The notes below the pieces were generated by a model. The model did no database searches. It saw nothing but the letters and a program-made list of their open reading frames with translations, and was not told where the DNA came from. This document shows, one piece after another, positions 1 through 64,000 of a stretch of DNA of 64,000 nt. Positions within the stretch are counted from its first letter, which is position 1; each line of letters begins with the position of its first letter. Made by a program: the position numbers and the translations under genes. The stretch comes from Mycolicibacterium lutetiense (GTDB lineage Bacteria > Actinomycetota > Actinomycetes > Mycobacteriales > Mycobacteriaceae), in the NCBI RefSeq assembly GCF_017876775.1, contig NZ_JAGIOP010000002.1, forward strand, positions 372,001 to 436,000. The letters are read 5' to 3'.

Positions 1-203
1 ATTGCGGCAACGTTCCTCCATGGCGTCGGATGCGAGTCCTAGTGTGCGCGATGACCGCTCGGTATGTTCTGTCGACACGTGTTCGCACGTCTGCTGCGCC
101 GCGGCGGCGTGTAGCGCAAGGCGATGTCGGCGGGTCGGCAGGATCACCCAGGATGGAACACCGTCCCAACCGTCGGCGTCCTAGGGCCGCCGATTCTGGC
201 ACC
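1..203. other. Leading edge, no assignable gene
   Basis: The stretch before the first gene is GC-rich. Short frames cross it on both strands, but none shows a recognisable domain or a convincing ribosome binding site. It may hold the end of a gene lying outside the window. Confidence 0.4.
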
Positions 204-575
204 ATGGCGGAGATGGATACCGTCTCGAGTCCGGGTCCGAGGGATCCGTTCGACGAGGGGATTGCCGACGCGCTCAGCTCGCTGCCGGCCAACCTTCGTG
301 CGGCGATGAGCAACGTCGAGATCGTCGTAGAGGACGAGCCTCCGGACGGGCAACCACTGCTCGGCTTGTACCGCGGCGTGCCGCTGCCCCAAAGGACCAG
401 CAACTACAGCGGAGCGCTGCCCGACAAGATCAGCATCTTCGCCGGGCCGCTCACCCGACTCGCGGCCGGCGACACCGATCGTCTACGTCGCCGGGTCACG
501 CACGTCACGCTCCACGAGATCGCGCATCACTTCGGCATCAGCGACGAGCGGCTGATCGAGCTCGACCGCTACTGA
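204..575 (+). CDS. Zincin-like metallopeptidase family protein
   Basis: Small cytoplasmic protein of 123 residues whose C-terminal part carries HEIAHHFGI, the HExxH zinc-binding motif of the Zincin_1 (PF06262) family, followed by the usual short tail with a conserved acidic patch. Family members are 110-140 residues, which favours the ATG at 204 over the upstream in-frame codon at 30, whose added 58 residues are low-complexity and Arg-rich. An ATG at 213 is also possible. The biological substrate of this family is unknown. It points away from the serine hydrolase that ends just downstream on the other strand. The family call is firm; the start is not. Confidence 0.75.
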   Translation: MAEMDTVSSPGPRDPFDEGIADALSSLPANLRAAMSNVEIVVEDEPPDGQPLLGLYRGVPLPQRTSNYSGALPDKISIFAGPLTRLAAGDTDRLRRRVTHVTLHEIAHHFGISDERLIELDRY

Positions 576-632
576 CGCGGCACCCAGACGAGGGTCTGTC
601 CCGGCACCGCGCGTGTCAGTTGCGTCGCGGTG

Positions 633-1790
633 TCACAGCGCGTCGTACACCGCAGCGACGAGCCGATAGGCACGGCGATCGCCGGCCAGCCAGTCGCGGC
701 GCAGATTGGGCACGAAGGCAAAAGCGACCTTGTGTTCGAGATCCGCCAGTCCCACCGAGCCGCCGGCGCCCGGATGGCCGAAGGCCGTCCTCTGCGCATG
801 TTCGGGCACCACGAAGTTCTGTGACGGCAGCATGTAGCCGAGGCCGAATGCGCTTTCCAAACGCAGCACCCGGTCGCGGCCGCGCACGCGTTCTGTGATC
901 GCTTCCCGCAGGGGACCGGGGGCGACCAGGGTTCCGCCGATCAGGTCGCCATAGAATTTGGCCAGATCGCGAGCGGTGGTGACCAGGCCAGACGCGGGCC
1001 ATCCGGCCGCCAATACTTCTGGATCATTATATGCTGCAACGGGATTCGATGATGCCCGAATGAACAGCGATTCTGGATCGGCGAACGCGGCGACCATGTC
1101 GGCGACTGTGTCCTCCGGTATCGGCGGCGCGTTCTCAGCGCTCCAGACACGCTGCTCGGGCGGTGGCGAACTGATCCGGGCAGCCTCGCGCACCGCCGCA
1201 CCGGAAGCTCCGATGTGCAGCCGATCGCCCAAGTGGCGCCGGGCGAACTCGCCGACTGTCATGCCGGTGTGGCGGCGCACGAATTCGCCGACCAACCATC
1301 CGAAAGTCAAAGCGTGATAACCATGTTCGGTCCCTGGCTGCCAGAGCGGGCGTTGGCGCGCCAACAGGTCGGCCATCGCCGTGGGATCCGCGGCCTGGGC
1401 CACCGAAACCGGGCGCTCCAATACGGGCAACCCGGCCCGGTGCGCCATCAGGTCGCTCAGGGTGATCTCGTGCTTGCCGTGTTGTGCGAATTCCGGCCAC
1501 CAGGCGCTCACCGGTTCCTCGACGTCGTGGCCGCATTGCTGGGCGACCATGAGGGCCGCGGTCGCCGTGACGCCCTTGGTGCAGGAAAAGGTCGGACAAG
1601 CGGTGTCGCGAGTCCATGGACGTCCGGTCCGTCTGTCGGCGATGCCTCCCCACAGGTCCACCACCGCACGCCCGTCGACGAATACCGCCACCGCGGCGCC
1701 GAGGTCGTCGCCGTCGGCTAAACCTGCTTCAAAGACGGCTTTCACTTCCGCAAACGCGGGGTCAGCGTGCCCCGCCGCCGAACTGGACAT
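633..1790 (-). CDS. Serine hydrolase of the beta-lactamase/esterase (PF00144) family
   Basis: A protein of 385 residues in the class C beta-lactamase-like esterase family, such as the mycobacterial LipE/LipL group. The SxxK nucleophile motif is SCTK (residues 69-72). The second motif is Y158-H-A in place of the usual YxN. A C-terminal HPGAGG supplies the HxG equivalent of KTG. No signal peptide is visible, so it is probably a cytosolic esterase rather than a drug-hydrolysing enzyme. I use the ATG at 1790. The alternative at 1841 would put a KstR-like palindrome inside the gene. No Shine-Dalgarno sequence precedes 1790, so the message may be leaderless. Confidence 0.85.
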   Translation of the reverse strand: MSSSAAGHADPAFAEVKAVFEAGLADGDDLGAAVAVFVDGRAVVDLWGGIADRRTGRPWTRDTACPTFSCTKGVTATAALMVAQQCGHDVEEPVSAWWPEFAQHGKHEITLSDLMAHRAGLPVLERPVSVAQAADPTAMADLLARQRPLWQPGTEHGYHALTFGWLVGEFVRRHTGMTVGEFARRHLGDRLHIGASGAAVREAARISSPPPEQRVWSAENAPPIPEDTVADMVAAFADPESLFIRASSNPVAAYNDPEVLAAGWPASGLVTTARDLAKFYGDLIGGTLVAPGPLREAITERVRGRDRVLRLESAFGLGYMLPSQNFVVPEHAQRTAFGHPGAGGSVGLADLEHKVAFAFVPNLRRDWLAGDRRAYRLVAAVYDAL

Positions 1791-1799
1791 AAACCGAAT

Positions 1800-1813
1800 T
1801 AGAACACGTTCTA
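1800..1813. promoter_or_regulatory. KstR-like operator
   Basis: TAGAACACGTTCTA is palindromic except for its central two bases and fits the published mycobacterial KstR pattern TNNAACNNGTTNNA exactly. It lies 10 bp upstream of the serine hydrolase start. KstR represses cholesterol and lipid catabolism genes, so this hydrolase may belong to that regulon. The motif match is seen; binding is inferred. Confidence 0.5.
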
Positions 1814-1866
1814 GTACTGGTCGAGTGCGGATCCCGGACACTGCGGAAAAGTGATCTGGCCGCTTC

Positions 1867-2349
1867 TCATCCCGTAGATCGGCGTTGTGCGAAGCGGATC
1901 GTCACCAGTGGCACCGGCCTGTCGATCGTCGCCTGGAACTCGGCCAGCAGTCGGTTGTTTCGCCGCACCCAATCGGCGAACTCGTCGTACTCGGCACCGG
2001 CCAGCGTCGTGGCCGTTCCCTGACGCGTCTCGTTCCCGATCTCGACAGTGACGGCCGGGTTCGCTCGGATGTTGTGGAACCAGTCCGGATCCCGATCTTC
2101 CCGGAACGAGCTGAGGTAGAGCGTATCGCCGCGATAGTTGGGCGCCAGAGGCACTACTCGGAGTTCACCGCTGCGGGCACCGGTCGTAGTCAACAGGATC
2201 AGCGGGTACCCGGCGTAGTCACCGCCGACCTGGCCCGCGTTCGCTCGGAACTCGGCAACCACGTCGTCGTTCCAGTTCGATGGATCTTGACCGGTTTCCT
2301 GATTCCACGGGGCGTCGGCGTCGTCGTAGCTGATGTCTTGGTTCGCCAT
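1867..2349 (-). CDS. Deazaflavin (F420)-dependent nitroreductase-family oxidoreductase
   Basis: A protein of 160 residues of the Ddn family, common in mycobacteria, which uses cofactor F420 to reduce quinones and nitroimidazoles. Visible family features are the central strand GYPLILLTTTGARSG, a PLAPNYRGDTLYL strand, DPDWFHNIRANP and a WVRRNN helix near the end. The ATG at 2349 is chosen because GGAGG sits about 9 bp upstream; the longer frame from 2376 has no such site. It lies 23 bp downstream of the VOC gene on the same strand, so the two are probably cotranscribed. The physiological substrate cannot be read from sequence. Confidence 0.85.
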   Translation of the reverse strand: MANQDISYDDADAPWNQETGQDPSNWNDDVVAEFRANAGQVGGDYAGYPLILLTTTGARSGELRVVPLAPNYRGDTLYLSSFREDRDPDWFHNIRANPAVTVEIGNETRQGTATTLAGAEYDEFADWVRRNNRLLAEFQATIDRPVPLVTIRFAQRRSTG

Positions 2350-2372
2350 GCTTGGAAACCTCCGCTCGTCGA

Positions 2373-2915
2373 TCACTTATGGGGGTCGCGGACTTTGCGG
2401 AGCGCCTGAAGCAGTGTGTCGTGGATGTAGGTGAGTTCGGGAGTCGGCTCCCACGCGGCCGAATCGTCAGTGTTGTCTGACCAGTCAGTGCCGGTGGAGC
2501 TCTCGCCCCAGTTGCTGTCCAGGGCGGTCCCGCTCTGGTAGACCCACCACAGGTTGTGCCAGGGGTCGAGGAAACGGGCGAAGACATCACCGAAGAACTC
2601 AGTCGGGCGGGTGATGATCTCGGCACCGCCGGCGGCCGCACGCGCCAGCACGACCTCGACATTGTCGACATAGACCTGCAGCAGTGCCGGGGTGAATGGC
2701 CAGCCGGGCTTCCGTTCGGCGAACATCACAGTGCTGCCACCGATCTGAAGCTCGGCATGTAGGAGGAGCCCGTCGTCGTCGACAGTGCGGGCGTCGGGAT
2801 GCACGATGCCGTCGAAGACATCGGTCAGAAAACGGATCAGCCCCTCGGCGTCACGCGTGACAATGAACGGGTTGATCGTTGAGAAGCCGGCCGGTGCGGC
2901 GGGGACAGCAGTCAT
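2373..2915 (-). CDS. VOC (glyoxalase/bleomycin-resistance) family protein
   Basis: A protein of 180 residues with the beta-alpha-beta-beta-beta modules of the vicinal oxygen chelate fold, closest in style to PhnB-like proteins: FIVTRDAEGLIRFLTDVFD at the start, a central LLLHAELQIGGSTVMFAE strand and a second module ending FLDPWHNLWWV. The C-terminal 40 residues are acidic and variable. The start at 2915 is preceded by GAGGAAA; the in-frame upstream extension to 3248 is Arg/Ser-rich and overlaps the AraC gene. The neighbouring AraC regulator, 107 bp upstream on the same strand, may control it. The ligand is unknown. Confidence 0.85.
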   Translation of the reverse strand: MTAVPAAPAGFSTINPFIVTRDAEGLIRFLTDVFDGIVHPDARTVDDDGLLLHAELQIGGSTVMFAERKPGWPFTPALLQVYVDNVEVVLARAAAGGAEIITRPTEFFGDVFARFLDPWHNLWWVYQSGTALDSNWGESSTGTDWSDNTDDSAAWEPTPELTYIHDTLLQALRKVRDPHK

Positions 2916-3022
2916 GAGTTTCCTCTCGTCACCACCATTTGATCGCGAGGCCGCAGGCCAGTTCTTGAACCAGAACGACAACTCTTCGGTGACGACACCG
3001 TCAGGGGTCGTCGTCGGTCGCG

Positions 3023-3709
3023 TCAGTACTGCCGGCGCCTTTGGGCGGCAATGATCGCGGCCGGGGTCTGACCGCGGATCAACCGTAGCGAGCGCGTCAG
3101 ATGTGGCTGATCGGCGAATCCGGCCCCGGCCGCCGCTTCCGCAGGCGAGTGCCCGGTCTGCAACAGGAAGTAGCCGTGCTGCGCGCGATGAAGTTGATCG
3201 ATCTGCTGAGCGGTCAGCCCGACCGTGCGACGGTAGCGGCGTTGCCAAGTCCGTTCCGAGGCGCCGATCCGATCCCCGTTCAGTGCCTTGCGGACCTCCT
3301 CGTCGACCAGTAGCCCGCAGTTCTCAGCCAGGTGATCGACCCAGTCTTCAAGATCGGGCCAGGCTGGCACCGGCCATCGGCGATCCCCGAGGAGGACGTG
3401 GCCGCCCGATACCGGCAAGGTCACCGTCTCACCGAGGATCGCGCACTTCGGCACTCCTGGGATTGCGACGTAGGCGGCGAGTTCGACGCCCCAGTACTGC
3501 TCACCCAAATGCCCGTCGACAACCCGATTGCGCAAGCTGGGACCATCCAGCTCCGCGGCCAACTCTCCGTCTCGGCGACGGATAAACGACAAACCCCAAT
3601 ACTCGGATCCGATGACCGAATAGCGTTGGGGGCTCTCCACAGTCGCGCGCCAGACTGTGCGGACCCACGGTGATCTGCCCGCCCGTTCCTCCCACATCCG
3701 AGGAAACAT
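3023..3709 (-). CDS. AraC-family transcriptional regulator
   Basis: A protein of 228 residues with an N-terminal sensor part resembling short AraC-like proteins and a C-terminal double helix-turn-helix. The recognition part is the run AEAAAGAGFADQPHLTRSLR followed by GQTPAAI, the standard AraC signature near the end. The likely targets are the VOC and Ddn-like genes just downstream on the same strand, by position. A second ATG four codons in is an alternative start; a GGAGGG lies somewhat far upstream of the first ATG. The inducer is unknown. Confidence 0.8.
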   Translation of the reverse strand: MFPRMWEERAGRSPWVRTVWRATVESPQRYSVIGSEYWGLSFIRRRDGELAAELDGPSLRNRVVDGHLGEQYWGVELAAYVAIPGVPKCAILGETVTLPVSGGHVLLGDRRWPVPAWPDLEDWVDHLAENCGLLVDEEVRKALNGDRIGASERTWQRRYRRTVGLTAQQIDQLHRAQHGYFLLQTGHSPAEAAAGAGFADQPHLTRSLRLIRGQTPAAIIAAQRRRQY

Positions 3710-3870
3710 ACTGCCCGGCGTCCCTCCGCGTAGGCCCCCACGGGGCTGTCAGGTGAGCGACACCTGCAGCACCTCAACCCCAGCGGATCCAAGTCCGGGG
3801 GAGCTTCGATGATCCAGATATTCCAGAACTGGGCGCTAACACCATCGACCAGCGCCTCGGGCTCAGAGGT

Positions 3871-4422
3871 TCACTGCAATGGCTCGGGTGTGAAGGTGAC
3901 GTCGACTCCGCCTACGGTCATCGTCACCTGACCTTCGATCACCATCACCTGCGCCGAGACCCGTCGATCGACAGTCTGGGCCAGTTGCTGCACCGGTGCG
4001 TGCGGTATCTGCATCACCGACAGGTTCGGCAGCCCCGCCACTTTGGGGCCGACGGTGCGCCACCAGGTGGCAACGCCGGCGGCAAACGGGAACAGCAGCA
4101 CCTGGTCGGCCTGGCTGGCCGCCTTGCCCAAGACTCGCTCGTCGGGCTGGCCGACGTTGATCCACTCCAGGATCCGGCCGGTGTAGTCGGCGAGCCGCAA
4201 GTCCGGTACGCCAGGGGTGGACAGGCCCGCCCCGAACGCCAACTCACCGTCGACGTCGCTGAGTCGGTGTGCGCGCAGCCCAAACGCCAATAACCGCACC
4301 ACCATCCGCTCATCGGTCTCACTGGGATGACGGGCCACGGTCAGTGTGTGATCGGCGTAGTAACCGTGATCGACATCGGAGACGCCAAGTTCGACTTTGA
4401 ACACTGTTGCAGAAAGGGCCAC
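3871..4422 (-). CDS. yaeQ: YaeQ family protein
   Basis: A protein of 183 residues matching YaeQ (PF07152) along its whole length: MALSATVFKVELGVSD at the start, the invariant ARHPSETDERM segment, then LRLADYTGRILEWINVGQPDE and a PWWRTVGPK-like central strand. YaeQ has a PD-(D/E)xK nuclease-like fold and is reported to suppress rfaH loss in enterobacteria; its function in actinobacteria is unknown. It stands alone, with about 240 bp of non-coding sequence upstream. Confidence 0.9.
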   Translation of the reverse strand: MALSATVFKVELGVSDVDHGYYADHTLTVARHPSETDERMVVRLLAFGLRAHRLSDVDGELAFGAGLSTPGVPDLRLADYTGRILEWINVGQPDERVLGKAASQADQVLLFPFAAGVATWWRTVGPKVAGLPNLSVMQIPHAPVQQLAQTVDRRVSAQVMVIEGQVTMTVGGVDVTFTPEPLQ

Positions 4423-4658
4423 GTCATAGTGTCCACCCAGGTGGTGCCCGCCGAGTAGTCGGGCCGCTTTGAGTGGTCAGGGCGCCGCGCTAGCCGTCGG
4501 ATCGAGTCGCCACCGATAGGCCCCCTAACTGGGGTAGGCGTGAACATCCTGAGGTTTGGCAAGGGGAGAGAGCCTGACAGCGGGGCAATGCGGCAGCTAT
4601 GGCGATGACCATCAGCGTGGCGCCGCGAACGGTCCAGTCGGTTACGGGCGATGTCGCG

Positions 4659-5279
4659 TCAGCGAGGGTCGAATACCGCGGCGAGGTCTTGTTGATCACC
4701 GGTGAGGTTTCCCGCAGCGATTGCCTGCTGGACTGTGAGCATGCCCGCCGCCAGGCCGAGTATCACCAAGGGTTCGGCGCGGAGGACGGTAGTGGGCTGT
4801 TCATCGACCGCTAGTCCAACGTGCGTGCCGACGTTGTCTATGCGCGCAATCAGGATTGTGCCGTCGACCTCGATAGCGGCCGTTGCAGGAACCTTGGCCC
4901 GATTGCCGCCCAGCAGCGACTCCAGCGCCACCACCAGCCAATGGGGTTGGAAGCTGTCGTTCTGCGGGCCGGAAACCATGAGGGGTTTACTCCAACTCAC
5001 CAGCGCGGCAACGGTATTTCGGAGTTCGTGCCCCCAGGGCGTGAGTGCGTAGGCGACGCTGTTGCTGTCACTGTCTAGCTGGCGATGAACAACGCCAGCG
5101 TCTTCCAGTTCACGCAGGCGATCAGTCAGCAGGTTAGTCGAAATCCCGGGAAGCCCGGCCTGGAGTTGCCCGTAGCGCGCTGGGCCGGAGAGCAATTCGC
5201 GCACGACGAGCAGGCTCCACCGATTGCCCACGACGTCGAGTGCACGTGCTAAGCCGCAGTACTGCCCGTATGACCGCAT
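4659..5279 (-). CDS. HxlR-type winged-helix regulator with C-terminal SCP2-like domain
   Basis: A protein of 206 residues. Residues 1-100 are an HxlR winged helix: YCGLARALDVVGNRWSLLVV, the RYGQLQAGLPGISTNLLTDRL recognition helix and the LTPWGHEL wing. The C-terminal 100 residues resemble the small SCP2/sterol-transfer-like domain seen in many mycobacterial HxlR proteins, which may bind a lipophilic ligand. The gene is 33 bp downstream of the 5313-6044 gene on the same strand, so it could regulate its own operon. Confidence 0.88.
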   Translation of the reverse strand: MRSYGQYCGLARALDVVGNRWSLLVVRELLSGPARYGQLQAGLPGISTNLLTDRLRELEDAGVVHRQLDSDSNSVAYALTPWGHELRNTVAALVSWSKPLMVSGPQNDSFQPHWLVVALESLLGGNRAKVPATAAIEVDGTILIARIDNVGTHVGLAVDEQPTTVLRAEPLVILGLAAGMLTVQQAIAAGNLTGDQQDLAAVFDPR

Positions 5280-5312
5280 GGGTAGCGCCTCCTTCTTTGC
5301 TTTGCGCCAAGC

Positions 5313-6044
5313 TCAATGCTCGATCTTGATCTCGTCGAAGTCGAGCGCCAGCAATGTGGGCTGAGGCAGGACACTGCCTCGGAGACCTCGCGGAAATACG
5401 CGCCGCCGGGTGGGAAAAACAATCCCATCGATGCAGCGATACTGGCTGCAGTAGAGCGCGGCATTGGCCCAGGCGCCGACAGGTTCGGCGAGGAAGTCGT
5501 GGCGACCGATCAGGCCGTCGGAGTCCACGTAAAACGTCTGCTGCCGGCAGTGGGTGTTGATGTCAGTAGGGAACGTGGCCAGGAGCCGCCGCCATTGACG
5601 ACCTGACTTCTGGCAGGGTCCGCCGTCTGTCACGGTGACGCCGTCGAGGGTAAGCAGGTGCGGCAAGGTGAGGTAGTTCCAGAAGGCGTATCCAGCAAAG
5701 TAGGTCGTGTCGAGGGGATCCCAACGGAAGTTACGGCGGATTCCACTCAGCCCAAAGAAAGCTGCACGAGGGTCGGTTCGGACATCAATCACCTCACCGC
5801 CACGGCTTTCTAGCCGCGTCTCGCCGTGGTCGAACACGCCGCGCTGGCCGGCCTGCGGGAAGTCTTGAAGGACGGTGCGCCGCTCGGCGAGTCTGACCTC
5901 GACAGTGAAGTTCGATAGCTTGCTGCCGGGAAAACGCTTGGGCAGCAAGCCACCCAAGCGGCCCCGAGCGGTAATCATCGCAATAGAACTCCAACGTTCA
6001 GCGCCGCCATAGGCGTCAAGAACCTCGTTGAGTAGCTCAACCAT
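5313..6044 (-). CDS. Conserved hypothetical protein, 243 residues
   Basis: I do not recognise a named domain. The protein alternates beta strands in a LolA-like manner (MITARGRLGGLL, SNFTVEVRLAERRTVLQDF, DGLIGRHDFLAEPVG, IDGIVFPTRRRVFPRG) and ends with DFDEIKIEH. It has no signal peptide or membrane segment. It is repeatedly found beside HxlR regulators as I recall, and here it precedes one on the same strand. I chose the ATG at 6044 because GGAGGCGG sits just upstream; the frame can also start at 6062. Confidence 0.65.
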   Translation of the reverse strand: MVELLNEVLDAYGGAERWSSIAMITARGRLGGLLPKRFPGSKLSNFTVEVRLAERRTVLQDFPQAGQRGVFDHGETRLESRGGEVIDVRTDPRAAFFGLSGIRRNFRWDPLDTTYFAGYAFWNYLTLPHLLTLDGVTVTDGGPCQKSGRQWRRLLATFPTDINTHCRQQTFYVDSDGLIGRHDFLAEPVGAWANAALYCSQYRCIDGIVFPTRRRVFPRGLRGSVLPQPTLLALDFDEIKIEH

Positions 6045-6224
6045 CCCACCGCCTCCAATCACACTTCATTTTTGATTGCGAGCTTGTATATTACATGTGC
6101 AATGCGTGACCATGGACGGAAGAGGTAACCGGCATATGCAGATCGCACGAAACGGCGGCAGCGCGCATCACGTAGACCAGGGCTCGGCGCCACGCCTGCT
6201 CGCAATCAGTCCAGGAGCCTTGCT

Positions 6225-6629
6225 GTGCATATGAATTGGCTCGGTATTGCAGTCGCGACCGCCGCGGGAATGGCGGTAGCCGGCGTATGGTACGGAAAGA
6301 TTTTCGTCACCCCGTGGTGGAACCTGACTGGCATCACACCAGAGCAATCGAAAGCGGCAAGCCGACGAAACATGGCTCAGTTGCTGCTCGCCAACGCGGT
6401 GACTGCGATTGGGCTGGGGGCTGCGGTCGAGGTCACTTTCACGGCCACCGGCGGCCACTCTGTGTGGGTCGCCATGGTCGTCGGCTTCGCGGCGTGGCTG
6501 GCCTTCTCGGTCACAACGCTGGTTCAACACAACGCATTCGAACTGAAGCCGCCCCGACTGACCATCATCAACAGTGCGTACCAACTCGCACTGTTCCTCA
6601 CGATGGCTCTCGTGATCGGGCTGTTCTAG
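6225..6629 (+). CDS. DUF1761 family membrane protein
   Basis: A protein of 134 residues with four predicted transmembrane helices and the DUF1761 (PF08570) signature VAGVWYGKIFVTPWWNLTGI near the start. The second half is LVQHNAFELKPPRLTIINSAYQL, also typical. The family function is unknown. GTG at 6225 is preferred over ATG at 6231 because AGGAG lies 7 bp before it. It is transcribed divergently from the gene at 5313-6044, from a shared 180-bp region. Confidence 0.82.
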   Translation: MHMNWLGIAVATAAGMAVAGVWYGKIFVTPWWNLTGITPEQSKAASRRNMAQLLLANAVTAIGLGAAVEVTFTATGGHSVWVAMVVGFAAWLAFSVTTLVQHNAFELKPPRLTIINSAYQLALFLTMALVIGLF

Positions 6630-6950
6630 CAAATCGAAGGCCGGTTGGCGATAAACGCTGGCCCTGGCGATCTAGCCCACACCTTCAGTGGGTCAACGAT
6701 TCTGGCCAGGAAGTCCCGGAGTGGCGACGCCAGTGCCGATCCGGCCGATCGGATTGAAAATGATTCACCTGATGAAAGCGGGGCTTTTACTGGTAGCACT
6801 CCGTATTCGATCCCGCCGCATTCCCGGCGTTGCTAAGCGGCGACTCAGGTGGAGTGTGGCAGGGGAGAGGTGCTGACTGCTGGCCAGCTCGCTAGCGGCA
6901 GCCGGACGGGATCAGGTATCCGGTGTTCACGCTCACCGCGTCGTGAGGGT
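6630..6950. other. Intergenic, no supported gene
   Basis: Only short frames of 60-75 codons with no recognisable composition or start signals. I see no hairpin or repeat worth naming. Confidence 0.4.
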
Positions 6951-7166
6951 TCATGCGACGCTGCTGACAATCGCCACAACCAGCCCGCCCAGGGTCAGCA
7001 CCCCAACCATCACTGCGGCGGCGATCGCCCGGCGTCGTAGGTGTCGGCGGGCGGCATCGATCGCCACCGCGATGCAGGCGAGGATCAACGCTGAATAGGC
7101 CGCCAGCGCCACCGTCAGCGTCAGCGTCGCTGTTGCCGCGGTGCTGGCCAGAATCACGTTGTGCAT
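6951..7166 (-). CDS. Small two-helix membrane protein (hypothetical)
   Basis: A frame of 71 codons encoding two hydrophobic stretches, about residues 12-34 and 50-68, separated by a basic ARRHLRRR loop, as in a helical hairpin with the loop in the cytoplasm. No family is recognised. It is isolated between longer non-coding stretches. The hydrophobic pattern makes a real gene plausible but not certain. Confidence 0.42.
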   Translation of the reverse strand: MHNVILASTAATATLTLTVALAAYSALILACIAVAIDAARRHLRRRAIAAAVMVGVLTLGGLVVAIVSSVA

Positions 7167-7322
7167 GCCGTGAGCCTACGGCGCGAACGGAAGCACTCAT
7201 ACTCGACGTGATTGTCGACGACCTGTTCCTGCAGTTGCCCAGAGTCGCTGCGACAGCATCTCCTTAACGGGTGGAAAAGGTTGGGCGGCAGCCTAAATGG
7301 GGAGAGCGACCGGGTGAACTTA

Positions 7323-7350
7323 AGTTGACATAATGTAGCTTATCGGTACA
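7323..7350. promoter_or_regulatory. dif/Xer-like 28-bp recombination site candidate
   Basis: AGTTGACATAA, a 6-bp centre TGTAGC, then TTATCGGTACA: an 11-6-11 arrangement whose inner arms (CATAA / TTATC) resemble XerC and XerD half-sites. The left arm contains TTGACA, so a promoter is the main alternative reading. It lies ahead of two orphan antitoxin genes and a tyrosine recombinase. Confidence 0.3.
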
Positions 7351-7408
7351 CAACCATTGCGAGTTGCATCTGATGAGAATGCTCGCACCACATGGTGTCA
7401 TTTCTCAA

Positions 7409-7472
7409 CTAATCGAGCACTTTTTCACTTTACTGGTGCCTGCTGATCGAGTTTTCTCAATTTAGAGGTGCC
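7409..7472. repeat. Two degenerate direct repeats, possible IS terminus
   Basis: 7409-7440 and 7443-7472 share the pattern CTRATCGAG, a T-rich run, then GGTGCC at the end. The surrounding 7167-7549 is noticeably AT-richer than the rest of the window and has no gene. Multiple terminal repeats of this kind occur at ends of IS21-like elements, so this may be an IS remnant. Confidence 0.35.
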
Positions 7473-7549
7473 CGGAAAGCTGGCTGACGTGCGGGATTGA
7501 ACGAGTGTCCTATTCCGGAAACCGGTCAGGAACGCCCCTATAATGGGTC

Positions 7550-7855
7550 ATGGACGTTGACGTGTTGAGTATGCGGGTACTGCCGTTCGCTGAAGTGCGC
7601 GAGAATCTTGAAGAGCTTGTCGATGCTGTGTTCCAGACGATGGACCGCATTCTGATCGTCAAAGACGATGCCCCAGTGGCGGTGTTGATTGGCATAGACG
7701 AATGGGACACTATGCAGGATACGCTGCAGTGGTTGTCGACTCCGGGGTCTGCGGAGTCGGTCGCTGAGTCGGAAGCTGATGTCGCCGCTGGCCGAAGTTA
7801 CGGTGAGGATGAGATCCGCGATGTATACGGCGCTGGACCGGCCACGCCGCAGTAG
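7550..7855 (+). CDS. Phd/YefM-type antitoxin, no toxin beside it
   Basis: A protein of 101 residues of the Phd/YefM family: LPFAEVRENLEELVDAV is the N-terminal DNA-binding and dimerisation segment and RILIVKDDAPVAVLIGIDEW the following strand-helix unit. The C-terminal part (SEADVAAGRSYGEDEIRDVYG) is the usual toxin-wrapping tail. Such antitoxins neutralise a RelE/Doc-type toxin and autoregulate. No toxin frame follows on this strand; the next 150 bp contain only broken frames. The gene is therefore an orphan, perhaps left behind when an adjacent segment was lost. Confidence 0.8.
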   Translation: MDVDVLSMRVLPFAEVRENLEELVDAVFQTMDRILIVKDDAPVAVLIGIDEWDTMQDTLQWLSTPGSAESVAESEADVAAGRSYGEDEIRDVYGAGPATPQ

Positions 7856-8012
7856 TGCCACCACTGCCTATCTGAGAGCGCCGGAAATGGCCTCTGCAGT
7901 TAGCCGACGATTTCCTATAATCGTCACAGTGACGCAACTGCCTGGTGTGGGCCTGGTGAGTTGAATTGTCTTCTTGGTCATGGGATTCCGGGACGAATGG
8001 GTTGGATGGGGA

Positions 8013-8294
8013 TCATCGGAGTCCGTAGTGTTTGCGTAGATCCTCACTGGCGATGGTGTTGCCGGCTGCATAGTCGGCGTCGGCCTGCGTGAGCTCGTGG
8101 TTGAGGGTTGAGGTGCGCGCCCGGAGTACTTGTTTTTTGCATTGGTCGAAGGTGATGCGCCCGGCGGCGAACTCGATGAGTCGGAGCATCGATGTGCGAT
8201 CAGGTGTTGCACCTTCGAGCACGCTGCTGACGACAGCGTCGTGCACTGCGCTGCTGAGTGGCTGACAGGTCACTGCCGTGCAGGAGTTCGGCAA
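8013..8294 (-). pseudogene. VbhA-like Fic antitoxin fused to a Phd-like tail, possibly frameshifted
   Basis: The frame reads HDAVVSSVLEGATPDR then IEFAAGRITFDQC, which fits the VbhA antitoxin domain. SSVLEG fits the (S/T)xxxE(G/N) inhibitory motif that blocks Fic AMP-transferases. The C-terminus (ADADYAAGNTIASEDLRKHYG) instead looks like the toxin-binding tail of Phd antitoxins. A better N-terminal coding stretch continues upstream (8294-8345) in another frame, starting at a GTG near 8343, so a frameshift near 8270 is likely. No Fic gene is nearby. An IS3 element begins 85 bp upstream. Confidence 0.5.
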
Positions 8295-8411
8295 GGACGG
8301 TCAAGCTATCGGGTTCATCGTCGGCGATCTCGCGACTCACTCCGACAGTCTATGTCGCGGATCAGCGGAGCGGACGGTCGGGTCTGCTGCACGATCAGGT
8401 GACAGTTTCGG

Positions 8412-9239
8412 TCACGCGGCCTGACTGGCCGGTGCGGTCATAATCGCTTCGAATTCGATCGGGGTCAACCGCCCGAGTCCGGCTTGGCGCCGGCGCCGAT
8501 GGTAGGTCCGTTCGATCCAAGTGACGATCGCGATCCTCAACTCTTCTCGTGTGCTCCACCGGCGGCGATCGAGCACGTTCTTCTGGAGCAGGGCGAAGAA
8601 GCTCTCCATGGCCGCATTGTCGCCGGCCGCCCCGACGCGGCCCATCGATCCGACCATCTCGTAGCGGCCGAGGGCGTGCACGAATTTCCTTGACCTGAAC
8701 TGAGATCCGCGATCGGAATGCAGAATGCAACCGGCCACATCACCGCGGCGTGCCACCGCACTACTGAGCGCTGCGGTGGCCAGCCGGGACTTCATCCGAG
8801 AGTCGATCGAGTACCCGACGATGCGGTTGGAGTACACGTCCTTGATCGCACAGAGATAGAGCTTGCCCTCATCGGTGCGATGCTCAGTGATATCTGTGAG
8901 CCACAGCTGATTTGAACCACCAGCGGTGAAGTCGCGCTCGACAAGATCATCGTGCACCGGCGGACCCACTTTTCCGTTCTTACCGCGCTTTTTGCCGAAG
9001 ACGCTCCACCACTTATTGTCCGCGCAGATCCGCCAGGCGGTGCGCTCGGCCATCGGCTCACCGGCATCACGGGCCTCCTCGACCAGGTAGCGGTACCCGA
9101 ACTCTGGATCCTCGCCGTGGGCGTCGAACAGCGCGTTGGCGCGGTAGGCCTCGACGACCTCCGCGTCGGTGATGGGATTGGCCCGCCAGCGGTAATAGGG
9201 CTGGCGGGCGAGCTTGAGTACCCGGCACGTCACCGCCAC
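8412..9239 (-). CDS. IS3-family transposase OrfB (DDE domain)
   Basis: The catalytic half of an IS3 transposase, 275 residues, normally made as an OrfAB fusion by programmed -1 frameshifting from OrfA. The integrase-type DDE triad is visible: D in WLTDITEHRTDEGKLYL, D in ILHSDRGSQFRS and E in GAAGDNAAMESFFALLQKN. The C-terminal RRRRQAGLGRLTPIEFE is the usual end of the family. All motifs are intact, so the element may still be active. Confidence 0.9.
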   Translation of the reverse strand: MAVTCRVLKLARQPYYRWRANPITDAEVVEAYRANALFDAHGEDPEFGYRYLVEEARDAGEPMAERTAWRICADNKWWSVFGKKRGKNGKVGPPVHDDLVERDFTAGGSNQLWLTDITEHRTDEGKLYLCAIKDVYSNRIVGYSIDSRMKSRLATAALSSAVARRGDVAGCILHSDRGSQFRSRKFVHALGRYEMVGSMGRVGAAGDNAAMESFFALLQKNVLDRRRWSTREELRIAIVTWIERTYHRRRRQAGLGRLTPIEFEAIMTAPASQAA

Positions 9240-9265
9240 GGGAATCCCGTCAGCGGCGAGCTCAC

Positions 9266-9574
9266 CTACGAGCGGGTAGAGCCTTTTCCCGGCAGATTGG
9301 CCTGCGACAGGTACGCCGCGGCCCGGCGCAAGACCTCATTTTCCTGCTCCAACAACTTAATCCGACGCCGCGCATCCCGTAGCTCACCGGACTCGCCGGT
9401 GCTCTTACCAGGCTTGGTGCCCTCGTCGATGTCGGCTTGGCGCATCCACTTGTGCAGGGTCATCGGGTGGACTCCGAAATCGGTGGCGATCTGCTCGATC
9501 GTCACACCGTCGTCGCGGTTGCGGGCAACGCGGACGACGTCGTCGCGGAACTCACGGGGATAGGGCCTGGGCAC
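9266..9574 (-). CDS. IS3-family transposase OrfA (helix-turn-helix)
   Basis: The DNA-binding half: RPYPREFRDDVVRVARN, then an HTH (VTIEQIATDFGVHPMTLHKWM) and a C-terminal leucine-zipper-like coil LLEQENEVLRRAAAYL typical of IS3 OrfA. GTG at 9574 is the better start because GGAAGGA precedes it and it lies inside the right terminal repeat; the frame stays open to 9625. The stop is 26 bp before the first OrfB codon, consistent with frameshift production of OrfAB. Confidence 0.85.
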   Translation of the reverse strand: MPRPYPREFRDDVVRVARNRDDGVTIEQIATDFGVHPMTLHKWMRQADIDEGTKPGKSTGESGELRDARRRIKLLEQENEVLRRAAAYLSQANLPGKGSTRS

Positions 9575-9724
9575 AAGGACATCCTTCCAGCTCGCCCAGC
9601 ACGGGCAAGCCAACTCAGATGTCACCTATTCGTGCAGCAGACCCGTTTTGTCACTGTGACACTTCTCCCCCGGGGTTTCTTTAACGGGAAAGTCACTGAT
9701 GCACTTCGGTTTTAGGTCGGTTTG

Positions 9725-9746
9725 ATGGATAAGATTGATTATCCAT
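9725..9746. promoter_or_regulatory. 8-bp stem-loop followed by T-run, upstream of the integrase
   Basis: ATGGATAA, loop GATTGA, TTATCCAT, then six T. The shape is that of a weak intrinsic terminator, but the stem is AT-rich and the site is only 25 bp before the recombinase start. An operator or attenuator for the recombinase is an alternative. Confidence 0.4.
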
Positions 9747-9770
9747 TTTTTCTTGCCGCAGTATTGAAGC

Positions 9771-10868
9771 ATGCCCGCCACACCCGAATGCTCGCCCACC
9801 TCGCTCGGTCGTGTGGCGGCTAGTCAGACGGCTGATCCGCTTCCGGGCTGGTTCGTAGACTTCCTCAATGATCGGCAGACCCGTAAACCGTCTGCACACA
9901 CAATGAAGGCGTATCGCCAGGACTTCGTCGCGATAGCAGCTGCAATCACGGACGGTAATCCCGCCCAACTTGCGGTATCTGACATAACGAAGGACTCGAT
10001 GCGGGCCGCGTTCGCCCACTTCGCGCGCGATCACGAAGCTGCATCTATCCGCCGATGTTGGTCTACCTGGAATGTGCTGTGCACCTTTCTGTTCACTTCC
10101 GAGCTGTTGGCCGCCAATCCAATGGCGTTGGTAGGCCGTCCGAAACTCGCGCGGTCGCTACCCAAAGCGCTCCCCCGCACCGCGGTTGGTGCCTTGGTAG
10201 AGACTGTGGCCAAGGATGTGGACTCCACTCGTCGGACCGATTGGGGTGAACGAGATCTCGCGATGATTTTCACGGCCCTCTTGGCGGGGTTGCGGGCGGA
10301 GGAACTGCGCCAGGCCGACGTCGGCGACGTGCGAACCGTCGACGATGGTGCTGGCGTCATCCACGTGAAGGGCAAAGGCGGCAAGGACCGAACGGTGCCA
10401 GTAGAGGCCGACCTGCTACGAGTGATCGAGGTGTATCTCGACAGTAGGGCAATCAGATTCCCCGACGCCGTGAAGCGTCAGGCTGGGCCGCTATGCGGCG
10501 GTCTGTCCCGATGGCCGGCTCGCTCGCCCCTGTTCGTTGGCCGTGACGGCGAGCGGATCACGCGCGGCACGGTGCAGTCGCGAATCAAGCGTGCGTTCAA
10601 ACTCGCCGGCCCTGACGCTCAGCCGGTGCCCGGGGCGATGGTGCATGGTTTACGGCATACCTTCGCTACCGAACTGGCAAGCGCCGAAGTCAGCGTCTAC
10701 ACGCTGATGAAGCTGCTCGGCCACGAGTCGATGACCACCTCGCAGCGCTACGTCACCGCGGCGGGAAACGAAACCCGAACTGCCGCAGCACAAAATTACC
10801 TATATACATTGGTCGCCCCCGTTGCGGCGACCGAGGAACATCACTTCCAGGCGCCGGGAGTCGGCTAG
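9771..10868 (+). CDS. Tyrosine recombinase / integrase
   Basis: A protein of 365 residues with a SAM-like core-binding domain (about 25-125) and a complete catalytic domain. The residues for strand cleavage are all visible: R175 in GLRAEELR, K205 in GKGGKDRTV, H292 and R295 in HGLRHTF, H318 in LLGHESM and nucleophile Y327 in SQRYV. It resembles XerC/XerD-type and phage-type integrases. It sits at the boundary between chromosomal-style genes and the metal island, so it may have inserted the island or a part of it. No tRNA gene is visible nearby as an attachment site. Confidence 0.9.
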   Translation: MPATPECSPTSLGRVAASQTADPLPGWFVDFLNDRQTRKPSAHTMKAYRQDFVAIAAAITDGNPAQLAVSDITKDSMRAAFAHFARDHEAASIRRCWSTWNVLCTFLFTSELLAANPMALVGRPKLARSLPKALPRTAVGALVETVAKDVDSTRRTDWGERDLAMIFTALLAGLRAEELRQADVGDVRTVDDGAGVIHVKGKGGKDRTVPVEADLLRVIEVYLDSRAIRFPDAVKRQAGPLCGGLSRWPARSPLFVGRDGERITRGTVQSRIKRAFKLAGPDAQPVPGAMVHGLRHTFATELASAEVSVYTLMKLLGHESMTTSQRYVTAAGNETRTAAAQNYLYTLVAPVAATEEHHFQAPGVG

Positions 10869-11151
10869 ACCGGCATCCTCGGTCTTGAGGTCGGATCATT
10901 GAGTCGATGGCGCTGCAGGTTGTGGCAATGCTGCGCCTGCAGGGTCGTGGGAGGGTTGGACGAGTAAGGGCCGCGACGAGGAGATATAGGCTGCCCGGGC
11001 GATGGCTTGCAGCCGCAGACTCTCAGCCTCGCAATGGAACTCTCTCGATTTGCGGAGAAGATCAACGATCAATCATCCTCTGCAGATCTCCTCGATGTTT
11101 CCGGTGAGCTCAGATTCCACGGCATCTCAGCATGGAGCAAACAGCGCCCGC

Positions 11152-11565
11152 TCAGCTGGCTGGGCCTGCGTGTGAGAGAGACTCGATCGCATTGCGCAGG
11201 AGTGCCGCGGCCTCATCGGCTACTGCATGCAAGTCAGGCTGATCACTGACCTGCACCATCACTTGCGGATCCATCGCATCGATGATGACTGCGCCATCGA
11301 TCGTGGGATCGGTTCGCACGATTACGTTGCATGGAAGCAACAGTCCGATCTGGCGATCGACATCAATGGCCCGATGAGCTAAGGACGGATTGCATGCACC
11401 CAAGATGAGGTAATCCTCGACATCCGCACCCAGTTTGGCCTTCAGTGTGGCCTTCATGTCAATCTCGGTCAGCACGCCGAAGCCCTGATCGGCCAGTGCT
11501 TTTCGGGTACGTTCTACGGCGTGGTCAAATGTGCTTTGCAGAGTGGTTGAAATAGCAAGCGCCAT
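11152..11565 (-). CDS. DUF302 domain protein
   Basis: A protein of 137 residues of the DUF302 family: FDHAVERTRKALADQGFGVLTEIDMKATLKAKLGADVEDYLILGACNPSLAHRAI is the standard first half and LLPCNVIVRTD the conserved second strand. The single conserved Cys pair (GAC and LPC) suggests metal or thiol chemistry, but the family function is unknown. The start at 11565 is set by GGAGGAA; the upstream frame to 11670 is not protein-like. It is the last gene of a minus-strand run from 13706 that includes methyltransferase, ICMT-like and DsbA-like genes. Confidence 0.9.
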   Translation of the reverse strand: MALAISTTLQSTFDHAVERTRKALADQGFGVLTEIDMKATLKAKLGADVEDYLILGACNPSLAHRAIDVDRQIGLLLPCNVIVRTDPTIDGAVIIDAMDPQVMVQVSDQPDLHAVADEAAALLRNAIESLSHAGPAS

Positions 11566-11678
11566 AGTCAGTTCCTCCATACCTGTATGTTGTCGGCCAA
11601 ACGTCGATAAGCGCCGCCAATGTCTCGTCGGGCGTCTTCGTGGTGCAACGCGGCAGGCCCTCGGCGCCACGGTGCAAC

Positions 11679-12350
11679 TTATACGTGCTTGTACCCCCTT
11701 GGTCGCCGGTTAGGTGAAATGGCGGCGGTTTTGTGGGCAACGACGCGTTCGACGAGGCCGAGCGTGAACCGCTCACGATGATCGATCGCGAGGTCGGTCG
11801 CGGCCCGCAGGTGCTCTAGGGGGCGGCGTAGGAAGTGTTCGCCGCCAAGGGGAACGGTGAACAGCTCCAAGAAGCGCTGCACGGCTCGCACTGGGGCGGT
11901 GCTGCTGCGGATGTGGTCGACGAGGATGAGTTTTCCGCCGGGCCGCAGGACTCGGGTCATTTCGGTGAGAGCTTGGGTGTGGTCGGGGATGGCGCAGAGC
12001 CCGAAGGTGCACACCACGGTGTCGAAGCTGGAATCATTGAACGGCAGGTGATGCGCGTCGGCTTGTTGCAGGGTGGCGGGGTGGCCGAGGTCGGCGGCGC
12101 GTGCGCGGGCGAGGTCGAGCATCTGCTGGCTCCAGTCGATGCCGGTCAGGGTGACGTCGCCGGGGTAGAAGGCAAGGTTGAGTCCGGTGCCGATCGCTAC
12201 CTCCAGCACTTCGCCGGTGGCTTGGCTGCAGACCCACTGGCGGGAGTCGCCGAACAGGTGGCGGTCGAAGAACCCGATCTCACGGTCATAGGTGGCCGAT
12301 TTCTTGTCCCAGTATCGGTTCCAGCGGGCGGTGCGATCATCTGTGGCCAT
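11679..12350 (-). CDS. Class I SAM-dependent methyltransferase
   Basis: A protein of 223 residues with the Rossmann-type SAM site: motif I VLEVAIGTGLNLAFY, motif II LTGIDWSQQML, the ADAHHLPF acidic loop and the VLRPGGKLILVDHI strand. It belongs to the UbiE/COQ5-like Methyltransf_11 group. It lies between the DUF302 and ICMT-like genes with 20 bp to the latter, so the three are probably cotranscribed. The substrate is unknown; lipid, quinone or metalloid methylation are all possible. Confidence 0.88.
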   Translation of the reverse strand: MATDDRTARWNRYWDKKSATYDREIGFFDRHLFGDSRQWVCSQATGEVLEVAIGTGLNLAFYPGDVTLTGIDWSQQMLDLARARAADLGHPATLQQADAHHLPFNDSSFDTVVCTFGLCAIPDHTQALTEMTRVLRPGGKLILVDHIRSSTAPVRAVQRFLELFTVPLGGEHFLRRPLEHLRAATDLAIDHRERFTLGLVERVVAHKTAAISPNRRPRGYKHV

Positions 12351-12370
12351 CGTTCACCTCGCGTCGGCGG

Positions 12371-12982
12371 TCAGACGGTCAGGCTGCGTCCGATGTGGGG
12401 AACAAACCGGCCGACAGCCCCACAGTAGTCCCGGTAGGCCCGGCCGTGAACGGCATTGAGGTAGGGCTCTTCGACCACCCGGACCTGCAGTTCGATCGTG
12501 ACCAGCAGCACAAGGAACGCGGCCAGCGCGAGCGGGTTGGGGGTCATCAGGGTGATGCCGGCCGCGAAGATCAGCATGGCGGTGAAGATGGGGTTGCGCA
12601 CCAGCGCGAACGCGCCGTGGCGTACCAGTGTGGTTGTCTCGCTGGGGTCCACCCCGATGCGCCACGATTGGCCCATGTCGCGTTGGGCGTAGACGGTGGC
12701 GGCGATCCCGGCAACAGCCGCCATGGTGCCGGTGGTGTGGATCCACGTCGCATCCAGCACGGAAATCGGGGCGAGGATGTCGAGTAGTTGCAGCAGCGGC
12801 GCGGCCGCCCCAGCGAGGATGGCAGCGATGAATCCGACCCCGGCCAACCATTGCAGCGACCCGGGCCGGCCGTGAATGCCGCGGAATCCGGTGGAGCCGG
12901 TGTGGCGGTATTGGGTCCAGCTGCGCCAGCCGAACCCCAACACAGCGAAAATCAGATACAGACCCAGCGCGGTGACGGCCAT
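12371..12982 (-). CDS. Isoprenylcysteine carboxyl methyltransferase-family membrane protein
   Basis: A protein of 203 residues with five or six hydrophobic helices and the ICMT/PEMT signature at its end: GVDPSETTTLVRHGAFALVRNPIFT, then VEEPYLNAVHGRAYRDYC. These residues bind SAM at the membrane surface. ATG at 12982 is fixed by GGAGGAA just upstream; the frame to 13039 is not needed. Bacterial members often occur in metal-resistance islands next to DsbA-like and methyltransferase genes, as here. The substrate is unknown. Confidence 0.88.
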   Translation of the reverse strand: MAVTALGLYLIFAVLGFGWRSWTQYRHTGSTGFRGIHGRPGSLQWLAGVGFIAAILAGAAAPLLQLLDILAPISVLDATWIHTTGTMAAVAGIAATVYAQRDMGQSWRIGVDPSETTTLVRHGAFALVRNPIFTAMLIFAAGITLMTPNPLALAAFLVLLVTIELQVRVVEEPYLNAVHGRAYRDYCGAVGRFVPHIGRSLTV

Positions 12983-13043
12983 CAGGTGATTCCTCCTGGC
13001 TTGATGGGGATGCGGGCAGCTGCGGCCCGCGGCAGGCAATCAG

Positions 13044-13706
13044 TTAGTCGGCGGCGAGCGCTTCGTCGAACGCTGTGGCCAGGTCTTCATAGCTGTGTGG
13101 CTGGATGCGGGTGCCGTTGAGGAAAAACGTCGGCGTGCCCTGCACCCCCAAGGCCCGGCCGTCGGCGACGTCGAGGCGGATGCGTTCCAGCGTCGCGGGA
13201 TCGGCGTAGGCGGCGTCGAAGGCGGCCATGTCCAGACCGAGTTGTGCTGCGAATACGCGGAATACGTCATCAGCCGGGGTTTGCTTCTCACCCCACTGGG
13301 CTTGGGTGTCATACATCGTGCGGTACATCGCCTCCAGCTGTCCCTGTTGGGCGGCGGCTTCCACCGTCCGGGCGGCCCGCTCGGCATTGACGTGGGCTTG
13401 CATCGGGAAGTAGCGGATCACGAAGTTCACCCGGTCCCCGTATTCGGCTCGCGCCTTTTCGATCTCCGGGTAGACCGCGCGGCATCCCTCACATTCGAAG
13501 TCCAGAAACTCCACAAATGTCACGCGGCTGTCGGGCACCGCGTTGAGGCGGTGACTGTTCTCGCGCACCACCTGCCCCACCACCGGGCTGTCGGGTCGTG
13601 CCGGGCTGGTCGAGGCGCGGTCGCGCACCGACAGATAGACCAGCGCACCGACCGCCATCGCGGTGATGACGAACGCGGTGAGCAACATGCGGCTGGTGCG
13701 CGCCAT
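13044..13706 (-). CDS. DsbA-family thiol-disulfide oxidoreductase, membrane-anchored
   Basis: A protein of 220 residues: an N-terminal membrane anchor (residues 7-26), then a thioredoxin fold with helical insert. The active-site CxxC is C72-E-G-C75 in EFLDFECEGCRAVYPE, and the cis-Pro loop is GTPTFFLNGT. It should act on the outer face of the membrane to form or shuffle disulfides. It is the first gene of the minus-strand run and is divergent from the cmtR/ctpG-like pair, sharing a 96-bp promoter region, which suggests metal-responsive expression. Confidence 0.9.
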   Translation of the reverse strand: MARTSRMLLTAFVITAMAVGALVYLSVRDRASTSPARPDSPVVGQVVRENSHRLNAVPDSRVTFVEFLDFECEGCRAVYPEIEKARAEYGDRVNFVIRYFPMQAHVNAERAARTVEAAAQQGQLEAMYRTMYDTQAQWGEKQTPADDVFRVFAAQLGLDMAAFDAAYADPATLERIRLDVADGRALGVQGTPTFFLNGTRIQPHSYEDLATAFDEALAAD

Positions 13707-13776
13707 TCAGATACCTCTTCCGTGGACCCAATCTCTGGCATCGCATGCCGGCGATGTTGACGGGGTTGACCGATCA

Positions 13777-13793
13777 ATAGTGTTGGACGCTAT
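13777..13793. promoter_or_regulatory. CmtR/ArsR-type operator overlapping the promoter
   Basis: An imperfect dyad ATAGTG, 5-bp centre TTGGA, CGCTAT overlaps a promoter with -35 TTGACC (13766-13771) and -10 TATCAT (13791-13796). The long 19-bp spacer and the overlap fit repression by the adjacent ArsR-family protein. Predicted transcription would start at or very near the GTG at 13803, giving a leaderless mRNA. Confidence 0.5.
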
Positions 13794-13802
13794 CATCGTC
13801 AT

Positions 13803-14177
13803 GTGGCGATGAAAAGTGATTCGGTCGATCCCGCGGTGTGCGGCAATCTGGATGCGGCGACGGCGTTGTTTCACAGCCTCTCCGATGGCACCCGGCTGGC
13901 GATCCTGCGCCGCCTGGCTGGTGGTGAGGCCCGCGTGGTGGATCTGACCGGCGAACTGGGGTTGGCCCAGTCGACGGTGTCGGCGCATCTGGCCTGCCTG
14001 CGGGACTGCGGACTGGTGGATTTCCGGCCGCAGGGCCGCGCCTCGATCTACCGGCTGGCCCGCCCGGAGCTGCTGGACATGTTGCGGGCCGCCGAAGCGG
14101 TGCTGGAGGCCACAGGCAACGCGGTGGCGTTGTGCCCCAACTACGGCCACCCGACCCAGCGGAAGGTTGCGCGATGA
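13803..14177 (+). CDS. cmtR: CmtR-type ArsR/SmtB metal-responsive repressor
   Basis: A protein of 124 residues with a winged helix: ALFHSLSDGTRLAILRRL, recognition helix QSTVSAHLACLRDCGLV and wing GRASIYRL. The spacing in HLACLRDCGLV reproduces the CxxxC ligand pair of M. tuberculosis CmtR (HLSCLRGCGLV, Cys57/Cys61), and VALCPNY near the end supplies a third Cys like Cys102. CmtR senses Cd(II)/Pb(II) and derepresses the CtpG ATPase. The downstream ATPase start overlaps this stop (ATGA), so the pair is an operon. GTG at 13803 or ATG at 13809 can be the start. Confidence 0.9.
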   Translation: MAMKSDSVDPAVCGNLDAATALFHSLSDGTRLAILRRLAGGEARVVDLTGELGLAQSTVSAHLACLRDCGLVDFRPQGRASIYRLARPELLDMLRAAEAVLEATGNAVALCPNYGHPTQRKVAR

Positions 14178-16117
14178 GTGAGGCGTGCGGCTGCGGCAAC
14201 GACGAACGCGACGACGAGCACGAACCCGAACGACTCTGGGAGATCACCGAACTGCGCGCGGCCGCGGTGGCCGGAGTGGTGCTGCTGACCGGGTATGTGG
14301 TCGGCTGGACCGGCGGTCCGCGCCCGGTCGAGATCGGCCTGTATGGGCTCGCCCTGGCGATCGGGGCGTGGACCTTCGTGCCCTCGACCCTGCGCCGACT
14401 GGCGAAAGGCCAGATCGGGGTCGGGACGCTGATGACGATCGCCGCGGTCGGCGCGGTGATCCTCGGCGAGGTCGGCGAAGCCGCCATGCTGGCCTTCCTG
14501 TTCTCCATCAGCGAGGGCCTCGAAGAATACTCACTGGCCCGCACCCGCCGCGGCCTGCGCGCCCTGTTGTCGCTGGTGCCCGATGAGGCCACCGTCCTCC
14601 GCGACGGCGCCGAAACCACCATCCCGGCAAGCGAATTGCGGGTCGGTGACCGGATGCTCGTCCGTCCCGGGGAACGGGTCGCCACCGACGGCACCATCAC
14701 CTCGGGCCGCACTGCCTTGGATGTTTCGGCGATCACCGGCGAATCGGTGCCGGTCGAGGCCGGGCCCGGTAGTGAGGTGTTCGCCGGGTCGATCAACGGC
14801 ACCGGCGCCCTGGAGGTCGAGGTCACCAGCAGCGCCGCGGATAACTCGCTGGCCCGCATTGTGGCCATCGTGGAGGCCGAGCAGTCCCGAAAAGGTGAAG
14901 CCCAGCGCCTGGCTGACCGCATCGCCAAACCCCTGGTCCCGGCGATCATGATCGCCGCGGCACTCATCGCCGCGATCGGCTCGGTCCTCGGGGATCCGTT
15001 GGTGTGGATCGAACGGGCCCTGGTGGTGCTGGTAGCGGCCTCGCCGTGCGCGCTGGCGATTTCGGTGCCGGTCACCGTGGTCGCCGCGATCGGCGCGGCC
15101 AGCAAGCTCGGCGTCCTGGTCAAGGGCGGCGCCGCACTCGAAGCCCTGGGCGCGGTACGCACCATCGCGCTGGACAAAACCGGCACCCTGACCGCCAACC
15201 GGCCCACCGTCATCGACGTCGCCACCACCGGCGGCGCCACCCGCGAGCAGGTCTTGGATGTGGCGGCGGCGTTGGAGGCGCGCAGCGAACACCCCCTGGC
15301 CGCAGCGATTCTCGCTGCCACCGATGGTCCGGTCCAGCCCGCCGAGGAGGTGGACGCAGTCACCGGTGCCGGCCTGGCTGGGTATCGCCAGGGCCGGCGG
15401 CTGCGGCTGGGCCGGCCCGGCTGGCTCGATCCCGGCCCGCTGGCCCAACAGGTCGCCGCGATGCAGGCCGCCGGCGCGACCGCGGTGCTGGTCGAAGACA
15501 ACGATCAGCTGATCGGCGCGGTTGCGGTGCGCGACGAACTGCGCCCCGAAGCCGCCCAGGTCGTGGAGGCGCTGCGCCGCGGCGGCTATCAGGTGGCGAT
15601 GCTGACCGGTGACAACCAAGCCACCGCGCACGCCCTGGCCCGCCAGGTGGGCATCGACACGGTGCATGCCGATCTGCGGCCCGAAGACAAAGCCGCGCTG
15701 ATCGCGCAACTGCGCCAACACTCTTCGACAGCCATGGTCGGTGACGGGCTCAACGACGCCCCCGCCCTGGCCACCGCCGACCTGGGCATCGCGATGGGGG
15801 CGATGGGCACCGACGTGGCCATCGAAACCGCCGACGTCGCCCTGATGGGCGAAGACCTGCGCCACCTCACCCAAGCGCTGGCCCACGCGCGGCGCGCCCG
15901 GACCATCATGCTGCAAAACGTCGGCCTCTCATTGGGTTTGATCACCGTGCTCATCCCGCTCGCCCTCACCGGGATATTGGGGTTGGCCGCGGTCGTCGCC
16001 GTGCACGAACTCGCCGAAATCATCGTCATCGCCAACGGTGTGCGCGCCGGGCGCACCACAGCACTGGCGGCGGGTGCAGCGACCTCATCGCCGACAGCGC
16101 TCGCCACGCACGCATAA
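14174..16117 (+). CDS. P1B-type heavy-metal ATPase, CtpG-like (SPC motif)
   Basis: A protein of 647 residues with six or more transmembrane helices and all P-type ATPase motifs: TGES actuator loop, S290-P-C292 in the metal-transport helix, D334KTGT phosphorylation site, the HP dipeptide in SEHPLAA and GDGLNDAP hinge. It has no N-terminal HMA domain, only a short Cys/His/acidic leader. SPC in place of CPC and HELAE in the last helix region place it near the P1B-4 group, which moves Co, Fe, Zn or Cd. Overlap with cmtR and the CmtR/CtpG precedent support Cd/Pb/Zn efflux. ATG at 14174 is chosen for the translational coupling. Confidence 0.92.
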   Translation: MSEACGCGNDERDDEHEPERLWEITELRAAAVAGVVLLTGYVVGWTGGPRPVEIGLYGLALAIGAWTFVPSTLRRLAKGQIGVGTLMTIAAVGAVILGEVGEAAMLAFLFSISEGLEEYSLARTRRGLRALLSLVPDEATVLRDGAETTIPASELRVGDRMLVRPGERVATDGTITSGRTALDVSAITGESVPVEAGPGSEVFAGSINGTGALEVEVTSSAADNSLARIVAIVEAEQSRKGEAQRLADRIAKPLVPAIMIAAALIAAIGSVLGDPLVWIERALVVLVAASPCALAISVPVTVVAAIGAASKLGVLVKGGAALEALGAVRTIALDKTGTLTANRPTVIDVATTGGATREQVLDVAAALEARSEHPLAAAILAATDGPVQPAEEVDAVTGAGLAGYRQGRRLRLGRPGWLDPGPLAQQVAAMQAAGATAVLVEDNDQLIGAVAVRDELRPEAAQVVEALRRGGYQVAMLTGDNQATAHALARQVGIDTVHADLRPEDKAALIAQLRQHSSTAMVGDGLNDAPALATADLGIAMGAMGTDVAIETADVALMGEDLRHLTQALAHARRARTIMLQNVGLSLGLITVLIPLALTGILGLAAVVAVHELAEIIVIANGVRAGRTTALAAGAATSSPTALATHA

Positions 16118-16197
16118 GCCGCCCGTGGTGTTGCCGGTGTCAACGGTTCGTGAATTCCACACCCTGTGGGTTTCCCGGAAGGCTGACCCGCCGGGTG

Positions 16198-16968
16198 CTA
16201 TTGCAGGGCCTCAATGACGTAGAGAGCGGCGGTGGCGATGGCCGTTACCCCCAGGCCCGTTCGGAGTGCCCGTTCGGGCAGGTGTGGTTGGGCTCGTGCC
16301 CCGAGGTAGCCGCCAACGAGGCCGCCGGCGCCGGCGATAAGGCCGATCGTCCAGTTCGGCACAATGTGGTGACCTGCGGCGGTGGTGATTGCCAGGATGA
16401 GGTAAGTGAACGCACCGGCGGCCGAGGTGATGAACGTGCAGATGAGCGTGGCGGGTGCCACGGTGGCGACCGGCAGCCCGCGGCCCACCAGAATCGGGCT
16501 GAGCAGGGATCCGCCGCCAATACCGTAGATTCCGCCGATGACGCCCACTGCGAGCGCTACCGCCGTGGTAGCGGTGTGGGACAACGGCAGCCGATGCGAC
16601 GGTGTCGGTGCGTTGGGGTTTCGTTGAACAAGAAGCCAGATGCCAAGGGGCAGGAGGAATCCGGCCACCGACAGTCGAAACACTTGGGGACCGGGAATCA
16701 GGAACACCCGGATCACAGCACCGAGGACGACGCCAGGAACGGTGCCGATCAGCAGGACCGTGGTCAACGCGTTGCGCAAGGGTGCCTGGGTGCGGAGACG
16801 AAGCAGTGCCCCAGGAATCGCCACGATGTTGAACAGCAGGTTGGTCGGCGTGACTGCCGGACTGGGTACCTGCAGGACGCTGAGTTGGACCGGCAGCAGG
16901 AACACAGCTCCGGACACGCCCACAGGAGCCGTCAGGACCGCAACCCCCAAACCTGCAACGAAGCTCAA
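16198..16968 (-). CDS. TauE/SafE-family membrane transporter
   Basis: A protein of about 256 residues with seven or eight helices and the duplicated TauE/SafE pattern: VAVLTAPVGVSGAVFLLP in the first half, GVIGGIYGIGGGSLLSPIL in the second. These carriers export sulfite, sulfoacetate or other small organosulfur anions; the substrate here is unknown. The first in-frame initiator is TTG at 16968; no ATG or GTG precedes it before the stop, so a few residues may be misassigned. It converges with the ctpG-like gene. Confidence 0.85.
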   Translation of the reverse strand: MSFVAGLGVAVLTAPVGVSGAVFLLPVQLSVLQVPSPAVTPTNLLFNIVAIPGALLRLRTQAPLRNALTTVLLIGTVPGVVLGAVIRVFLIPGPQVFRLSVAGFLLPLGIWLLVQRNPNAPTPSHRLPLSHTATTAVALAVGVIGGIYGIGGGSLLSPILVGRGLPVATVAPATLICTFITSAAGAFTYLILAITTAAGHHIVPNWTIGLIAGAGGLVGGYLGARAQPHLPERALRTGLGVTAIATAALYVIEALQ

Positions 16969-17426
16969 CAGGACAAGCTCAAGTGCACCCGCGAGAGCAC
17001 TATCGTCGCGACGGCAACTGGCCGCCCAGAGTTTTGATCACCGGACTCGCATGAGGCCTGGCGTGTGGCTCGTCCAGTCGCTGCTGCGGCCCGCGGCGAG
17101 CCCTCCGCGCGGACGCTTGACTGATACGAGCCGCCCGTGAGGGTGGGGATTTCGTCGTGATTGCATCTGCGGACCTTCGACAGTTCGCTCGCCAGCAGGC
17201 ACGGGTGATGAAGCTTCGTACAGGGGAGCATTCGCCGTGGGAAGCGGTATCAAGTGCACGCTGTTGCGGCTGAGTCAAAATGTTGTGAAAGTGAAATTTG
17301 AGCTGGACGTTACATTTGTGACCGGAGTGAATTACGCTAGCCGTTAGTACGGTGTGACTACGTAAGTGATTGGCCTCGCCACAAAGTGCGTGGGCTGGCA
17401 TGAGGTCCTGACGGGTGGTGATTGGC
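16969..17426. other. Intergenic region before the NlpC/P60 gene
   Basis: No gene is supported. The 3' half contains a BlaI-type inverted-repeat candidate (17343-17366); the 5' half shows only shadow frames. Confidence 0.4.
17343..17366. promoter_or_regulatory. BlaI-type operator candidate (weak)
   Basis: GTTAGTAC, a 6-bp centre, ACTACGTAAG: TTAGTA and TACGTAA form an imperfect inverted repeat like the other BlaI-type boxes in this window. It is about 60 bp upstream of the NlpC/P60 start, so a cell-wall gene is the likely target. Confidence 0.35.
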
Positions 17427-18104
17427 ATGGTGCGCACCTGGCTCGCCGCCGTCCTAGTTTTGTTGCTCGGTACGATGACCCCGGCGGTCGCGACTGCCGA
17501 TAAGGGTGAATGGGATCCGACGTTGCCCAAGCTGATCAGTGCTGGAGCGCCAGGCGATCCGCTGGCGGTCGCCAACGCGTCGCTGCAGGCGAGCGCGATC
17601 GCTGCTCAGACGACGATGGATCTCGGGCGTTCATTCCTGAGCAGCCTGGGTTTCTCCGGTCCCACCAGTCCCGCGCCGCTGAGGGGGAATCGCGTCTATG
17701 GAGCGCAGGCGATCGAGTACGTAATTCGACGAGCGGGCTCCCAAATCGGAGTTCCCTACTCCTGGGGTGGCGGCAGCCTCACCGGCCCGAGTCGCGGTAT
17801 CGATTCGGGCGCTGGCACCGTCGGTTTCGACTGCTCGGGGCTGACACGTTACGCCTTTGCCGGAGTGGGTGTTCTGCTGCCGCGATACTCCGGAGACCAG
17901 TACACCGCCGGCCGTCACATACCGCCCTCGCAAGCCAAACGCGGGGACCTGCTGTTCTGGGGTCCCGGTGGCGGACAGCACGAGGCCCTCTATCTGGGTG
18001 GCGGGCAGATGTTGGAGGCCCAGCAGACCGGTGTGCCGGTCAAAATTTCGCCTGTCCGTACCGCCGGGATGACCCCCTATGTGACCCGAGTGATCGAAAG
18101 CTAG
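17427..18104 (+). CDS. NlpC/P60 peptidoglycan endopeptidase, RipD-like
   Basis: A secreted protein of 225 residues: signal peptide ending near AVATA (about residue 24), a short linker, then one NlpC/P60 domain. The catalytic Cys136 is in FDCSGLTRYAF and His185 in GQHEALYLGGGQM. RipD of M. tuberculosis is described as lacking the catalytic residues, so this copy looks active while keeping the RipD-like short architecture. The substrate should be the stem-peptide D-Glu/mDAP bond. ATG at 17427 is preferred; GTG at 17415 is an alternative. A BlaI-type box lies upstream. Confidence 0.88.
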   Translation: MVRTWLAAVLVLLLGTMTPAVATADKGEWDPTLPKLISAGAPGDPLAVANASLQASAIAAQTTMDLGRSFLSSLGFSGPTSPAPLRGNRVYGAQAIEYVIRRAGSQIGVPYSWGGGSLTGPSRGIDSGAGTVGFDCSGLTRYAFAGVGVLLPRYSGDQYTAGRHIPPSQAKRGDLLFWGPGGGQHEALYLGGGQMLEAQQTGVPVKISPVRTAGMTPYVTRVIES

Positions 18105-18362
18105 CGTATTCAGGTGACCCTAGCGGTTGCAGTTGCCGTTCACAGCCTGGTCGGCAGGCCCGCCACAACATCTGCACCGCCTCGGCAAGCGAACTACTAT
18201 CGTGGCCAGTAGATGAATGAGGTTCTGTGAAGCCATTGTTGAGGCCGTGTCTGATCAAGGGTGCGTGGCCATGGACCCTACGCGACACCCGAGCGCCCTG
18301 CGCGCCCAAGGCGCAATGGCATCGGGTTGTCGTTTGGGCCGCGACCGGGCAGGGCTCGGGGC

Positions 18363-18806
18363 ATGCATAGTCAACCTAGGCCGTCGAAGCGTGGAATGCC
18401 CGTATGGCTTATCGCGGCCACGGCGGTCGTGCTGTTGGCCGTGATCGTAGTAATCGCAGTGATGACACATGGTTTCGGGCTGGCCAACTCGAACGAACGT
18501 ATGGCACAAGCGCGGTGCGAAACTGATGTGCGCGCTCGGTTGGCATCACCGTCGAGCTCCAAACTCTCGGAGGTCAAAGCGACAGTAAGTGAGTTGGACC
18601 CCGACAGCCGAGACATGTTTCCACTCATCGGCAACGATTCGCTTAAAGGTGTTGATCATGGGCGGATCACGGTATGGAACGTCGCTGGCACGGTCGATGA
18701 ACAAACAGAGGTCGGCACCCTGATTCATGACCCGTTTACGTGCCGCGCGTATTTCGTCGACGGTGTCTTGGCCGATACCCTCGTGCTGTTCGACCACGCG
18801 CACTAG
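18363..18806 (+). CDS. Membrane-anchored hypothetical protein
   Basis: A protein of 147 residues with one transmembrane helix (about residues 13-34, WLIAATAVVLLAVIVVIAV) and an external domain: GLANSNERMAQARCETDVRARLASPSSSKLSEV, then WNVAGTVDEQTEVGTLIHDPFTCRAYF. Two Cys could pair. This is a common mycobacterial layout of unknown function. The ATG at 18363 gives a proper N-terminal anchor; longer frames only add Arg/Pro-rich sequence. Confidence 0.7.
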   Translation: MHSQPRPSKRGMPVWLIAATAVVLLAVIVVIAVMTHGFGLANSNERMAQARCETDVRARLASPSSSKLSEVKATVSELDPDSRDMFPLIGNDSLKGVDHGRITVWNVAGTVDEQTEVGTLIHDPFTCRAYFVDGVLADTLVLFDHAH

Positions 18807-18898
18807 CCAACAGTTGTTGCCGCGCGGCGCTGCCGTTCTTGACCGAATCTTTATCGGAGGGCTAGCTGAGACTTACGGCGCGTGGTGATCCTGGAACC

Positions 18899-21202
18899 AT
18901 GGCTGAGAGCACTGTGGTGCTTCATGTGGGTGGGTTGCACTGGGCTACCTCTGGTGGGATTGTCGAGTCGGCATTGCGGCGACGCCCCGGTGTGGTGTCG
19001 GTCGCGGCGAACGCGGCGAACCAAACCGCAACGGTGACCTATGACCCTGTACATACTTCGGTAGAAGCACTGTCGGGGTGGGTTCGCGAATGCGAAATGC
19101 ACTGTGCGGGCCAATCGGTACCGAACCATATGTGTGATCCGATGGCTGAGCCCGGACAGCATGCTGCCCATGGCGCGGTGTCGCCACAAGAAATGATGGG
19201 CCACGGCGGCCACGTCGGCATGTCGATGGACCACATGGTCCGCGATATGCGGAACCGATTCATCGTCGCGTTGGTCCTGTCGATCCCGATCATGTTGTGG
19301 TCACCGATGGGGCGCAACATGTTTGGGTTCACGCTGCCGGCGCCGTTCGGGATGCGCGATGACGTCTTCACGCTGCTGCTGAGTCTTCCAGTCGTCTTCT
19401 ACAGCGCATGGATCTTTTTCGATGGGGCCTGGCGTGCGCTGCGGGCTCGCACACTCGACATGATGGTGCTGGTCGCCGTCGCCGTCGGCGCCGGCTGGCT
19501 CTACAGCTTCGGTGTGACTCTGACCGGTGGTGGCGAGGTCTTCTACGAGGCGGCTTCGGTACTCACGACGTTCGTGCTGCTGGGGCATTGGTTTGAGATG
19601 CGTGCGCGCGGCGGCGCCAACGATGCCATCCGCACGCTGCTCGAGCTCGCACCGCCGACGGCGGTAATCGTGCGCGACGGCACGCCGGTAGAAGTGCCGA
19701 CTGCTGATCTGGTAGTCGGAGACCTGTTGTTGATCCGCCCCGGCGCAAAGATTCCGGTCGACGGCGAGGTGGCCGACGGGCATTCCGAGGTGGATGAATC
19801 CATGGTGACCGGCGAGAGCCTGCCGGTCACCAAAGACCCGGGATCGGCGGTGATCGGCGCCTCGATCAACACCACTGGCACGTTGCATGTGCGTGCCACC
19901 AAGGTGGGTTCTGACACTGTGCTCGCCCAGATCGTGCAGATGGTCCAGGAGGCACAGAATTCCAAGGCTCCTGGTCAGCGACTGGCCGACCGTGCGGCCT
20001 TCTGGCTGGTCCTGGTCGCTCTCATCGGCGGCGCGGCGACTTTCCTCGTTTGGTGGCTGGTGGGCGCAGGTGTCCAGACCGCATTGTTGTTTGCGATCAC
20101 CGTTGTCGTGATCACCTGCCCAGACGCGCTCGGGTTGGCGACACCAACGGCCATCATGGTGGGGACCGGCTTGGGCGCCAAACGTGGTGTGCTGTTCAAA
20201 AACGCTACGGCGCTGGAGACCTCGGCCCGCATCCAGACGGTGGTGATGGACAAAACCGGCACTTTGACCAAGGGTCAGCCGGCAGTGACCGATGTTGTCG
20301 TCGACGGGATCACCGAAGCTGAACTGCTAACTCTGGTGACCGCCGTCGAGTCGGCATCGGAACATCCGCTGGCCGCTGCGATCGTGCGTTACGCGGCGAG
20401 CCACGAAATAAGACCGACGCCGGTGGATGATTTCCGCAGCGTGCCCGGGCACGGCGCCACCGCCGTCGTGGAGGGTCGCAGCGTGGCCGTGGGAAACCGA
20501 AAATTGATGGTTGAGGAGAAGATTGATTTCGGGGCCCTCATGGCCAAGCGCGATGAGCTTGCTGCAGCCGGCCGTACCGCCGTGCTGGTCGCGGTGGACG
20601 GCCGGGGGGTGGGTGTGATCGCACTGGCCGACGCCGCCCGGGAAACGTCAGCGGCAGCGGTGTCAGCTTTGCATGAGCTTGGCGTGGACGTGGTGATGTT
20701 GAGCGGGGACAACGAAGCCACCGCGAAACGCATCGCCACCCAGTTGGCGATCGACAGCGTCATCGCCGACGTGTTGCCACGTGACAAGGCCTCAGAGATT
20801 GCCGCACTGCAGCGGTCAAACACCAAGGTCGCGATGGTTGGCGACGGCGTCAACGATGCGCCGGCCCTGGCACAGGCCGACTTGGGAATCGCAATCGGCG
20901 CAGGCACTGACGTGGCCATCGAAACCGCTGACGTGGTGTTGATGCGGTCAGATCCGCTCGACGTGCCCATCGCATTGCGCATCGGGCGAGCCACCCTACG
21001 GAAGATGCGTCAGAACCTCGGATGGGCAGTGGGTTACAACGTGATCGCGTTGCCGATCGCCGCAGGCGTTTTTGAACCGCTGTTCGGGTTGGTACTGCGT
21101 CCCGAGATCGCCGCGTTATCGATGTCAGGTTCGAGCCTGATCGTGGCGGTGAACGCACTGATGCTCAAACGCCTGAAATTGCCGACAGACCAACCGGCCT
21201 AA
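18899..21202 (+). CDS. P1B copper-type ATPase with degenerate HMA domain and CPD motif
   Basis: A protein of 767 residues. Residues 5-75 fold like an HMA domain but lack CxxC (GLHWATS replaces GMTCxxC). Residues 95-125 are His/Met-rich ([13 protein letters not shown]). Eight helices and the full P-type core follow: TGES, D451KTGT, SEHPLAA and GDGVNDAP. The transport-helix motif is C407-P-D409 rather than CPC or CPH. With the His/Met linker this fits a CtpV/CopB-like exporter of unusual metal preference. It may act in the periplasmic copper response with the neighbouring BlaI and CopZ-like genes. Confidence 0.88.
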
Positions 21203-21366
21203 CCGCACACGAGTGCTCGACAGGCCACGGTGCGGTCCCCCGGCGAGTTGACGCATCGTGTCGGCCGTGCGGTGAAAGTCTTGTGCGCTGCAGCCCTAGA
21301 TCGAGTCGGCCCGGCTTTGGTTGCCTATCCCCGGAACTCGGCGCCCGGCGCATCGTCGCGGGGCCG

Positions 21367-21756
21367 CTATTGGCTCTTTGCCGGCTTCGACCGTCCCCGT
21401 CGGCCCAGTACCGTGCGAAGCCGTGCCGATCTGTCCGGACCGATCTGTTCGAGGAAGTAGCCGAGCACAACTTCAGCCTGTCCCCCGCCGTCGAGCGCCT
21501 CACACATGAGCCGGGCACTGTGCTGCTCACGGGTAAGAGTCGGCCAGTACCGGTAGGCTTTGCCGTCTCGGATCCGCTCCAACCACCCCTTGGTGTGCAG
21601 ATTGTCCATCGTCGACATCACGGTGGTGTAGGCGATCTGACGCTCGGCGCACAGTTCATCGCAGATGTCGCGGACCGTCACCGGCGTCTCAGATCGACGG
21701 GACCAGACGCGGTCCATGATCACCGCTTCAAGTTCTCCAAATCCGCGTATTCTCAC
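21367..21756 (-). CDS. BlaI/MecI-family repressor (copy 1)
   Basis: A protein of 129 residues with the BlaI winged helix: GELEAVIMDRVWSR, recognition helix IAYTTVMSTMDNLHTKGWLERIRDGKAYRYW, then the dimerisation helices. Closely similar to copy 2 at 35106-35501 over its first 100 residues. BlaI repressors are cleaved when an M56 (BlaR-type) sensor is activated; this copy has no M56 gene beside it, unlike copy 2. A CTACGT/ACGTAG palindrome (21827-21849) lies 71 bp upstream and may be its own operator. It lacks the Cys cluster of copper-sensing CopY. Confidence 0.88.
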   Translation of the reverse strand: MRIRGFGELEAVIMDRVWSRRSETPVTVRDICDELCAERQIAYTTVMSTMDNLHTKGWLERIRDGKAYRYWPTLTREQHSARLMCEALDGGGQAEVVLGYFLEQIGPDRSARLRTVLGRRGRSKPAKSQ

Positions 21757-21826
21757 TTCATCTCCCGGCAGCTTGGCAGCCAGCCTACGGTGTGCGCAGG
21801 ATCCTCGCAGTTCAAATACGTGTCCT

Positions 21827-21849
21827 CTACGTACTCCATAACCACGTAG
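21827..21849. promoter_or_regulatory. BlaI-type operator a
   Basis: Perfect inverted repeat CTACGT, 11-bp spacer, ACGTAG, 71 bp upstream of BlaI copy 1 and within its divergent region with the TlpA gene. Confidence 0.5.
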
Positions 21850-21925
21850 CCACCTCGTTTCTTTGTGGAGCGGCCGGAGCGCTGTCGAGGCCCGCGGCGC
21901 TGGACTATGGCACCGGCCGATAACA

Positions 21926-21944
21926 TACTATCTACGTACATAGA
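21926..21944. promoter_or_regulatory. BlaI-type operator b
   Basis: CTAT, CTACGTAC, ATAG: an inverted repeat centred on the palindrome TACGTA, about 40 bp upstream of the TlpA-like lipoprotein start. It could control the TlpA-CcdA operon. Confidence 0.45.
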
Positions 21945-21984
21945 ACGTAATTTGGCTTCTGGCCGATTCAGTGTCGGAGGGCTG

Positions 21985-22482
21985 ATGCCATACACCTGCG
22001 CGGCACGCGTGTTCGGTATCGCACTGATCGGTGCGCTGGCCACGGCGGGCTGCAGCACAGGCCGTGATGCCGTAGCTCAAGGCGGCAGTTTCGAATTCGT
22101 GTCACCCGGAGGCAAAACCGACCTGTTCTACGACCCTGCTCATATCTGGGGCTCATGGTGCGGCCCCTGCCGAACCGAAACGCCGCAGCTGGAGAAAGTC
22201 TTCGATGAGACCGAATCCCTGGGGGTGGCGTTCCTCGGTATCGACGTGCGCGACAGCCGCAGTGCTGCGACCGATTTCGTCACCGACCGCAATGTCCGGT
22301 ACCCCTCGATCTTCGACCCCCCGATGCGTAGCCTCATGGCGCTGGGCAAGGGATATCCGAGCAGCGTCGTCCCGACGACCCTGATACTCGACCGCCGCCA
22401 CCGTGTCGCGGCAATCTTTCTGCGCGCGCTGTTGGCTGAGGACCTACGTCCGGTCGTGCTGCGAGTGGCACGCGAATCGTGA
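21985..22482 (+). CDS. TlpA/CcsX-like thioredoxin lipoprotein, internally deleted
   Basis: A lipoprotein of 165 residues: signal peptide with lipobox LATAGC (Cys23), then GGSFEFVSPGGKTDLFYDP, the active-site WGSWCGPCR (Cys59, Cys62) and the C-terminal half of a thioredoxin fold. Compared with mycobacterial relatives about 35-40 residues between FYDP and WGSWC are missing in frame, which removes the first strands of the fold. It may therefore be non-functional or act in an unusual way. GGAGG at 21976-21980 fixes the ATG. Its stop overlaps the ccdA start (GTGA). Confidence 0.75.
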   Translation: MPYTCAARVFGIALIGALATAGCSTGRDAVAQGGSFEFVSPGGKTDLFYDPAHIWGSWCGPCRTETPQLEKVFDETESLGVAFLGIDVRDSRSAATDFVTDRNVRYPSIFDPPMRSLMALGKGYPSSVVPTTLILDRRHRVAAIFLRALLAEDLRPVVLRVARES

Positions 22483-23273
22483 CCACCCACCCTGAGGGTA
22501 TCGGCAATGCCTTCGCCGATGCGGCGGCGACCGGGCCACTGATTCTGGGCTTCGGCGCATCGGCCCTCGCCGGTTTCGTGTCCTTCGCCTCGCCATGCTG
22601 TGTGCCGCTGATCCCTGGATACCTGTCCTACCTCGCGGGCACGGTAGGCGTACCCGGCCGTGGCCAACACCAGGCTTGGTCCCGAGACGCCTGGCGGGTG
22701 ACCGGCGCCGCGGTGCTGTTTGTCGCCGGCTTCACCGTGGTGTTCGTCGCCGCCACCACATCGGTATTTGGCGTGATCGGCACGCTGGCCCTCAATCGCG
22801 AACTGTTGGAGCGGGTCGGCGGTGTGGTGACCATCGTGATGGGACTGGCCTTCATCGGATTGATCCCGTCGTTGCAACGTGATGTGCGATTTCATCCACA
22901 GCGGGTCAGCGGCATGGGCGGCGCTCCCCTGCTGGGCGCGACGTTCGCGCTGGGGTGGACACCCTGCCTGGGGCCCACCCTGGCGGGAATACTCTCTGTG
23001 TCCGCCGGCACACAAGGCGTCACGGCAGCCCGTGGCGTCCTGATGATTGTGGCCTACTGCTTGGGCCTGGGTGCGCCGTTCGTGGGAATTGCGCTCGGCG
23101 TGGGGTCGGTCAACCGCTGGCTGGGATGGACACGGCGCCATTCACGGTCCATTCAAATCGCTGGCGGTGTCGCACTCATGGCGGTGGGCGTCGCGCTGGT
23201 GACCGGACAGTGGGCCGAGTTTGTCGGTTGGCTGCGTGATCAGTTCGTCTCGACGACGGTCATGCCGATCTAA
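22479..23273 (+). CDS. ccdA: CcdA/DsbD-type thiol transmembrane protein
   Basis: A protein of 264 residues with six helices. The conserved Cys pairs are in ASPCCVPLIPGY and GWTPCLGPTLAGIL, which carry electrons from cytoplasmic thioredoxin to periplasmic TlpA-like proteins for cytochrome c maturation or disulfide reduction. It overlaps the TlpA stop by four bases, so the two are translationally coupled, with operator b upstream. Confidence 0.9.
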   Translation: MTTHPEGIGNAFADAAATGPLILGFGASALAGFVSFASPCCVPLIPGYLSYLAGTVGVPGRGQHQAWSRDAWRVTGAAVLFVAGFTVVFVAATTSVFGVIGTLALNRELLERVGGVVTIVMGLAFIGLIPSLQRDVRFHPQRVSGMGGAPLLGATFALGWTPCLGPTLAGILSVSAGTQGVTAARGVLMIVAYCLGLGAPFVGIALGVGSVNRWLGWTRRHSRSIQIAGGVALMAVGVALVTGQWAEFVGWLRDQFVSTTVMPI

Positions 23274-23356
23274 TACCGCTCCCGCCGTCATCGACAGTGG
23301 CGTCCATCTCAACCAGGGGCCCCCGCGCCGTGTAGCGCGGCGGTTGGAACGAACCG

Positions 23357-23956
23357 TCAGGGACACATTCCTGCACAACATGGGCACGGCTGCAGTCCGT
23401 CGCAACAGGATCCACCAGCCATCGGCATGGATATCGGGCGCGACATCGGCATGGACATTTTCATGTCGCCGTTACAGCACCACATTAGCGCCGGCGCGGC
23501 ACCGCTGGTGGCATAGATGACGGCCATGGGATCGGCACCGGTGACATCGAAGTACAGCTTGCCTGCCGACCGTTGACCCTGCTCAAGGGTGCTGGGCGCC
23601 AAGCCGTTTGGGCTGGCAACCTGCCAGAGAACCTGATAGCGCTCACCGGTGGATGACACCGCGTACAGATTGGGGATGATCGGCGTCACGGTGCCGGTTA
23701 CCGCCTCAACGGTGGCGTCAGCCTCCCACAACCGCCCAGCCGACCCGTAGCCGCCTGGCTGGACAGCGCTGGCGCGCAGCCCCGACACCGACCACCCAGT
23801 GACGACCGCACCATTGGCGTCAGTCAGCCGTTGCACGGCACCGAACCGGTGCGGGCAGGGATCGGACGCCGCCGCTGCGCTGGGCGCACCCACAGCCCCG
23901 AGGACGACGAGCATGAGCATCGCGGCCACGGCGGCGAGCTTTGGAGGAATACGCAC
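23357..23956 (-). CDS. MPT63-like (DUF1942) secreted protein with Cys/Met-rich tail
   Basis: A protein of 199 residues: signal peptide to about residue 30, then an immunoglobulin-like domain (LTDANGAVVTGWSVSGL, ATVEAVTGTVTPIIPNLYAV, AGKLYFDVTGADPMAVIY) characteristic of MPT63/DUF1942. The last 40 residues (about 158-199) are unusual: eight Met and eight Cys, including CC, MKMSMPM, SMPM, CC and CPCC runs, which should bind several Cu(I) ions. Normal MPT63 relatives stop before such a tail. A CTACGG/CCGTAG palindrome lies 46 bp upstream. It probably captures copper at the cell surface. Confidence 0.82.
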   Translation of the reverse strand: MRIPPKLAAVAAMLMLVVLGAVGAPSAAAASDPCPHRFGAVQRLTDANGAVVTGWSVSGLRASAVQPGGYGSAGRLWEADATVEAVTGTVTPIIPNLYAVSSTGERYQVLWQVASPNGLAPSTLEQGQRSAGKLYFDVTGADPMAVIYATSGAAPALMWCCNGDMKMSMPMSRPISMPMAGGSCCDGLQPCPCCAGMCP

Positions 23957-24001
23957 GAGTACATGCCTTTCGCTGGTCAGAAACCCTCACAACAGCCTAT
24001 C

Positions 24002-24020
24002 TACGGACTTATGCCGTAGC
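24002..24020. promoter_or_regulatory. BlaI-type operator c
   Basis: Perfect inverted repeat CTACGG, 7-bp spacer, CCGTAG, about 46 bp upstream of the MPT63-like gene start. Confidence 0.45.
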
Positions 24021-24116
24021 AACTGTCGCTCCAGCTGTACCGCAGTCGCAGAGTGACCATGCTCGCACACCCTGGAAGTCCGCGCCTTGAGCGGAATTCA
24101 CGGAGAGCCACGGACT

Positions 24117-24183
24117 GTATACCGCCCTGGCGGTATACACCAGGGGGGTATAAGGTTGGGTGTTGTATACCCCGCTGGGGTAT
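24117..24183. promoter_or_regulatory. Cluster of copper-type (CsoR/RicR-like) operators
   Basis: Three sites in a row. 24117-24138 is a 22-bp palindrome with 10-bp arms GTATACCGCC / GGCGGTATAC. 24134-24152 is an imperfect TATAC...GGGGGTATA. 24167-24183 is ATACCCC, GCT, GGGGTAT. All follow the TATACC(N)GGTATA pattern of CsoR and RicR operators. They precede the CopZ-like gene by 17 bp and may also affect the minus-strand genes. No CsoR-family gene lies in the window. Confidence 0.65.
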
Positions 24184-24200
24184 GGAAAGGGGTTGTTCCG

Positions 24201-24461
24201 ATGACAGTTTCCGAGTATCAGGTATCGGGTATGACGTGCGGCCACTGCGAGCAGTCGGTCCGTGAGGAAGTCACCGGCCTCGACGGGGTGACACAGATCG
24301 AGGTCAGTGCGGCTACCGGCCGGCTGGTGGTCACCAGCGCGGCGCCTCTCGCCGACGAAGCGATCGTTGCCGCAGTCAAGGCGGCCGGCTACGAGGCGGT
24401 TCGCGCAACTGAGTCACCAACACCGTCGACCTCGCCAGCCTCCTCGTGCGGGTGCTGCTAG
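24201..24461 (+). CDS. copZ: CopZ-like copper chaperone (HMA domain)
   Basis: A protein of 86 residues: one HMA domain with the metal site GMTCGHC (Cys13, Cys16), followed by a Pro/Ser tail ending CGCC. The domain runs to about residue 70 and should pass Cu(I) to an ATPase or repressor. The tail adds three Cys, so two metal sites are possible. ATG at 24201 follows the operator cluster; GGAAAGGGG precedes it. It is expected to be copper-induced. Confidence 0.9.
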   Translation: MTVSEYQVSGMTCGHCEQSVREEVTGLDGVTQIEVSAATGRLVVTSAAPLADEAIVAAVKAAGYEAVRATESPTPSTSPASSCGCC

Positions 24462-24557
24462 CTGACGGCCTACGCCTGTGGCACGGCCTCGCTCAGTGAC
24501 GGGGTAGGCGTGTCGGGGTAAGAGAATTGCCTGCGACTCTGGGTCACCGCCAATGCT

Positions 24558-25031
24558 CTAACGCCACACAAGTGAACGGCCACTTTCCACCCGGGCCAGC
24601 GTGCCACCCGCCAACTCGACGACATCTTGATACCCCATGGCGGTCAGCGTGGCCGCAGCGATCTGGCTCATCCTGCCCGAACGGCAGTACACGGCAACAG
24701 GAGTGGCACGTTCCTGCGGCAACGCATCGCCTCGCGCCTGGATCTGATCGAACGGTATCGACAGATCGGTGCCGGCAATGTCCCCTTCGTAGGGGACGTG
24801 GACGTTGATGGTCACGCGATTCGGATCGACGACGATATCGGCGAACTGCTGGGGTCCGACCGAACGCACGTGATGCGCCTCGGCCGAAGTCGACTGCCCA
24901 GCCGGCGTCGACACCGTAGAGGTAGGCCGGGCTGCCGACTGGCAGCCGACAAGCGCAACGAGGGCCGCGCTGGCAGCGATGCCGATGGCGCCCCGCGCCA
25001 AGCATTTTCTCACGACTCCGATTATGGTCAT
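24558..25031 (-). CDS. Rhodanese-like lipoprotein
   Basis: A protein of 157 residues: signal peptide with lipobox LVALVGC (Cys30), a Ser/Thr-rich linker, then one rhodanese domain (INVHVPYEGDIAGTDLSIPFDQI and the active-site loop CRSGRMS at Cys116). Such proteins transfer sulfur from thiosulfate or persulfides on the outer face. With CysK2-like enzymes and TauE nearby, a sulfur-supply or thiol-protection role under copper stress is plausible. Confidence 0.88.
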   Translation of the reverse strand: MTIIGVVRKCLARGAIGIAASAALVALVGCQSAARPTSTVSTPAGQSTSAEAHHVRSVGPQQFADIVVDPNRVTINVHVPYEGDIAGTDLSIPFDQIQARGDALPQERATPVAVYCRSGRMSQIAAATLTAMGYQDVVELAGGTLARVESGRSLVWR

Positions 25032-25460
25032 CTATGGCGATCTCGGCCCCGCTATCGGCAATCGTCTACCGGCACCGCTGCCGTCGAGCGTTCGCAGAAT
25101 CCTTGGGGCATAACCTTTCGCATCAGCACGGATTCCGAGGCGCAAGGCCGCCCCAAGGGCCGTTAATACCGCGTGATGGTCACAATCGAAAGGACACGTC
25201 AATGACAACCCATGCACAGACACCCACTGCACGCCTGCGACGGGTTGTCGGGCACCCGCTGGTCCGAACGATCGCGCAGTGCATCCTATGGTGCGCCGTG
25301 GGCGCTCGATCCCACATCCGCACCCAAGATCGCGAAACCAGGTGCTGCCCATAGTCGCTCAAAACGAAACCGACAGAGCCGAGAACGCGGCTAGTCGCGG
25401 GGACCCGATGCCCTCGGATGCAAGTGGGCACACCTGCCCGGGTCCGGGGTCGGCTGGGCG

Positions 25461-25760
25461 CTAGCAGGACACGTCGAGATACACCGTCTTGTAAACGACC
25501 CGCTCAACGGTGTGTTCCCGGGTGTTCTTACGCAGCTCGGTGATATCTCGACCGGGCCGCACCGCCGCGACCGTGCAGCGGTCCAGTGGGGCTGCGCCCG
25601 TCTTGTTCATGATCACCTTGTAGCCACGTGACTCCAATGTCGACACGGTGTCTTGCACCGCTCCTGGTCCGGCGGGTGCGGCTGCGGCCAGGTGCGCCGG
25701 GCCCGCGAGCAGCAGGATGGTACAAGGACCGCCGATCGCGGCCACCACAAGTTTCTTCAT
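25461..25760 (-). CDS. Small secreted two-Cys protein (paralogue 1)
   Basis: A protein of 99 residues with a clear signal peptide (to about residue 30, ending AAA). The mature part shares a pattern with two other proteins in the window: a GYKVI-type strand, an NK.GAAPLDRCTV segment, AVRPGR and a C-terminal VYLDVSC. The two Cys probably form a disulfide. The function is unknown. ATG at 25760 is chosen because GGGAG lies 9 bp upstream. A CTACT/AGTAG palindrome lies 51 bp upstream. Confidence 0.8.
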   Translation of the reverse strand: MKKLVVAAIGGPCTILLLAGPAHLAAAAPAGPGAVQDTVSTLESRGYKVIMNKTGAAPLDRCTVAAVRPGRDITELRKNTREHTVERVVYKTVYLDVSC

Positions 25761-25810
25761 GGAAGAACTCCCTTCACGCACCGAGGTCTGCTATCACACT
25801 CCGTACGTAG

Positions 25811-25821
25811 CTACTTAGTAG
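25811..25821. promoter_or_regulatory. BlaI-type operator d
   Basis: CTACT, T, AGTAG, a perfect palindrome of 11 bp preceded by TACGTAG, about 51 bp upstream of the small secreted protein gene on the minus strand. Confidence 0.45.
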
Positions 25822-26036
25822 ATGATAAGAGGGTACAGTTCCCTGCGCGATATCCCAGCGCGACGTACAACGCTTCCATCACGTTAAAGTGTCGATATAC
25901 CAATGTATTTGGGCTCTGTGCACGAGCTCGGCAGGATGTCTCGCCATGGTGGTTGCGAGTCTTCCCATAAGCGGGCGAGCAAAGTGCACCCAACCTGTGC
26001 CTCGGTGATCGCGTGCGAGCCATCGCGGGGACGAAC

Positions 26037-27302
26037 TCAGCGCTGGGCTGCCTCCATGGGTTGCTGCGCGACGCTGAGGTGTCCGCGGCGGTCGAGCAGG
26101 TAGATCGCCAAGGCGGCGATCAGACCCACCATCACCAGTCCACCCCACAGAAGTTCATCGGCGCCGGCGTCTCGCGCCGCCTGCAGCAGCGAGCCCGTCG
26201 CCAGATTCCCCACGAGGATGCCCACACCGACAATCGTGTTGTAGAACCCGTAGTGGGTGGCCACCAGGCGGCCGCCGGCCAAGGAGACGACGGTGTCCAT
26301 CTCGAACGGGAATACCGCCGCAGAACCGACCGCCAATAGCGCCGCGGCACATAGTAGGGCGATCACTGCGCCGGTCGTGCCGAAGCGGCCGGTGTCGGGA
26401 ACAGCGACCAACGGCAGAAATGACGCAGCCAAGATCGTCATTCCGATCACCAGGGCGCGTCCGTTTCCCCACCGCTGGGCGAACCAGCGGGTCAGGCGTA
26501 GCTGTCCGCCCACTGCCACGACTGCCGATACGACGAATACTGCGGCCACCACGGCCGACGAGTGCTCGGGGGCAATGGTGGCTGCGTGCAACGGCAAGGC
26601 CAGATAGACCTGGAAATTCAGCACATACGAGCCGATCATCGCCGCGGCAAAACAGACGAACGACCGATTCGACACCACGGTGCGCCAGTCGTCAATGATG
26701 GCTGTCTTCGCTGTCGATTCCGCCACACCCGAAACGTGTTGGGGCAGCATGAACAGCTGGGCGATCGTCAACACGGCGAACACCGCGGCCGCCGCCGCGG
26801 CGGCGGTGCGGAAGTCCAGTGCCATCAACGCCAGCCCCGCCAGCGGACCGGCCAGGATCCCGGCCTGATAGAAGACGTTGAACAGGGCGAACGCTTCCAG
26901 CCTGCGCGATTCAGAATCGGCTGCCAGGTAGGCGCGCACCGCGGGATTGAACAGTGCGCCGGCGAAACCCGTCGCTGCTGAGGCGATCACCAGCAGCGGC
27001 AGGGTGTGGGCGAACACCAGCAAACCGAAGCCCGCCGTGCGCAGCAGACAACCGGCGACGATGAGCGGTTTATAGCCGAATCGGTCGGCCAGGGTGCCGC
27101 CCACGATGAACATTCCCTGCTGGGAGAAGTTCCGAACGCCCAGGACCAAGCCGATCACCCACGCCGCCAGCCCGAGTGGACCGGCGAGGTAGCCGGCCAG
27201 GTAGGGCATGAGCATATAGAAGCCCAGATTGATGCCGAACTGATTGATCATCAGCATCCTGCTGGGCCAGCCGAAGGTCGTGAACTGGCGGAATACGCCC
27301 AT
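26037..27302 (-). CDS. MFS transporter, Rv0849-like
   Basis: A protein of 421 residues with twelve helices of the major facilitator family, similar in style to MdtH and the M. tuberculosis Rv0849 group. Start: the frame is open to 27350, but ATG at 27302 overlaps the stop of the cysK2 gene (TGATG), so coupling favours it. The gene order lpqS, cysK2, MFS on the minus strand is the one I recall for Rv0847-Rv0849. Efflux of a metal-thiol product or cysteine derivative is a reasonable but unproven role. Confidence 0.85.
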   Translation of the reverse strand: MGVFRQFTTFGWPSRMLMINQFGINLGFYMLMPYLAGYLAGPLGLAAWVIGLVLGVRNFSQQGMFIVGGTLADRFGYKPLIVAGCLLRTAGFGLLVFAHTLPLLVIASAATGFAGALFNPAVRAYLAADSESRRLEAFALFNVFYQAGILAGPLAGLALMALDFRTAAAAAAAVFAVLTIAQLFMLPQHVSGVAESTAKTAIIDDWRTVVSNRSFVCFAAAMIGSYVLNFQVYLALPLHAATIAPEHSSAVVAAVFVVSAVVAVGGQLRLTRWFAQRWGNGRALVIGMTILAASFLPLVAVPDTGRFGTTGAVIALLCAAALLAVGSAAVFPFEMDTVVSLAGGRLVATHYGFYNTIVGVGILVGNLATGSLLQAARDAGADELLWGGLVMVGLIAALAIYLLDRRGHLSVAQQPMEAAQR

Positions 27303-28411
27303 CAGCACCGACTCTCGACCGGATCGACGATATGGCGGGTCCGTGTCCAACGAGTGATGACGTGCGTGCCGGGATCGGCCACAAGCTCGGGATCGGCCGG
27401 GGGCTGGTTCTGTAACAGTCCATGGCCACGGCAGTAGTCGTCGTTGTAGACGGTGTCGAAATACCGCTGAGGGCCATCGGGGAACACTGCGGCTACCGTG
27501 GTATCGATCGGCTCAGCACCCGCCACCCAACCGGCGACGAGCGCTACCGCCCCCACGCTCCAGCCGCCGCTGGCGTAATGCGTGGCGGCCAGGGTGCGGC
27601 AGGCCCACACCGCCTCCTCGGGGGCCACCCAGTGGACTTCGTCGAACGCCCCGTAGTCGACGTTGCGCGGGTAGATGCTCGATCCCAGTCCTCGCATCAG
27701 CCGGGTGGCCGATGGCTGACCAAAAATGGTCGAACCGACGGTGTCCACACCCACCAACCGTAGATCAGGGTTGAATTCCCGCAATACCCGCGCCACCCCG
27801 GCAGAGTGTCCCCCGGTACCCACCGAGCAGACCAGCACGTCGATATCGCCGAGTTGCGCGCGCAGTTCCAGCGCCAGTCCACGATAGGCGGCGACGTTGT
27901 CGGGGTTGTTGTACTGGTCGGGATACCACGAATGGCGATGGGTGGCCAGCAACTCGACTACCCGGTCGCGGCGAGCCTGCTGCCATCCACCTTGGGGATG
28001 AGGTTCGCGCACTACCTCGACATCGGCGCCATAGGCGGCCAGCATCCGGTGCATGATGGGCTCCATGCCAGGGTCGGCGACCAGGGTCACCGGGTGACCG
28101 TAAACCGTCCCGGCCAAAGCAAGTCCTAAACCTAATGTGCCGCTGGTGGATTCAATGATCCGGGCACCGGGGCGCAGGTCACCTCGCGCGCGTCCCCGCT
28201 CAACCATGTGCATGGCGGGGCGGTCTTTCATTCCGCCGGGGTTGAAGCCCTCCAGCTTGGCCCAGAATCCCCGCGCATCGGCGGTGAACGGCTCGGATAT
28301 CCGCAGCACCGGGGTGTTGCCCACCATTGATGCGACTCGTTGATCGCCGGCCAGCCGATTGGGGCCTGCGGCCAGATCTTTGGCGGCAGAAACAGACAGA
28401 ACTTCGTTCAT
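27302..28411 (-). CDS. cysK2: PLP-dependent CysK2-like cysteine/S-sulfocysteine synthase (copy 1)
   Basis: A protein of 369 residues of the O-acetylserine sulfhydrylase fold: Schiff-base Lys62 in [10 protein letters not shown], the [12 protein letters not shown] loop, the phosphate-binding VGTGGHSAG and the C-terminal VFPDGPQRY. It resembles mycobacterial CysK2, reported to make S-sulfocysteine from O-phosphoserine and thiosulfate. It is about 70% identical by eye to copies at 31432 and 47874. It sits between an lpqS-like gene and an MFS gene, a copper-locus arrangement. The start at 28411 precedes the conserved core. Confidence 0.88.
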
Positions 28412-28518
28412 GGACACACAGCTCCTGTGATGTAGCCGCACGTAGCGCACGGCGTAGTGGTCGACGAGCAGGCGGGCGGGCACCGGCGCAGGCCGTTAGG
28501 CCGCGGGCGCCTGCCTGC

Positions 28519-28950
28519 TCAACGCCGATCGATACAGAAGCGGACCAGCATTTGCCAGCCCGAGGGCCTATTGGCTCCCGCGTGCAGCGGAGGCCCCCGT
28601 TGCGTCGCTGCTGCGGCACACATCTCGCAAAGCCACAGCGCGGCTAGCCCGGCGGCGACAGCGAGAAGCGCCAGAACCGTCGCGGCCCGCGGCAACACCG
28701 CCGCGGCAGAGGTATCCGGGGCCGCCACCGCGTCGTCTCGTTGAACGTGGGGATGATCCAGGCTGACGACTGCCGCTGCCCCGGTCGCAGCGGCCAGCAC
28801 ATGAGGCGCGTGGCGCTGCGTACCGCCGCTGGACACGGCTCCGGTCAGTCCGGCACTGACGATCATCAGCAGGGCAACGACACCCAGCGTGGTCGCCGAC
28901 CGCAACCACGCCGTCCCAGAAACGGTTTTGTGCCCCACAGTGTTAACCAC
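28519..28950 (-). CDS. LpqS-like membrane/secreted protein (copy 1)
   Basis: A protein of 143 residues: N-terminal signal-anchor helix, a His-containing middle part with several His and Asp, a second helix (about residues 90-110) and a basic C-terminus ending LVRFCIDRR. The final [LF]C[IV]xRR motif is shared by three proteins in this window and by M. tuberculosis LpqS as I recall it. LpqS belongs to the RicR copper regulon. The next gene downstream is cysK2. A CTACGTAG palindrome (28973-28980) is 23 bp upstream of the start. Confidence 0.7.
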   Translation of the reverse strand: MVNTVGHKTVSGTAWLRSATTLGVVALLMIVSAGLTGAVSSGGTQRHAPHVLAAATGAAAVVSLDHPHVQRDDAVAAPDTSAAAVLPRAATVLALLAVAAGLAALWLCEMCAAAATQRGPPLHAGANRPSGWQMLVRFCIDRR

Positions 28951-29304
28951 AGTAGCAGCCAGTACTGCCTCACTACGTAGATGATCTAGTCGATGCCAGG
29001 ACGTTACGGGTTTGCGACACCATGACGGAACAACCCGGATGCCTGGTCATCGCAGCGACCAGCCCCCTCCAAGCATGAAAATGTGAACTTCCCCAGAATC
29101 GGGTCCACACAGCAAGCGGTCGCGGGGGGGGCTGGGCCGCACTTGCCTCGCCGCTGCGTTCGCTGAATTGCGGCTGGTCGCACCTGCCGGCCAAGCGCAG
29201 GTGGGTGTTCACGCGGGCGGGCCGCCCGGGTTCTGATTCGGGATGTCGGTGATGGGCAGGTTGGGCGCTGGCTTGGGTGATGCGGTAGGCGGCAGCGTCG
29301 GTGT
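28951..29304. other. Intergenic region with BlaI-type site
   Basis: No gene is supported; the segment contains the 28973-28980 palindrome near its start. The frames here are Ala/Pro/Arg-rich shadows. Confidence 0.4.
28973..28980. promoter_or_regulatory. BlaI-type operator e
   Basis: CTACGTAG, a perfect 8-bp palindrome inside ACTACGTAGATGATCTAGT, 23 bp upstream of the first LpqS-like gene. Because it is short it may be half of a larger site. Confidence 0.4.
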
Positions 29305-29734
29305 CTAGTTGGCGGCGATGTCATGGATGGCGTTGACCGGCGGGCCTCCGTCCGGCCCGGGCGGCTGCTGGTCAGCGTGCACCGGCACGTCGGCGGGGCG
29401 ATCCCACAGCATCACGTTGTTGACCGAGACCGCCACATCCTGGCTGCTATCGGTACATCCGGTCTCCTCGGCGCGACCTTCCCGAATCTCGACATTGTCG
29501 ACGCGGATAAGCGAGACGCATAGCTGGGTGGCCATGTCGCGCACGGTGGCCGTTATCTGTAGTTACTTGCCGGGTGTACTCGACTGTCGCCGACGATAGG
29601 TTGTCACCGCGTTTCAGATCGTGAAGGACAGGCTTATCTGTAGGCCTGTACTCGGTGGTCTGTGAGGCCGGGGATCCATAACGTAAGTTCCACGGGATTG
29701 ATCTGCCCGCGGCGACGACTTGGTCGCCGGACAC
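29305..29734 (-). pseudogene. Possible frameshifted remnant of a surface protein
   Basis: Two overlapping minus-strand frames look like one broken coding sequence. The upstream frame (29447-29734) ends in NLSSATVEYTRQVTTDN and the downstream one (29305-29544) reads ITATVRDMATQLCVSLIRVDNVEIREG, then VSVNNVMLW and VNAIHDIAAN, which has protein-like strand pattern. A stop and frame change near 29560 separates them. I do not recognise the family. Confidence 0.3.
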
Positions 29735-29915
29735 GTCTCCCCCAGCAAGGTGATGGGCAGGTTCAGAGCGGGTGATCGATGAATCGATGAATTTCTCATA
29801 TTGGGTGGATCCTGCGGCGTCACGATCTGGCCATTGTTCATCGGTGTATTCACCGCGCTGGAACCAACCCGAATACGCCTGGGTTAATACGGGGTAGGGG
29901 TATGTGAGGTCATGC

Positions 29916-29921
29916 TAGAAT
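29916..29921 (+). promoter_or_regulatory. -10 box for leaderless lpqS-like gene 2
   Basis: TAGAAT lies 7 bp before the GTG at 29928, the spacing expected for a leaderless start. An ATACGGGGTAGGGGTAT sequence immediately upstream (29888-29904) resembles a degenerate copper operator. Confidence 0.4.
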
Positions 29922-29927
29922 GAACGA

Positions 29928-30380
29928 GTGTTGCCGTCCGCTAGTGGCTTGCAACCTGTCCGGGAGTTCCCGTCGGGACGCTTCCTGGTGATTTCAGACC
30001 GCACCCGACAGCGGTGGTTCGTGCTGGCCGTGTTGGCTGTACTGGTGGCAGCGATCGTCTCGCTGCAGTGCGCGACACGCACACCGCATACCGGGCTCAC
30101 GGCCACGCCACCCCATCATGCGCTCACGGCCATGGTCGCGCATGACCATATCGGGCTGGCCCCTGCCTACCTGTGTGCCATCCCGGCTGGCCTGACCGCG
30201 CAGGTCAGCACCCTGGACGTGCCGCGCGGGTGGTGGACGGCCGGGCTGGTGCTGGTGGCGTGCGTGCTGTTTTATGCGGCATCGGCGGCTTTAACCCGTG
30301 CGCCACCTGCCCGGACTGCACCCGCGGCCGTTGTAGGTGGCCGCGCCCTCATTTATCACCTCTGCGTGCTTCGACGCTGA
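29928..30380 (+). CDS. LpqS-like membrane/secreted protein (copy 2)
   Basis: A protein of 150 residues: N-terminal basic segment, a signal-anchor helix (about residues 32-45), a His-rich middle (several His within 60 residues), a second helix (about 100-125) and a C-terminus ending LIYHLCVLRR, matching the [LF]C[IV]xRR signature. The GTG at 29928 fits a leaderless message from the TAGAAT box. It heads a plus-strand block with a small secreted gene, a third LpqS-like gene and cysK2 copy 2. Confidence 0.7.
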   Translation: MLPSASGLQPVREFPSGRFLVISDRTRQRWFVLAVLAVLVAAIVSLQCATRTPHTGLTATPPHHALTAMVAHDHIGLAPAYLCAIPAGLTAQVSTLDVPRGWWTAGLVLVACVLFYAASAALTRAPPARTAPAAVVGGRALIYHLCVLRR

Positions 30381-30492
30381 CATCGGCAACCGGCCGCTGC
30401 ATGCCTGTGTGGTATGCGCGGACCGGCCCATAGCCGAGCTTCAGCCATCGCCGCATCACTGATGTGGTCCTCTCACGTAGGGATTCATTGCC

Positions 30493-30810
30493 ATGACCAG
30501 GAATTTCTGTGCCCGCACCATCGGATTTACGCTCACCACTGTCGGCTTTGCCGCAGCCGCCGCACTGACAGCACCCGCCGCGGGCGCAACTCCCGGCGCC
30601 GGCGGCAACGCTCAAGACGTCATCAACTCCATCAAAGCGCAGGGTGATCAAGTCGTGATCACGAAATCCGGCAACAAGCCACTATCGCAATGCGTTGTCA
30701 CCTCGGTACGCCAGGACTCGGCGGTGTACGGCCTACCGCCCAACAGTGCTTACCCGGGCAACAGTCGAGTGCTGAAGTACCGGACGTTTCACGTCGATGT
30801 GAAATGCTAA
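30493..30810 (+). CDS. Small secreted two-Cys protein (paralogue 2)
   Basis: A protein of 105 residues with a typical signal peptide (cleavage after AGA, about residue 33). The mature region has INSIKAQGDQVVITKSGNKPLSQCVVTSVRQ and ends FHVDVKC, aligning with paralogue 1 (25461) and the split paralogue 3 (49133): strand, NK.G..PL..C.V..VR, C-terminal VDx(x)C. The disulfide is likely. The function is unknown. It lies between LpqS-like copies 2 and 3. Confidence 0.75.
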   Translation: MTRNFCARTIGFTLTTVGFAAAAALTAPAAGATPGAGGNAQDVINSIKAQGDQVVITKSGNKPLSQCVVTSVRQDSAVYGLPPNSAYPGNSRVLKYRTFHVDVKC

Positions 30811-30896
30811 CGACCGGCGCCAGGGCGCGGTCGCGTCGCGATCCGATCACGTACCTGTCAGGGGTAGCGCCGGGTCGTACTGGCTTGGCTGCCAAG

Positions 30897-31331
30897 GTGA
30901 TCCGAGCCAAGCGCATCAACCGTCGACGCGGTGGGCTGCGGTTGGTGGTACTGCTCATCGCCGTGATGTCCGCGCTGCCGATGCTGCACTGCCTCACCGA
31001 CGAAAGCTCGCACCACGCCGCGCCGGCCGCGCAGGATGCGGTGAGCACCGACGCGCAGACCACCGGAGTGTCGGCGTCGGGCACCGATCTTTTCGCCAAT
31101 CAGTCGCATGCCGACACCGCCGCGCACGCCGTGGTCTGTCAGACGATTGGTTCGCTGACCGTTATCGCTCGGGGTAACAACTCGCTGCGGGCCGTGCTGG
31201 TGGCTGTGGTGGTGGCCACGGCAATACTGGGGGGTACGGTCATCTGCCGGAGCCCGCCGCTGCGTCGACATTTGGGCACCGTGCGCTCGGGGTGGCTCCT
31301 CCTCACTGATCTCTGCATCAGCCGCCGCTGA
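30897..31331 (+). CDS. LpqS-like membrane/secreted protein (copy 3)
   Basis: A protein of 144 residues: basic start KRINRRRGG, signal-anchor helix (about residues 12-28), a His/Asp/Ala-rich exterior part ([20 protein letters not shown]), a second helix and a C-terminus ending [11 protein letters not shown], the shared [LF]C[IV]xRR signature. GTG at 30897 is the most plausible start; no clear SD precedes it, so the upstream border is uncertain. cysK2 copy 2 follows after 100 bp. Confidence 0.65.
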
Positions 31332-31431
31332 CGGCGGTTTTGGGGTACGGCGGACGGATTTCGCCGTACCCGGCCACACCGCCCATGTCAGCTTTGGCCG
31401 CACACTGTGGCCCGTACACAGGGGATCAGTC

Positions 31432-32532
31432 ATGAACTGCAGCATCGCTTCATCGTCACCCGTCACGCCCAATCGCTCGGGTGCCCGATTCCACGATTTC
31501 GGCACGATGGTCGGCAACACGCCGGTGTTGTGGGTATCGGAGCCGCTCGCCGGGCCCGGCGACGGTTTTTGGGCCAAGCTTGAGGGTCACAACCCCAATG
31601 GCATGAAAGACCGTCCCGCCCTGCACATGGTGAAGCAGGCGAGGCTGCGCGGCGACCTCAAACCCGGCGCCAGGATCGTCGAATCCTCCAGCGGAACCTT
31701 GGGATTAGGCCTTGCGTTTGCTGGAATCGTCTACCGGCACCCAGTCACGGTGGTTACCGATCCCGGGCTGGAACCGATCATTGCGCGCATGCTCACCGCC
31801 TACGGCGCCATCGTCGACGTGGTCGGTGAGCAGCACCCGGTAGGTGGGTGGCAGCAGGCTCGCAAAGACCGTGTCGCCGAGCTGCTATCGGCAGAACCGG
31901 ACGCGTGGTGCCCCGACCAGTACGAAAACCCGGACAACGTCGACGCCTATCACGGCCTGGCCCAGGAGCTGATCGACCAGCTCGGTACCGTCGACATCCT
32001 GGTCTGCTCAGTGGGCACCGGCGGGCACTCGGCTGGCGTGAGTCGCACTTTGCGCCAACATAATCCGCAGCTGCGTCTGATCGGTGTCGATACCATCGGC
32101 TCCACTATCTTCGGACAGCCCGCCGGCACCCGACTCATGCGGGGCCTGGGATCGAGCATCTATCCGGGAAACGTCAACTACTCAGCGTTCAATGAGATCC
32201 ACTGGGTGGCCCCGAATGAGGCGGTGTGGGCGTGCCGGGCACTGGCCGCTACCCATCACGCCAGCGGCGGGTGGAGCGTTGGCGCGGTCGCGCTGGCTGC
32301 CGGCTGGGCAGCCCGGCACGCCGAATCGGGCACGTGCGTGGCCGCCGTCTTCCCCGACGGGCCGCTGCGCTACCACGGCACCATCTACGACGACGAATAC
32401 GGCAAGCGTCACAACCTGCTGGGCCGCCCACCGGCGAGAGAACCCGATACCATCGCCACGCCATCACAGCGCGTCGTGGACCGTTGGACCCGGTGCTCCA
32501 CCGTCATCGATCCCATCGGACGCACACCATGA
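31432..32532 (+). CDS. cysK2: PLP-dependent CysK2-like synthase (copy 2)
   Basis: A protein of 366 residues aligning along its full length with copies 1 and 3: Schiff-base Lys59 in [31 protein letters not shown] and VFPDGPLRY. It is preceded by two LpqS-like genes, so the lpqS-cysK2 unit has been duplicated here without the MFS partner. The N-terminal 20 residues vary among the three copies. Confidence 0.88.
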
Positions 32533-32998
32533 CTATCCAAACGCGGTACTTGGGTTAAGTCGAGGATCTGTGCACGGTGCCCTGATGATCTGCAGTTGGT
32601 ATCCGTAGGCCTCGTGACGTGTCCGTAGCCACACATGCCCCTTGCGCCCTCGACGGCCTTCGCGTCAACGCCGGTTCGCATGAAGGAACGGCTGAGGCGC
32701 AACCCGAGCTAGGGTGATCGGACCGGCACCTCAGCCGCCCAGCGCATACTATCTTAGATAGTAGATGCCGAAAGTTCGCGTGCCCACGTCCTTCTGTCGT
32801 GGCAAGACTGCCAGGCCTGCAGACACCGAGGCGGCTTTCGAAGGACGCTGGAAACGCCGGGAGCGTCACTCACATACCGGCGCGACTCGCAAGAATGCTT
32901 GCAGCCATCTCCCGGAGTGCACGAATGCACCTCGCCGGGGCACGCACAAATCCACGTGCCGCCGCCGGCCCCGCCCAACTACCCCAACTATCAAGTAA
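32533..32998. other. Intergenic segment with a perfect BlaI-type palindrome
   Basis: No gene is supported. The palindrome at 32747-32763 has no clear downstream gene; an IS remnant begins 236 bp after it. A coding sequence may have been lost here. Confidence 0.45.
32747..32763. promoter_or_regulatory. BlaI-type operator h (perfect)
   Basis: TACTATCTTAGATAGTA, a perfect 17-bp palindrome apart from its central base. The best-matching box in the window, but no intact gene follows on either strand within 200 bp. Confidence 0.55.
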
Positions 32999-33605
32999 GG
33001 TTAACCCCGTTGCGTGAACATCCTGATCGCCGGCCTTTGATGGCGCGGTCGACGTGGATCGCCAGGGATTCGCGGGTGAACTCGTCAATGATGTTGAGCA
33101 TCTTGATGGTTCGTCCATCGGCGGTGGTGTCGAACTGAAAGTCCATAGCCCAGATCACGTTCGGCCAGATCGGGCACTTCGCCCCGACCGCAGTCCCGAT
33201 GCCGGTCAGCCGTTTCTTCTTGCGGCGCTGAGGAACTCGTAGCCCCTCCTCGCGCCACAGCCGGCGGATGCGCTTGTTGTTGACGACCCATCCCGCTTTC
33301 GTGCTGCAATCGCCGCTCGTCGCCAGCCCCAGCGGGGCCGGTCGGTGGAAGAACGTGCGCAGCCAGGACCGCAGCTCGGCTTCCTCGTCGGTGATCGGTG
33401 ATCGGTGCTGGTTGCAGACGCATCGTGGAGCGGTGAATGCCGACCACCGTACAGGCTCGACGGCCTGGTTGGCGACCAGCTTCTTGAGCCGAGCGTTCTC
33501 GGCCTCGAGTTCTTTGAGGCGTTTGGCGTCGTTGGCCTTCATCCCGCCGTACTGGGCGACCCAGCGATGCCACGTCGACTCAGTGACCTGCAGATGCCGG
33601 CACAC
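32991..33605 (-). pseudogene. Truncated IS3-family transposase
   Basis: The frame covers the OrfA coil (KRLKELEAENARLKKLVANQAV), then jumps to an OrfB-type region (WLRTFFHRPAPLG, NNKRIRRLWREEGLRVPQRRKKKR, IWAMDFQFDTTADGRTIKMLNIIDEF), which contains only the first Asp of the DDE triad. The remaining catalytic residues are deleted. The orphan tail reads into the terminal repeat. Confidence 0.6.
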
Positions 33606-33822
33606 CTCATTGAATTCCTGGCCGGTTCCGAGGAGCTTGTTGCCCTCGGCGAGCTTGCGGATGATCTAATCCGGCGTGTGCCGCCGGCGCTTGTTTGATG
33701 CCATCTCGTCGTCGATTCTTCCTGCCCAAACACGTGGGCAACAGAGTCGCACAACAAGTGGACCACTACGAAGGGCTCACCTCAAAGCCGCTTTACCCGA
33801 TGTCCACCAAACGGGGTCAACC
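32999..33822 (-). mobile_element. Internally deleted IS3-family remnant
   Basis: About 0.82 kb, bounded by inverted ends that share GGTT(A/G)ACCCCGTT and GTG(A/G)ACATC (32999-33022 and 33799-33822). The transposase (33605 down to 32991) reads as IS3 family but stops after NIIDEFTRESLAIHVDRAI with the later catalytic part missing. In the OrfA-like start, HTPDQIIRKL is interrupted by an amber codon near 33665. The element is therefore dead. Confidence 0.65.
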
Positions 33823-33824
33823 CC

Positions 33825-34091
33825 ACAAGGCGGGCCTGGGCGGTGCTTGACCTGAGCGAATCAACGGTCAGTCATCACCTGGGCCAGCTCCGCAAAGCCG
33901 GGCTGGTGATATCGGACCGGCGCGGCATGAACGTCTTTCACCGCGTGAAACCCGAAGCCCTACAAGCACTGTACGTGGCTCTCGACCCGAACCGCTGCAC
34001 CTGCCTTAGAAAGCCAGGTCGTCGGCGCTGCCAGTGGTCTTGGTCCCCGGGTCCGGGATGGTACGCCCCACCGGTTGGGCAGCCGTCTTAA
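33825..34091 (+). pseudogene. ArsR-family regulator fragment
   Basis: The frame after the IS remnant begins mid-helix: LDLSESTVSHHLGQLRKAGLVISDRRGMNVFHRVKPEALQALYVAL is the recognition helix and wing of an ArsR/SmtB repressor. The N-terminal half is missing at the IS boundary, so the IS insertion probably destroyed this gene. The C-terminal extension is not homologous. Confidence 0.6.
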
Positions 34092-34170
34092 GCACGGCAG
34101 CCGCGTGTCAACGCAGGGAGGGGCTCGGGTTAACGCACCGCCGCATGCCCGGCGGGTCGAATCGAACCAC

Positions 34171-35109
34171 TCAACTACAGAGCAGCCCAGATGCGCCAAG
34201 GGCGAAGGTGCCCATCGGGGCCAATGCGATGAGAGTGGTGGCGCCGGCGAGGCCGACGCGCGCACCCAGGCGTTTACCCGAGGCGGGTGGGCGTGCCAAA
34301 CGTTCGGCACGACTCAGCAACGCGACATCAGCGGCGCCGAGGGCCTCAGCCGGTGCGGCACCGGCAAGGGCCAGCAGTCCCGCGAGCAGCGTGCGCTGGC
34401 CGTAACGACGGGCGGCGGCATCGTCGGCACACATTTCCAGCAATCGCGTAACGTCGGTGGCTGCTCGGGTCATCAATGCCACCCGCGGCAACACCATTGC
34501 CAGACTGCGCAGCACGGTCACTATCGTGGCATGGTGTCCATCGAGGTGCGCCCGTTCGTGAGCCAGCACCGCCGCTAACTCCCGAGGATCGAGAGCGGCG
34601 ACCGCGCTGCTGGTGACAACGATCGCCGGCGGGTTGCCGGCCACGCAATAGGCGGTGCGCTGCTCGGCATCAACGATGTAGACATGGGGTTGGTCGGTTG
34701 GCCGTCCGACCAGGCGCGCCGCTTGGGCGTGAGTGTCGGCATGGGCACGCAACCGGAGAATGGTGTGCAGCAGTTTCACCCCAAGGCCGATCACAGCGAC
34801 GATCAGGGCAAGCGCCGCCGTCAGTAGCCCCAATTGTGCTGCGCCGCCGGCCCGTCCGGCCGCCAGATCGCACAACAACTGCATACAAGAGGTCAGCAGC
34901 GAACCGTGCTGACTGCCGTGGGATAGCACCTCCAGGGCCACCAGAGCGGGAATGGCGATCCCGGTTGCCAACACGCTGCCGATCGCGGTCAGCCACGCCA
35001 CGATGCCGAACCTGGGCGCCGATCCGCCGCGGGTGAGGAAGCCGAGCGCCTTTGGCCCCAACGCCACCATCACCATGCTGAAAATCAGCAGGCAGGCGGC
35101 GACGCTCAC
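34171..35109 (-). CDS. M56 (BlaR1-like) membrane metallopeptidase, copy 1
   Basis: A protein of 312 residues with transmembrane helices and a cytosolic zinc-peptidase domain carrying HERAH (residues 184-188). It lacks the penicillin-binding sensor domain of BlaR1, as do many actinobacterial M56 proteins. Its start overlaps the stop of BlaI copy 2 (ATGA), so the two form the repressor/peptidase pair expected for BlaI systems. Activation would cleave or release BlaI. What it senses cannot be read. Confidence 0.85.
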   Translation of the reverse strand: MSVAACLLIFSMVMVALGPKALGFLTRGGSAPRFGIVAWLTAIGSVLATGIAIPALVALEVLSHGSQHGSLLTSCMQLLCDLAAGRAGGAAQLGLLTAALALIVAVIGLGVKLLHTILRLRAHADTHAQAARLVGRPTDQPHVYIVDAEQRTAYCVAGNPPAIVVTSSAVAALDPRELAAVLAHERAHLDGHHATIVTVLRSLAMVLPRVALMTRAATDVTRLLEMCADDAAARRYGQRTLLAGLLALAGAAPAEALGAADVALLSRAERLARPPASGKRLGARVGLAGATTLIALAPMGTFALGASGLLCS

Positions 35110-35501
35110 CGCTTCTTCGCCCTGTTCGACCGCCTGGCCAGCGTGCGCAGCGCGGCGCGCAACCGATCGGAGTCCTGCGGGTCGATCTGCTCGATGAAGT
35201 AGCTGAGAACCAGGTCCGACTGCCCACCGCCGTCGAGGGCCTCACGCATCAACTGAGCCGAATGTTGCTCGCGGTTCAGGGTCGCCCAGTAGCGGTATGC
35301 CCGGCCGTCACGGTCGCGCTCCAACCAACCCTTGGTATGCAAGTTGTCCATCGTTGACATCACGGTGGTGTAGGCGATCCGCCTCTCATCGGCGAGCTCG
35401 TCGAAAATGTCGCGCACCGTGACCGGCTCTGGGTCACGATTCCAGATGCGATCCATGATGTCGGCCTCGAGTTCACCGAATCCCCGTACGCGCACTGTCA
35501 C
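35106..35501 (-). CDS. BlaI/MecI-family repressor (copy 2)
   Basis: A protein of 131 residues, very similar to copy 1: winged helix with RRIAYTTVMSTMDNLHTKGWLE and AYRYWATLNREQHSAQLMREALDGGG. GTG at 35501 follows GGAGG directly; the much longer frame up to 35870 is an artefact. It overlaps the M56 gene downstream. An ACTAC/GTAGT inverted repeat (35876-35897) lies further upstream. It is a candidate repressor of the boxed promoters in this window. Confidence 0.88.
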   Translation of the reverse strand: MTVRVRGFGELEADIMDRIWNRDPEPVTVRDIFDELADERRIAYTTVMSTMDNLHTKGWLERDRDGRAYRYWATLNREQHSAQLMREALDGGGQSDLVLSYFIEQIDPQDSDRLRAALRTLARRSNRAKKR

Positions 35502-35943
35502 CCTCCACGATCGTTGTTGTGAGCCTACCTCGACGCGCCTGTGCTCCGCCGACTCGACGCGTCGGCAACCACACAACGACCTGTGTCGATGAGGCGTCAG
35601 GGGTCCTCGCGCGGATGCCGTATCAACAACAGGCCGAGCACGATCAGTAAGGCGGCCATCGGGAATTCGAGCGCCATTCAGTCCGCGCTCCGACCCGGAG
35701 ACCGGCCAGGTGCGCAATCGGGTGGGCAACGGCCATGGCCGCTCCGACCAGCACTGCGAGGCCTGCGATCGCGCGCCGATCTTCAGGAGTGAACGTTTTC
35801 GATGGCCGCCTAGAGTCGCGAGATTGGGTGGATGCATGCTGGGCTGAGCGCGCAGAGCTGCGGCTGGCAAGGACGACTACATGGATGGGTACGTAGTACT
35901 GCCGGGAGTCGTTGTGGACCGGAGCTCAAGGGTGAGCATTGTG
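35502..35943. other. Intergenic region between BlaI-2 and the second M56 gene
   Basis: No gene is supported. It contains one box-like inverted repeat at 35876-35897. Long frames here are shadows or low-complexity. Confidence 0.4.
35876..35897. promoter_or_regulatory. BlaI-type operator i
   Basis: ACTAC, 12-bp spacer, GTAGT: an inverted repeat in the same style as the other boxes. It sits about 375 bp from the BlaI-2 start, so a long leader or a lost gene is implied. Confidence 0.35.
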
Positions 35944-36858
35944 TTAGACCGTGGTGCAGGATGCGACGGCGATCACGGCCGACAAACTCAACAACGCTGG
36001 CACCCCGACGACAAGGGCCGCGCCGCAATATGCGGCGACACCGGCGAGTCGGCCGGACCCGCGGCAGCTCTGCGCACAAAGGCGGGCCATCCGCAGTTGG
36101 GTGCACTCACCGGCGATGCCCAGGGCCGCTGGCGGCGTGGCTGTGTGTTGCAGTGCCCGTAGGGCCTGCAGCAGGCGGTGATGGCCGTGGGAGCGTGCGG
36201 CGTGGGCGTCGGCATCCAATTCGACCAATGTGCGCACCAGCGACGGGGATTGACGCATTAGCGGCAACCATCCCAAACCTGAGGCGACCGTATCGGCGAG
36301 AGATACGAAGAGATGATGGCGGCGTGCGGTATGGGCGTGCTCGTGGGCCAGCACGGCGCTGACCGTGGCGGCGTCGAAGACCCGGTATAGCCCCGTGGTG
36401 GCCACAACCAGCGGCGGTTGGCCGGCCAGGCTGTAGGCCAGGGGCTCGGCGACGGGCAGCCACACCACCGTCCCGGGACGGGGACGATGACCGGTGAGAA
36501 GCCAGTTCATCTCGAAATGCCTGCCGTGCAGGCGGTGCCGCATCCGGCTGTGGTGGCTGAAACGCCAGCCGCCGCCGATCGCAGCGACCAGGAGAATGCC
36601 TGCGCTGACCGCAGCGGCTGCGGTGCCTACCGGGCTGGTGTCGAAAGGGTGTGCGCTCAGCCGGCAACGGTGAAAGAGTTCAGCGAATGCAGGTAGTGCC
36701 AGGGCGGTGATGATCAGACTCACCATCGCGCCCCATGTACACAGCAACACAGCTGCGCCGATGCCGCGGCGCAACAGTGCACGCAGCGCCACCGGGGTCA
36801 GACAGCCTGCCGCTACGCCGGCCAGGGCCCACCACGCCACCGCGGTCATCGCCGGCAC
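35944..36858 (-). CDS. M56-type membrane metallopeptidase, copy 2
   Basis: A protein of 304 residues with helices in its first half and HEHAH (residues 172-176) in LAHEHAHTARRHH, the M56 zinc motif. It belongs to the same family as copy 1 but is diverged. It lies in a same-strand run of membrane protein, TlpA, M56, BlaI and M56. Two M56 peptidases for one BlaI pair would be unusual. Confidence 0.8.
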   Translation of the reverse strand: MPAMTAVAWWALAGVAAGCLTPVALRALLRRGIGAAVLLCTWGAMVSLIITALALPAFAELFHRCRLSAHPFDTSPVGTAAAAVSAGILLVAAIGGGWRFSHHSRMRHRLHGRHFEMNWLLTGHRPRPGTVVWLPVAEPLAYSLAGQPPLVVATTGLYRVFDAATVSAVLAHEHAHTARRHHLFVSLADTVASGLGWLPLMRQSPSLVRTLVELDADAHAARSHGHHRLLQALRALQHTATPPAALGIAGECTQLRMARLCAQSCRGSGRLAGVAAYCGAALVVGVPALLSLSAVIAVASCTTV

Positions 36859-37003
36859 CGACGACGCGGTCGGTTGCCTGGCCGGCCGCCCGATACGCCG
36901 AGCGGCCCCACCCGCACCACAGACAGCTCAGTCCGGGCGCCGCCCGGCACCCGCGCTGAGCGACGTTCGCCACACACTGGCAGGTGCCGTTCGGGAACGT
37001 GCA

Positions 37004-37621
37004 TCACGAACTCATGGCCGTGGCAATGGAACGGGCGACCTGCTCAACATCACGGAACACCAGCACGTCCTGCAAGCGGCGCACCGAACCGTCAGCCTTC
37101 ACTAGGTAGCTCAGGGGCAGCAGCGGTGGCGCGGTCAAGGCTGCTGCGACGTTGTCGGCGTAGGACGGGTACCCGATCTGCAAGTCGCGCATCAGCGCGG
37201 CTGCCGATGAGGACCGGTCGCGCACATTCACACCGATTACTCGGACCGCGTTAGGGCTGTCCGCGTAGGCATCCAGAATGGGCATCTCCTGCCGGCACGG
37301 CGCACACCACGACGCCCACAGATTCAACAGTGTGGGCGCACCTGAGACCGCGCGCCCGAGATTGACGCTGCGTGCAGAACCCAGGCAGCGGGCCATTACA
37401 TCGGCCAGCGGTGGCACCGCTACCGCGTCACGGGCAGGCGCGGGACAGGCGGTGGTGCCGCCCTCGACCGCGGCGGAGTTCTCCACGGTGGCGGCGCGGT
37501 GGTGGGTGGTCGGTGGTCGTGACTGAGGTAGGCCAACCGGATCGGCGTGTGCGGCCACCAGAACTCCGGCGACGCCGAGGAGGCCCAGTACGAGGGCCGT
37601 GACTGGCCGAGCGGCGCCCAT
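37004..37621 (-). CDS. TlpA-like thioredoxin (copy 2)
   Basis: A protein of 205 residues with a signal anchor (about residues 8-25), then a full thioredoxin domain: NLWASWCAPCRQEMPILDAYA carries the active-site WCAPC, and VIGVNVRD and GYPSYADN follow. Unlike the TlpA at 21985 it keeps the whole fold. Its start overlaps the stop of the upstream membrane protein (ATGA), so the two are coupled. The function is periplasmic disulfide reduction. Confidence 0.88.
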   Translation of the reverse strand: MGAARPVTALVLGLLGVAGVLVAAHADPVGLPQSRPPTTHHRAATVENSAAVEGGTTACPAPARDAVAVPPLADVMARCLGSARSVNLGRAVSGAPTLLNLWASWCAPCRQEMPILDAYADSPNAVRVIGVNVRDRSSSAAALMRDLQIGYPSYADNVAAALTAPPLLPLSYLVKADGSVRRLQDVLVFRDVEQVARSIATAMSS

Positions 37622-38118
37622 CAGTGCTCATACTCCGGCACGGTGTCGATCACCGGGGGCGCCGCGGTCAACGCGGCGGCGGTGCTGACGGGGCAGCGGC
37701 GGCGGGCCGAAATCCGTCGCCATAGAGCCCACCCCAGCAGAGACAGTGACGCTGTGGCGAGAATGGGTTGCACCGGCGCCCACACGTTGAGCGCGCCGCT
37801 GACACCCAGGGCCGCCACGACCAGTTTGTTGCATACCGGGCACCCGACGGCCAGCGCTGAGCCCAGGTTGGCAACGATCCCGGTGCGCCCCGGTGCCGGC
37901 GAGGCACCAGAGATATCACCCACGAACGTCACTGCCAACCCGGCGCTCATGGCGGCGGCAAGTACCCACACCGCGTAACTCCACCACGGCGCCGGCGTCA
38001 TGCGCACAAACCACGGATTGGCGATCAGCGCGCTGGGAATACCCACTGCCAGACCCACCGCTACCAAGACGGCCACGGCCACCGCGCACTGCCGCCAGAC
38101 CTTTGGCTGCCCGACCAC
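37621..38118 (-). CDS. Membrane protein paired with TlpA
   Basis: A protein of about 165 residues with four helices, containing GCPVCNKLVVAALGVSGALN, a CxxC near a helix, suggesting a thiol partner for TlpA. I do not recognise a named family. The GTG at 38118 is preferred over the ATG at 38151 because GGAGGTGAT, a near-perfect SD, precedes it. The CTAC/GTAG box (38154-38181) then lies 36 bp upstream. It is the first gene of the minus-strand run that includes two M56 genes and BlaI-2. Confidence 0.7.
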   Translation of the reverse strand: MVGQPKVWRQCAVAVAVLVAVGLAVGIPSALIANPWFVRMTPAPWWSYAVWVLAAAMSAGLAVTFVGDISGASPAPGRTGIVANLGSALAVGCPVCNKLVVAALGVSGALNVWAPVQPILATASLSLLGWALWRRISARRRCPVSTAAALTAAPPVIDTVPEYEH

Positions 38119-38153
38119 GCCATCACCTCCGGCATACGCGTCCGCGATCATCT

Positions 38154-38181
38154 CTACAGATAGTACTGACCTAGATAGTAG
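38154..38181. promoter_or_regulatory. BlaI-type operator j
   Basis: CTAC and GTAG arms frame AGATAGTACTGACCTAGATA; inside them TACT...AGTA repeats the pattern. The site is 36 bp upstream of the membrane protein GTG and may serve the whole minus-strand operon. Confidence 0.5.
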
Positions 38182-38345
38182 ATGAGGGCGGACGTGTCTG
38201 ACGTCGAATCAGTTGCTACGCCATGGTGTTGTATGCGCGAACTGTTATCTTCCCGCGCCCTCGCCGGCTTGTCGCTGCGCGCCGATCGCTACCACACCGG
38301 GACTGTGGCAGATGTTCCCTGTGTGACGAGAGAAATATACGGTGC

Positions 38346-38365
38346 AACTACGTACTGGGGTAGTT
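38346..38365. promoter_or_regulatory. BlaI-type operator k
   Basis: AACTAC, 8-bp spacer, GTAGTT: perfect arms, 84 bp upstream of the RipA-like fragment on the plus strand. Confidence 0.45.
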
Positions 38366-38448
38366 CCTTAGAATCTGCGTGGTCGAGGGTGACCCAGCGC
38401 GTGTGAGCTGCCGACGGTGAACCAGCACCCTGCTGAGGGAGACCTTCG

Positions 38449-39249
38449 ATGAGGCTTGTCTGTCGCATTGCCAGCAGTTGCCTCATCTTTGCGGTCACCG
38501 CAGCCTCGGCAACGCTGAGCAACCCGCTGGCGCACGCCTCCCACACTGGTCAGGTCCATACCGACAACTCCCCGGTGTCGGCGGTCGTCGAGCTGGCCGA
38601 GGCCAACCAACGACTGGCTGAGGTAGGTGCACAGATTCAGGGCCAGCAGGAAGGGGTGAACAAGGCCCTGCTGGAAGTCTCCCAAACCCGCGATGCCGCT
38701 GCAGTTGCTCGTCGCGACGCCGATATCAGCCGACAGCAACTCATCGAGGCCAACTCCACCATCGACACCGAGCAACGACGTTTCGACCAGCTGGCGACCT
38801 GGACCTATGTCAGCGGGCCCCCGAAGATGCTAGTGCTGGCGTCAAGCCCAGACGAGGCGATCGCCGCCAGCGCTGACCAAGCGCTGACCAGCCGATATCG
38901 CACCGTGCTGACACAGTTGCAACGTGCACGCACCGAAAAGACAAACAACGAATCGGCGGCACGAGCGGCCACGCAGCGCGCCGAACAAGCCCTCACCGCC
39001 GCCGGTCAGCGGCAGGACGCCGCGGTTGCCACTTTGGCCCAAGCGCAACGCCAGTTCCGTTCCCAACAGGGGTTCGATTCACCTCCGGCACGCGGCGGTG
39101 TGTTCGCAGCGTGGTGTACCGGTCGGCCGGGCGAACTGGACCGCGATGCACTAGCCCCCATACCCCATGGGGGTATACAATGGTGTCATGGCACCTGCAT
39201 CTCGCGGGTACACGTCGCGGCAATCGAGCACATGAAAGGCAGATCATGA
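38449..39249 (+). pseudogene. RipA-like N-terminal coiled-coil fragment, catalytic domain missing
   Basis: The first 210 residues follow mycobacterial RipA: signal peptide ending AHAS, then a coiled-coil (ELAEANQRLAEVGAQIQGQQEGVNKALLEVS) that normally keeps the endopeptidase inactive, ending near [12 protein letters not shown]. The NlpC/P60 domain that should follow is absent; the frame runs into unrelated sequence containing the copper operator. A BlaI-type box precedes it. It may be a remnant, or a secreted regulator without enzyme activity. Confidence 0.7.
39159..39178. promoter_or_regulatory. Copper-type (CsoR/RicR-like) operator
   Basis: ATACCCC, AT, GGGGGTAT, a near-palindrome of the class seen at 24117. 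It lies about 70 bp upstream of the copper ATPase start and should control it. Confidence 0.6.
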
Positions 39250-41600
39250 CCGAGCATCGCCACCACGACCACGACCACGGATCGGTGCCTGCCCCCGATC
39301 TCGTCCACGATCCCGTGTGCGGGATGACGGTGGATCCTCACACGAGCGAGTACCGCATCGAATACGACAGTCGGACATACCACTTCTGCTCGGCGCACTG
39401 TCGGTCCAGGTTCCAGGCGGACCCGGGCGAGTTCATCGACGCCGCACAGACCCCGGCCGCTGCGCCGGCCGAATCCTTCGGCGAGAACGTCGAATACACC
39501 TGCCCAATGCACCCGGAGATCCGCCGGCCCGAACCCGGGTCCTGCCCGATCTGTGGCATGGCTCTCGAACCCGTCGTGATCACCGCGGACACCGGACCGA
39601 GCCCCGAACTCTTGGACATGACCCGCCGCTTCTGGATCGGCCTGGTCCTTACCGCCCCGGTGTTCGCCCTTGAAATGGGCGGGCACCTGTTCCCCTCACT
39701 CCACCACCTCGTCCCCGCGACGGTCTCGACGTGGATCCAGTTCGTCCTGGCCACCCCGGTGGTGCTGTGGGCTGGATGGCCGTTCTTCGTTCGCGGCGCG
39801 CAGTCGTTGCGCACACGCAACCTCAACATGTTCACCCTGATCGCGATGGGCACCGGGGTGGCCTGGCTCTACAGCGTCGTCGCCACCCTCGTGCCCGGTG
39901 TTTTCCCGGACGCCTTTCGCGCAATGGACGGCACCGTCGCCGTGTACTTCGAGGCCGCCGCTGTAATCACCGTGCTGGTGCTGCTCGGGCAGGTCCTGGA
40001 ACTGCGGGCCCGGGAGCAGACCTCCGGCGCAATCAAGGCACTGCTCGATCTGGCCCCGAAGACCGGGCGCCGCATCAACGCCGATGGCACCGAGGAAGAA
40101 GTAGCGCTCGACGTCGTGCAGATCGGCGACCTGCTGCGGGTTCGGCCCGGCGAGAAGGTTCCAGTCGACGGCACGGTGCAGGACGGGCGGTCCTCGCTCG
40201 ACGAGTCGATGGTCACCGGCGAATCGATGCCCGTCACCAAGACCTCCGGGGACACCGTGATCGGCGGCACCCTCAACCGCACCGGCGCACTGGTGATCCG
40301 TGCCGAGAAGGTCGGCCGCGACACCATGCTCGCCCGCATCGTTGCGATGGTGGCGCAAGCCCAGCGGTCCCGCGCACCCATTCAGCGGCTCGCCGACCAG
40401 GTCGCCCGAAAGTTCGTGCCCGCGGTCATCGCGATCGCCGTCGTCGCGTTTGTGGTGTGGGCACTCGTCGGGCCCTCACCCTCGCTGGCATACGCACTTG
40501 TCGTCGCCGTGTCGGTACTCATCATCGCCTGCCCCTGTGCCCTTGGCCTGGCCACCCCGATGTCGATCATGGTCGGCGTCGGTCGGGGCGCCGAACTCGG
40601 TGTGCTCATCAAGAACGCCGAGGCCCTCGAGCGCCTGGAGAAGGTCGACACCCTCGTTGTCGACAAGACCGGCACGCTGACCGAAGGACGCCCGTCGGTC
40701 ACCGCGGTCGTGCCCGACAACGGCATCGACGCCAACGACGTACTACGCCTGGCCGCCGGCGTCGAACGTGCCTCCGAACACCCGTTGGCGCTCGCCGTTG
40801 TCGAAGCGGCCGAACGTGCCGGCCTCACCATCCCCGCCGTCACCGACTTCGACTCCCCCACCGGTCGCGGCGTGGTCGGCACCGTCGAGGGACGCCGCGT
40901 CGCCCTAGGCAACGCCGCGTTCCTCGAGGACGAGGGAATCGACATCTCCGCGTTCGCCCATCGGGCCGATGACCTCCGCCACGACGGCGCCACTGCGATC
41001 TTCGTCGGCGTCGATGGCCGCCCCGCCGGTGTCCTCGCGATCGCAGACCCGGTCAAAGGCACCACCCCCGAGGCATTGACCGCGCTGCGTGACGATGGCA
41101 TCGAAGTCGTGATGCTCACCGGCGACAACCGCACCACCGCTGAGGCGGTCGCCCGCCGACTCGGCATCAGCGAGGTGGAGGCCGAGGTTCTGCCTGATCA
41201 CAAGAGCGCAGTCGTGCAGCGACTCCGGGAACAGGGCAAGATCGTGGCCATGGCCGGCGACGGCATCAACGACGCCCCCGCACTCGCGGCCGCCGACGTG
41301 GGCATCGCGATGGGATCGGGCACGGACGTGGCCATCGAAAGCGCCGGGGTCACCCTGCTGCACGGGGATCTGACGGGGATCGTCCGGGCGCGGAGACTAT
41401 CGGCAGCGACGATGAGCAACATCCGGCAGAACCTGGTCTTCGCGTTCGTGTACAACGCCGCCGGCATCCCGCTCGCCGCCGGAGTCCTCTACCCGGTGTT
41501 CGGGATTCTGCTGTCGCCGATCATCGCCGCCGCCGCGATGGCCCTGTCGTCGGTCAGCGTCATTGGCAACGCGCTGCGGCTGCGCTCGAAAAAGTTCTAA
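39246..41600 (+). CDS. Copper-exporting P1B-ATPase with YHS and heavy-metal-binding domains
   Basis: A protein of 784 residues: a His-rich start ([10 protein letters not shown]), a YHS-like domain with Cys/His ([21 protein letters not shown]), a heavy-metal-binding domain ([19 protein letters not shown]), then eight helices and the ATPase core: TGES, C429PC in the transport helix, D473KTGT, SEHPLAL and GDGINDAP. This layout is typical of CopA/SilP-type Cu(I) exporters. A copper operator lies upstream and a strong terminator follows. ATG at 39246 avoids the coiled-coil frame upstream. Confidence 0.92.
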
Positions 41601-41619
41601 CCCGCCCCTGGCACCGGCT

Positions 41620-41656
41620 CCCCTCGATACCTGCCACGGTAGGTATCGAGGGGTTT
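41620..41656 (+). terminator. Strong Rho-independent terminator
   Basis: A perfect 13-bp stem, CCCCTCGATACCT and AGGTATCGAGGGG, with an 8-nt loop and TTT after it, 20 bp after the ATPase stop. Confidence 0.8.
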
Positions 41657-41792
41657 CCATCGAGCCCATAGCGCACTCGCTGGCCAACCACACGGCCAAG
41701 GTCAATGCGTTTCCTGACCGTGAGCAACTTGGTCATCTGTAGTGCCAGTCGTGCCTAACCTGGTCGTAGCGACCTGAAGACAGGACACGTCG

Positions 41793-42662
41793 ATGACCAT
41801 CACCACCATCCCCCGGATTATCCCCGCTCAGCCCAACAAACCGGTCCTAGACAATGTTTCCGAGCTCCAGGCCTTCGCCCGCGCAATCGCCCTCGATGGT
41901 GTCTGGACCACCGACATCGCGCAAGCGACCGCCAGCATGTTCGACGGTATGGCCGCCACCTGGAACACCCAACACAGCACGAACCGATTCGACGCGGTAC
42001 GCGACGCACTGCGGCGGGGCCAGATACCCGTCGGCGGACGCTGCCTTGAAGTCGGATCCGGAACCGGACAGATCACCCCGCTGCTAACCGACCACTTCGA
42101 CGAGGTCTTCTCTGTAGACCTGTCCATCGCCATGCTCACCCAAGCAGCCAGCTGCACCAGCTTTCGCATCTGCTGTGACGCCGCTCGATTGCCGTTGTGC
42201 GATCACGCCTTCGACGCCGCCGTACTCGTCGATACGTTCTGCTCCGCCCACGAGCTCGCCCGCGTCCTCAAAGACCGCGGACACATCGTCTGGATCAACC
42301 TGCTCGGCCAAGACGGACCGTTATTCGTGCCCCCCACCGACATCGCCAGCGCGCTCCCCGGCGCCTGGACTGGTACGGAGAGTGCAGCAGGCTGGGGAAG
42401 CTGGAGCGTACTGTCGGCAACCTCAGTGACCTCCCCATCGAAGCCGGCCAGCACCCCGTCCCCGTCATACACACGCCGGCTGCTCCCCACCGCTTTCAGG
42501 GGCACCGTCAACGCAAAGCACTGCCTTTCACCCACTGCTCCCAGGGCACACTCCAGTCGCCGTTCTGCCAGACCTGCAGGGGCTCGCCGCCGGTGTTGCG
42601 GACCTCAACGACATCGCCGGGCTGGGAGAAATCGTAGAACCAGCGAGCGTTGTCGGGGTTGA
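41793..42662 (+). CDS. Class I SAM methyltransferase, C-terminus runs past its usual end
   Basis: The first 200 residues form a typical SAM methyltransferase: GGRCLEVGSGTGQITPLL (motif I), VFSVDLSIAMLTQA, DAARLPLCDHAFDAAV and the WINLLGQDG strand, ending in the family's GWGSWSVL. Beyond about residue 205 the sequence is low-complexity and overlaps the 3' end of the convergent L,D-transpeptidase by 155 bp. A lost stop or frameshift near 42410 is likely. The substrate is unknown. Confidence 0.6.
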   Translation: MTITTIPRIIPAQPNKPVLDNVSELQAFARAIALDGVWTTDIAQATASMFDGMAATWNTQHSTNRFDAVRDALRRGQIPVGGRCLEVGSGTGQITPLLTDHFDEVFSVDLSIAMLTQAASCTSFRICCDAARLPLCDHAFDAAVLVDTFCSAHELARVLKDRGHIVWINLLGQDGPLFVPPTDIASALPGAWTGTESAAGWGSWSVLSATSVTSPSKPASTPSPSYTRRLLPTAFRGTVNAKHCLSPTAPRAHSSRRSARPAGARRRCCGPQRHRRAGRNRRTSERCRG

Positions 42663-43764
42663 GGTTCAGGCAGCCGTGCGACACATTGGTATTGCCCTGA
42701 GCCCAGACGGTGCTCTCCAACTGATGCAGATAGATCCCGTCGGTGCTTATACGGGTGGCCCAGGAGATCGTTTCGCGGTATCCCAGCCGGGAATTGATCG
42801 GCAGGCCGTAGGTCGAGGAGTCCATCACCACGGGATTGGCCTTGTCCATCACCGTGTAGATGCCGCGCTGGGTCCAAAATGAGAGGGTTTGTCCGTTGAC
42901 CGTCTCGGTGCCGCCCATGCCCATCGAGGTCGGCATGGTGCGGACCAGTTGGCCGTTGTTGAACACGCTGACCTGCTTGGTGGCGTCGTCGGCGATGGCG
43001 ACGTGTGCGTCGCCGATGACAAAGCCCACATGCACATCCTCTTGCCCATACAGGCCCCCACCCAGGGCCGCTCCGTAGATGTTGGCCTGCACCGTCACCG
43101 CGGTTCCCGGGGCGAAGTACTGCGCCGGGCGCCAATGCACAGTCTGATTGTCCAGCCAGTACCAGGATCCGGTCACCGCCGGTGCAGTCGACACCACCAA
43201 GCGCCGCTCGGCGGCGGCCTGGTCGACGATCGGTTCATCAAAGCGCGCCACCACGACCGTGCCGATGCCGTAGGTCGCGCCGTCACGCACGTCGGCGCCC
43301 GACGTCGTGGTCAGCCGGACCCGGGTCTGATTGCCCGGAACCAGCGTCGAGAACGTCGAAACACGTTGCAGCCGGGCCCCGTCAGGGGCGGTGGCGGTCG
43401 CGGTGACGGTGTAGGTGCGTCCATAGCCCAGCGGCACAGCAGGCTTCCACACCGCACCGTCGGGCGTGGTGACGCCGACGATGCGGACGCCCTGTTCGTT
43501 AGTCATCGCGACCTCTGACAGCGAAGCAAAGCTCGCCGACACCCTCACCGGGCCCAGTGGGTCCACATCGGTTGCCCCCAGACCCGGGGAGATCACCAGG
43601 TCGGCCGGCGGCCGCGGCGCATCGGCGCTGTGCTGGTAGCTGCCGCCCGCGCGATCACACCCCCAACAGTGCGAGAGGCCCACGGCGACAACCACCCCGA
43701 GCGTTCCGGTGAGCACCAGCACCACGGCCAACACCCGCACGCCGATTCGGCGGTCCACGGTCAC
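42508..43764 (-). CDS. L,D-transpeptidase, LdtMt2-type
   Basis: A protein of 418 residues: signal anchor, two Ig-like domains, then the YkuD catalytic domain with [24 protein letters not shown], where Cys365 is the nucleophile. LdtMt2-type enzymes make 3-3 cross-links in peptidoglycan. An SHC near the start may be a lipid-anchor site. A very strong 43-bp palindrome (43817-43859) lies 53 bp upstream and contains the TCTACTA/TAGTAGA box, so regulation by BlaI is likely. Confidence 0.9.
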   Translation of the reverse strand: MTVDRRIGVRVLAVVLVLTGTLGVVVAVGLSHCWGCDRAGGSYQHSADAPRPPADLVISPGLGATDVDPLGPVRVSASFASLSEVAMTNEQGVRIVGVTTPDGAVWKPAVPLGYGRTYTVTATATAPDGARLQRVSTFSTLVPGNQTRVRLTTTSGADVRDGATYGIGTVVVARFDEPIVDQAAAERRLVVSTAPAVTGSWYWLDNQTVHWRPAQYFAPGTAVTVQANIYGAALGGGLYGQEDVHVGFVIGDAHVAIADDATKQVSVFNNGQLVRTMPTSMGMGGTETVNGQTLSFWTQRGIYTVMDKANPVVMDSSTYGLPINSRLGYRETISWATRISTDGIYLHQLESTVWAQGNTNVSHGCLNLNPDNARWFYDFSQPGDVVEVRNTGGEPLQVWQNGDWSVPWEQWVKGSALR

Positions 43765-44081
43765 ACCAGCCTCCCGTCGCGGAGCAGCCGCGCATGCCCC
43801 GTCATCTGAACTACACCGATCACATCATCTACTAAGCTACATAGTAGACGATGTGATCGTCGCCGCCTCGGCTCACCGTGCGATCGGCTTAAGGTGACGC
43901 CTCCCAGGCCATTAGGCGGACGTGGGCTCTTGCACGCGACAGCGGCCGTTCGGGCCGGTCCCGCATCACGGCAACCCGCAATGTCCTCCACGGCCGGTCC
44001 GCACAGGCCTGATGCGACACCTCTGTGTGACGGGCCCCGAAGGCATCGCAGGACACACCGGCTGGTTGCTTTCCCGGTGGC
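43765..44081. other. Intergenic region with 43-bp palindrome
   Basis: Holds the 43817-43859 inverted repeat; no gene is supported in the remainder, which separates the L,D-transpeptidase start from the mmcO stop. Confidence 0.5.
43817..43859. promoter_or_regulatory. BlaI-type operator l, 43-bp palindrome
   Basis: 18-bp arms with one mismatch around a 7-bp centre: outer CGATCACATC / GATGTGATCG and inner TCTACTA / TAGTAGA. The inner part matches the box at 61987-62014. Its length would suit two repressor dimers. Confidence 0.65.
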
Positions 44082-45593
44082 TTAAGCCTGGTAATCCACA
44101 CTGGTCATCATGCCGGCCTCTTGGTGATAGGTGTTGTGACAGTGCATCATCCACACGCCGGGGTTGTCGGCGACGAACCGCACCTGCAGCTTTTGCATCG
44201 GCAACACGATGGCGGTGTCTTTGCGGGCGCCGGGGCGGCCGTCGGCGCCGACCACTTCGAAGGTGTGTCCGTGCAAGTGCATCGGGTGCCACATCATCGT
44301 GGCGTTGTTGAATGTCAACGTCACATGTTGACCCTCTCGGACCTGCAGCGGCCGGGTCTTTGCGAACGGCAATCCATTGATCGTCCAGTCGTAGCGCATC
44401 ATCGAGCCGGCCAGATCCGCCGACAAGTTCACCTCGGCGGGCGATGGCGGCAACACTGCCTCCTTGGTGGCGGCCAAGTCGCTGACTGTCGCGACGCGGC
44501 CCTGCAGCTCGCCCGGGGTGTAATCGGCGGCCGGGGTTGCCCCTGTCCCGGTGACCAGCAAGGCGCGCGCGGTGGCGTTCTTGCCCTCCGCCGCTGCTAC
44601 CAGTGGGAACACCCCGTCTCCGGCGGTGACGACCACGTCGTAGCGCTCCCCCATTCCCAGCAACACGGCGTCAGCGTCGACGGGCGTTACCGGGAATCCA
44701 TCGGTATGGGTGATGGTCAGCCGGTGTCCTGCGAGCGCCACTCGAAAGGCGGTATCAGACCCGGCGTTGATGAGCCGAATCCGCACCCGGTCCCCAGGCT
44801 TGGCACGAAACGTCGTGGGCGCCTGGGGGATACGCCCGTTGATCGCATAGTATGGGTAGCTCACGTCGCCGGCGTCCCCGCCGAGCAACGCACTGTTGCC
44901 CATACCGCCATCGCCCATGCCTTCCATCCCCGGCATACCGTTGTGGCCGCCCCCGCCGCGCAATCCGTCGTAGATCTGGGTTGGGGTCGGGCCCACCCCG
45001 TCAGTCCAGTCATCGAGCATCACCACCCACTCGGCGTCGTAGCGGCCAGGGTCGTTGGGGTCATCGACGATGACCGGAAAATACAGGCCGGTGTCGGCGT
45101 CCAGGCCGGTGTGCGGGTGGGCCCAATAGGTTCCCGGGTGCGGCACCGAGAACCGGTAGGTGAACTCACGGCCGGCGTCGATGTCGGGCGTGGCCGGCGA
45201 AGCGCCATCCATGTCGTTGCGCAACGCAACCCCATGCCAGTGCACCGAGGTGGAGTGATCCAGATGGTTGCGCACCGTCACCGCCACCTCATCGCCGACT
45301 GAGGCCCGCACGAGAGGCCCGGGTACAGAACCGTTGTAGGACAACGTGTCTACTGTGCGGCCGCCCAGATCAACGGGGCCGCGCTGAGCGGTCAAGGTGG
45401 TCGACACGGTGCGGCCGCTGTGGGGGCGGCGTGCTTCGGCGGCGGCGATCGCGCCCGACGAGGGGGAAGTGGAGGTCGGAGGTGTCGTACCAGTGTTGCG
45501 TTGACACCCCGTTATCGCGGTGGCACCCAACGCGACCGACGCCGCAAGGAACCCGCGGCGGCTGAACTGCGGTGTTCTGCCGGTATCAATCAT
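44082..45593 (-). CDS. mmcO: Multicopper oxidase MmcO
   Basis: A protein of 503 residues. A Tat signal SRRGFLAAS with lipobox at Cys30 (TAITGC) anchors it outside the membrane. Copper ligands are visible: HWHG (His118, His120), HPH (His159, His161), HPMHLHGH and a C-terminal HCHNTYHQEAGM. A Met/Gly-rich loop (GMPGMEGMGDGGMG) may take up Cu(I). M. tuberculosis MmcO (Rv0846c) oxidises Cu(I) and is copper-induced. The start overlaps the stop of a small membrane protein gene. Confidence 0.92.
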   Translation of the reverse strand: MIDTGRTPQFSRRGFLAASVALGATAITGCQRNTGTTPPTSTSPSSGAIAAAEARRPHSGRTVSTTLTAQRGPVDLGGRTVDTLSYNGSVPGPLVRASVGDEVAVTVRNHLDHSTSVHWHGVALRNDMDGASPATPDIDAGREFTYRFSVPHPGTYWAHPHTGLDADTGLYFPVIVDDPNDPGRYDAEWVVMLDDWTDGVGPTPTQIYDGLRGGGGHNGMPGMEGMGDGGMGNSALLGGDAGDVSYPYYAINGRIPQAPTTFRAKPGDRVRIRLINAGSDTAFRVALAGHRLTITHTDGFPVTPVDADAVLLGMGERYDVVVTAGDGVFPLVAAAEGKNATARALLVTGTGATPAADYTPGELQGRVATVSDLAATKEAVLPPSPAEVNLSADLAGSMMRYDWTINGLPFAKTRPLQVREGQHVTLTFNNATMMWHPMHLHGHTFEVVGADGRPGARKDTAIVLPMQKLQVRFVADNPGVWMMHCHNTYHQEAGMMTSVDYQA

Positions 45594-45858
45594 TGCCGGG
45601 GTTCTCCTGCTTCGTGTGATCGCTCGTTGCCGATGCGCGGTGGTGGACGCCGGCCCGCACGCGGGGACCCGGTGTCAACATTGCCGCAATCACCGGTGCC
45701 GGCCGAACCTCATGTCCGTCGCGGGAGCGGGGACTGAACAACGATGCCGCCGTCGCGATCGCGACAACCCAGCACACCACCAGCGCAGCGGTCAGCAGCA
45801 GCCAGACATCCCAGTCGGCCCCCGCGACGAACCCGCCCACCGTTGATCCCACAGACAT
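45586..45858 (-). CDS. Small single-helix membrane protein upstream of mmcO
   Basis: A protein of 90 residues: a transmembrane helix (about residues 15-38), then a basic, Pro/His-containing tail. ATG at 45858 follows AAGGAGG. Its stop overlaps the mmcO start, so it is part of the same operon and may assist MmcO. No family is recognised. Confidence 0.65.
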   Translation of the reverse strand: MSVGSTVGGFVAGADWDVWLLLTAALVVCWVVAIATAASLFSPRSRDGHEVRPAPVIAAMLTPGPRVRAGVHHRASATSDHTKQENPGND

Positions 45859-45983
45859 GTCGGCCTCCTTACCTGTTCCACCATGACCGCCGCACATCAT
45901 TGAATCGGTATGGGTCGTGTGAAGATTCGTTGAAGAAACTCACCGATCGTTTACGTCGCGCGATGCAGCCGCACCATTGACAC

Positions 45984-46727
45984 ATGACTGATGCGCCGCG
46001 GGCAGCGGCCGAGGGCTCGCAGTACCGGGCACTGGTCGTCGATGACGAGACGGCGCTGGCCGATGTGGTGGCCAGCTACCTCGTTCGGGAGCAGTTCAGC
46101 GCCCACATCGCTCATACCGGGCCTGATGCGCTTGAGCTGGCTCGCGCTGTAGATCCCGACGTGGTGATCCTCGATCTGGGGTTACCTGGGATGGACGGAT
46201 TGGAAGTGTGCCGCCAGATTCGCACCTTCTCTGATGCCTACGTGGTCATCCTGACCGCCCGAGACACCGAAATGGACACCATCCTCGGGCTTACGGTGGG
46301 CGCCGACGACTATGTCACGAAACCGTTCAGCCCGCGCGAATTGGTTGCCCGCATACGCGCCATGTTGCGCCGCCCGCGCATCGCCACCGATCCGGGGTCC
46401 GCCGGGGGTGCGGCGCTGCCGGCGCCCCTGCAGATCGGGGCGCTGCATATCGACGTTGCCGCCCGCCAGGTATCGCTGGCCGGGGCGCCGATCGCGTTGA
46501 CGCGGATGGAATTCGACATTCTGGCGGCGCTGGCTGTCCGTCCAGGAATCGTGTTGAGTCGACGCCAGCTGTTGGAGGTGGTGCACGACGGTCCATGGGT
46601 GGGCAACGATCACCTCGTCGACGTTCACATCGGGCACGTGCGGCGAAAGCTCGGCGAGGACCCGGCCGCGTCACGCTATGTCGTGACCGTCCGAGGGGTG
46701 GGCTACCGCATAGGGAACGGACAATGA
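45984..46727 (+). CDS. OmpR-family response regulator (system 1)
   Basis: A protein of 247 residues: receiver domain with the phosphoacceptor Asp64 (VILDLGLPGMDG), DYVTKPF, and a C-terminal OmpR/PhoB winged helix ending YVVTVRGVGYRIG. It overlaps the histidine kinase start (ATGA), so the two are translationally coupled. It is divergent from the mmcO operon with 125 bp between, hinting at control of mmcO. Confidence 0.9.
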   Translation: MTDAPRAAAEGSQYRALVVDDETALADVVASYLVREQFSAHIAHTGPDALELARAVDPDVVILDLGLPGMDGLEVCRQIRTFSDAYVVILTARDTEMDTILGLTVGADDYVTKPFSPRELVARIRAMLRRPRIATDPGSAGGAALPAPLQIGALHIDVAARQVSLAGAPIALTRMEFDILAALAVRPGIVLSRRQLLEVVHDGPWVGNDHLVDVHIGHVRRKLGEDPAASRYVVTVRGVGYRIGNGQ

Positions 46728-47845
46728 CACCGCGGCGGCAAGTGATCCCCGGTATTGGGATGCGGTTGCTGATCGCGCAATCGGCTGTGCTGCTCGCCGG
46801 GGCCGTCACCACCTGGTTGGTCGCTGCGGTGGTAGGGCCGCCATTGTTTCGCGAACACCTGCACCGAGCCGGTATCCCGCCGCGCTCAGCCGAACAACTG
46901 CACGCCGAAGAGGCCTACCAGTACGCGACCATGCTGTCGGTTGGTGGCGCCGTGGTCGTTTCGGCCGCGACGGCAATTCTGGTGACCTGGTATGTCAGCC
47001 GGCGGCTGCAACGCTCGGTCGCTGATGTCGCTGCTGCGGCCACCGCCGTTGCAGACGGCGATTACGGCGTCCGGGTGCCGCCCCCGGGTCTGGGCGCCGA
47101 CTTCAACTCATTGGCACCCGCTTTCAACCACATGGCCGCACAATTGCAAGCCGTCGACGCCAACCGGCGCCGACTGTTCAGCGACCTTGCCCACGAAATC
47201 CGCACCCCGGTATCGGTCCTGGACGCATACATCGAAGCAGTCGAAGACGGAGTGCGATCGTTGACCACCGACACCACCGCGATGCTGCGAGACCAAACCC
47301 GAAGACTCGTCCGGTTCTCCGCAGACGTCGCCGCACTCGCCCAGGCAGAAGAAGGCGCCTCATCGATGTCGATGGCCCAAATGGACATCTCCGATGTCAT
47401 TCTCACCACCATCGCAGCGATCAGCTCCCGTTACCGCGCCAAAAAGGTGCAGCTGCACACAGCGCTGCCTCCGTCGTTTCCACCGCTGCACGGCGACGGG
47501 CAACGACTGGCCCAAGTGCTCACCAACCTGCTAGACAACGCGCTGCGCCATACACCCGCGCACGGCCTGGTCACCGTCAGCGCCGAACACCGAGCCGCAA
47601 GCATTGTGGTACGGGTCACCGACACCGGTGACGGTATCTCTCCCGAGCACCTCCCCCACGTCTTCGACCGCCTCTACCGCGCTGATCCGGCACGCACCCG
47701 CGAGCCCGGCGGCTCGGGGTTGGGCCTGTCTATCGCCAAGGCGATCATCGAGGCCCACAGCGGCAGCATCAGTGTTGAAAGCCCCAGCACCACAGGACAA
47801 ACCACCTTCACCGTCGAGTTGCCGACAACGGCGACATCGAACTGA
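46724..47845 (+). CDS. Sensor histidine kinase (system 1)
   Basis: A protein of 373 residues: two helices flank a short external loop (about residues 35-72), then HAMP, dimerisation domain with His157 in DLAHEIRTP, and the ATPase domain with LLDNALRH, TDTGDGIS and GSGLGLSI. The short sensor loop suggests detection in the membrane or at its face. It ends 28 bp from cysK2 copy 3, which converges with it. Confidence 0.88.
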   Translation: MTPRRQVIPGIGMRLLIAQSAVLLAGAVTTWLVAAVVGPPLFREHLHRAGIPPRSAEQLHAEEAYQYATMLSVGGAVVVSAATAILVTWYVSRRLQRSVADVAAAATAVADGDYGVRVPPPGLGADFNSLAPAFNHMAAQLQAVDANRRRLFSDLAHEIRTPVSVLDAYIEAVEDGVRSLTTDTTAMLRDQTRRLVRFSADVAALAQAEEGASSMSMAQMDISDVILTTIAAISSRYRAKKVQLHTALPPSFPPLHGDGQRLAQVLTNLLDNALRHTPAHGLVTVSAEHRAASIVVRVTDTGDGISPEHLPHVFDRLYRADPARTREPGGSGLGLSIAKAIIEAHSGSISVESPSTTGQTTFTVELPTTATSN

Positions 47846-47873
47846 TAGCGGCATCCGGAGGCCACATGAGGTG

Positions 47874-48980
47874 TCAGTGCAATGCGGGCGCGGGCTGGGA
47901 CACGTTGTGGCACCGCGTCCACCTCGTCACCACCCGTTCGGCAGGATGGTCGATCACCGCGGGTTGCCGCGGCGGTTGGTCGATGAGCAGTTCGTGCTCG
48001 AGGCAGTAGACGTCGTTGTAGACGGTGTCGAAGTAGCGTTGAGGTCCGTCGGGAAAGACCGCGGCAATGGTCACGTCCGCATCGGCGGTGCGCGCGACCC
48101 AGTCAGCGACCAATGCGACTGCCCCGACGCTCCACCCGCCACTGACGAAATGGCGGCTGGCCAGGTAGCGACAGGACCACACCGCCTCGGCCGGCGCAAC
48201 CCAGTGCACCTCGTTGAACGCCTCATACGCGACATTGCGGGGAAAGATGCTCGACCCCAGCCCGCGCATCAGACGGGTGGTCGCCGGCTGGCCGAAGATG
48301 GTCGATCCGACGCTGTCCACGCCGATCAACCGCAGATCCGGATTGAATTGCCGCAGAGTGCGGGCCACTCCGGCCGAATGCCCACCGGTGCCCACTGAGC
48401 ACACCAGAACATCGATCGGGCCGAGCTCAGCGTGCAGTTCCATCGCCAGGGTCCGGTACCCGTCGACGTTGTCGGGATTGTTGTATTGGTCGGGATACCA
48501 ACCGCCGGGTTCGGCATCGAGAATCTGTGCTGCCCGCTGCTTGCGGGCCTGTTGCCAGCCGCCGCGGGGATCCGGCCGTGCGACAAGGTCGATGCTGGCC
48601 CCATATGCCGACAGCATCCGCCGAACAATCGGCTCCATCCCGGGATCTGTCACCAAGGTCACCGGATGCCCATACACCATGCCCGCCAGCGCAAGACCCA
48701 AACCTAATGTGCCGCTGGTTGATTCAACAATACGTGCACCCGGTTCCAAGTCACCGCGCACTCGGGCGCATTCGACCATGTGCATAGCGGGCCGGTCTTT
48801 CATTCCGCCGGGGTTGAACCCTTCTAGCTTGGCCCAGTATCCGCGATCGCCGTGGGCCAATCGTGCCGGCACCCGCAACAGTGGTGTGTCGCCCACCATC
48901 GCCGCGGGGCGCTCGCAGCGTCGAAGAAGCCGTGGATGCAAGGCGTGGCTGCCCGGAGGGGCGCTCAGAACATGGTTCAT
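47874..48980 (-). CDS. cysK2: PLP-dependent CysK2-like synthase (copy 3)
   Basis: A protein of 368 residues aligning with copies 1 and 2: Lys61 in [31 protein letters not shown] and VFPDGPQRY. It stands without an lpqS or MFS partner; the downstream neighbour on the other side is the small secreted gene paralogue 3, split by the transposon. It converges with the histidine kinase gene. Confidence 0.88.
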
Positions 48981-49132
48981 CGAGTGCCTTTCTCACCGTC
49001 GTAGGGGTCCGGCACCGGAATGGAATCGCCGCCCACGACGGCGTGGTCGGCTGAGGGTAGCAGGACTGCCTGAGATCCACGCCCGGAGGTAACCTCCTGA
49101 AACGCGTAACCTAGCAATGCAGTTGGGTCGCG

Positions 49133-49429
49133 TCAGCGCTTGCACGCCAGGTCGACAAACACTGTCGGTGCCGCGATAGGCTGCGTGCGTACTCCGGTCC
49201 GGATCGGCACATTCTGTGAGGCTTTGCGGCCGGGTCGCACCGCGTTGACGGTGCACTTGTTGAGCGGTCCGTCGCCGACTCTGCTGACCAAAACGTGGAA
49301 TCCTTGTGCTTGCAGCATCCCGATCGTTGACTGGGCATCAGAAGATCCCGTCGGTGCGGCCACAGCCGAACTCGCCAACGCGATCGGCGCCGCGCCTGCC
49401 GCTACCGCGATCGCAAGGCCTGCTAATGC
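49133..49429 (-). pseudogene. Small secreted two-Cys protein (paralogue 3), 3' part; 5' part at 57830-57858
   Basis: The mature region reads STIGMLQAQGFHVLVSRVGDGPLNKCTVNAVRPGR and ends VFVDLACKR, matching paralogues 1 and 2. Its signal peptide is interrupted by the ISL3 composite transposon after the codons for MSFTLRSALA. Joining the two halves across the shared 8-bp duplication restores a full signal peptide (ALAGLAIAVAAGAAPIALA). As it stands the gene is inactive. Confidence 0.82.
49422..49429. repeat. Target-site duplication, left copy
   Basis: GCTAATGC immediately before the left ISL3 copy; the same 8 bp follow the right copy at 57830-57837. Confidence 0.85.
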
Positions 49430-50886
49430 GGCTCTTCCGACTTGATGGGGGTCTGGTGTGACCGATTGGGTTCGTGTCGGTGACTGATTGAGGGCTCGCG
49501 CCCTTGTCAACTGGGTGTTCTCTACGCATCCAGAGCAAAGGCGCGAGCATGTCTGACAATAGTGGTTCCCTGCTGCTTGGACTCGACGGCATCACCGTGG
49601 AGTCCGTGCAAGTCGATGACGGCGATGTCCGCATCGTTGAGGTGGGCACAGCGCTCGAGTGGGTCGGGATCTGCCCGGACTGCCGAACCAGATCGTCGCG
49701 GTCGAGGGGTTGGGTCACGACTCGGCCCCGGGACATCAAGATCGGTGCGGACCGGCCGCTGATCATGTGGCGAAAGCGGAAATGGTTGTGCACCAACACC
49801 TCCTGCGAACGCAGGTCATTCACTGAGTCGACGCCGTCGATCCCGCCGCGGGCTCGGGTGACGGTGCGAGCCAAGGCGGAGATGGCCCTGGCGGTCCTCG
49901 ACGACGACCGCTCGGTCAAGGCCGTCGCCGCCGCGTATGGCTGTAGCTGGAACACCTGCCATGACGCGGTGATCGCCACCGCGGATCCGGTCCTGGCCGG
50001 TGAACCGCCCCCGGTGCGGGTGCTGGGCATCGATGAGACCCGCCGCGGGAAGGCCAAGTGGGAGACCTGCCCGGAGACCGGGGCCCGGGCGTGGGTGGAC
50101 CGCTGGGACAGCGGCCTGGTCGACATCACCGGCGCCGGCGGGTTGCTGGTCCAGGTCAACGGGCGTGCCGCGCGGCCGGTGACCGACTGGCTGACCCAGC
50201 GCGAGCAGGCGTGGAGGGACGGGATCGAGTTCGTCGCGATCGACATGTCGGGGGCCTACGCCAAGGCCGCCCGCGAGGCGTTGCCGCACGCGAAGCTGAT
50301 CGTGGATCGCTTTCATCTCGTGAAGAAGGCCAACGAGATGGTCGATCGGGTTCGCCGCCGCGTCACCCAGACCTACCGCGGACGCCGCGGGCACAAGAGC
50401 GATCCGGAGTGGATCAACCGCCGCCGGCTGCTGCGCGCCGCCGAACGGCTGACCGACGATCAACGCCACACGCTGTTCGAGAAACTGACCTGCGCAGACC
50501 CCAACGGGGACATCGCGGCGGCCTGGATCGCCAAGGAACTGCTGCGAGATGTGCTGGCCTGCACCGACCGTGGCGGTCTGCGCTACGAGATCGGCGACGC
50601 GCTGTACCGGTTCTACACGTTCTGCGCGGCGTGCTCGGTACCCGAGATCGTCAAGCTCGCCGAAACCATCTCCGCGTGGCAGGAACCGATGATCCTGGCC
50701 ATCACCACCGGGCTGTCCAACGCCCGCAGCGAGGGCTACAACAGAATCGTCAAACACGTCGGCCGAATCGCGTTCGGATTCAGAACACCGGACAACCAAC
50801 GCCGCCGCGTACGGTGGGCCTGCACCCGCCAATCACGGCGAGCGCCATCCAGAACCAGGCTCCGCCCCTGCTAAGTCGGAAGAGCC
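49430..50886 (+). mobile_element. ISL3-family insertion sequence, left copy
   Basis: 1457 bp with terminal repeats GGCTCTTCCGACTT and AAGTCGGAAGAGCC. It carries one transposase gene and is apparently identical to the right copy at 56373-57829. Confidence 0.88.
49549..50874 (+). CDS. ISL3-family transposase (left copy)
   Basis: A protein of 441 residues with an N-terminal zinc-ribbon-like region (CPDCRTRSSRSRG, CTNTSCERR) and the ISL3 DDE domain: LGIDETRRGK, VAIDMSGAYAKAAREALPHAKLIVDRFH and the C-terminal NARSEGYNRIVKHVGRIAFGF. ATG at 49549 is the first start inside the element. Identical to the right copy, so recombination between them is possible. Confidence 0.9.
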   Translation: MSDNSGSLLLGLDGITVESVQVDDGDVRIVEVGTALEWVGICPDCRTRSSRSRGWVTTRPRDIKIGADRPLIMWRKRKWLCTNTSCERRSFTESTPSIPPRARVTVRAKAEMALAVLDDDRSVKAVAAAYGCSWNTCHDAVIATADPVLAGEPPPVRVLGIDETRRGKAKWETCPETGARAWVDRWDSGLVDITGAGGLLVQVNGRAARPVTDWLTQREQAWRDGIEFVAIDMSGAYAKAAREALPHAKLIVDRFHLVKKANEMVDRVRRRVTQTYRGRRGHKSDPEWINRRRLLRAAERLTDDQRHTLFEKLTCADPNGDIAAAWIAKELLRDVLACTDRGGLRYEIGDALYRFYTFCAACSVPEIVKLAETISAWQEPMILAITTGLSNARSEGYNRIVKHVGRIAFGFRTPDNQRRRVRWACTRQSRRAPSRTRLRPC

Positions 50887-50888
50887 GC

Positions 50889-51344
50889 ATTGACCCCGAC
50901 AATCCAAGCGAACGCTGCCGGATCAAAGACGGCACGAAAAACGGCGAGCAACGCAGCGTGACGATTCCGCCTCATATCCGCGACGACGTGAAAGCGCATC
51001 TGAGCCGCTACGTCGGCAAGAGTCCCGATGCACTGCTATTCATTCCGGCGCGTGGTGGCTGCCATCTTGATGACCGGGTGTTTAACAAAGACGTTCTGAG
51101 CAAGCCTGCCAAAGATGTTGGCAAAGACGACATTTCGGTTCACGATTTGCGCCACTTCGCGGGAACGAAAAACGCTGCTGTGTCGTCGCTGGCTGAGAAC
51201 ATGGCACGGCTCGGACATAAGACGGTCGGCGCGGCGCTGCGTTATCAGCACAGCCAGGACGGACGTGATGCCATCGTGGCCGCGAATCTGAGTGCCAACG
51301 CGCTGGCTGAGCTGACCAATACTGCGCAGGCCGAAAATGCTTGA
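50889..51344 (+). pseudogene. Tyrosine integrase, C-terminal fragment
   Basis: The frame begins abruptly at the IS end and contains RSVTIPPHIRDDVKAHL, HDLRHFAGT (HxxR), RLGHKTVGAALRYQH (H and the catalytic Tyr). The N-terminal half of the integrase is missing. It may be the relic of an element that entered with the transposon. Confidence 0.7.
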
Positions 51345-51846
51345 TGAGAGCGTGCCGGTATGGACGCGTGAAGGGTTGACGGCATACGGCTTTGAGGGAT
51401 TCGTACCCTTCGCTGCGCTTCCGACCGCTGGCGTGCCGCAAGACAAGCCCGGTGTCTACTGCGTGATTCGTCCAAGCACCGATGAGCCAATTTTTCGCCC
51501 TATCAGTCCCGCTGGACACTTCAAAGGCAAGGACCAAACCGTCCCACTCGCAGACCTGAACAAACAATGGGTGCAGGGTGCAACGGTGGTCTACATCGGC
51601 AAGGCATGTCTCGGCGGCAAAGAGGACCGAAGTCTGTGGAAACGGCTCGATGAATTCAGAAGGTTCGGCCACGGCGAGCGGATAGGACACTCGGGCGGAA
51701 AACGCATCTGGCAGCTAGCAGACAGCGCAAGTCTGTTGGTCGGTTGGAAAGAGACCGCCGACGACGAAGCGGAACGAACCGAGCGCCGACTAATTGAGGC
51801 GTTCCGGCGTCACTACGGGCGTTTGCCCTTCGCCAACATGAAGTGA
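51337..51846 (+). CDS. GIY-YIG-like nuclease-superfamily protein
   Basis: A protein of 169 residues. GVYCVIRP and VVYIGKACLGGKEDRSLWKRL give the GIY...YIG pair, followed by a helix with Arg residues and a final ERTERRLIEAFRRHYGRLPFANMK with a conserved Glu and Asn. It overlaps the integrase fragment stop. Such small proteins occur beside integrases in mobile elements, but their targets are unknown. I see no DNA-binding domain. Confidence 0.6.
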   Translation: MLDESVPVWTREGLTAYGFEGFVPFAALPTAGVPQDKPGVYCVIRPSTDEPIFRPISPAGHFKGKDQTVPLADLNKQWVQGATVVYIGKACLGGKEDRSLWKRLDEFRRFGHGERIGHSGGKRIWQLADSASLLVGWKETADDEAERTERRLIEAFRRHYGRLPFANMK

Positions 51847-52312
51847 CTCGACCCACGACGACCACCCTAATAGCTGGCTAATAGTTAGAGACGCGCCGCG
51901 CTGGTGTGTTTGTGCAGGTAATCGGCCTAATGCCCGCAGGTTTCGTACCTGCGGATGCATGCCGGAGTAGCACGCGCAACGAGCAATCACGCTGTGACAC
52001 AGCGGGTTTCACTTCTCACCAGGTTCGGGCAGCTCATCGCCGAATCGCAGCGTGTTTCGTCTGGAATCTCTCGCTTGATTCGGGCCGCTGAGTCAACGCT
52101 GAAACGCCGAGACTGGCGAGCCGGTGTCATTTGTTGGGCCACGCGTCGATGACAGCGCAGCGGCGATCTGGGCGCGTACTCCCGCCAGTGTGGCGACGAC
52201 GACAGCCCCGGGCACTTCCGCTTTGTGCCGCAGGCCGGTTTTTTCTGAGGCACAGCGCCCCCGGCGTGGCATTACAGGCCAGAGTGTCCCACCAAATCAC
52301 GAAAGCGCGAGG
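51847..52312. other. Intergenic, no supported gene
   Basis: Only short shadow frames; no repeat or hairpin stands out. Confidence 0.4.
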
Positions 52313-52534
52313 TTAGCGACCGGGGAGGCCGAGCCACGGAAACACCGGCCGGTTGGCGGGCGGCGCCACTGTGCCCGGCCGCGACCTGATCGACACATGG
52401 CCGTCGCTTGAGCAGGTGGTGGTGGTGACGTCGTGGCTCTGGCAGGTCGGTCGGGCGTCGACGGCAGGAGCCGAAACGAGCGCCGCTACCGTCAAACTCG
52501 CCACGAGCAGTGCTGACTTTCCTGGAGTTGTCAT
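52313..52534 (-). CDS. Small secreted protein with two Cys
   Basis: A protein of 73 residues with a signal peptide ending VDA (about residue 27), then TCQSHDVTTTTCSSDGHVSIRSRPG, a pattern common among small mycobacterial secreted proteins of unknown function. ATG at 52534 follows GGGCGAGGG. It is carried inside the composite transposon. Confidence 0.65.
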   Translation of the reverse strand: MTTPGKSALLVASLTVAALVSAPAVDARPTCQSHDVTTTTCSSDGHVSIRSRPGTVAPPANRPVFPWLGLPGR

Positions 52535-52611
52535 TTGTCCCTCGCCCTTCAAGCGGCTGCGCCGATTAACACAATGGTCATGCGCTGCATGCGCTGCGAT
52601 TCGCTCACGCA

Positions 52612-53043
52612 TCAGGGGCAGTCCGATATGACAACGCCGGCGTGCGGACCATGGGGCGTGTTGTTTTCCGCCGCTCGCCGGAGCGCATCCTGACGGGCAG
52701 CCTCGACAGTCACCCCGACACCGCCGGCCACATGATCGTTGTAGTCGTCAGCAACGGACACGATACAGAGATTGTCGTTGGTTACCGCGTCGCTGCTGCA
52801 GTCTTGACCACCGTCGGCCTGGCATGCCGCGATCACGGCCGCCGCAGCCTCCTCTGCGGTGTCGCCGGTTGCCCGATAACCCACCAGGGCTCCCTGGAAT
52901 GTACCGGTACCGACCGCCGCGTACATGCCCTCGCGGTCCTCGACAGCGCCGCCTGGTCCACCCGCCCAAGCGGTGCTTGTCGAGATCCCTGCGGCGATGA
53001 CGCCCGCAGCCGCGAGCGCCGAAATCATACGGGTACTGGCCAT
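52612..53043 (-). CDS. DUF4189 secreted protein
   Basis: A protein of 143 residues: signal peptide ending AWAG, then a DUF4189 domain with YAAVGTGTFQGALVGYRATGDTAEEAAAAVIAAC and further Cys (DCSS, NLCIV, DCP). Mycobacterial members are secreted and of unknown function. GAGAGG precedes the ATG at 53043. It is carried within the transposon. Confidence 0.82.
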   Translation of the reverse strand: MASTRMISALAAAGVIAAGISTSTAWAGGPGGAVEDREGMYAAVGTGTFQGALVGYRATGDTAEEAAAAVIAACQADGGQDCSSDAVTNDNLCIVSVADDYNDHVAGGVGVTVEAARQDALRRAAENNTPHGPHAGVVISDCP

Positions 53044-53501
53044 GCCGGTCCTCTCATCAAAGCTATCTGGGGTTGTCGCCCGCCACGGTTTTGGTCCACG
53101 ACGCTGAAGGGAATGTCCTGAGGTCGAGCAGGATAGCACGGCCCAGTCGACGGACAAGTGCGGCATACCCCGACCGTCTACGGCTAAACCCCGTAGACGA
53201 GTCCCGGATTTCGCCGATAGGCGCGACGGCGCCCCCGGCGTGGCGGGATCCACCCAATGCGATACGGACGGGATGCGGCACACCCGAGACGGTGGCACAC
53301 CCGAGACGGTGCGGAACGTGCAGATCGCCGCTCAGCGGACGCGAGAGGCACCAGCAAGCGACCGCTCTAGCGTTGACCATGGGTTCGCGCGTCCAAGGGT
53401 CATTTTCAACCCGCCAGGGGGTCAGGTTCGGCAGCGCAATTCAGACCAGGGGGTCAGGTTCGGCAGCGCAATTCAGAGTCGTGCGTGTGCGGCCTGTCGT
53501 C
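53044..53501. other. Intergenic, contains tandem repeat
   Basis: No gene is supported. Holds two tandem identical 32-bp units at 53414-53477, just left of the IS21 element. Confidence 0.5.
53414..53477. repeat. Two tandem 32-bp units
   Basis: Identical copies at 53414-53445 and 53446-53477, each beginning CCAGGGGGTCAGG and ending CAATTCAGA. They lie 24 bp before the IS21 left end and may be part of an older IS terminus. Confidence 0.7.
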
Positions 53502-53653
53502 TGCCAGGAGGATGGGACCAGTGTGAGCTGATTTTGACAGGGTGATGGGACCACCTGGATTGCCAGTTATGGGACCACCGGCGCGTCGCGTCGGTGGTCT
53601 CTTCATCTGTTCGTTTGATCGCCGTGACGGTCCAAGTCACGGAGGCGGCGGGC

Positions 53654-55276
53654 ATGGCTTTTCGGGAGGTCAGTGTGAACGAGATCAGGGAAGTGCTGCG
53701 GGTGTGGCTGGGGGTCGCCGGGCTACCGGCACCGGGCTACCGCACGATCGCCGCGCATTGCGGCGTGGACCGCAAAACGGTGCGCCGCTACGTCGAGGCC
53801 GCGCAAGCGGCTGGTCTGCACCGCAGCGACGGCGTTGAGGCCGTCGATGACGGGTTGATCGGGGTTGTCGCCGACGCGGTGCGCCCGGTACGCCCGGATG
53901 GCCACGGCGCAGCGTGGGAACAGCTGCTGGGGTTCGAGGACCAGATCACCGCGTGGGTGGCCGGCGATGGTGAGCAGCGTCCGTTGACGATCACCAAGAT
54001 CGAGACCCTGCTGGCCCGTCAGGGGTGCGTGGTGCCGTATCGGACGTTGAACCGATTCGCTGGTGAGCGTTGCGGTTTCGGCCGCAAGGACACCACGGTG
54101 CGGGTCGCCGACGGGGATCCCGGGGTGGAATGCCAGATCGATTTCGGCTACCTCGGGATGCTCACCGACGCCGATGATGGGCGGCGCCGCAAGGTGCACG
54201 CGCTGATCTTCACCGCCGTCTACTCCCGGCACATGTTCGTGTGGCTGACCTACTCGCAGACCCTGGTGGCGGTGGTCGCTGGCTGCCAGGCGGCGTGGGA
54301 GTTTTTCGGCGGCGTGTTCGCGGTGCTGATCCCGGACAACCTCAAGCCGGTGATCGCTGCCGCTGATGCGGTCAATCCCCGGTTCACCCAGGGGTGGCTC
54401 GACTACGCGGGCCATGTCGGATTCCTCACCGATCCGGCTCGGGTGCGCTCCCCCAAGGACAAGCCGCGAGTGGAACGCGCAGTGCAGTACGTCCGCCGAA
54501 ACTTTTGGGACGGTGAAACATTCATCAGTATTGAGCAGGCGCAGCAGGCTGTCACCGTGTGGTGTCTGCGTACTGCCGGGACCCGTATCCACGGCAGCAC
54601 CTGTGCACGGCCGGTGGAGGTGTTCACCACCGAGGAGCAACCGCTGCTGCTGGCGGTGCCGGGCGCCTACGACGTGCCGGTGTTCAAAGCGGTCAAGGTG
54701 CACCGCGACTTCCACGCCGAAGTCGCCAAAGCCCTCTACTCGCTTCCCGAGCAGTGGATCGGCACCACCGTCGACGTGCGTGCTGACGGTGAGCTGGTGA
54801 AGTTCTATCACCGCGGTGTGCTGGTCAAAGTCCACCCCCGTCAGCCTCCGGGTGGCCGCAGTACCGACCGTGCCGATTTACCCGAGCACAAAGCCGTTTA
54901 CGCGCTGCGGGACTTGACGACGCTGATCGCCACCTGCGCCGCGCACGGCCCCAATATCGGGATCTACGCCGAACGCATCCTCGACGATCCGCTGCCGTGG
55001 ACGCGGATGCGCACCGTCTACCGACTCCAGGGTCTGGTGCGTCGTTACGGCGCGCAACGCGTCGAGCAGGCCTGTTCGGTGGCACTGGATCTCGATGTCG
55101 TCTCGGTCAACAAGATCGCCTCGATGCTCGAGCGTGCCACGGAGAACACGATCCCGGTACTGCCGCTGGCCGTCGGCCACACCGCTACCCGGTTCTCGCG
55201 TGATCCCTCTGAATTCAGCACCACCTCAACATCATTGACCGTGATCGCCAATGCCGACTCCGAGGGGATCTGCTGA
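53654..55276 (+). CDS. istA: IS21-family transposase IstA
   Basis: A protein of 540 residues: an HTH at the start (YRTIAAHCGVDRKTVRRYVEAA), then the DDE domain with QIDFGYLGM, LIPDNLKPV and the Glu in KPRVERAVQYVRRNFW, and a C-terminal Mu-like region. ATG at 53654 is chosen over the earlier frame start at 53594, which lacks an SD. It is followed by istB one base after its stop. Confidence 0.9.
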   Translation: MAFREVSVNEIREVLRVWLGVAGLPAPGYRTIAAHCGVDRKTVRRYVEAAQAAGLHRSDGVEAVDDGLIGVVADAVRPVRPDGHGAAWEQLLGFEDQITAWVAGDGEQRPLTITKIETLLARQGCVVPYRTLNRFAGERCGFGRKDTTVRVADGDPGVECQIDFGYLGMLTDADDGRRRKVHALIFTAVYSRHMFVWLTYSQTLVAVVAGCQAAWEFFGGVFAVLIPDNLKPVIAAADAVNPRFTQGWLDYAGHVGFLTDPARVRSPKDKPRVERAVQYVRRNFWDGETFISIEQAQQAVTVWCLRTAGTRIHGSTCARPVEVFTTEEQPLLLAVPGAYDVPVFKAVKVHRDFHAEVAKALYSLPEQWIGTTVDVRADGELVKFYHRGVLVKVHPRQPPGGRSTDRADLPEHKAVYALRDLTTLIATCAAHGPNIGIYAERILDDPLPWTRMRTVYRLQGLVRRYGAQRVEQACSVALDLDVVSVNKIASMLERATENTIPVLPLAVGHTATRFSRDPSEFSTTSTSLTVIANADSEGIC

Positions 55277-55277
55277 T

Positions 55278-56078
55278 ATGACTACCACCAACCGCGTGGC
55301 CGCAGACCCGGTGGGCGCTGACCTGCTCCGACTGCTCAAAGCACTCAAACTCGGTGCCCTGGCCGACACCCTGCCCGAACGGGCCGCACTTGCCCGCCAG
55401 CACAAACTCAGCCACATCGGATTCCTGGAAACACTGCTCGCCGACGAGGTATCCCGACGCGAATCCCGTTCAGCCGCCCTGCGGGCGGCCAAAGCCGGAC
55501 TCGACCCGAGCATGCGCTTCGACTCTTGGACCGCACAACAGGACCTGCGCTACGACCGCACCCTGCTCGGCGACCTGACCTCGCTACGATTTCTCGACGC
55601 CGGACAGTCCGCAATCATCCTCGGGCCCGTCGGCGTAGGCAAAACACATCTGGCAACAGCCCTGGGACACATAGCCATTCGGCGCCGCCACAGCGTCCTG
55701 TTCGCCCGATCCGACAAACTGTTCACCCGGCTACGCGCCGCCCGACTCGACCACACCGTCGACGCCGAGATCCGCCGGCTGGCGGCCGTCGACGTCCTGA
55801 TCATCGACGACTTCGCGCTGCGCTCCCTCGACGCCACCGAAACCAGCGACTTCTACGAAATCGTCGTCGAACGCCACCAGAACAAGACCACCATCGTGAC
55901 ATCAAACCGGGAACCCGCCGAATGGTTGACCATGACCGCCGACACCCTGCTCGCCCAATCAGCCATCGACCGACTCACCGCTGCGGCCCACACCCTGGTC
56001 ATCGAAGGACCGTCCTACCGCCAACGCACTCGACCCGGCCAGCTTGACCCAGAAGAACCCGACGAGCATCCTCGATAA
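55278..56078 (+). CDS. istB: IS21-family helper ATPase IstB
   Basis: A protein of 266 residues of the AAA+ DnaC-like class: Walker A GPVGVGKTHLA, Walker B VDVLIIDDFAL, sensor TIVTSNREP. It directs IstA to the target DNA. The ATG at 55278 is right after the istA stop. The C-terminal part is acidic. Confidence 0.9.
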   Translation: MTTTNRVAADPVGADLLRLLKALKLGALADTLPERAALARQHKLSHIGFLETLLADEVSRRESRSAALRAAKAGLDPSMRFDSWTAQQDLRYDRTLLGDLTSLRFLDAGQSAIILGPVGVGKTHLATALGHIAIRRRHSVLFARSDKLFTRLRAARLDHTVDAEIRRLAAVDVLIIDDFALRSLDATETSDFYEIVVERHQNKTTIVTSNREPAEWLTMTADTLLAQSAIDRLTAAAHTLVIEGPSYRQRTRPGQLDPEEPDEHPR

Positions 56079-56191
56079 CGCGCCACGGTGGTCCCATCCC
56101 CCTGGCAATCAGGTGGTCCCATCACCCTGGCAAGCGACACGGCCCGCGTGGGGTATCGCGGTGTGCGGTTAGCTGGCCTCGGCGAACAGGG

Positions 56192-56341
56192 GTGGACGGG
56201 GTGGACTGGGTGGACGCGGTCTGCGAAAAACGCGCTCCGGCCCCTCTACGCGATATGAAATCTATCTATATGACCTGGTCGTTTGGTTTTCGTGTCCGAC
56301 CGAATTTTCACAGCCATGTCCACCCTGTCCACTGTGTCCAC
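56192..56341. repeat. Two clusters of 9-bp-spaced GTGGAC/GTCCAC iterons
   Basis: GTGGAC at 56192, 56201 and 56210 (period 9); inverted GTCCAC at 56318, 56327 and 56336 (period 9), 102 bp apart. Lies between the IS21 element and the right ISL3 copy, where no gene is supported. Confidence 0.6.
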
Positions 56342-56372
56342 CCTCTCAGCGAACTTCGCAAGCTCGTTTGCT

Positions 56373-57829
56373 GGCTCTTCCGACTTGATGGGGGTCTGGT
56401 GTGACCGATTGGGTTCGTGTCGGTGACTGATTGAGGGCTCGCGCCCTTGTCAACTGGGTGTTCTCTACGCATCCAGAGCAAAGGCGCGAGCATGTCTGAC
56501 AATAGTGGTTCCCTGCTGCTTGGACTCGACGGCATCACCGTGGAGTCCGTGCAAGTCGATGACGGCGATGTCCGCATCGTTGAGGTGGGCACAGCGCTCG
56601 AGTGGGTCGGGATCTGCCCGGACTGCCGAACCAGATCGTCGCGGTCGAGGGGTTGGGTCACGACTCGGCCCCGGGACATCAAGATCGGTGCGGACCGGCC
56701 GCTGATCATGTGGCGAAAGCGGAAATGGTTGTGCACCAACACCTCCTGCGAACGCAGGTCATTCACTGAGTCGACGCCGTCGATCCCGCCGCGGGCTCGG
56801 GTGACGGTGCGAGCCAAGGCGGAGATGGCCCTGGCGGTCCTCGACGACGACCGCTCGGTCAAGGCCGTCGCCGCCGCGTATGGCTGTAGCTGGAACACCT
56901 GCCATGACGCGGTGATCGCCACCGCGGATCCGGTCCTGGCCGGTGAACCGCCCCCGGTGCGGGTGCTGGGCATCGATGAGACCCGCCGCGGGAAGGCCAA
57001 GTGGGAGACCTGCCCGGAGACCGGGGCCCGGGCGTGGGTGGACCGCTGGGACAGCGGCCTGGTCGACATCACCGGCGCCGGCGGGTTGCTGGTCCAGGTC
57101 AACGGGCGTGCCGCGCGGCCGGTGACCGACTGGCTGACCCAGCGCGAGCAGGCGTGGAGGGACGGGATCGAGTTCGTCGCGATCGACATGTCGGGGGCCT
57201 ACGCCAAGGCCGCCCGCGAGGCGTTGCCGCACGCGAAGCTGATCGTGGATCGCTTTCATCTCGTGAAGAAGGCCAACGAGATGGTCGATCGGGTTCGCCG
57301 CCGCGTCACCCAGACCTACCGCGGACGCCGCGGGCACAAGAGCGATCCGGAGTGGATCAACCGCCGCCGGCTGCTGCGCGCCGCCGAACGGCTGACCGAC
57401 GATCAACGCCACACGCTGTTCGAGAAACTGACCTGCGCAGACCCCAACGGGGACATCGCGGCGGCCTGGATCGCCAAGGAACTGCTGCGAGATGTGCTGG
57501 CCTGCACCGACCGTGGCGGTCTGCGCTACGAGATCGGCGACGCGCTGTACCGGTTCTACACGTTCTGCGCGGCGTGCTCGGTACCCGAGATCGTCAAGCT
57601 CGCCGAAACCATCTCCGCGTGGCAGGAACCGATGATCCTGGCCATCACCACCGGGCTGTCCAACGCCCGCAGCGAGGGCTACAACAGAATCGTCAAACAC
57701 GTCGGCCGAATCGCGTTCGGATTCAGAACACCGGACAACCAACGCCGCCGCGTACGGTGGGCCTGCACCCGCCAATCACGGCGAGCGCCATCCAGAACCA
57801 GGCTCCGCCCCTGCTAAGTCGGAAGAGCC
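56373..57829 (+). mobile_element. ISL3-family insertion sequence, right copy
   Basis: Apparently identical to the left copy in size (1457 bp), ends and transposase, in the same orientation. The 8-bp sequence GCTAATGC follows its right end. Confidence 0.88.
56492..57817 (+). CDS. ISL3-family transposase (right copy)
   Basis: A protein of 441 residues, identical by eye to the left copy, with the same zinc-ribbon-like N-terminus and DDE region. Two intact copies in direct orientation could mobilise or delete the intervening 5.5 kb. Confidence 0.9.
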   Translation: MSDNSGSLLLGLDGITVESVQVDDGDVRIVEVGTALEWVGICPDCRTRSSRSRGWVTTRPRDIKIGADRPLIMWRKRKWLCTNTSCERRSFTESTPSIPPRARVTVRAKAEMALAVLDDDRSVKAVAAAYGCSWNTCHDAVIATADPVLAGEPPPVRVLGIDETRRGKAKWETCPETGARAWVDRWDSGLVDITGAGGLLVQVNGRAARPVTDWLTQREQAWRDGIEFVAIDMSGAYAKAAREALPHAKLIVDRFHLVKKANEMVDRVRRRVTQTYRGRRGHKSDPEWINRRRLLRAAERLTDDQRHTLFEKLTCADPNGDIAAAWIAKELLRDVLACTDRGGLRYEIGDALYRFYTFCAACSVPEIVKLAETISAWQEPMILAITTGLSNARSEGYNRIVKHVGRIAFGFRTPDNQRRRVRWACTRQSRRAPSRTRLRPC

Positions 57830-57837
57830 GCTAATGC
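57830..57837. repeat. Target-site duplication, right copy
   Basis: GCTAATGC, equal to 49422-49429. Confidence 0.85.
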
Positions 57838-57858
57838 TGAGCGTAATGTGAAAGACAT
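57830..57858 (-). pseudogene. 5' end of split small secreted gene (paralogue 3)
   Basis: Minus strand: ATG at 57858, codons for MSFTLRSALA then the duplication. GGAAGGG lies just upstream, so this was the real start. The rest of the gene is at 49133-49429. A TAGA/TCTA imperfect palindrome (57875-57889) lies 17 bp further upstream. Confidence 0.8.
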
Positions 57859-57874
57859 CGACCCTTCCTTTCAA

Positions 57875-57889
57875 TAGAAGATTCGTCTA
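57875..57889. promoter_or_regulatory. Box-like imperfect palindrome upstream of split gene
   Basis: TAGA, AGATTCG, TCTA: short arms resembling the BlaI-type boxes of the other small secreted genes, close to the start codon. Weak evidence. Confidence 0.3.
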
Positions 57890-58018
57890 CCGCTCAGCCT
57901 AAATGCGAAAACGGCGCGCTATTCAGAACTCATATCGAACCCAAAATATTGCGCATATCGAACGTCCAGGACATTTTCAGCTGGTACCGTGAATTTTCAC
58001 ATTTTGGGTGCGCTGCCG

Positions 58019-59497
58019 TCACGTACTGGAAATGTCATCTCGTAGCGGCAGCCGCACGATAAACGAGGTCTGCCCCGGCGCGGATTCGACACGCACCGTG
58101 CCATGGTGCGCTTCGACGATCGACGCTACGATCGCCAATCCCAAACCAGTACCTGTTTCTGGGTCACCCGGATTCTGTGCTTTGACAAACCGGTCGAACA
58201 GGTTCGGCAGCAATCCAGGGTCGATGCCGGGGCCGTCGTTGGCAACGATCAGCTCGACCCAGCCCACACCTGCGCCCGGCACAGCCAGTGTGGTCGTGAC
58301 GATTGTTCCAGGTGGGGTGTGGACCCGGGCATTGGTGAGCAGGTTGCTGATGAGCTGATGCAGACGGGCGCGGTCCCCGAGGACACACACCGTCGTTTGG
58401 GGTAGTACGGTCTGCCACGTGTGCTCGGTGCCCACGACAGCGGCGTCGTTGACCGCATCGACGACCAGTTCAGACAGATCCAGTTCGCCATAGTCAAGGT
58501 CTTGTCCCTCGTCGAGTCGGGAGATGAGCAGCAGATCGTTGACCAGTCGGGTCATCCGGTGCGATTCGGCTTCAATACGGGCCAGCGCGTATTCGGTGAC
58601 TACCGGCAGCTCCGCACTGTCTTGCCGGGTCAACTCCGCATAACCTTGGATCGCCGTCAGGGGTGTGCGCAGCTCATGACTGGCGTCGCTAAGAAACCGC
58701 CGGGTGCGCCGATCGGACTCCCCGCGGGCGGCCAGAGCATTGTCAACGTTGTCCAGCAATCGATTCAGCGTGTCGCCGACGATGCCCACCTCAGTGGTGG
58801 GATCCGTGTCGACGGCGCGGACACGCATCGTGATCCGGTGGTCGTCGTCGGCCAGGGGCAGGTTGGCGACATGGGCGGCGGTGGCGGCGACCCGCCGCAA
58901 GGGCCTCAGCGATGACCGCACAACCGCGACCGTGCCCAGCGACGTCGCAGCAAGCGCCGTCACGATCAGTGTCAGAGTCCACAACGTTTTCTCTTTGAGA
59001 GCACGATAGGCAGGAGCCAACGACACTGCCGAAACCAGGCGCTCACCGCCCTCGATCGTCCGGCTGCGCACCCGGTACGGACCTAAACTGCCCAAATCGA
59101 TAGTGAAAGCCGGCCCGTTGCGCCAGACGTGGTTCTCGATTACCCCCATCACGTCCGCCGGCGCCGGTCGCGCATCGCGTTCGTAAAACACGGCCGATTC
59201 GACCACTTCGTTGCCGTGCAGCACCGCAATGACGTTGTCGATACCTTGTCCGGTGAAGTGGGTAAGTTCTTCGGCCAGCGCAGGGCCGTCAGCATGATCC
59301 TGTAACGCGTACTCGAACGCGGACAGTGATTGCCCAACTTGGTAGTCACTGACGTTGGTCACATAGCTGCGCAATGTCAGAATCGATACCGCCCCGACAG
59401 CCACCAACACCACCGTCACGACAGCGCACACACCGAAGGCCAATCGGCTCAGCAGCGAGCGCGGCGGCCACCCCCGCACGCGACTACTACGTGCCAT
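58019..59497 (-). CDS. Sensor histidine kinase (system 2), TrcS-like
   Basis: A protein of 492 residues: anchor helix, an external sensor domain (about residues 45-165), a second helix, HAMP, the H-box SDASHELRTPLTAIQGYAE, then N- and G-boxes (LLTNARVH, NDGPGIDP, GTGLGLAI). It overlaps the response regulator start by 11 bp. What the extracellular domain detects is unknown; the nearby copper and envelope genes suggest a stress input. Confidence 0.88.
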   Translation of the reverse strand: MARSSRVRGWPPRSLLSRLAFGVCAVVTVVLVAVGAVSILTLRSYVTNVSDYQVGQSLSAFEYALQDHADGPALAEELTHFTGQGIDNVIAVLHGNEVVESAVFYERDARPAPADVMGVIENHVWRNGPAFTIDLGSLGPYRVRSRTIEGGERLVSAVSLAPAYRALKEKTLWTLTLIVTALAATSLGTVAVVRSSLRPLRRVAATAAHVANLPLADDDHRITMRVRAVDTDPTTEVGIVGDTLNRLLDNVDNALAARGESDRRTRRFLSDASHELRTPLTAIQGYAELTRQDSAELPVVTEYALARIEAESHRMTRLVNDLLLISRLDEGQDLDYGELDLSELVVDAVNDAAVVGTEHTWQTVLPQTTVCVLGDRARLHQLISNLLTNARVHTPPGTIVTTTLAVPGAGVGWVELIVANDGPGIDPGLLPNLFDRFVKAQNPGDPETGTGLGLAIVASIVEAHHGTVRVESAPGQTSFIVRLPLRDDISST

Positions 59498-60263
59498 CGG
59501 CCGGCCGCAGCATGTACCCGACACCGCGAGCGGTGTGAATCATCGGTGCTCGCCCGGCATCGACCTTCTTGCGCAGATACGAGATGTAGAGGTCAACAAT
59601 GCTGGTACGACCCGCAAAACGATAGTTCCAGACCCGGTCGAGAATCTCGGCGCGGCTCAAAATCCGCCGCGGATTGCGCATCAAGTACCGCAACAACTCA
59701 AACTCGGTACCGGTCAGCGTGATCGGGTCGTCATCGCGGGTCACCTCACGTGAGGCCCCGTACAACACGAGCCCGCCCACCCTCAGCACCTCGTTGTCGG
59801 GTGCAGGCAGCACACTCGATCGGCGCAGCAGACCGCGCAACCTGGCAACGAGCTCTTCAAGACTGAACGGCTTGGCCATGTAATCATCGGCACCGGCCGT
59901 CAGACCAGTCACCCGGTCGATCACCGAATCGCGGGCCGTCAGCAAGAGGGTCGGCGTGTACTGGTCACCGCCGCGCACCTGCCTGAGAATTTCCAGCCCA
60001 TCCGCATCAGGAAGCTGAATGTCCAGGACGAGCGCATCGGGGCGCATCTCGGTGAACTTCTGCACCGCTTCCCGGCCGGTGTGAGCAACACCGACCTGCC
60101 ACCCTTCGTAGTGCAGGGCCATCTTCACCAAGTTGGTCAACGCCGGCTCATCGTCCACCAGCAAAATCTTGATCGGCGTTGCATCGCCGCCATCCAGACC
60201 GCTGACCGGGCCGTCACCCACGGCCCCCCGGAATTGATCATGTGCTGTTGACACAGTTGTCAT
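59487..60263 (-). CDS. OmpR-family response regulator (system 2)
   Basis: A protein of 258 residues with receiver Asp81 in LVLDIQLPDADG, DDYMAKPF and a winged helix ending MIHTARGVGYMLRP. An N-terminal extension of about 30 residues precedes the receiver. It is the TrcR/TcrA type and is coupled to the kinase downstream. Confidence 0.88.
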   Translation of the reverse strand: MTTVSTAHDQFRGAVGDGPVSGLDGGDATPIKILLVDDEPALTNLVKMALHYEGWQVGVAHTGREAVQKFTEMRPDALVLDIQLPDADGLEILRQVRGGDQYTPTLLLTARDSVIDRVTGLTAGADDYMAKPFSLEELVARLRGLLRRSSVLPAPDNEVLRVGGLVLYGASREVTRDDDPITLTGTEFELLRYLMRNPRRILSRAEILDRVWNYRFAGRTSIVDLYISYLRKKVDAGRAPMIHTARGVGYMLRPADGT

Positions 60264-60603
60264 AGCTATATGTTCCGAAATCCAAGTAATGCCGTCACTA
60301 CATTCATGCCGTTCCCATATAGTCCCTGTTGGCGGCCGTCACCGAATATTGCCGCTGCGTGAAATTAATCCCAACCTGCCGCGAATCAACGTCAAATCGC
60401 ATAACTCGAAGGCACTGTCGAATCTCGGATGGGGGCACCACAATTCCATGAAACCGCGACGCCGCACCGTAAACCGGTGAGCGTTCTCCTGTCGCCACTG
60501 GTGGCTGAGCCACAGAAGTTGTCTATTCAGAAACTCGATGTTGTCCTCAGCGGAGCCATGCGGTGCGGGTCTCGATGTGCGCCGGAGCCTAGCGCTCTCG
60601 CAG
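60264..60603. other. Intergenic, no supported gene
   Basis: Somewhat AT-richer than its surroundings. Short frames only; probably the promoter of the response regulator and the terminator region of the DUF305 gene. Confidence 0.4.
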
Positions 60604-61251
60604 CTACAGTGACTTGAGAATCTCCTGCATGGTGGCGATCTCCTCATGCTGGGCGGTGACGATCGAACGCGCCAGAGTCACTGCCGCAGGAAACTGGCCA
60701 CCGTCGATCTCCTGCTGGGCCATCGTGATCGCGCCGTTGTGATGCTCAATCATTTGAGTGAGAAACAACTTTGAGGCCTCCACCCCCTGGGCGGCGCGCA
60801 GAGCGGTCATATCTTGCTCGGTCATCATGCCCTCCCCCATGGTCGCCATACCGTGGCCGGGCATGGTTGGCATCCCGGTCGCCGATGGCATCGCCGGGAC
60901 GTCCCACTCGGTCAGCCATTGCGACATCTGATCGATCTCGGGGTCCTGAGCAGCTTTGATGGCGTTGGCCAGCGACACCACGCGCGGATCGACGCCCTGC
61001 TTGGCCAGGATCATGTCCGCCATTTCGACTGCCTGCCGGTGATGGGGGACCATGCCCTGTGCAAACGCCACGTCGGCGCCATTGTGGGCCTGTGTCGGGG
61101 CGCTGCTCGCGGGCGTGGTGAGTGGTGATGGCGTCAGCGATGCCATCACCGAACTGTCATGAGCGGCATCATCGCTACCGCTGCAGCCGCTCACCGTCAG
61201 CGCGATGCCCATCACCCCGGCAGCTACAGCAGCCATACGCTCTGCACGCAT
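60604..61251 (-). CDS. DUF305 lipoprotein
   Basis: A protein of 215 residues: signal peptide with lipobox LTVSGC, then a DUF305 domain with the paired His segments VPHHRQAVEMADMIL and IEHHNGAITMAQQEID. A Met/Gly/His-rich loop (MPGHGMATMGEGMM) lies between them and may bind copper. DUF305 proteins are often found in copper-resistance loci. AAAGGAC precedes the ATG at 61251. Confidence 0.9.
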   Translation of the reverse strand: MRAERMAAVAAGVMGIALTVSGCSGSDDAAHDSSVMASLTPSPLTTPASSAPTQAHNGADVAFAQGMVPHHRQAVEMADMILAKQGVDPRVVSLANAIKAAQDPEIDQMSQWLTEWDVPAMPSATGMPTMPGHGMATMGEGMMTEQDMTALRAAQGVEASKLFLTQMIEHHNGAITMAQQEIDGGQFPAAVTLARSIVTAQHEEIATMQEILKSL

Positions 61252-62083
61252 TTCGTGTCCTTTCGTCGCCCCAGACCACATAGGCACGATGCCTTACCGC
61301 CCAGCGTCGCCGTTGTTTGGCCGCCGCTGTCTCAGCTCCTCTCCAGGGTGACCGCCGAATCTTGTGACCAGTTCGGCTTTCGATAAAGAGTCGGTAAAGA
61401 AACCCGCTCGGCGCCGCGCCGCAATACACGGAGTCGGTACATAAGTAGCATGTGCCGACATCTCGTGGTAGGCCTCCCGCGGTGTCCGACGCGCGATGAG
61501 TCGACCACGTCGCCACGGCGAGGTCGGCGTGCGTAACTCACAGGGTGGGGATCCTGGAGGCGCCGGTGAACATCACCCCGCGGCACCTCGGATATCCATC
61601 ACGCGGTCGGGTACATACGATCGATGCGCGAGCCCATCGATCCTCGGCGACGCGGCCGCTCTACGCCGTCGCTGCGCTGGCTCCAAGACTCGTGGATGTG
61701 CAGTCAACTTGTACAGCACCGCTTGCATCGGCTGCACCCGACTCGACTTCTCACACACGGTTGCCACGGGAAGAAGTGCCTGCTGAGCAGTAGACCGCAC
61801 CAGGCACGGTCCTAGAACACTTTGGGTATGGTCAGCAGGAGACGAAATGGGTTTGCTCCCTTTCGCTTTATGAAATCTTCATCGAAGGACTAAGGCAGCT
61901 ACATCCCCAGCGGGCACGCTAGAGGCTAACGCGATCACGATGGGAAAGTAACGAAGCCAGCGACCCCTTCACCATCAAAACAGAAATCTACTATATCCGT
62001 ACGTACCTAGTAGACTGTCGTGCATGCGCTGCGCAGCCCGTTCGCACGGCCATTTCGTCTACACCCTGCGCTGAGGAGGCACC
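61252..62083. other. Long intergenic region before the L,D-transpeptidase
   Basis: 832 bp without a supported gene. The last 100 bp hold the TCTACTA/TAGTAGA box. Short frames inside are shadows. Confidence 0.45.
61987..62014. promoter_or_regulatory. BlaI-type operator m
   Basis: TCTACTA and TAGTAGA arms separated by 14 bp, with GTACGTAC inside the spacer. Lies 70 bp upstream of the L,D-transpeptidase start, equivalent to the inner arms of operator l. Confidence 0.55.
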
Positions 62084-63061
62084 ATGTACTACCAGAGCGC
62101 ACATCGCCGGTCCGCCCCGATCCTGGCAGCCCTAGGGGTCTCGGCATCGCTGCTGACTGGCCCTGTCGCGATGGCGGACCCGCAAAGTCCACCACCGCCC
62201 ACGCCCTTCGAGTCGGCGCCCACTCCAGACCCGGCGCCACCGCCAACAGCCGGACCTGTCGCTGGGACGGCTGAGCCCGGCCCGCTACCAACGCCGTTCA
62301 CACAACCGTTGAGCTCCGACACTGCTGCCGGACAGAACCCGCTCCCGTTCACGGGCCAACCTCCGTTCCTTCCGCCATCGTTCAATCCGGTCAATGGTTC
62401 GACAGTCGGTGTCGCAAAGCCGATCTACATCAACTTTCAACGCCCGATCGCCGATCGACAGATGGCGCAAGACGCAATCCGCATCTCCTCCAATCCACCC
62501 GTCCCCGGCAAGTTCTACTGGATGAGTGACACCCAAGTCCGATGGCGGCCAATCGATTTCTGGCCCACCGGCACAGTCGTCAATGTCGATGCCGCCGGCA
62601 CCACATCCAGCTTCCGCGTCGGTGACGCACTGGTCGCCACGATCGACGACAAGACCCACCAAATGCAAGTAGTCCGTAACGGCAAACTGGAGAAGACGTT
62701 CCCGGTATCACTGGGGAAACCGGGTTACGCGACACCGAACGGCACCTACTACGTGCTGGAGAAATTCCCCGACATCATCATGGACTCCTCGACCTACGGG
62801 GTTCCGGTGAACTCGGCTGAAGGCTACAAACTCAAGGTCCAAAACGCCGTCCGCATCGACAACAGCGGCATCTTCGTGCACAGCGCGCCCTGGTCGGTAG
62901 CCGACCAAGGAAAACGCAATGTCAGCCATGGCTGTCTCAACCTCAGCCCTACCAACGCGCAATGGTTCTTCGACAACTTCGGCAGTGGCGACCCCGTGGT
63001 CGTCAAAAACTCCGTTGGCATCTACAACCAACCCGATGGAGCGCAAGATTGGCAGATCTAG
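62084..63061 (+). CDS. L,D-transpeptidase (second copy)
   Basis: A protein of 325 residues: signal peptide ending AMADP, a Pro-rich linker, one Ig-like domain and a YkuD domain with [24 protein letters not shown], nucleophile Cys284. It is shorter than the LdtMt2-type gene at 42508. The Pro-rich linker suggests it crosses the envelope. Confidence 0.9.
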
Positions 63062-63379
63062 GCGAGATCGGCTGCCCATCGACCCACACGGCAGCCTGAG
63101 CGGGACTCCCCACAACATCCTCCGTGCCACATGCGTCCCGGCGCCGGCTGACGCTTGACACGGCCGCGATCATCACGGTGTGCACCAACATAATTGGACT
63201 GTCCTCGACAGTCGACTACCCATGCGGGCACGCAGCACAACAACCTTGCACGCCACCGTCTGAGGTCGCTGGGCCGTCCACATGATGCCCAATAAGATTG
63301 CGGACGTGGGTTTGTTGGCGCCGCGCTCGGGGTAGGCCATCGGAACTGCGGATTCCGATAGTAGAAGGAAGGTCACCCA
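63062..63379. other. Intergenic with hairpin
   Basis: GGCTGCC / GGCAGCC (63070-63096) forms a small hairpin just after the transpeptidase stop but lacks a T-run. A TAGTAGA half-site (63359-63365) precedes the Cys-rich gene. Confidence 0.4.
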
Positions 63380-63787
63380 ATGAGCACCTCAGCCACCATC
63401 CTCGAAACTCACCCCCGCACGATCGCTGAAGACTTCCGGACAGTCTTGGCCGCCTGCCTCGACGCCTGCCTGGACTGCTCTCAAGCGTGCACTCAATGCG
63501 CCGACGCGTGCCTCAGCGAGCCAGCTATCGACACACTCACCGCCTGCATCGCAGCCAACCTCAACTGCGCCGACATCTGCACCGCTACTGCAACCATCAA
63601 CGCCCGACAAACAGGATTCGACCCCGAACTCGCCCCAGCTCTAATCGCAGTCTGCGCAACCGCATGCCGAGTCTGCGCCGATGAATGCCAACGCCACTCA
63701 TCGCATCACCAACACTGCAAATTCTGCGCCGACGAATGCCGAAGGTGCGAACAGGCATGCCGCGCCCTCATCGAACAATTCAGCTGA
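63380..63787 (+). CDS. Four-helix Cys-rich copper-storage protein (Csp-like, DUF326)
   Basis: A protein of 135 residues with no signal peptide and 18 Cys spaced CxxxC and CxxC along four helices (ACLDACLDCSQACTQC, CRVCADEC, CKFCADECRRCEQAC). This matches the Csp3/DUF326 cytosolic copper-storage family, in which Cys thiols fill the bundle core with Cu(I). It should buffer copper in the cytosol. It is the last gene of the window and fits the copper theme. Confidence 0.9.
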   Translation: MSTSATILETHPRTIAEDFRTVLAACLDACLDCSQACTQCADACLSEPAIDTLTACIAANLNCADICTATATINARQTGFDPELAPALIAVCATACRVCADECQRHSSHHQHCKFCADECRRCEQACRALIEQFS

Positions 63788-64000
63788 CCGCCTCGAAAAT
63801 CGAAGCATCTCGGCCATCTCGAACCCGCCCCGCTCCAAACCCGGGTACACCTCGGCTCTCGCCCGGGGGCTCAGTCGACTGCGCATTCTCGACCCACCGC
63901 GTGCGACGCCCGTGGCCACCTGGTCATGGATGCTGACCTACGGTGCTGGAGGCGGGCAAAACCGCCCATCCGCGTTGCAAGCCCACTGACCCGATGAGGG
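63788..64000. other. Trailing edge, no assignable gene
   Basis: Only shadow frames; the next gene may begin outside the window. Confidence 0.35.

What the first reader, a model, noticed from the sequence alone, without database searches (positions are those of the whole stretch)
17343..62014. A candidate BlaI-type operator network across the island
Inverted repeats with CTAC/GTAG or TACTA/TAGTA arms occur at 17343, 21827, 21926, 24002, 25811, 28973, 32747, 35876, 38154, 38346, 43817 and 61987. Nine lie within about 90 bp upstream of a start: NlpC/P60, BlaI-1, TlpA, the MPT63-like gene, a small secreted gene, LpqS, the TlpA-partner membrane gene, the RipA fragment and two L,D-transpeptidases. 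Two BlaI repressors and two M56 peptidases are encoded in the same window. This would be a locally clustered regulon for copper and envelope stress.
Basis: partly seen in the sequence, partly recalled or inferred. Interest (0 to 1): 0.85.

Follow-up and report, generated by a model that had tools for sequence, protein, structure and literature searches.

The report
Conserved BlaI copper and cell-wall regulon
A gene island in a mycobacterium carries the same 17-letter candidate repressor site in front of many of its copper-handling and cell-wall genes, and related bacteria keep that site next to the same repressor, so it is very likely a real control circuit rather than a chance pattern.

Summary
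The variable-spacing CTAC/GTAG repeats are pieces of one fixed 17-bp dyad, TAC-N11-GTA. The window has 18 copies against 2.35 in shuffles, 16 of them intergenic. Of 118 genome-wide TACK-N9-MGTA copies, 17 lie in this 64 kb (expected 1.2).

In 79 related loci this dyad is the commonest of 1600 upstream of blaI (49 of 79). It recurs before nlpC/p60, L,D-transpeptidase, lpqS, tlpA, mpt63-like and response-regulator genes, but rarely before operon-internal ones. Across 118 genomes site density rises with BlaI gene number (rho 0.59). Presumed core BlaI promoters keep the frame with inner bases TACKAC-N5-GTMGTA (20 of 20); island arms rarely have that AC, paralleling a recognition-helix switch.

Best reading: BlaI repressors, paired with M56/M48-like proteases lacking a penicillin-binding domain, control a copper and thiol/cell-wall regulon. 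Binding, inducer and protease action are inferred. New variant of a known kind.

The parts
17333..17364 (.). tandem overlapping operators TAC-N11-GTA (17333 and 17348, 15 bp apart), upstream of nlpC/p60
17415..18104 (+). NlpC/P60 secreted peptidase (DCSG visible)
   Evidence: Pfam PF00877; sequence
18195..18211 (.). operator upstream of the 18261/18396 gene, with a Cu-type P-ATPase further downstream
19193..21202 (+). copper-type P1B ATPase (TIGR01511 590.9 bits, cut-off 397)
21367..21756 (-). BlaI-1 repressor
   Evidence: PF03965 73.3 bits, cut-off 22.6
21817..21848 (.). tandem overlapping operators (21817 and 21832) upstream of blaI-1
21933..21949 (.). operator in the blaI-1/tlpA-1 divergent promoter region
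21985..22482 (+). TlpA-like thioredoxin (WCGPC), followed by a CcdA-like gene 22479-23273 (DsbD_TM below cut-off)
   Evidence: sequence
23357..23956 (-). MPT63-like DUF1942 protein with Met/Cys-rich tail
   Evidence: sequence
24002..24018 (.). operator upstream of the DUF1942 gene
25461..25760 (-). small secreted-looking protein gene
   Evidence: no Pfam match; conserved cluster of 19
25804..25820 (.). operator upstream of the small secreted-looking gene
26037..28950 (-). lpqS (28519-28950), cysteine-synthase-like (27302-28411) and MFS (26037-27308) genes, same order as Rv0847-Rv0849
   Evidence: NF052429 LpqS 105.7 bits, cut-off 35; the other two by best, below-cut-off NCBIfam matches; Rv order from PMC7924339 passages
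28963..28979 (.). operator upstream of lpqS
32747..32763 (.). high-scoring orphan operator between a second cysteine-synthase-like gene and a transposase
34171..35109 (-). M56/M48-like membrane protease (HERAH), overlaps the end of blaI-2
   Evidence: sequence
35106..35495 (-). BlaI-2 repressor
   Evidence: PF03965; PDB 2g9w E 9e-18
35875..35902 (.). degenerate operator (GAC-N11-GTA at 35875-35891), lines up with the blaI operator of L008-L017
35944..36849 (-). second M48/M56-like membrane protease (HEHAH)
   Evidence: same cluster as the first; sequence
37004..38151 (-). TlpA-like (37004-37621) and its membrane partner (37621-38151)
38164..38180 (.). operator 13 bp upstream of the membrane-partner start; heads the same-strand run partner-tlpA-M56b-blaI2-M56a
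38338..38354 (.). operator upstream of the 38449 gene, whose end overlaps the start of the Cu-type ATPase 39246
39246..41600 (+). copper-type P1B ATPase with YHS and HMBD domains
42508..43764 (-). L,D-transpeptidase 1 (SHGC)
   Evidence: PF03734/PF17964; sequence
43830..43846 (.). operator upstream of L,D-transpeptidase 1, highest matrix score
53179..53195 (.). operator 144 bp (centre) upstream of a DUF4189 gene (52612-53043)
61989..62005 (.). operator upstream of L,D-transpeptidase 2
62084..63061 (+). L,D-transpeptidase 2 (SHGC)
   Evidence: sequence
63347..63363 (.). weaker candidate operator (one arm TGC) upstream of a Cys-rich DUF326 protein 63380-63787
   Evidence: matrix score 12.6; PF03860

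Best explanation
The 17-bp dyad TAC[G/T]-N9-[A/C]GTA is the operator of island-type BlaI repressors. BlaI dimers sit on single or overlapping sites (offsets 7, 8 or 15 bp), mostly 25-150 bp before start codons, and repress their own genes together with copper and envelope genes: lpqS-cysK-MFS, operons with Cu-type ATPases, tlpA/ccdA, mpt63-like, nlpC/p60 and two L,D-transpeptidases. Derepression most likely comes from proteolysis of BlaI by the neighbouring M56/M48-like membrane protease, which has its HExxH motif but no penicillin-binding domain. The likely trigger is copper, or damage copper does to exported thiol enzymes. Shown: the motif, its enrichment, its recurrence, its linkage to BlaI, and the gene content. 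Inferred: binding, repression, protease action, operon structure and inducer.
For: Window enrichment and spacing; 17 of 118 genomic copies in 1% of the genome; 18 TAC-N11-GTA in 64 kb against 13 in 280 kb of 14 other stretches of the genome. Commonest of 1600 dyads in 300 bp upstream of blaI, 49 of 79 loci, median 4. 216 of 1490 genes have a site upstream against a mean of 20.3 at seven other spacings; 183 of 1220 against 24.4 at eight other spacings after removing alike promoters within families. By family after that: BlaI 38 of 71, NlpC/P60 23 of 40, L,D-transpeptidase 17 of 32, membrane partner 6 of 8, DUF1942 4 of 6, LpqS 3 of 7, TlpA 4 of 13, response regulator 9 of 26; against M56 1 of 19, P-ATPase 1 of 30, CysK 0 of 18. 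Site density against BlaI number over 118 genomes: rho 0.59 (0.58 without the own genome), reversed-pattern control 0.18, p 0.05. The frame is upstream of presumed core BlaI in 20 of 20 genomes. A third BlaI operon of this genome has two overlapping sites in front, with an L,D-transpeptidase gene diverging from it. Shared AYTT-M recognition core, subfamily switch STMDN/TVLQR. An M56-cluster gene starts within 1.5 kb downstream of BlaI in 59 of 79 loci. LpqS and Cu-ATPase models over cut-off.
Against: No binding or expression data. Genome-wide the dyad is not over-represented: TACK-N9-MGTA occurs 118 times and the same pattern read backwards 364 times, so the case rests on clustering, position and recurrence. 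Upstream of blaI, GC-rich dyads come fairly close (GCG-N10 41, CCG-N3 39 of 79). blaI-2 itself has only the degenerate site near it and would depend on that or on 38164. The multicopper oxidase, DUF305 and both two-component systems of the window have no exact site upstream. 30 of 79 loci lack an exact dyad in the 300 bp before blaI; some have one before an upstream gene, and L069 has no TACK-N9-MGTA at all. The loci were retrieved by six BlaI peptide patterns, one of them MSTMDNLH, so invariance of that stretch is partly built in. The 118-genome correlation is not corrected for kinship. Copper as inducer rests on gene content.
Confidence: 0.77

Rival explanations
1. The dyad is the site of some other regulator that travels with these islands (for example a two-component response regulator), and its link to BlaI is indirect.
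For: Response-regulator genes are common in the loci and 9 of 26 de-duplicated ones carry a site. No direct binding data.
Against: The dyad is the commonest upstream of blaI itself. L028, L044, L080 and L083 have BlaI, M56 and one site but no response regulator called in the stretch held (some are short contigs). Presumed core BlaI promoters share the frame in 20 of 20.
Confidence: 0.1
2. The chromosomal core BlaI (Rv1846c type), not the island BlaIs, binds the island sites.
For: Same outer frame TAC[GT]-N9-[AC]GTA.
Against: Inner bases AC are on 40 of 40 core arms but 27 of 702 island arms. Recognition helices differ at positions 47-51 in 81 of 81 against 20 of 20 proteins. Site density is lower in the 71 genomes whose best match is only of the weaker, presumably core, kind.
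Confidence: 0.06
3. A classical BlaR1-BlaI beta-lactam-inducible system whose targets include L,D-transpeptidases.
For: BlaI beside M56-like proteases; L,D-transpeptidases among the targets.
Against: No penicillin-binding domain in either protease at E<0.01 (301 and 312 aa); several other targets are metal or thiol genes.
Confidence: 0.1
4. Composition artefact or chance palindromes in AT-richer intergenic DNA.
For: Other TAC..GTA offsets are raised in intergenic DNA too: 3 (334), 10 (225), 6 (137), 21 (133), 7 (114), 18 (105), against a median of 42; I read these as parts of composite sites, which is not proved for each.
Against: Offset 14 (N11) is the highest, 377, against 46 in two and a half times as much coding DNA; sites follow gene families and BlaI number.
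Confidence: 0.01

Closest known systems
Mycobacterial core BlaI (Rv1846c) regulon
   Same: Same protein family (PDB 2g9w, E 9e-18; that 2g9w is Rv1846c is recalled). In this genome the presumed core BlaI also has an M56-like neighbour. Same 17-bp outer frame 62-94 bases before the BlaI match in 20 of 20 genomes.
   Different: Inner operator bases, recognition-helix residues 47-51, and targets: reported core targets include Rv1303 of the ATP-synthase operon and Rv2151c (PMC12565901 passages) and rv1305/atpE as predicted (PMC7924339 passages).
MecI-MecR1 / BlaI-BlaR1 of staphylococci
   Same: Repressor family (PDB 1okr, MecI, E 1.6e-4); repressor gene beside an M56-like protease gene.
   Different: No penicillin-binding domain; TAC[GT] arms 14 bases apart rather than TACA/TGTA 7 apart. 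The scissile Asn-Phe (recalled) is Ser-Tyr in BlaI-2 at the aligned place and Gly-Tyr in BlaI-1; the third BlaI of this genome has Asn-Phe.
CopY/CopR copper repressors
   Same: Same repressor superfamily controlling copper export.
   Different: No Cys-X-Cys in BlaI-1 or BlaI-2; NCBIfam CopY 34.7 bits for BlaI-2 against a cut-off of 121.95; operator RNYKACANNYGTMRNY (PMC7253601 passages) has different spacing.
RicR copper regulon of M. tuberculosis
   Same: The lpqS-cysK2-permease genes are RicR-controlled there (PMC7924339 passages; lpqS also in PMC10961391 passages).
   Different: Different repressor family; no CsoR/RicR-family gene in the window (three elsewhere in the genome). RicR boxes were not searched for.

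Membership tests
BlaI/MecI (Penicillinase_R) repressors | PF03965 domain over the curated cut-off | tested here: met
   BlaI-1 73.3 bits, BlaI-2 81.5 bits, cut-off 22.6
BlaI/MecI (Penicillinase_R) repressors | binds a dyad in its own promoter | tested here: inconclusive
   dyad present before blaI-1 and recurrent in relatives; binding not testable here
Staphylococcal-type bla/mec operator | TACA-NN-TGTA core | tested here: not met
   fourth base is A on 1 of 32 arms of the 16 intergenic window sites, and spacing is N11
BlaR1/MecR1 sensors | M56 protease with HExxH | tested here: inconclusive
   HExxH present in both; Pfam M56 below cut-off in one and absent in the other, M48 over cut-off in both
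BlaR1/MecR1 sensors | extracytoplasmic penicillin-binding domain | tested here: not met
   no such domain at E<0.01
CopY/TcrY copper repressors | C-terminal Cys-X-Cys motifs | tested here: not met
   sequences; NCBIfam CopY 34.7 against 121.95 for BlaI-2
RicR/CsoR regulon | CsoR-family repressor at the locus | tested here: not met
   three PF02583 genes in the genome, none in the window
RicR/CsoR regulon | RicR box in the promoters | not tested
   no published box was seen in the held papers
Core mycobacterial BlaI operator | TACKAC-N5-GTMGTA | tested here: not met
   outer frame shared; inner AC on 27 of 702 island arms against 40 of 40 core arms

The most novel reading that the evidence does not exclude
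A mobile 'copper-proof cell wall' module. A BlaI/M56 pair without a beta-lactam sensor responds to copper (or copper-poisoned thiols) and switches on spare exported cysteine-dependent enzymes (L,D-transpeptidases, NlpC/P60, TlpA) together with copper export and cysteine supply. Paralogous BlaI regulons are kept apart by an inner-base code read by recognition-helix positions 47-51.
Probability: 0.35. Interest if true: 0.8.

Novelty: new variant of a known kind. Interest (0 to 1): 0.66.

Why it matters
BlaI-family proteins are known as repressors of beta-lactamase or copper-export genes (own knowledge; passages). Here a multi-copy BlaI family with its own 17-bp candidate operator appears to join copper resistance and peptidoglycan remodelling on islands of mycobacteria and Nocardia. 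Copper is reported to inhibit L,D-transpeptidases in Vibrio cholerae and Escherichia coli (PMC11390936 passages), and mycobacterial walls rely heavily on such enzymes (own knowledge), so the link is physiologically sensible. The operator code gives a way to find regulon members and to test how paralogous repressors stay insulated.

Tried and rejected
Arms at any spacing, as the finding states them: for CTAC..GTAG, N11 (4 against 0.13), N12 and N3 (2 each) are raised and the other spacings hold 0 or 1. Strict TACTA-N7-TAGTA: three in the genome, two in the window, too strict to define the regulon. CopY-type metal sensing: not supported, no CXC. beta-lactam sensing through the protease: not supported. 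Chance: made very unlikely by spacing controls.

Weak points of method. Gene calls come from a home-made codon model, so starts are approximate; it missed blaI-1 in the window and the blaI of L032. Control spacings are not all neutral: over the 79 loci, N-core spacings 5 and 13 give 131 and 61 against 17-52 for the other six and 351 for the motif. The related loci are not independent; removing alike promoters within families (and promoters cut short by contig ends) gave 183 of 1220. The core promoters were picked by me from the weaker matches, 20 of them, and are so alike that TAC-N8 and GTG-N8 also reach 20 of 20. The core proteins are 19 of those 20 genomes plus this genome; one locus (L067) was dropped from that alignment for length. 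The 351 'island' sites include coding and chance copies. L107 and L108, which lie by other BlaI-type sites, were left out of the 280-kb control; they hold 2 and 4 TAC-N11-GTA.

Literature: searches. Of only 20, 15 and 12 rows of 254, 814 and 324 matching papers were listed. No listed title or abstract start described a BlaI copper and cell-wall regulon; this is not proof of absence. The Rv1846c regulon paper (Sala 2009) was seen only as a reference, so its published operator could not be compared. PMC3944814 and PMC6196517 are not held. Six papers (PMC12565901, PMC7253601, PMC8265638, PMC7924339, PMC11390936, PMC10961391) were looked into by passage search only, and PMC8265638 gave no passage; none was read whole.
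Full report
Setting. The window is bases 372001-436000 of contig C2 of a 6.35 Mb genome; the nearest relatives of its BlaI-2 are in mycobacteria. It carries ISL3-type and other transposases, repeated cysteine-synthase-like genes, three P-type ATPases, a multicopper oxidase, LpqS, two TlpA-like proteins, a CcdA-like protein (below cut-off), NlpC/P60, two L,D-transpeptidases, two BlaI repressors and two M48/M56-like membrane proteases. LpqS scores above its NCBIfam cut-off; two ATPases fit the copper subfamily better than the cadmium one, and the third (14174-16117) fits cadmium better. There are four BlaI-family genes in the genome, two of them in the window.

The motif. N0 and N9 are also raised, less strongly. 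In the 16 intergenic sites the fourth base of the arm is G or T on 31 of 32 arms. TACK-N9-MGTA occurs 118 times in the genome, 17 of them in this window, with 1.2 expected; its reversed pattern occurs 364 times, so the dyad is clustered here, not over-represented genome-wide. Fourteen other 20-kb stretches of the genome hold 13 TAC-N11-GTA in 280 kb, one of them 202 bases beyond the window end.

Recurrence. In 79 loci around relatives of BlaI-2, TAC-N11-GTA is the most frequent of 1600 arm-and-spacing combinations in the 300 bases upstream of blaI (49 of 79; next TAC-N0 45 and GCG-N10 41; median 4). Of 1490 genes called in these loci, the window and three small loci of this genome, 216 have TACK-N9-MGTA between 200 bases upstream and 30 into the gene, against a mean of 20.3 for seven other spacings; with alike promoters removed, 183 of 1220 against 24.4 for eight other spacings. 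Sites are common before blaI, nlpC/p60, L,D-transpeptidase, the TlpA partner, DUF1942, LpqS, TlpA and response regulators, and rare before M56 (1 of 19), P-ATPase (1 of 30), multicopper oxidase (1 of 27), DUF305 (1 of 18) and CysK (0 of 18). 78 of 79 loci have at least one site and 63 have three or more. Site centres lie 25-150 bases before the called start in 219 of 263 cases. Pairs of sites within 60 bases are 7, 8 or 15 bases apart in 43 of 51, as expected of overlapping operators with fixed phase.

Linkage to BlaI. All 118 mycobacterial genomes examined have at least one BlaI-like match at E <= 1e-15; 47 have one at E <= 1e-30, which I call island-type. Density of TACKN9MGTAGA is 3.80 per Mb in those and 2.27 in the other 71 (p 5e-9), and rises with BlaI number (rho 0.59; the reversed-pattern control gives 0.18, p 0.05). 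This is not corrected for kinship. Upstream of 20 presumed core BlaI genes, TAC-N11-GTA lies 62-94 bases before the BlaI match in 20 of 20. These promoters are alike, so this shows presence rather than independent discovery. The third BlaI of this genome (thioredoxin/DsbA-like, CcdA-like, BlaI, M56-like order) has two overlapping sites before its operon, with an L,D-transpeptidase gene on the other side.

An operator code. Core arms read TACKAC on 40 of 40 arms, island arms on 27 of 702. In the proteins, A41, Y42, T43, T44 and M46 are invariant in both groups, while positions 47-51 are STMDN in 81 of 81 island-type and TVLQR in 20 of 20 core proteins. The retrieval patterns included MSTMDNLH, so the island invariance is partly selected; the third BlaI of this genome was found by Pfam model and has STMDN too. 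The reading that these residues set the inner bases is inference.

The individual places. 35876 is not an exact dyad; one arm is GAC instead of TAC, and it lines up with the operator before blaI in L008-L017. Between it and blaI-2 lie remains that match, in pieces, a small-protein family that sits before blaI in L018. 32747 is a high-scoring site with no credible gene; in L018 and elsewhere the order is LpqS-CysK-MFS-site-small secreted gene, and the first copy in this window keeps that order, so 32747 is probably the remnant of a second such cassette cut by a transposase (inference). 38217 and 54571 score low, and 17886 is not among the 45 best matrix scores, so these may be chance. 63347, just before a Cys-rich DUF326 protein, is a weaker candidate.

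Mechanism. BlaI dimers on these sites would block transcription. The proteases beside BlaI keep HExxH but show no penicillin-binding domain, so the input is unlikely to be a beta-lactam sensed as in BlaR1. BlaI-1 and BlaI-2 have no CXC motif, so direct copper sensing as in CopY is unlikely. The targets point to copper: LpqS-CysK2-permease is a RicR-controlled copper operon in M. tuberculosis, and two copper-type ATPases follow genes headed by a site. Several other targets carry an exported catalytic or redox cysteine motif: both L,D-transpeptidases (SHGC), NlpC/P60 (DCSG) and TlpA (WCxPC). Copper is reported to inhibit L,D-transpeptidases in Vibrio cholerae and Escherichia coli (PMC11390936 passages). 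A regulon that replaces copper-poisoned wall enzymes is therefore a reasonable but unproved reading. Genes without an exact site (multicopper oxidase, DUF305, both two-component systems of the window) suggest that other regulators share the island.

Verdict. It is a new variant of the BlaI/M56 kind of regulatory system, with a distinct candidate operator and target set. No description of it was seen in the rows listed by the searches.

Noticed in passing
L108:1730-4751 (G000:C2, about 2.88 Mb): A third BlaI-M56 operon with DsbA-like and CcdA-like genes, two overlapping operators and a divergent L,D-transpeptidase gene, outside the island.
   Followed up: partly
window 49882-50874 and 56825-57817: Two ISL3-type transposase genes identical in DNA flank part of the island; with three cysteine-synthase-like copies this suggests a composite, rearranged element.
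   Followed up: partly
window 63380-63787: A Cys-rich DUF326 protein resembling copper-storage proteins (resemblance recalled), with a weak operator just upstream.
   Followed up: partly
L022:8578-8778 and relatives (cluster c18): A family of small proteins without Pfam match in the one scanned has the highest share of operators upstream (9 of 11); remains of a copy lie between the 35876 site and blaI-2.
   Followed up: partly
window 23357-23956: The MPT63-like protein ends in a Met/Cys-rich tail that looks metal-binding.
   Followed up: no
L040, L056, L076, L077, L084 upstream of blaI: Nocardia operators show TAC-N4-TAC-N4-GTA-N4-GTA, two nested dyads with a 7-base period.
   Followed up: partly
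G080:C1:4273442-4273828: Another species' genome carries a BlaI-2 99% identical to this one, suggesting recent transfer of the island.
   Followed up: no
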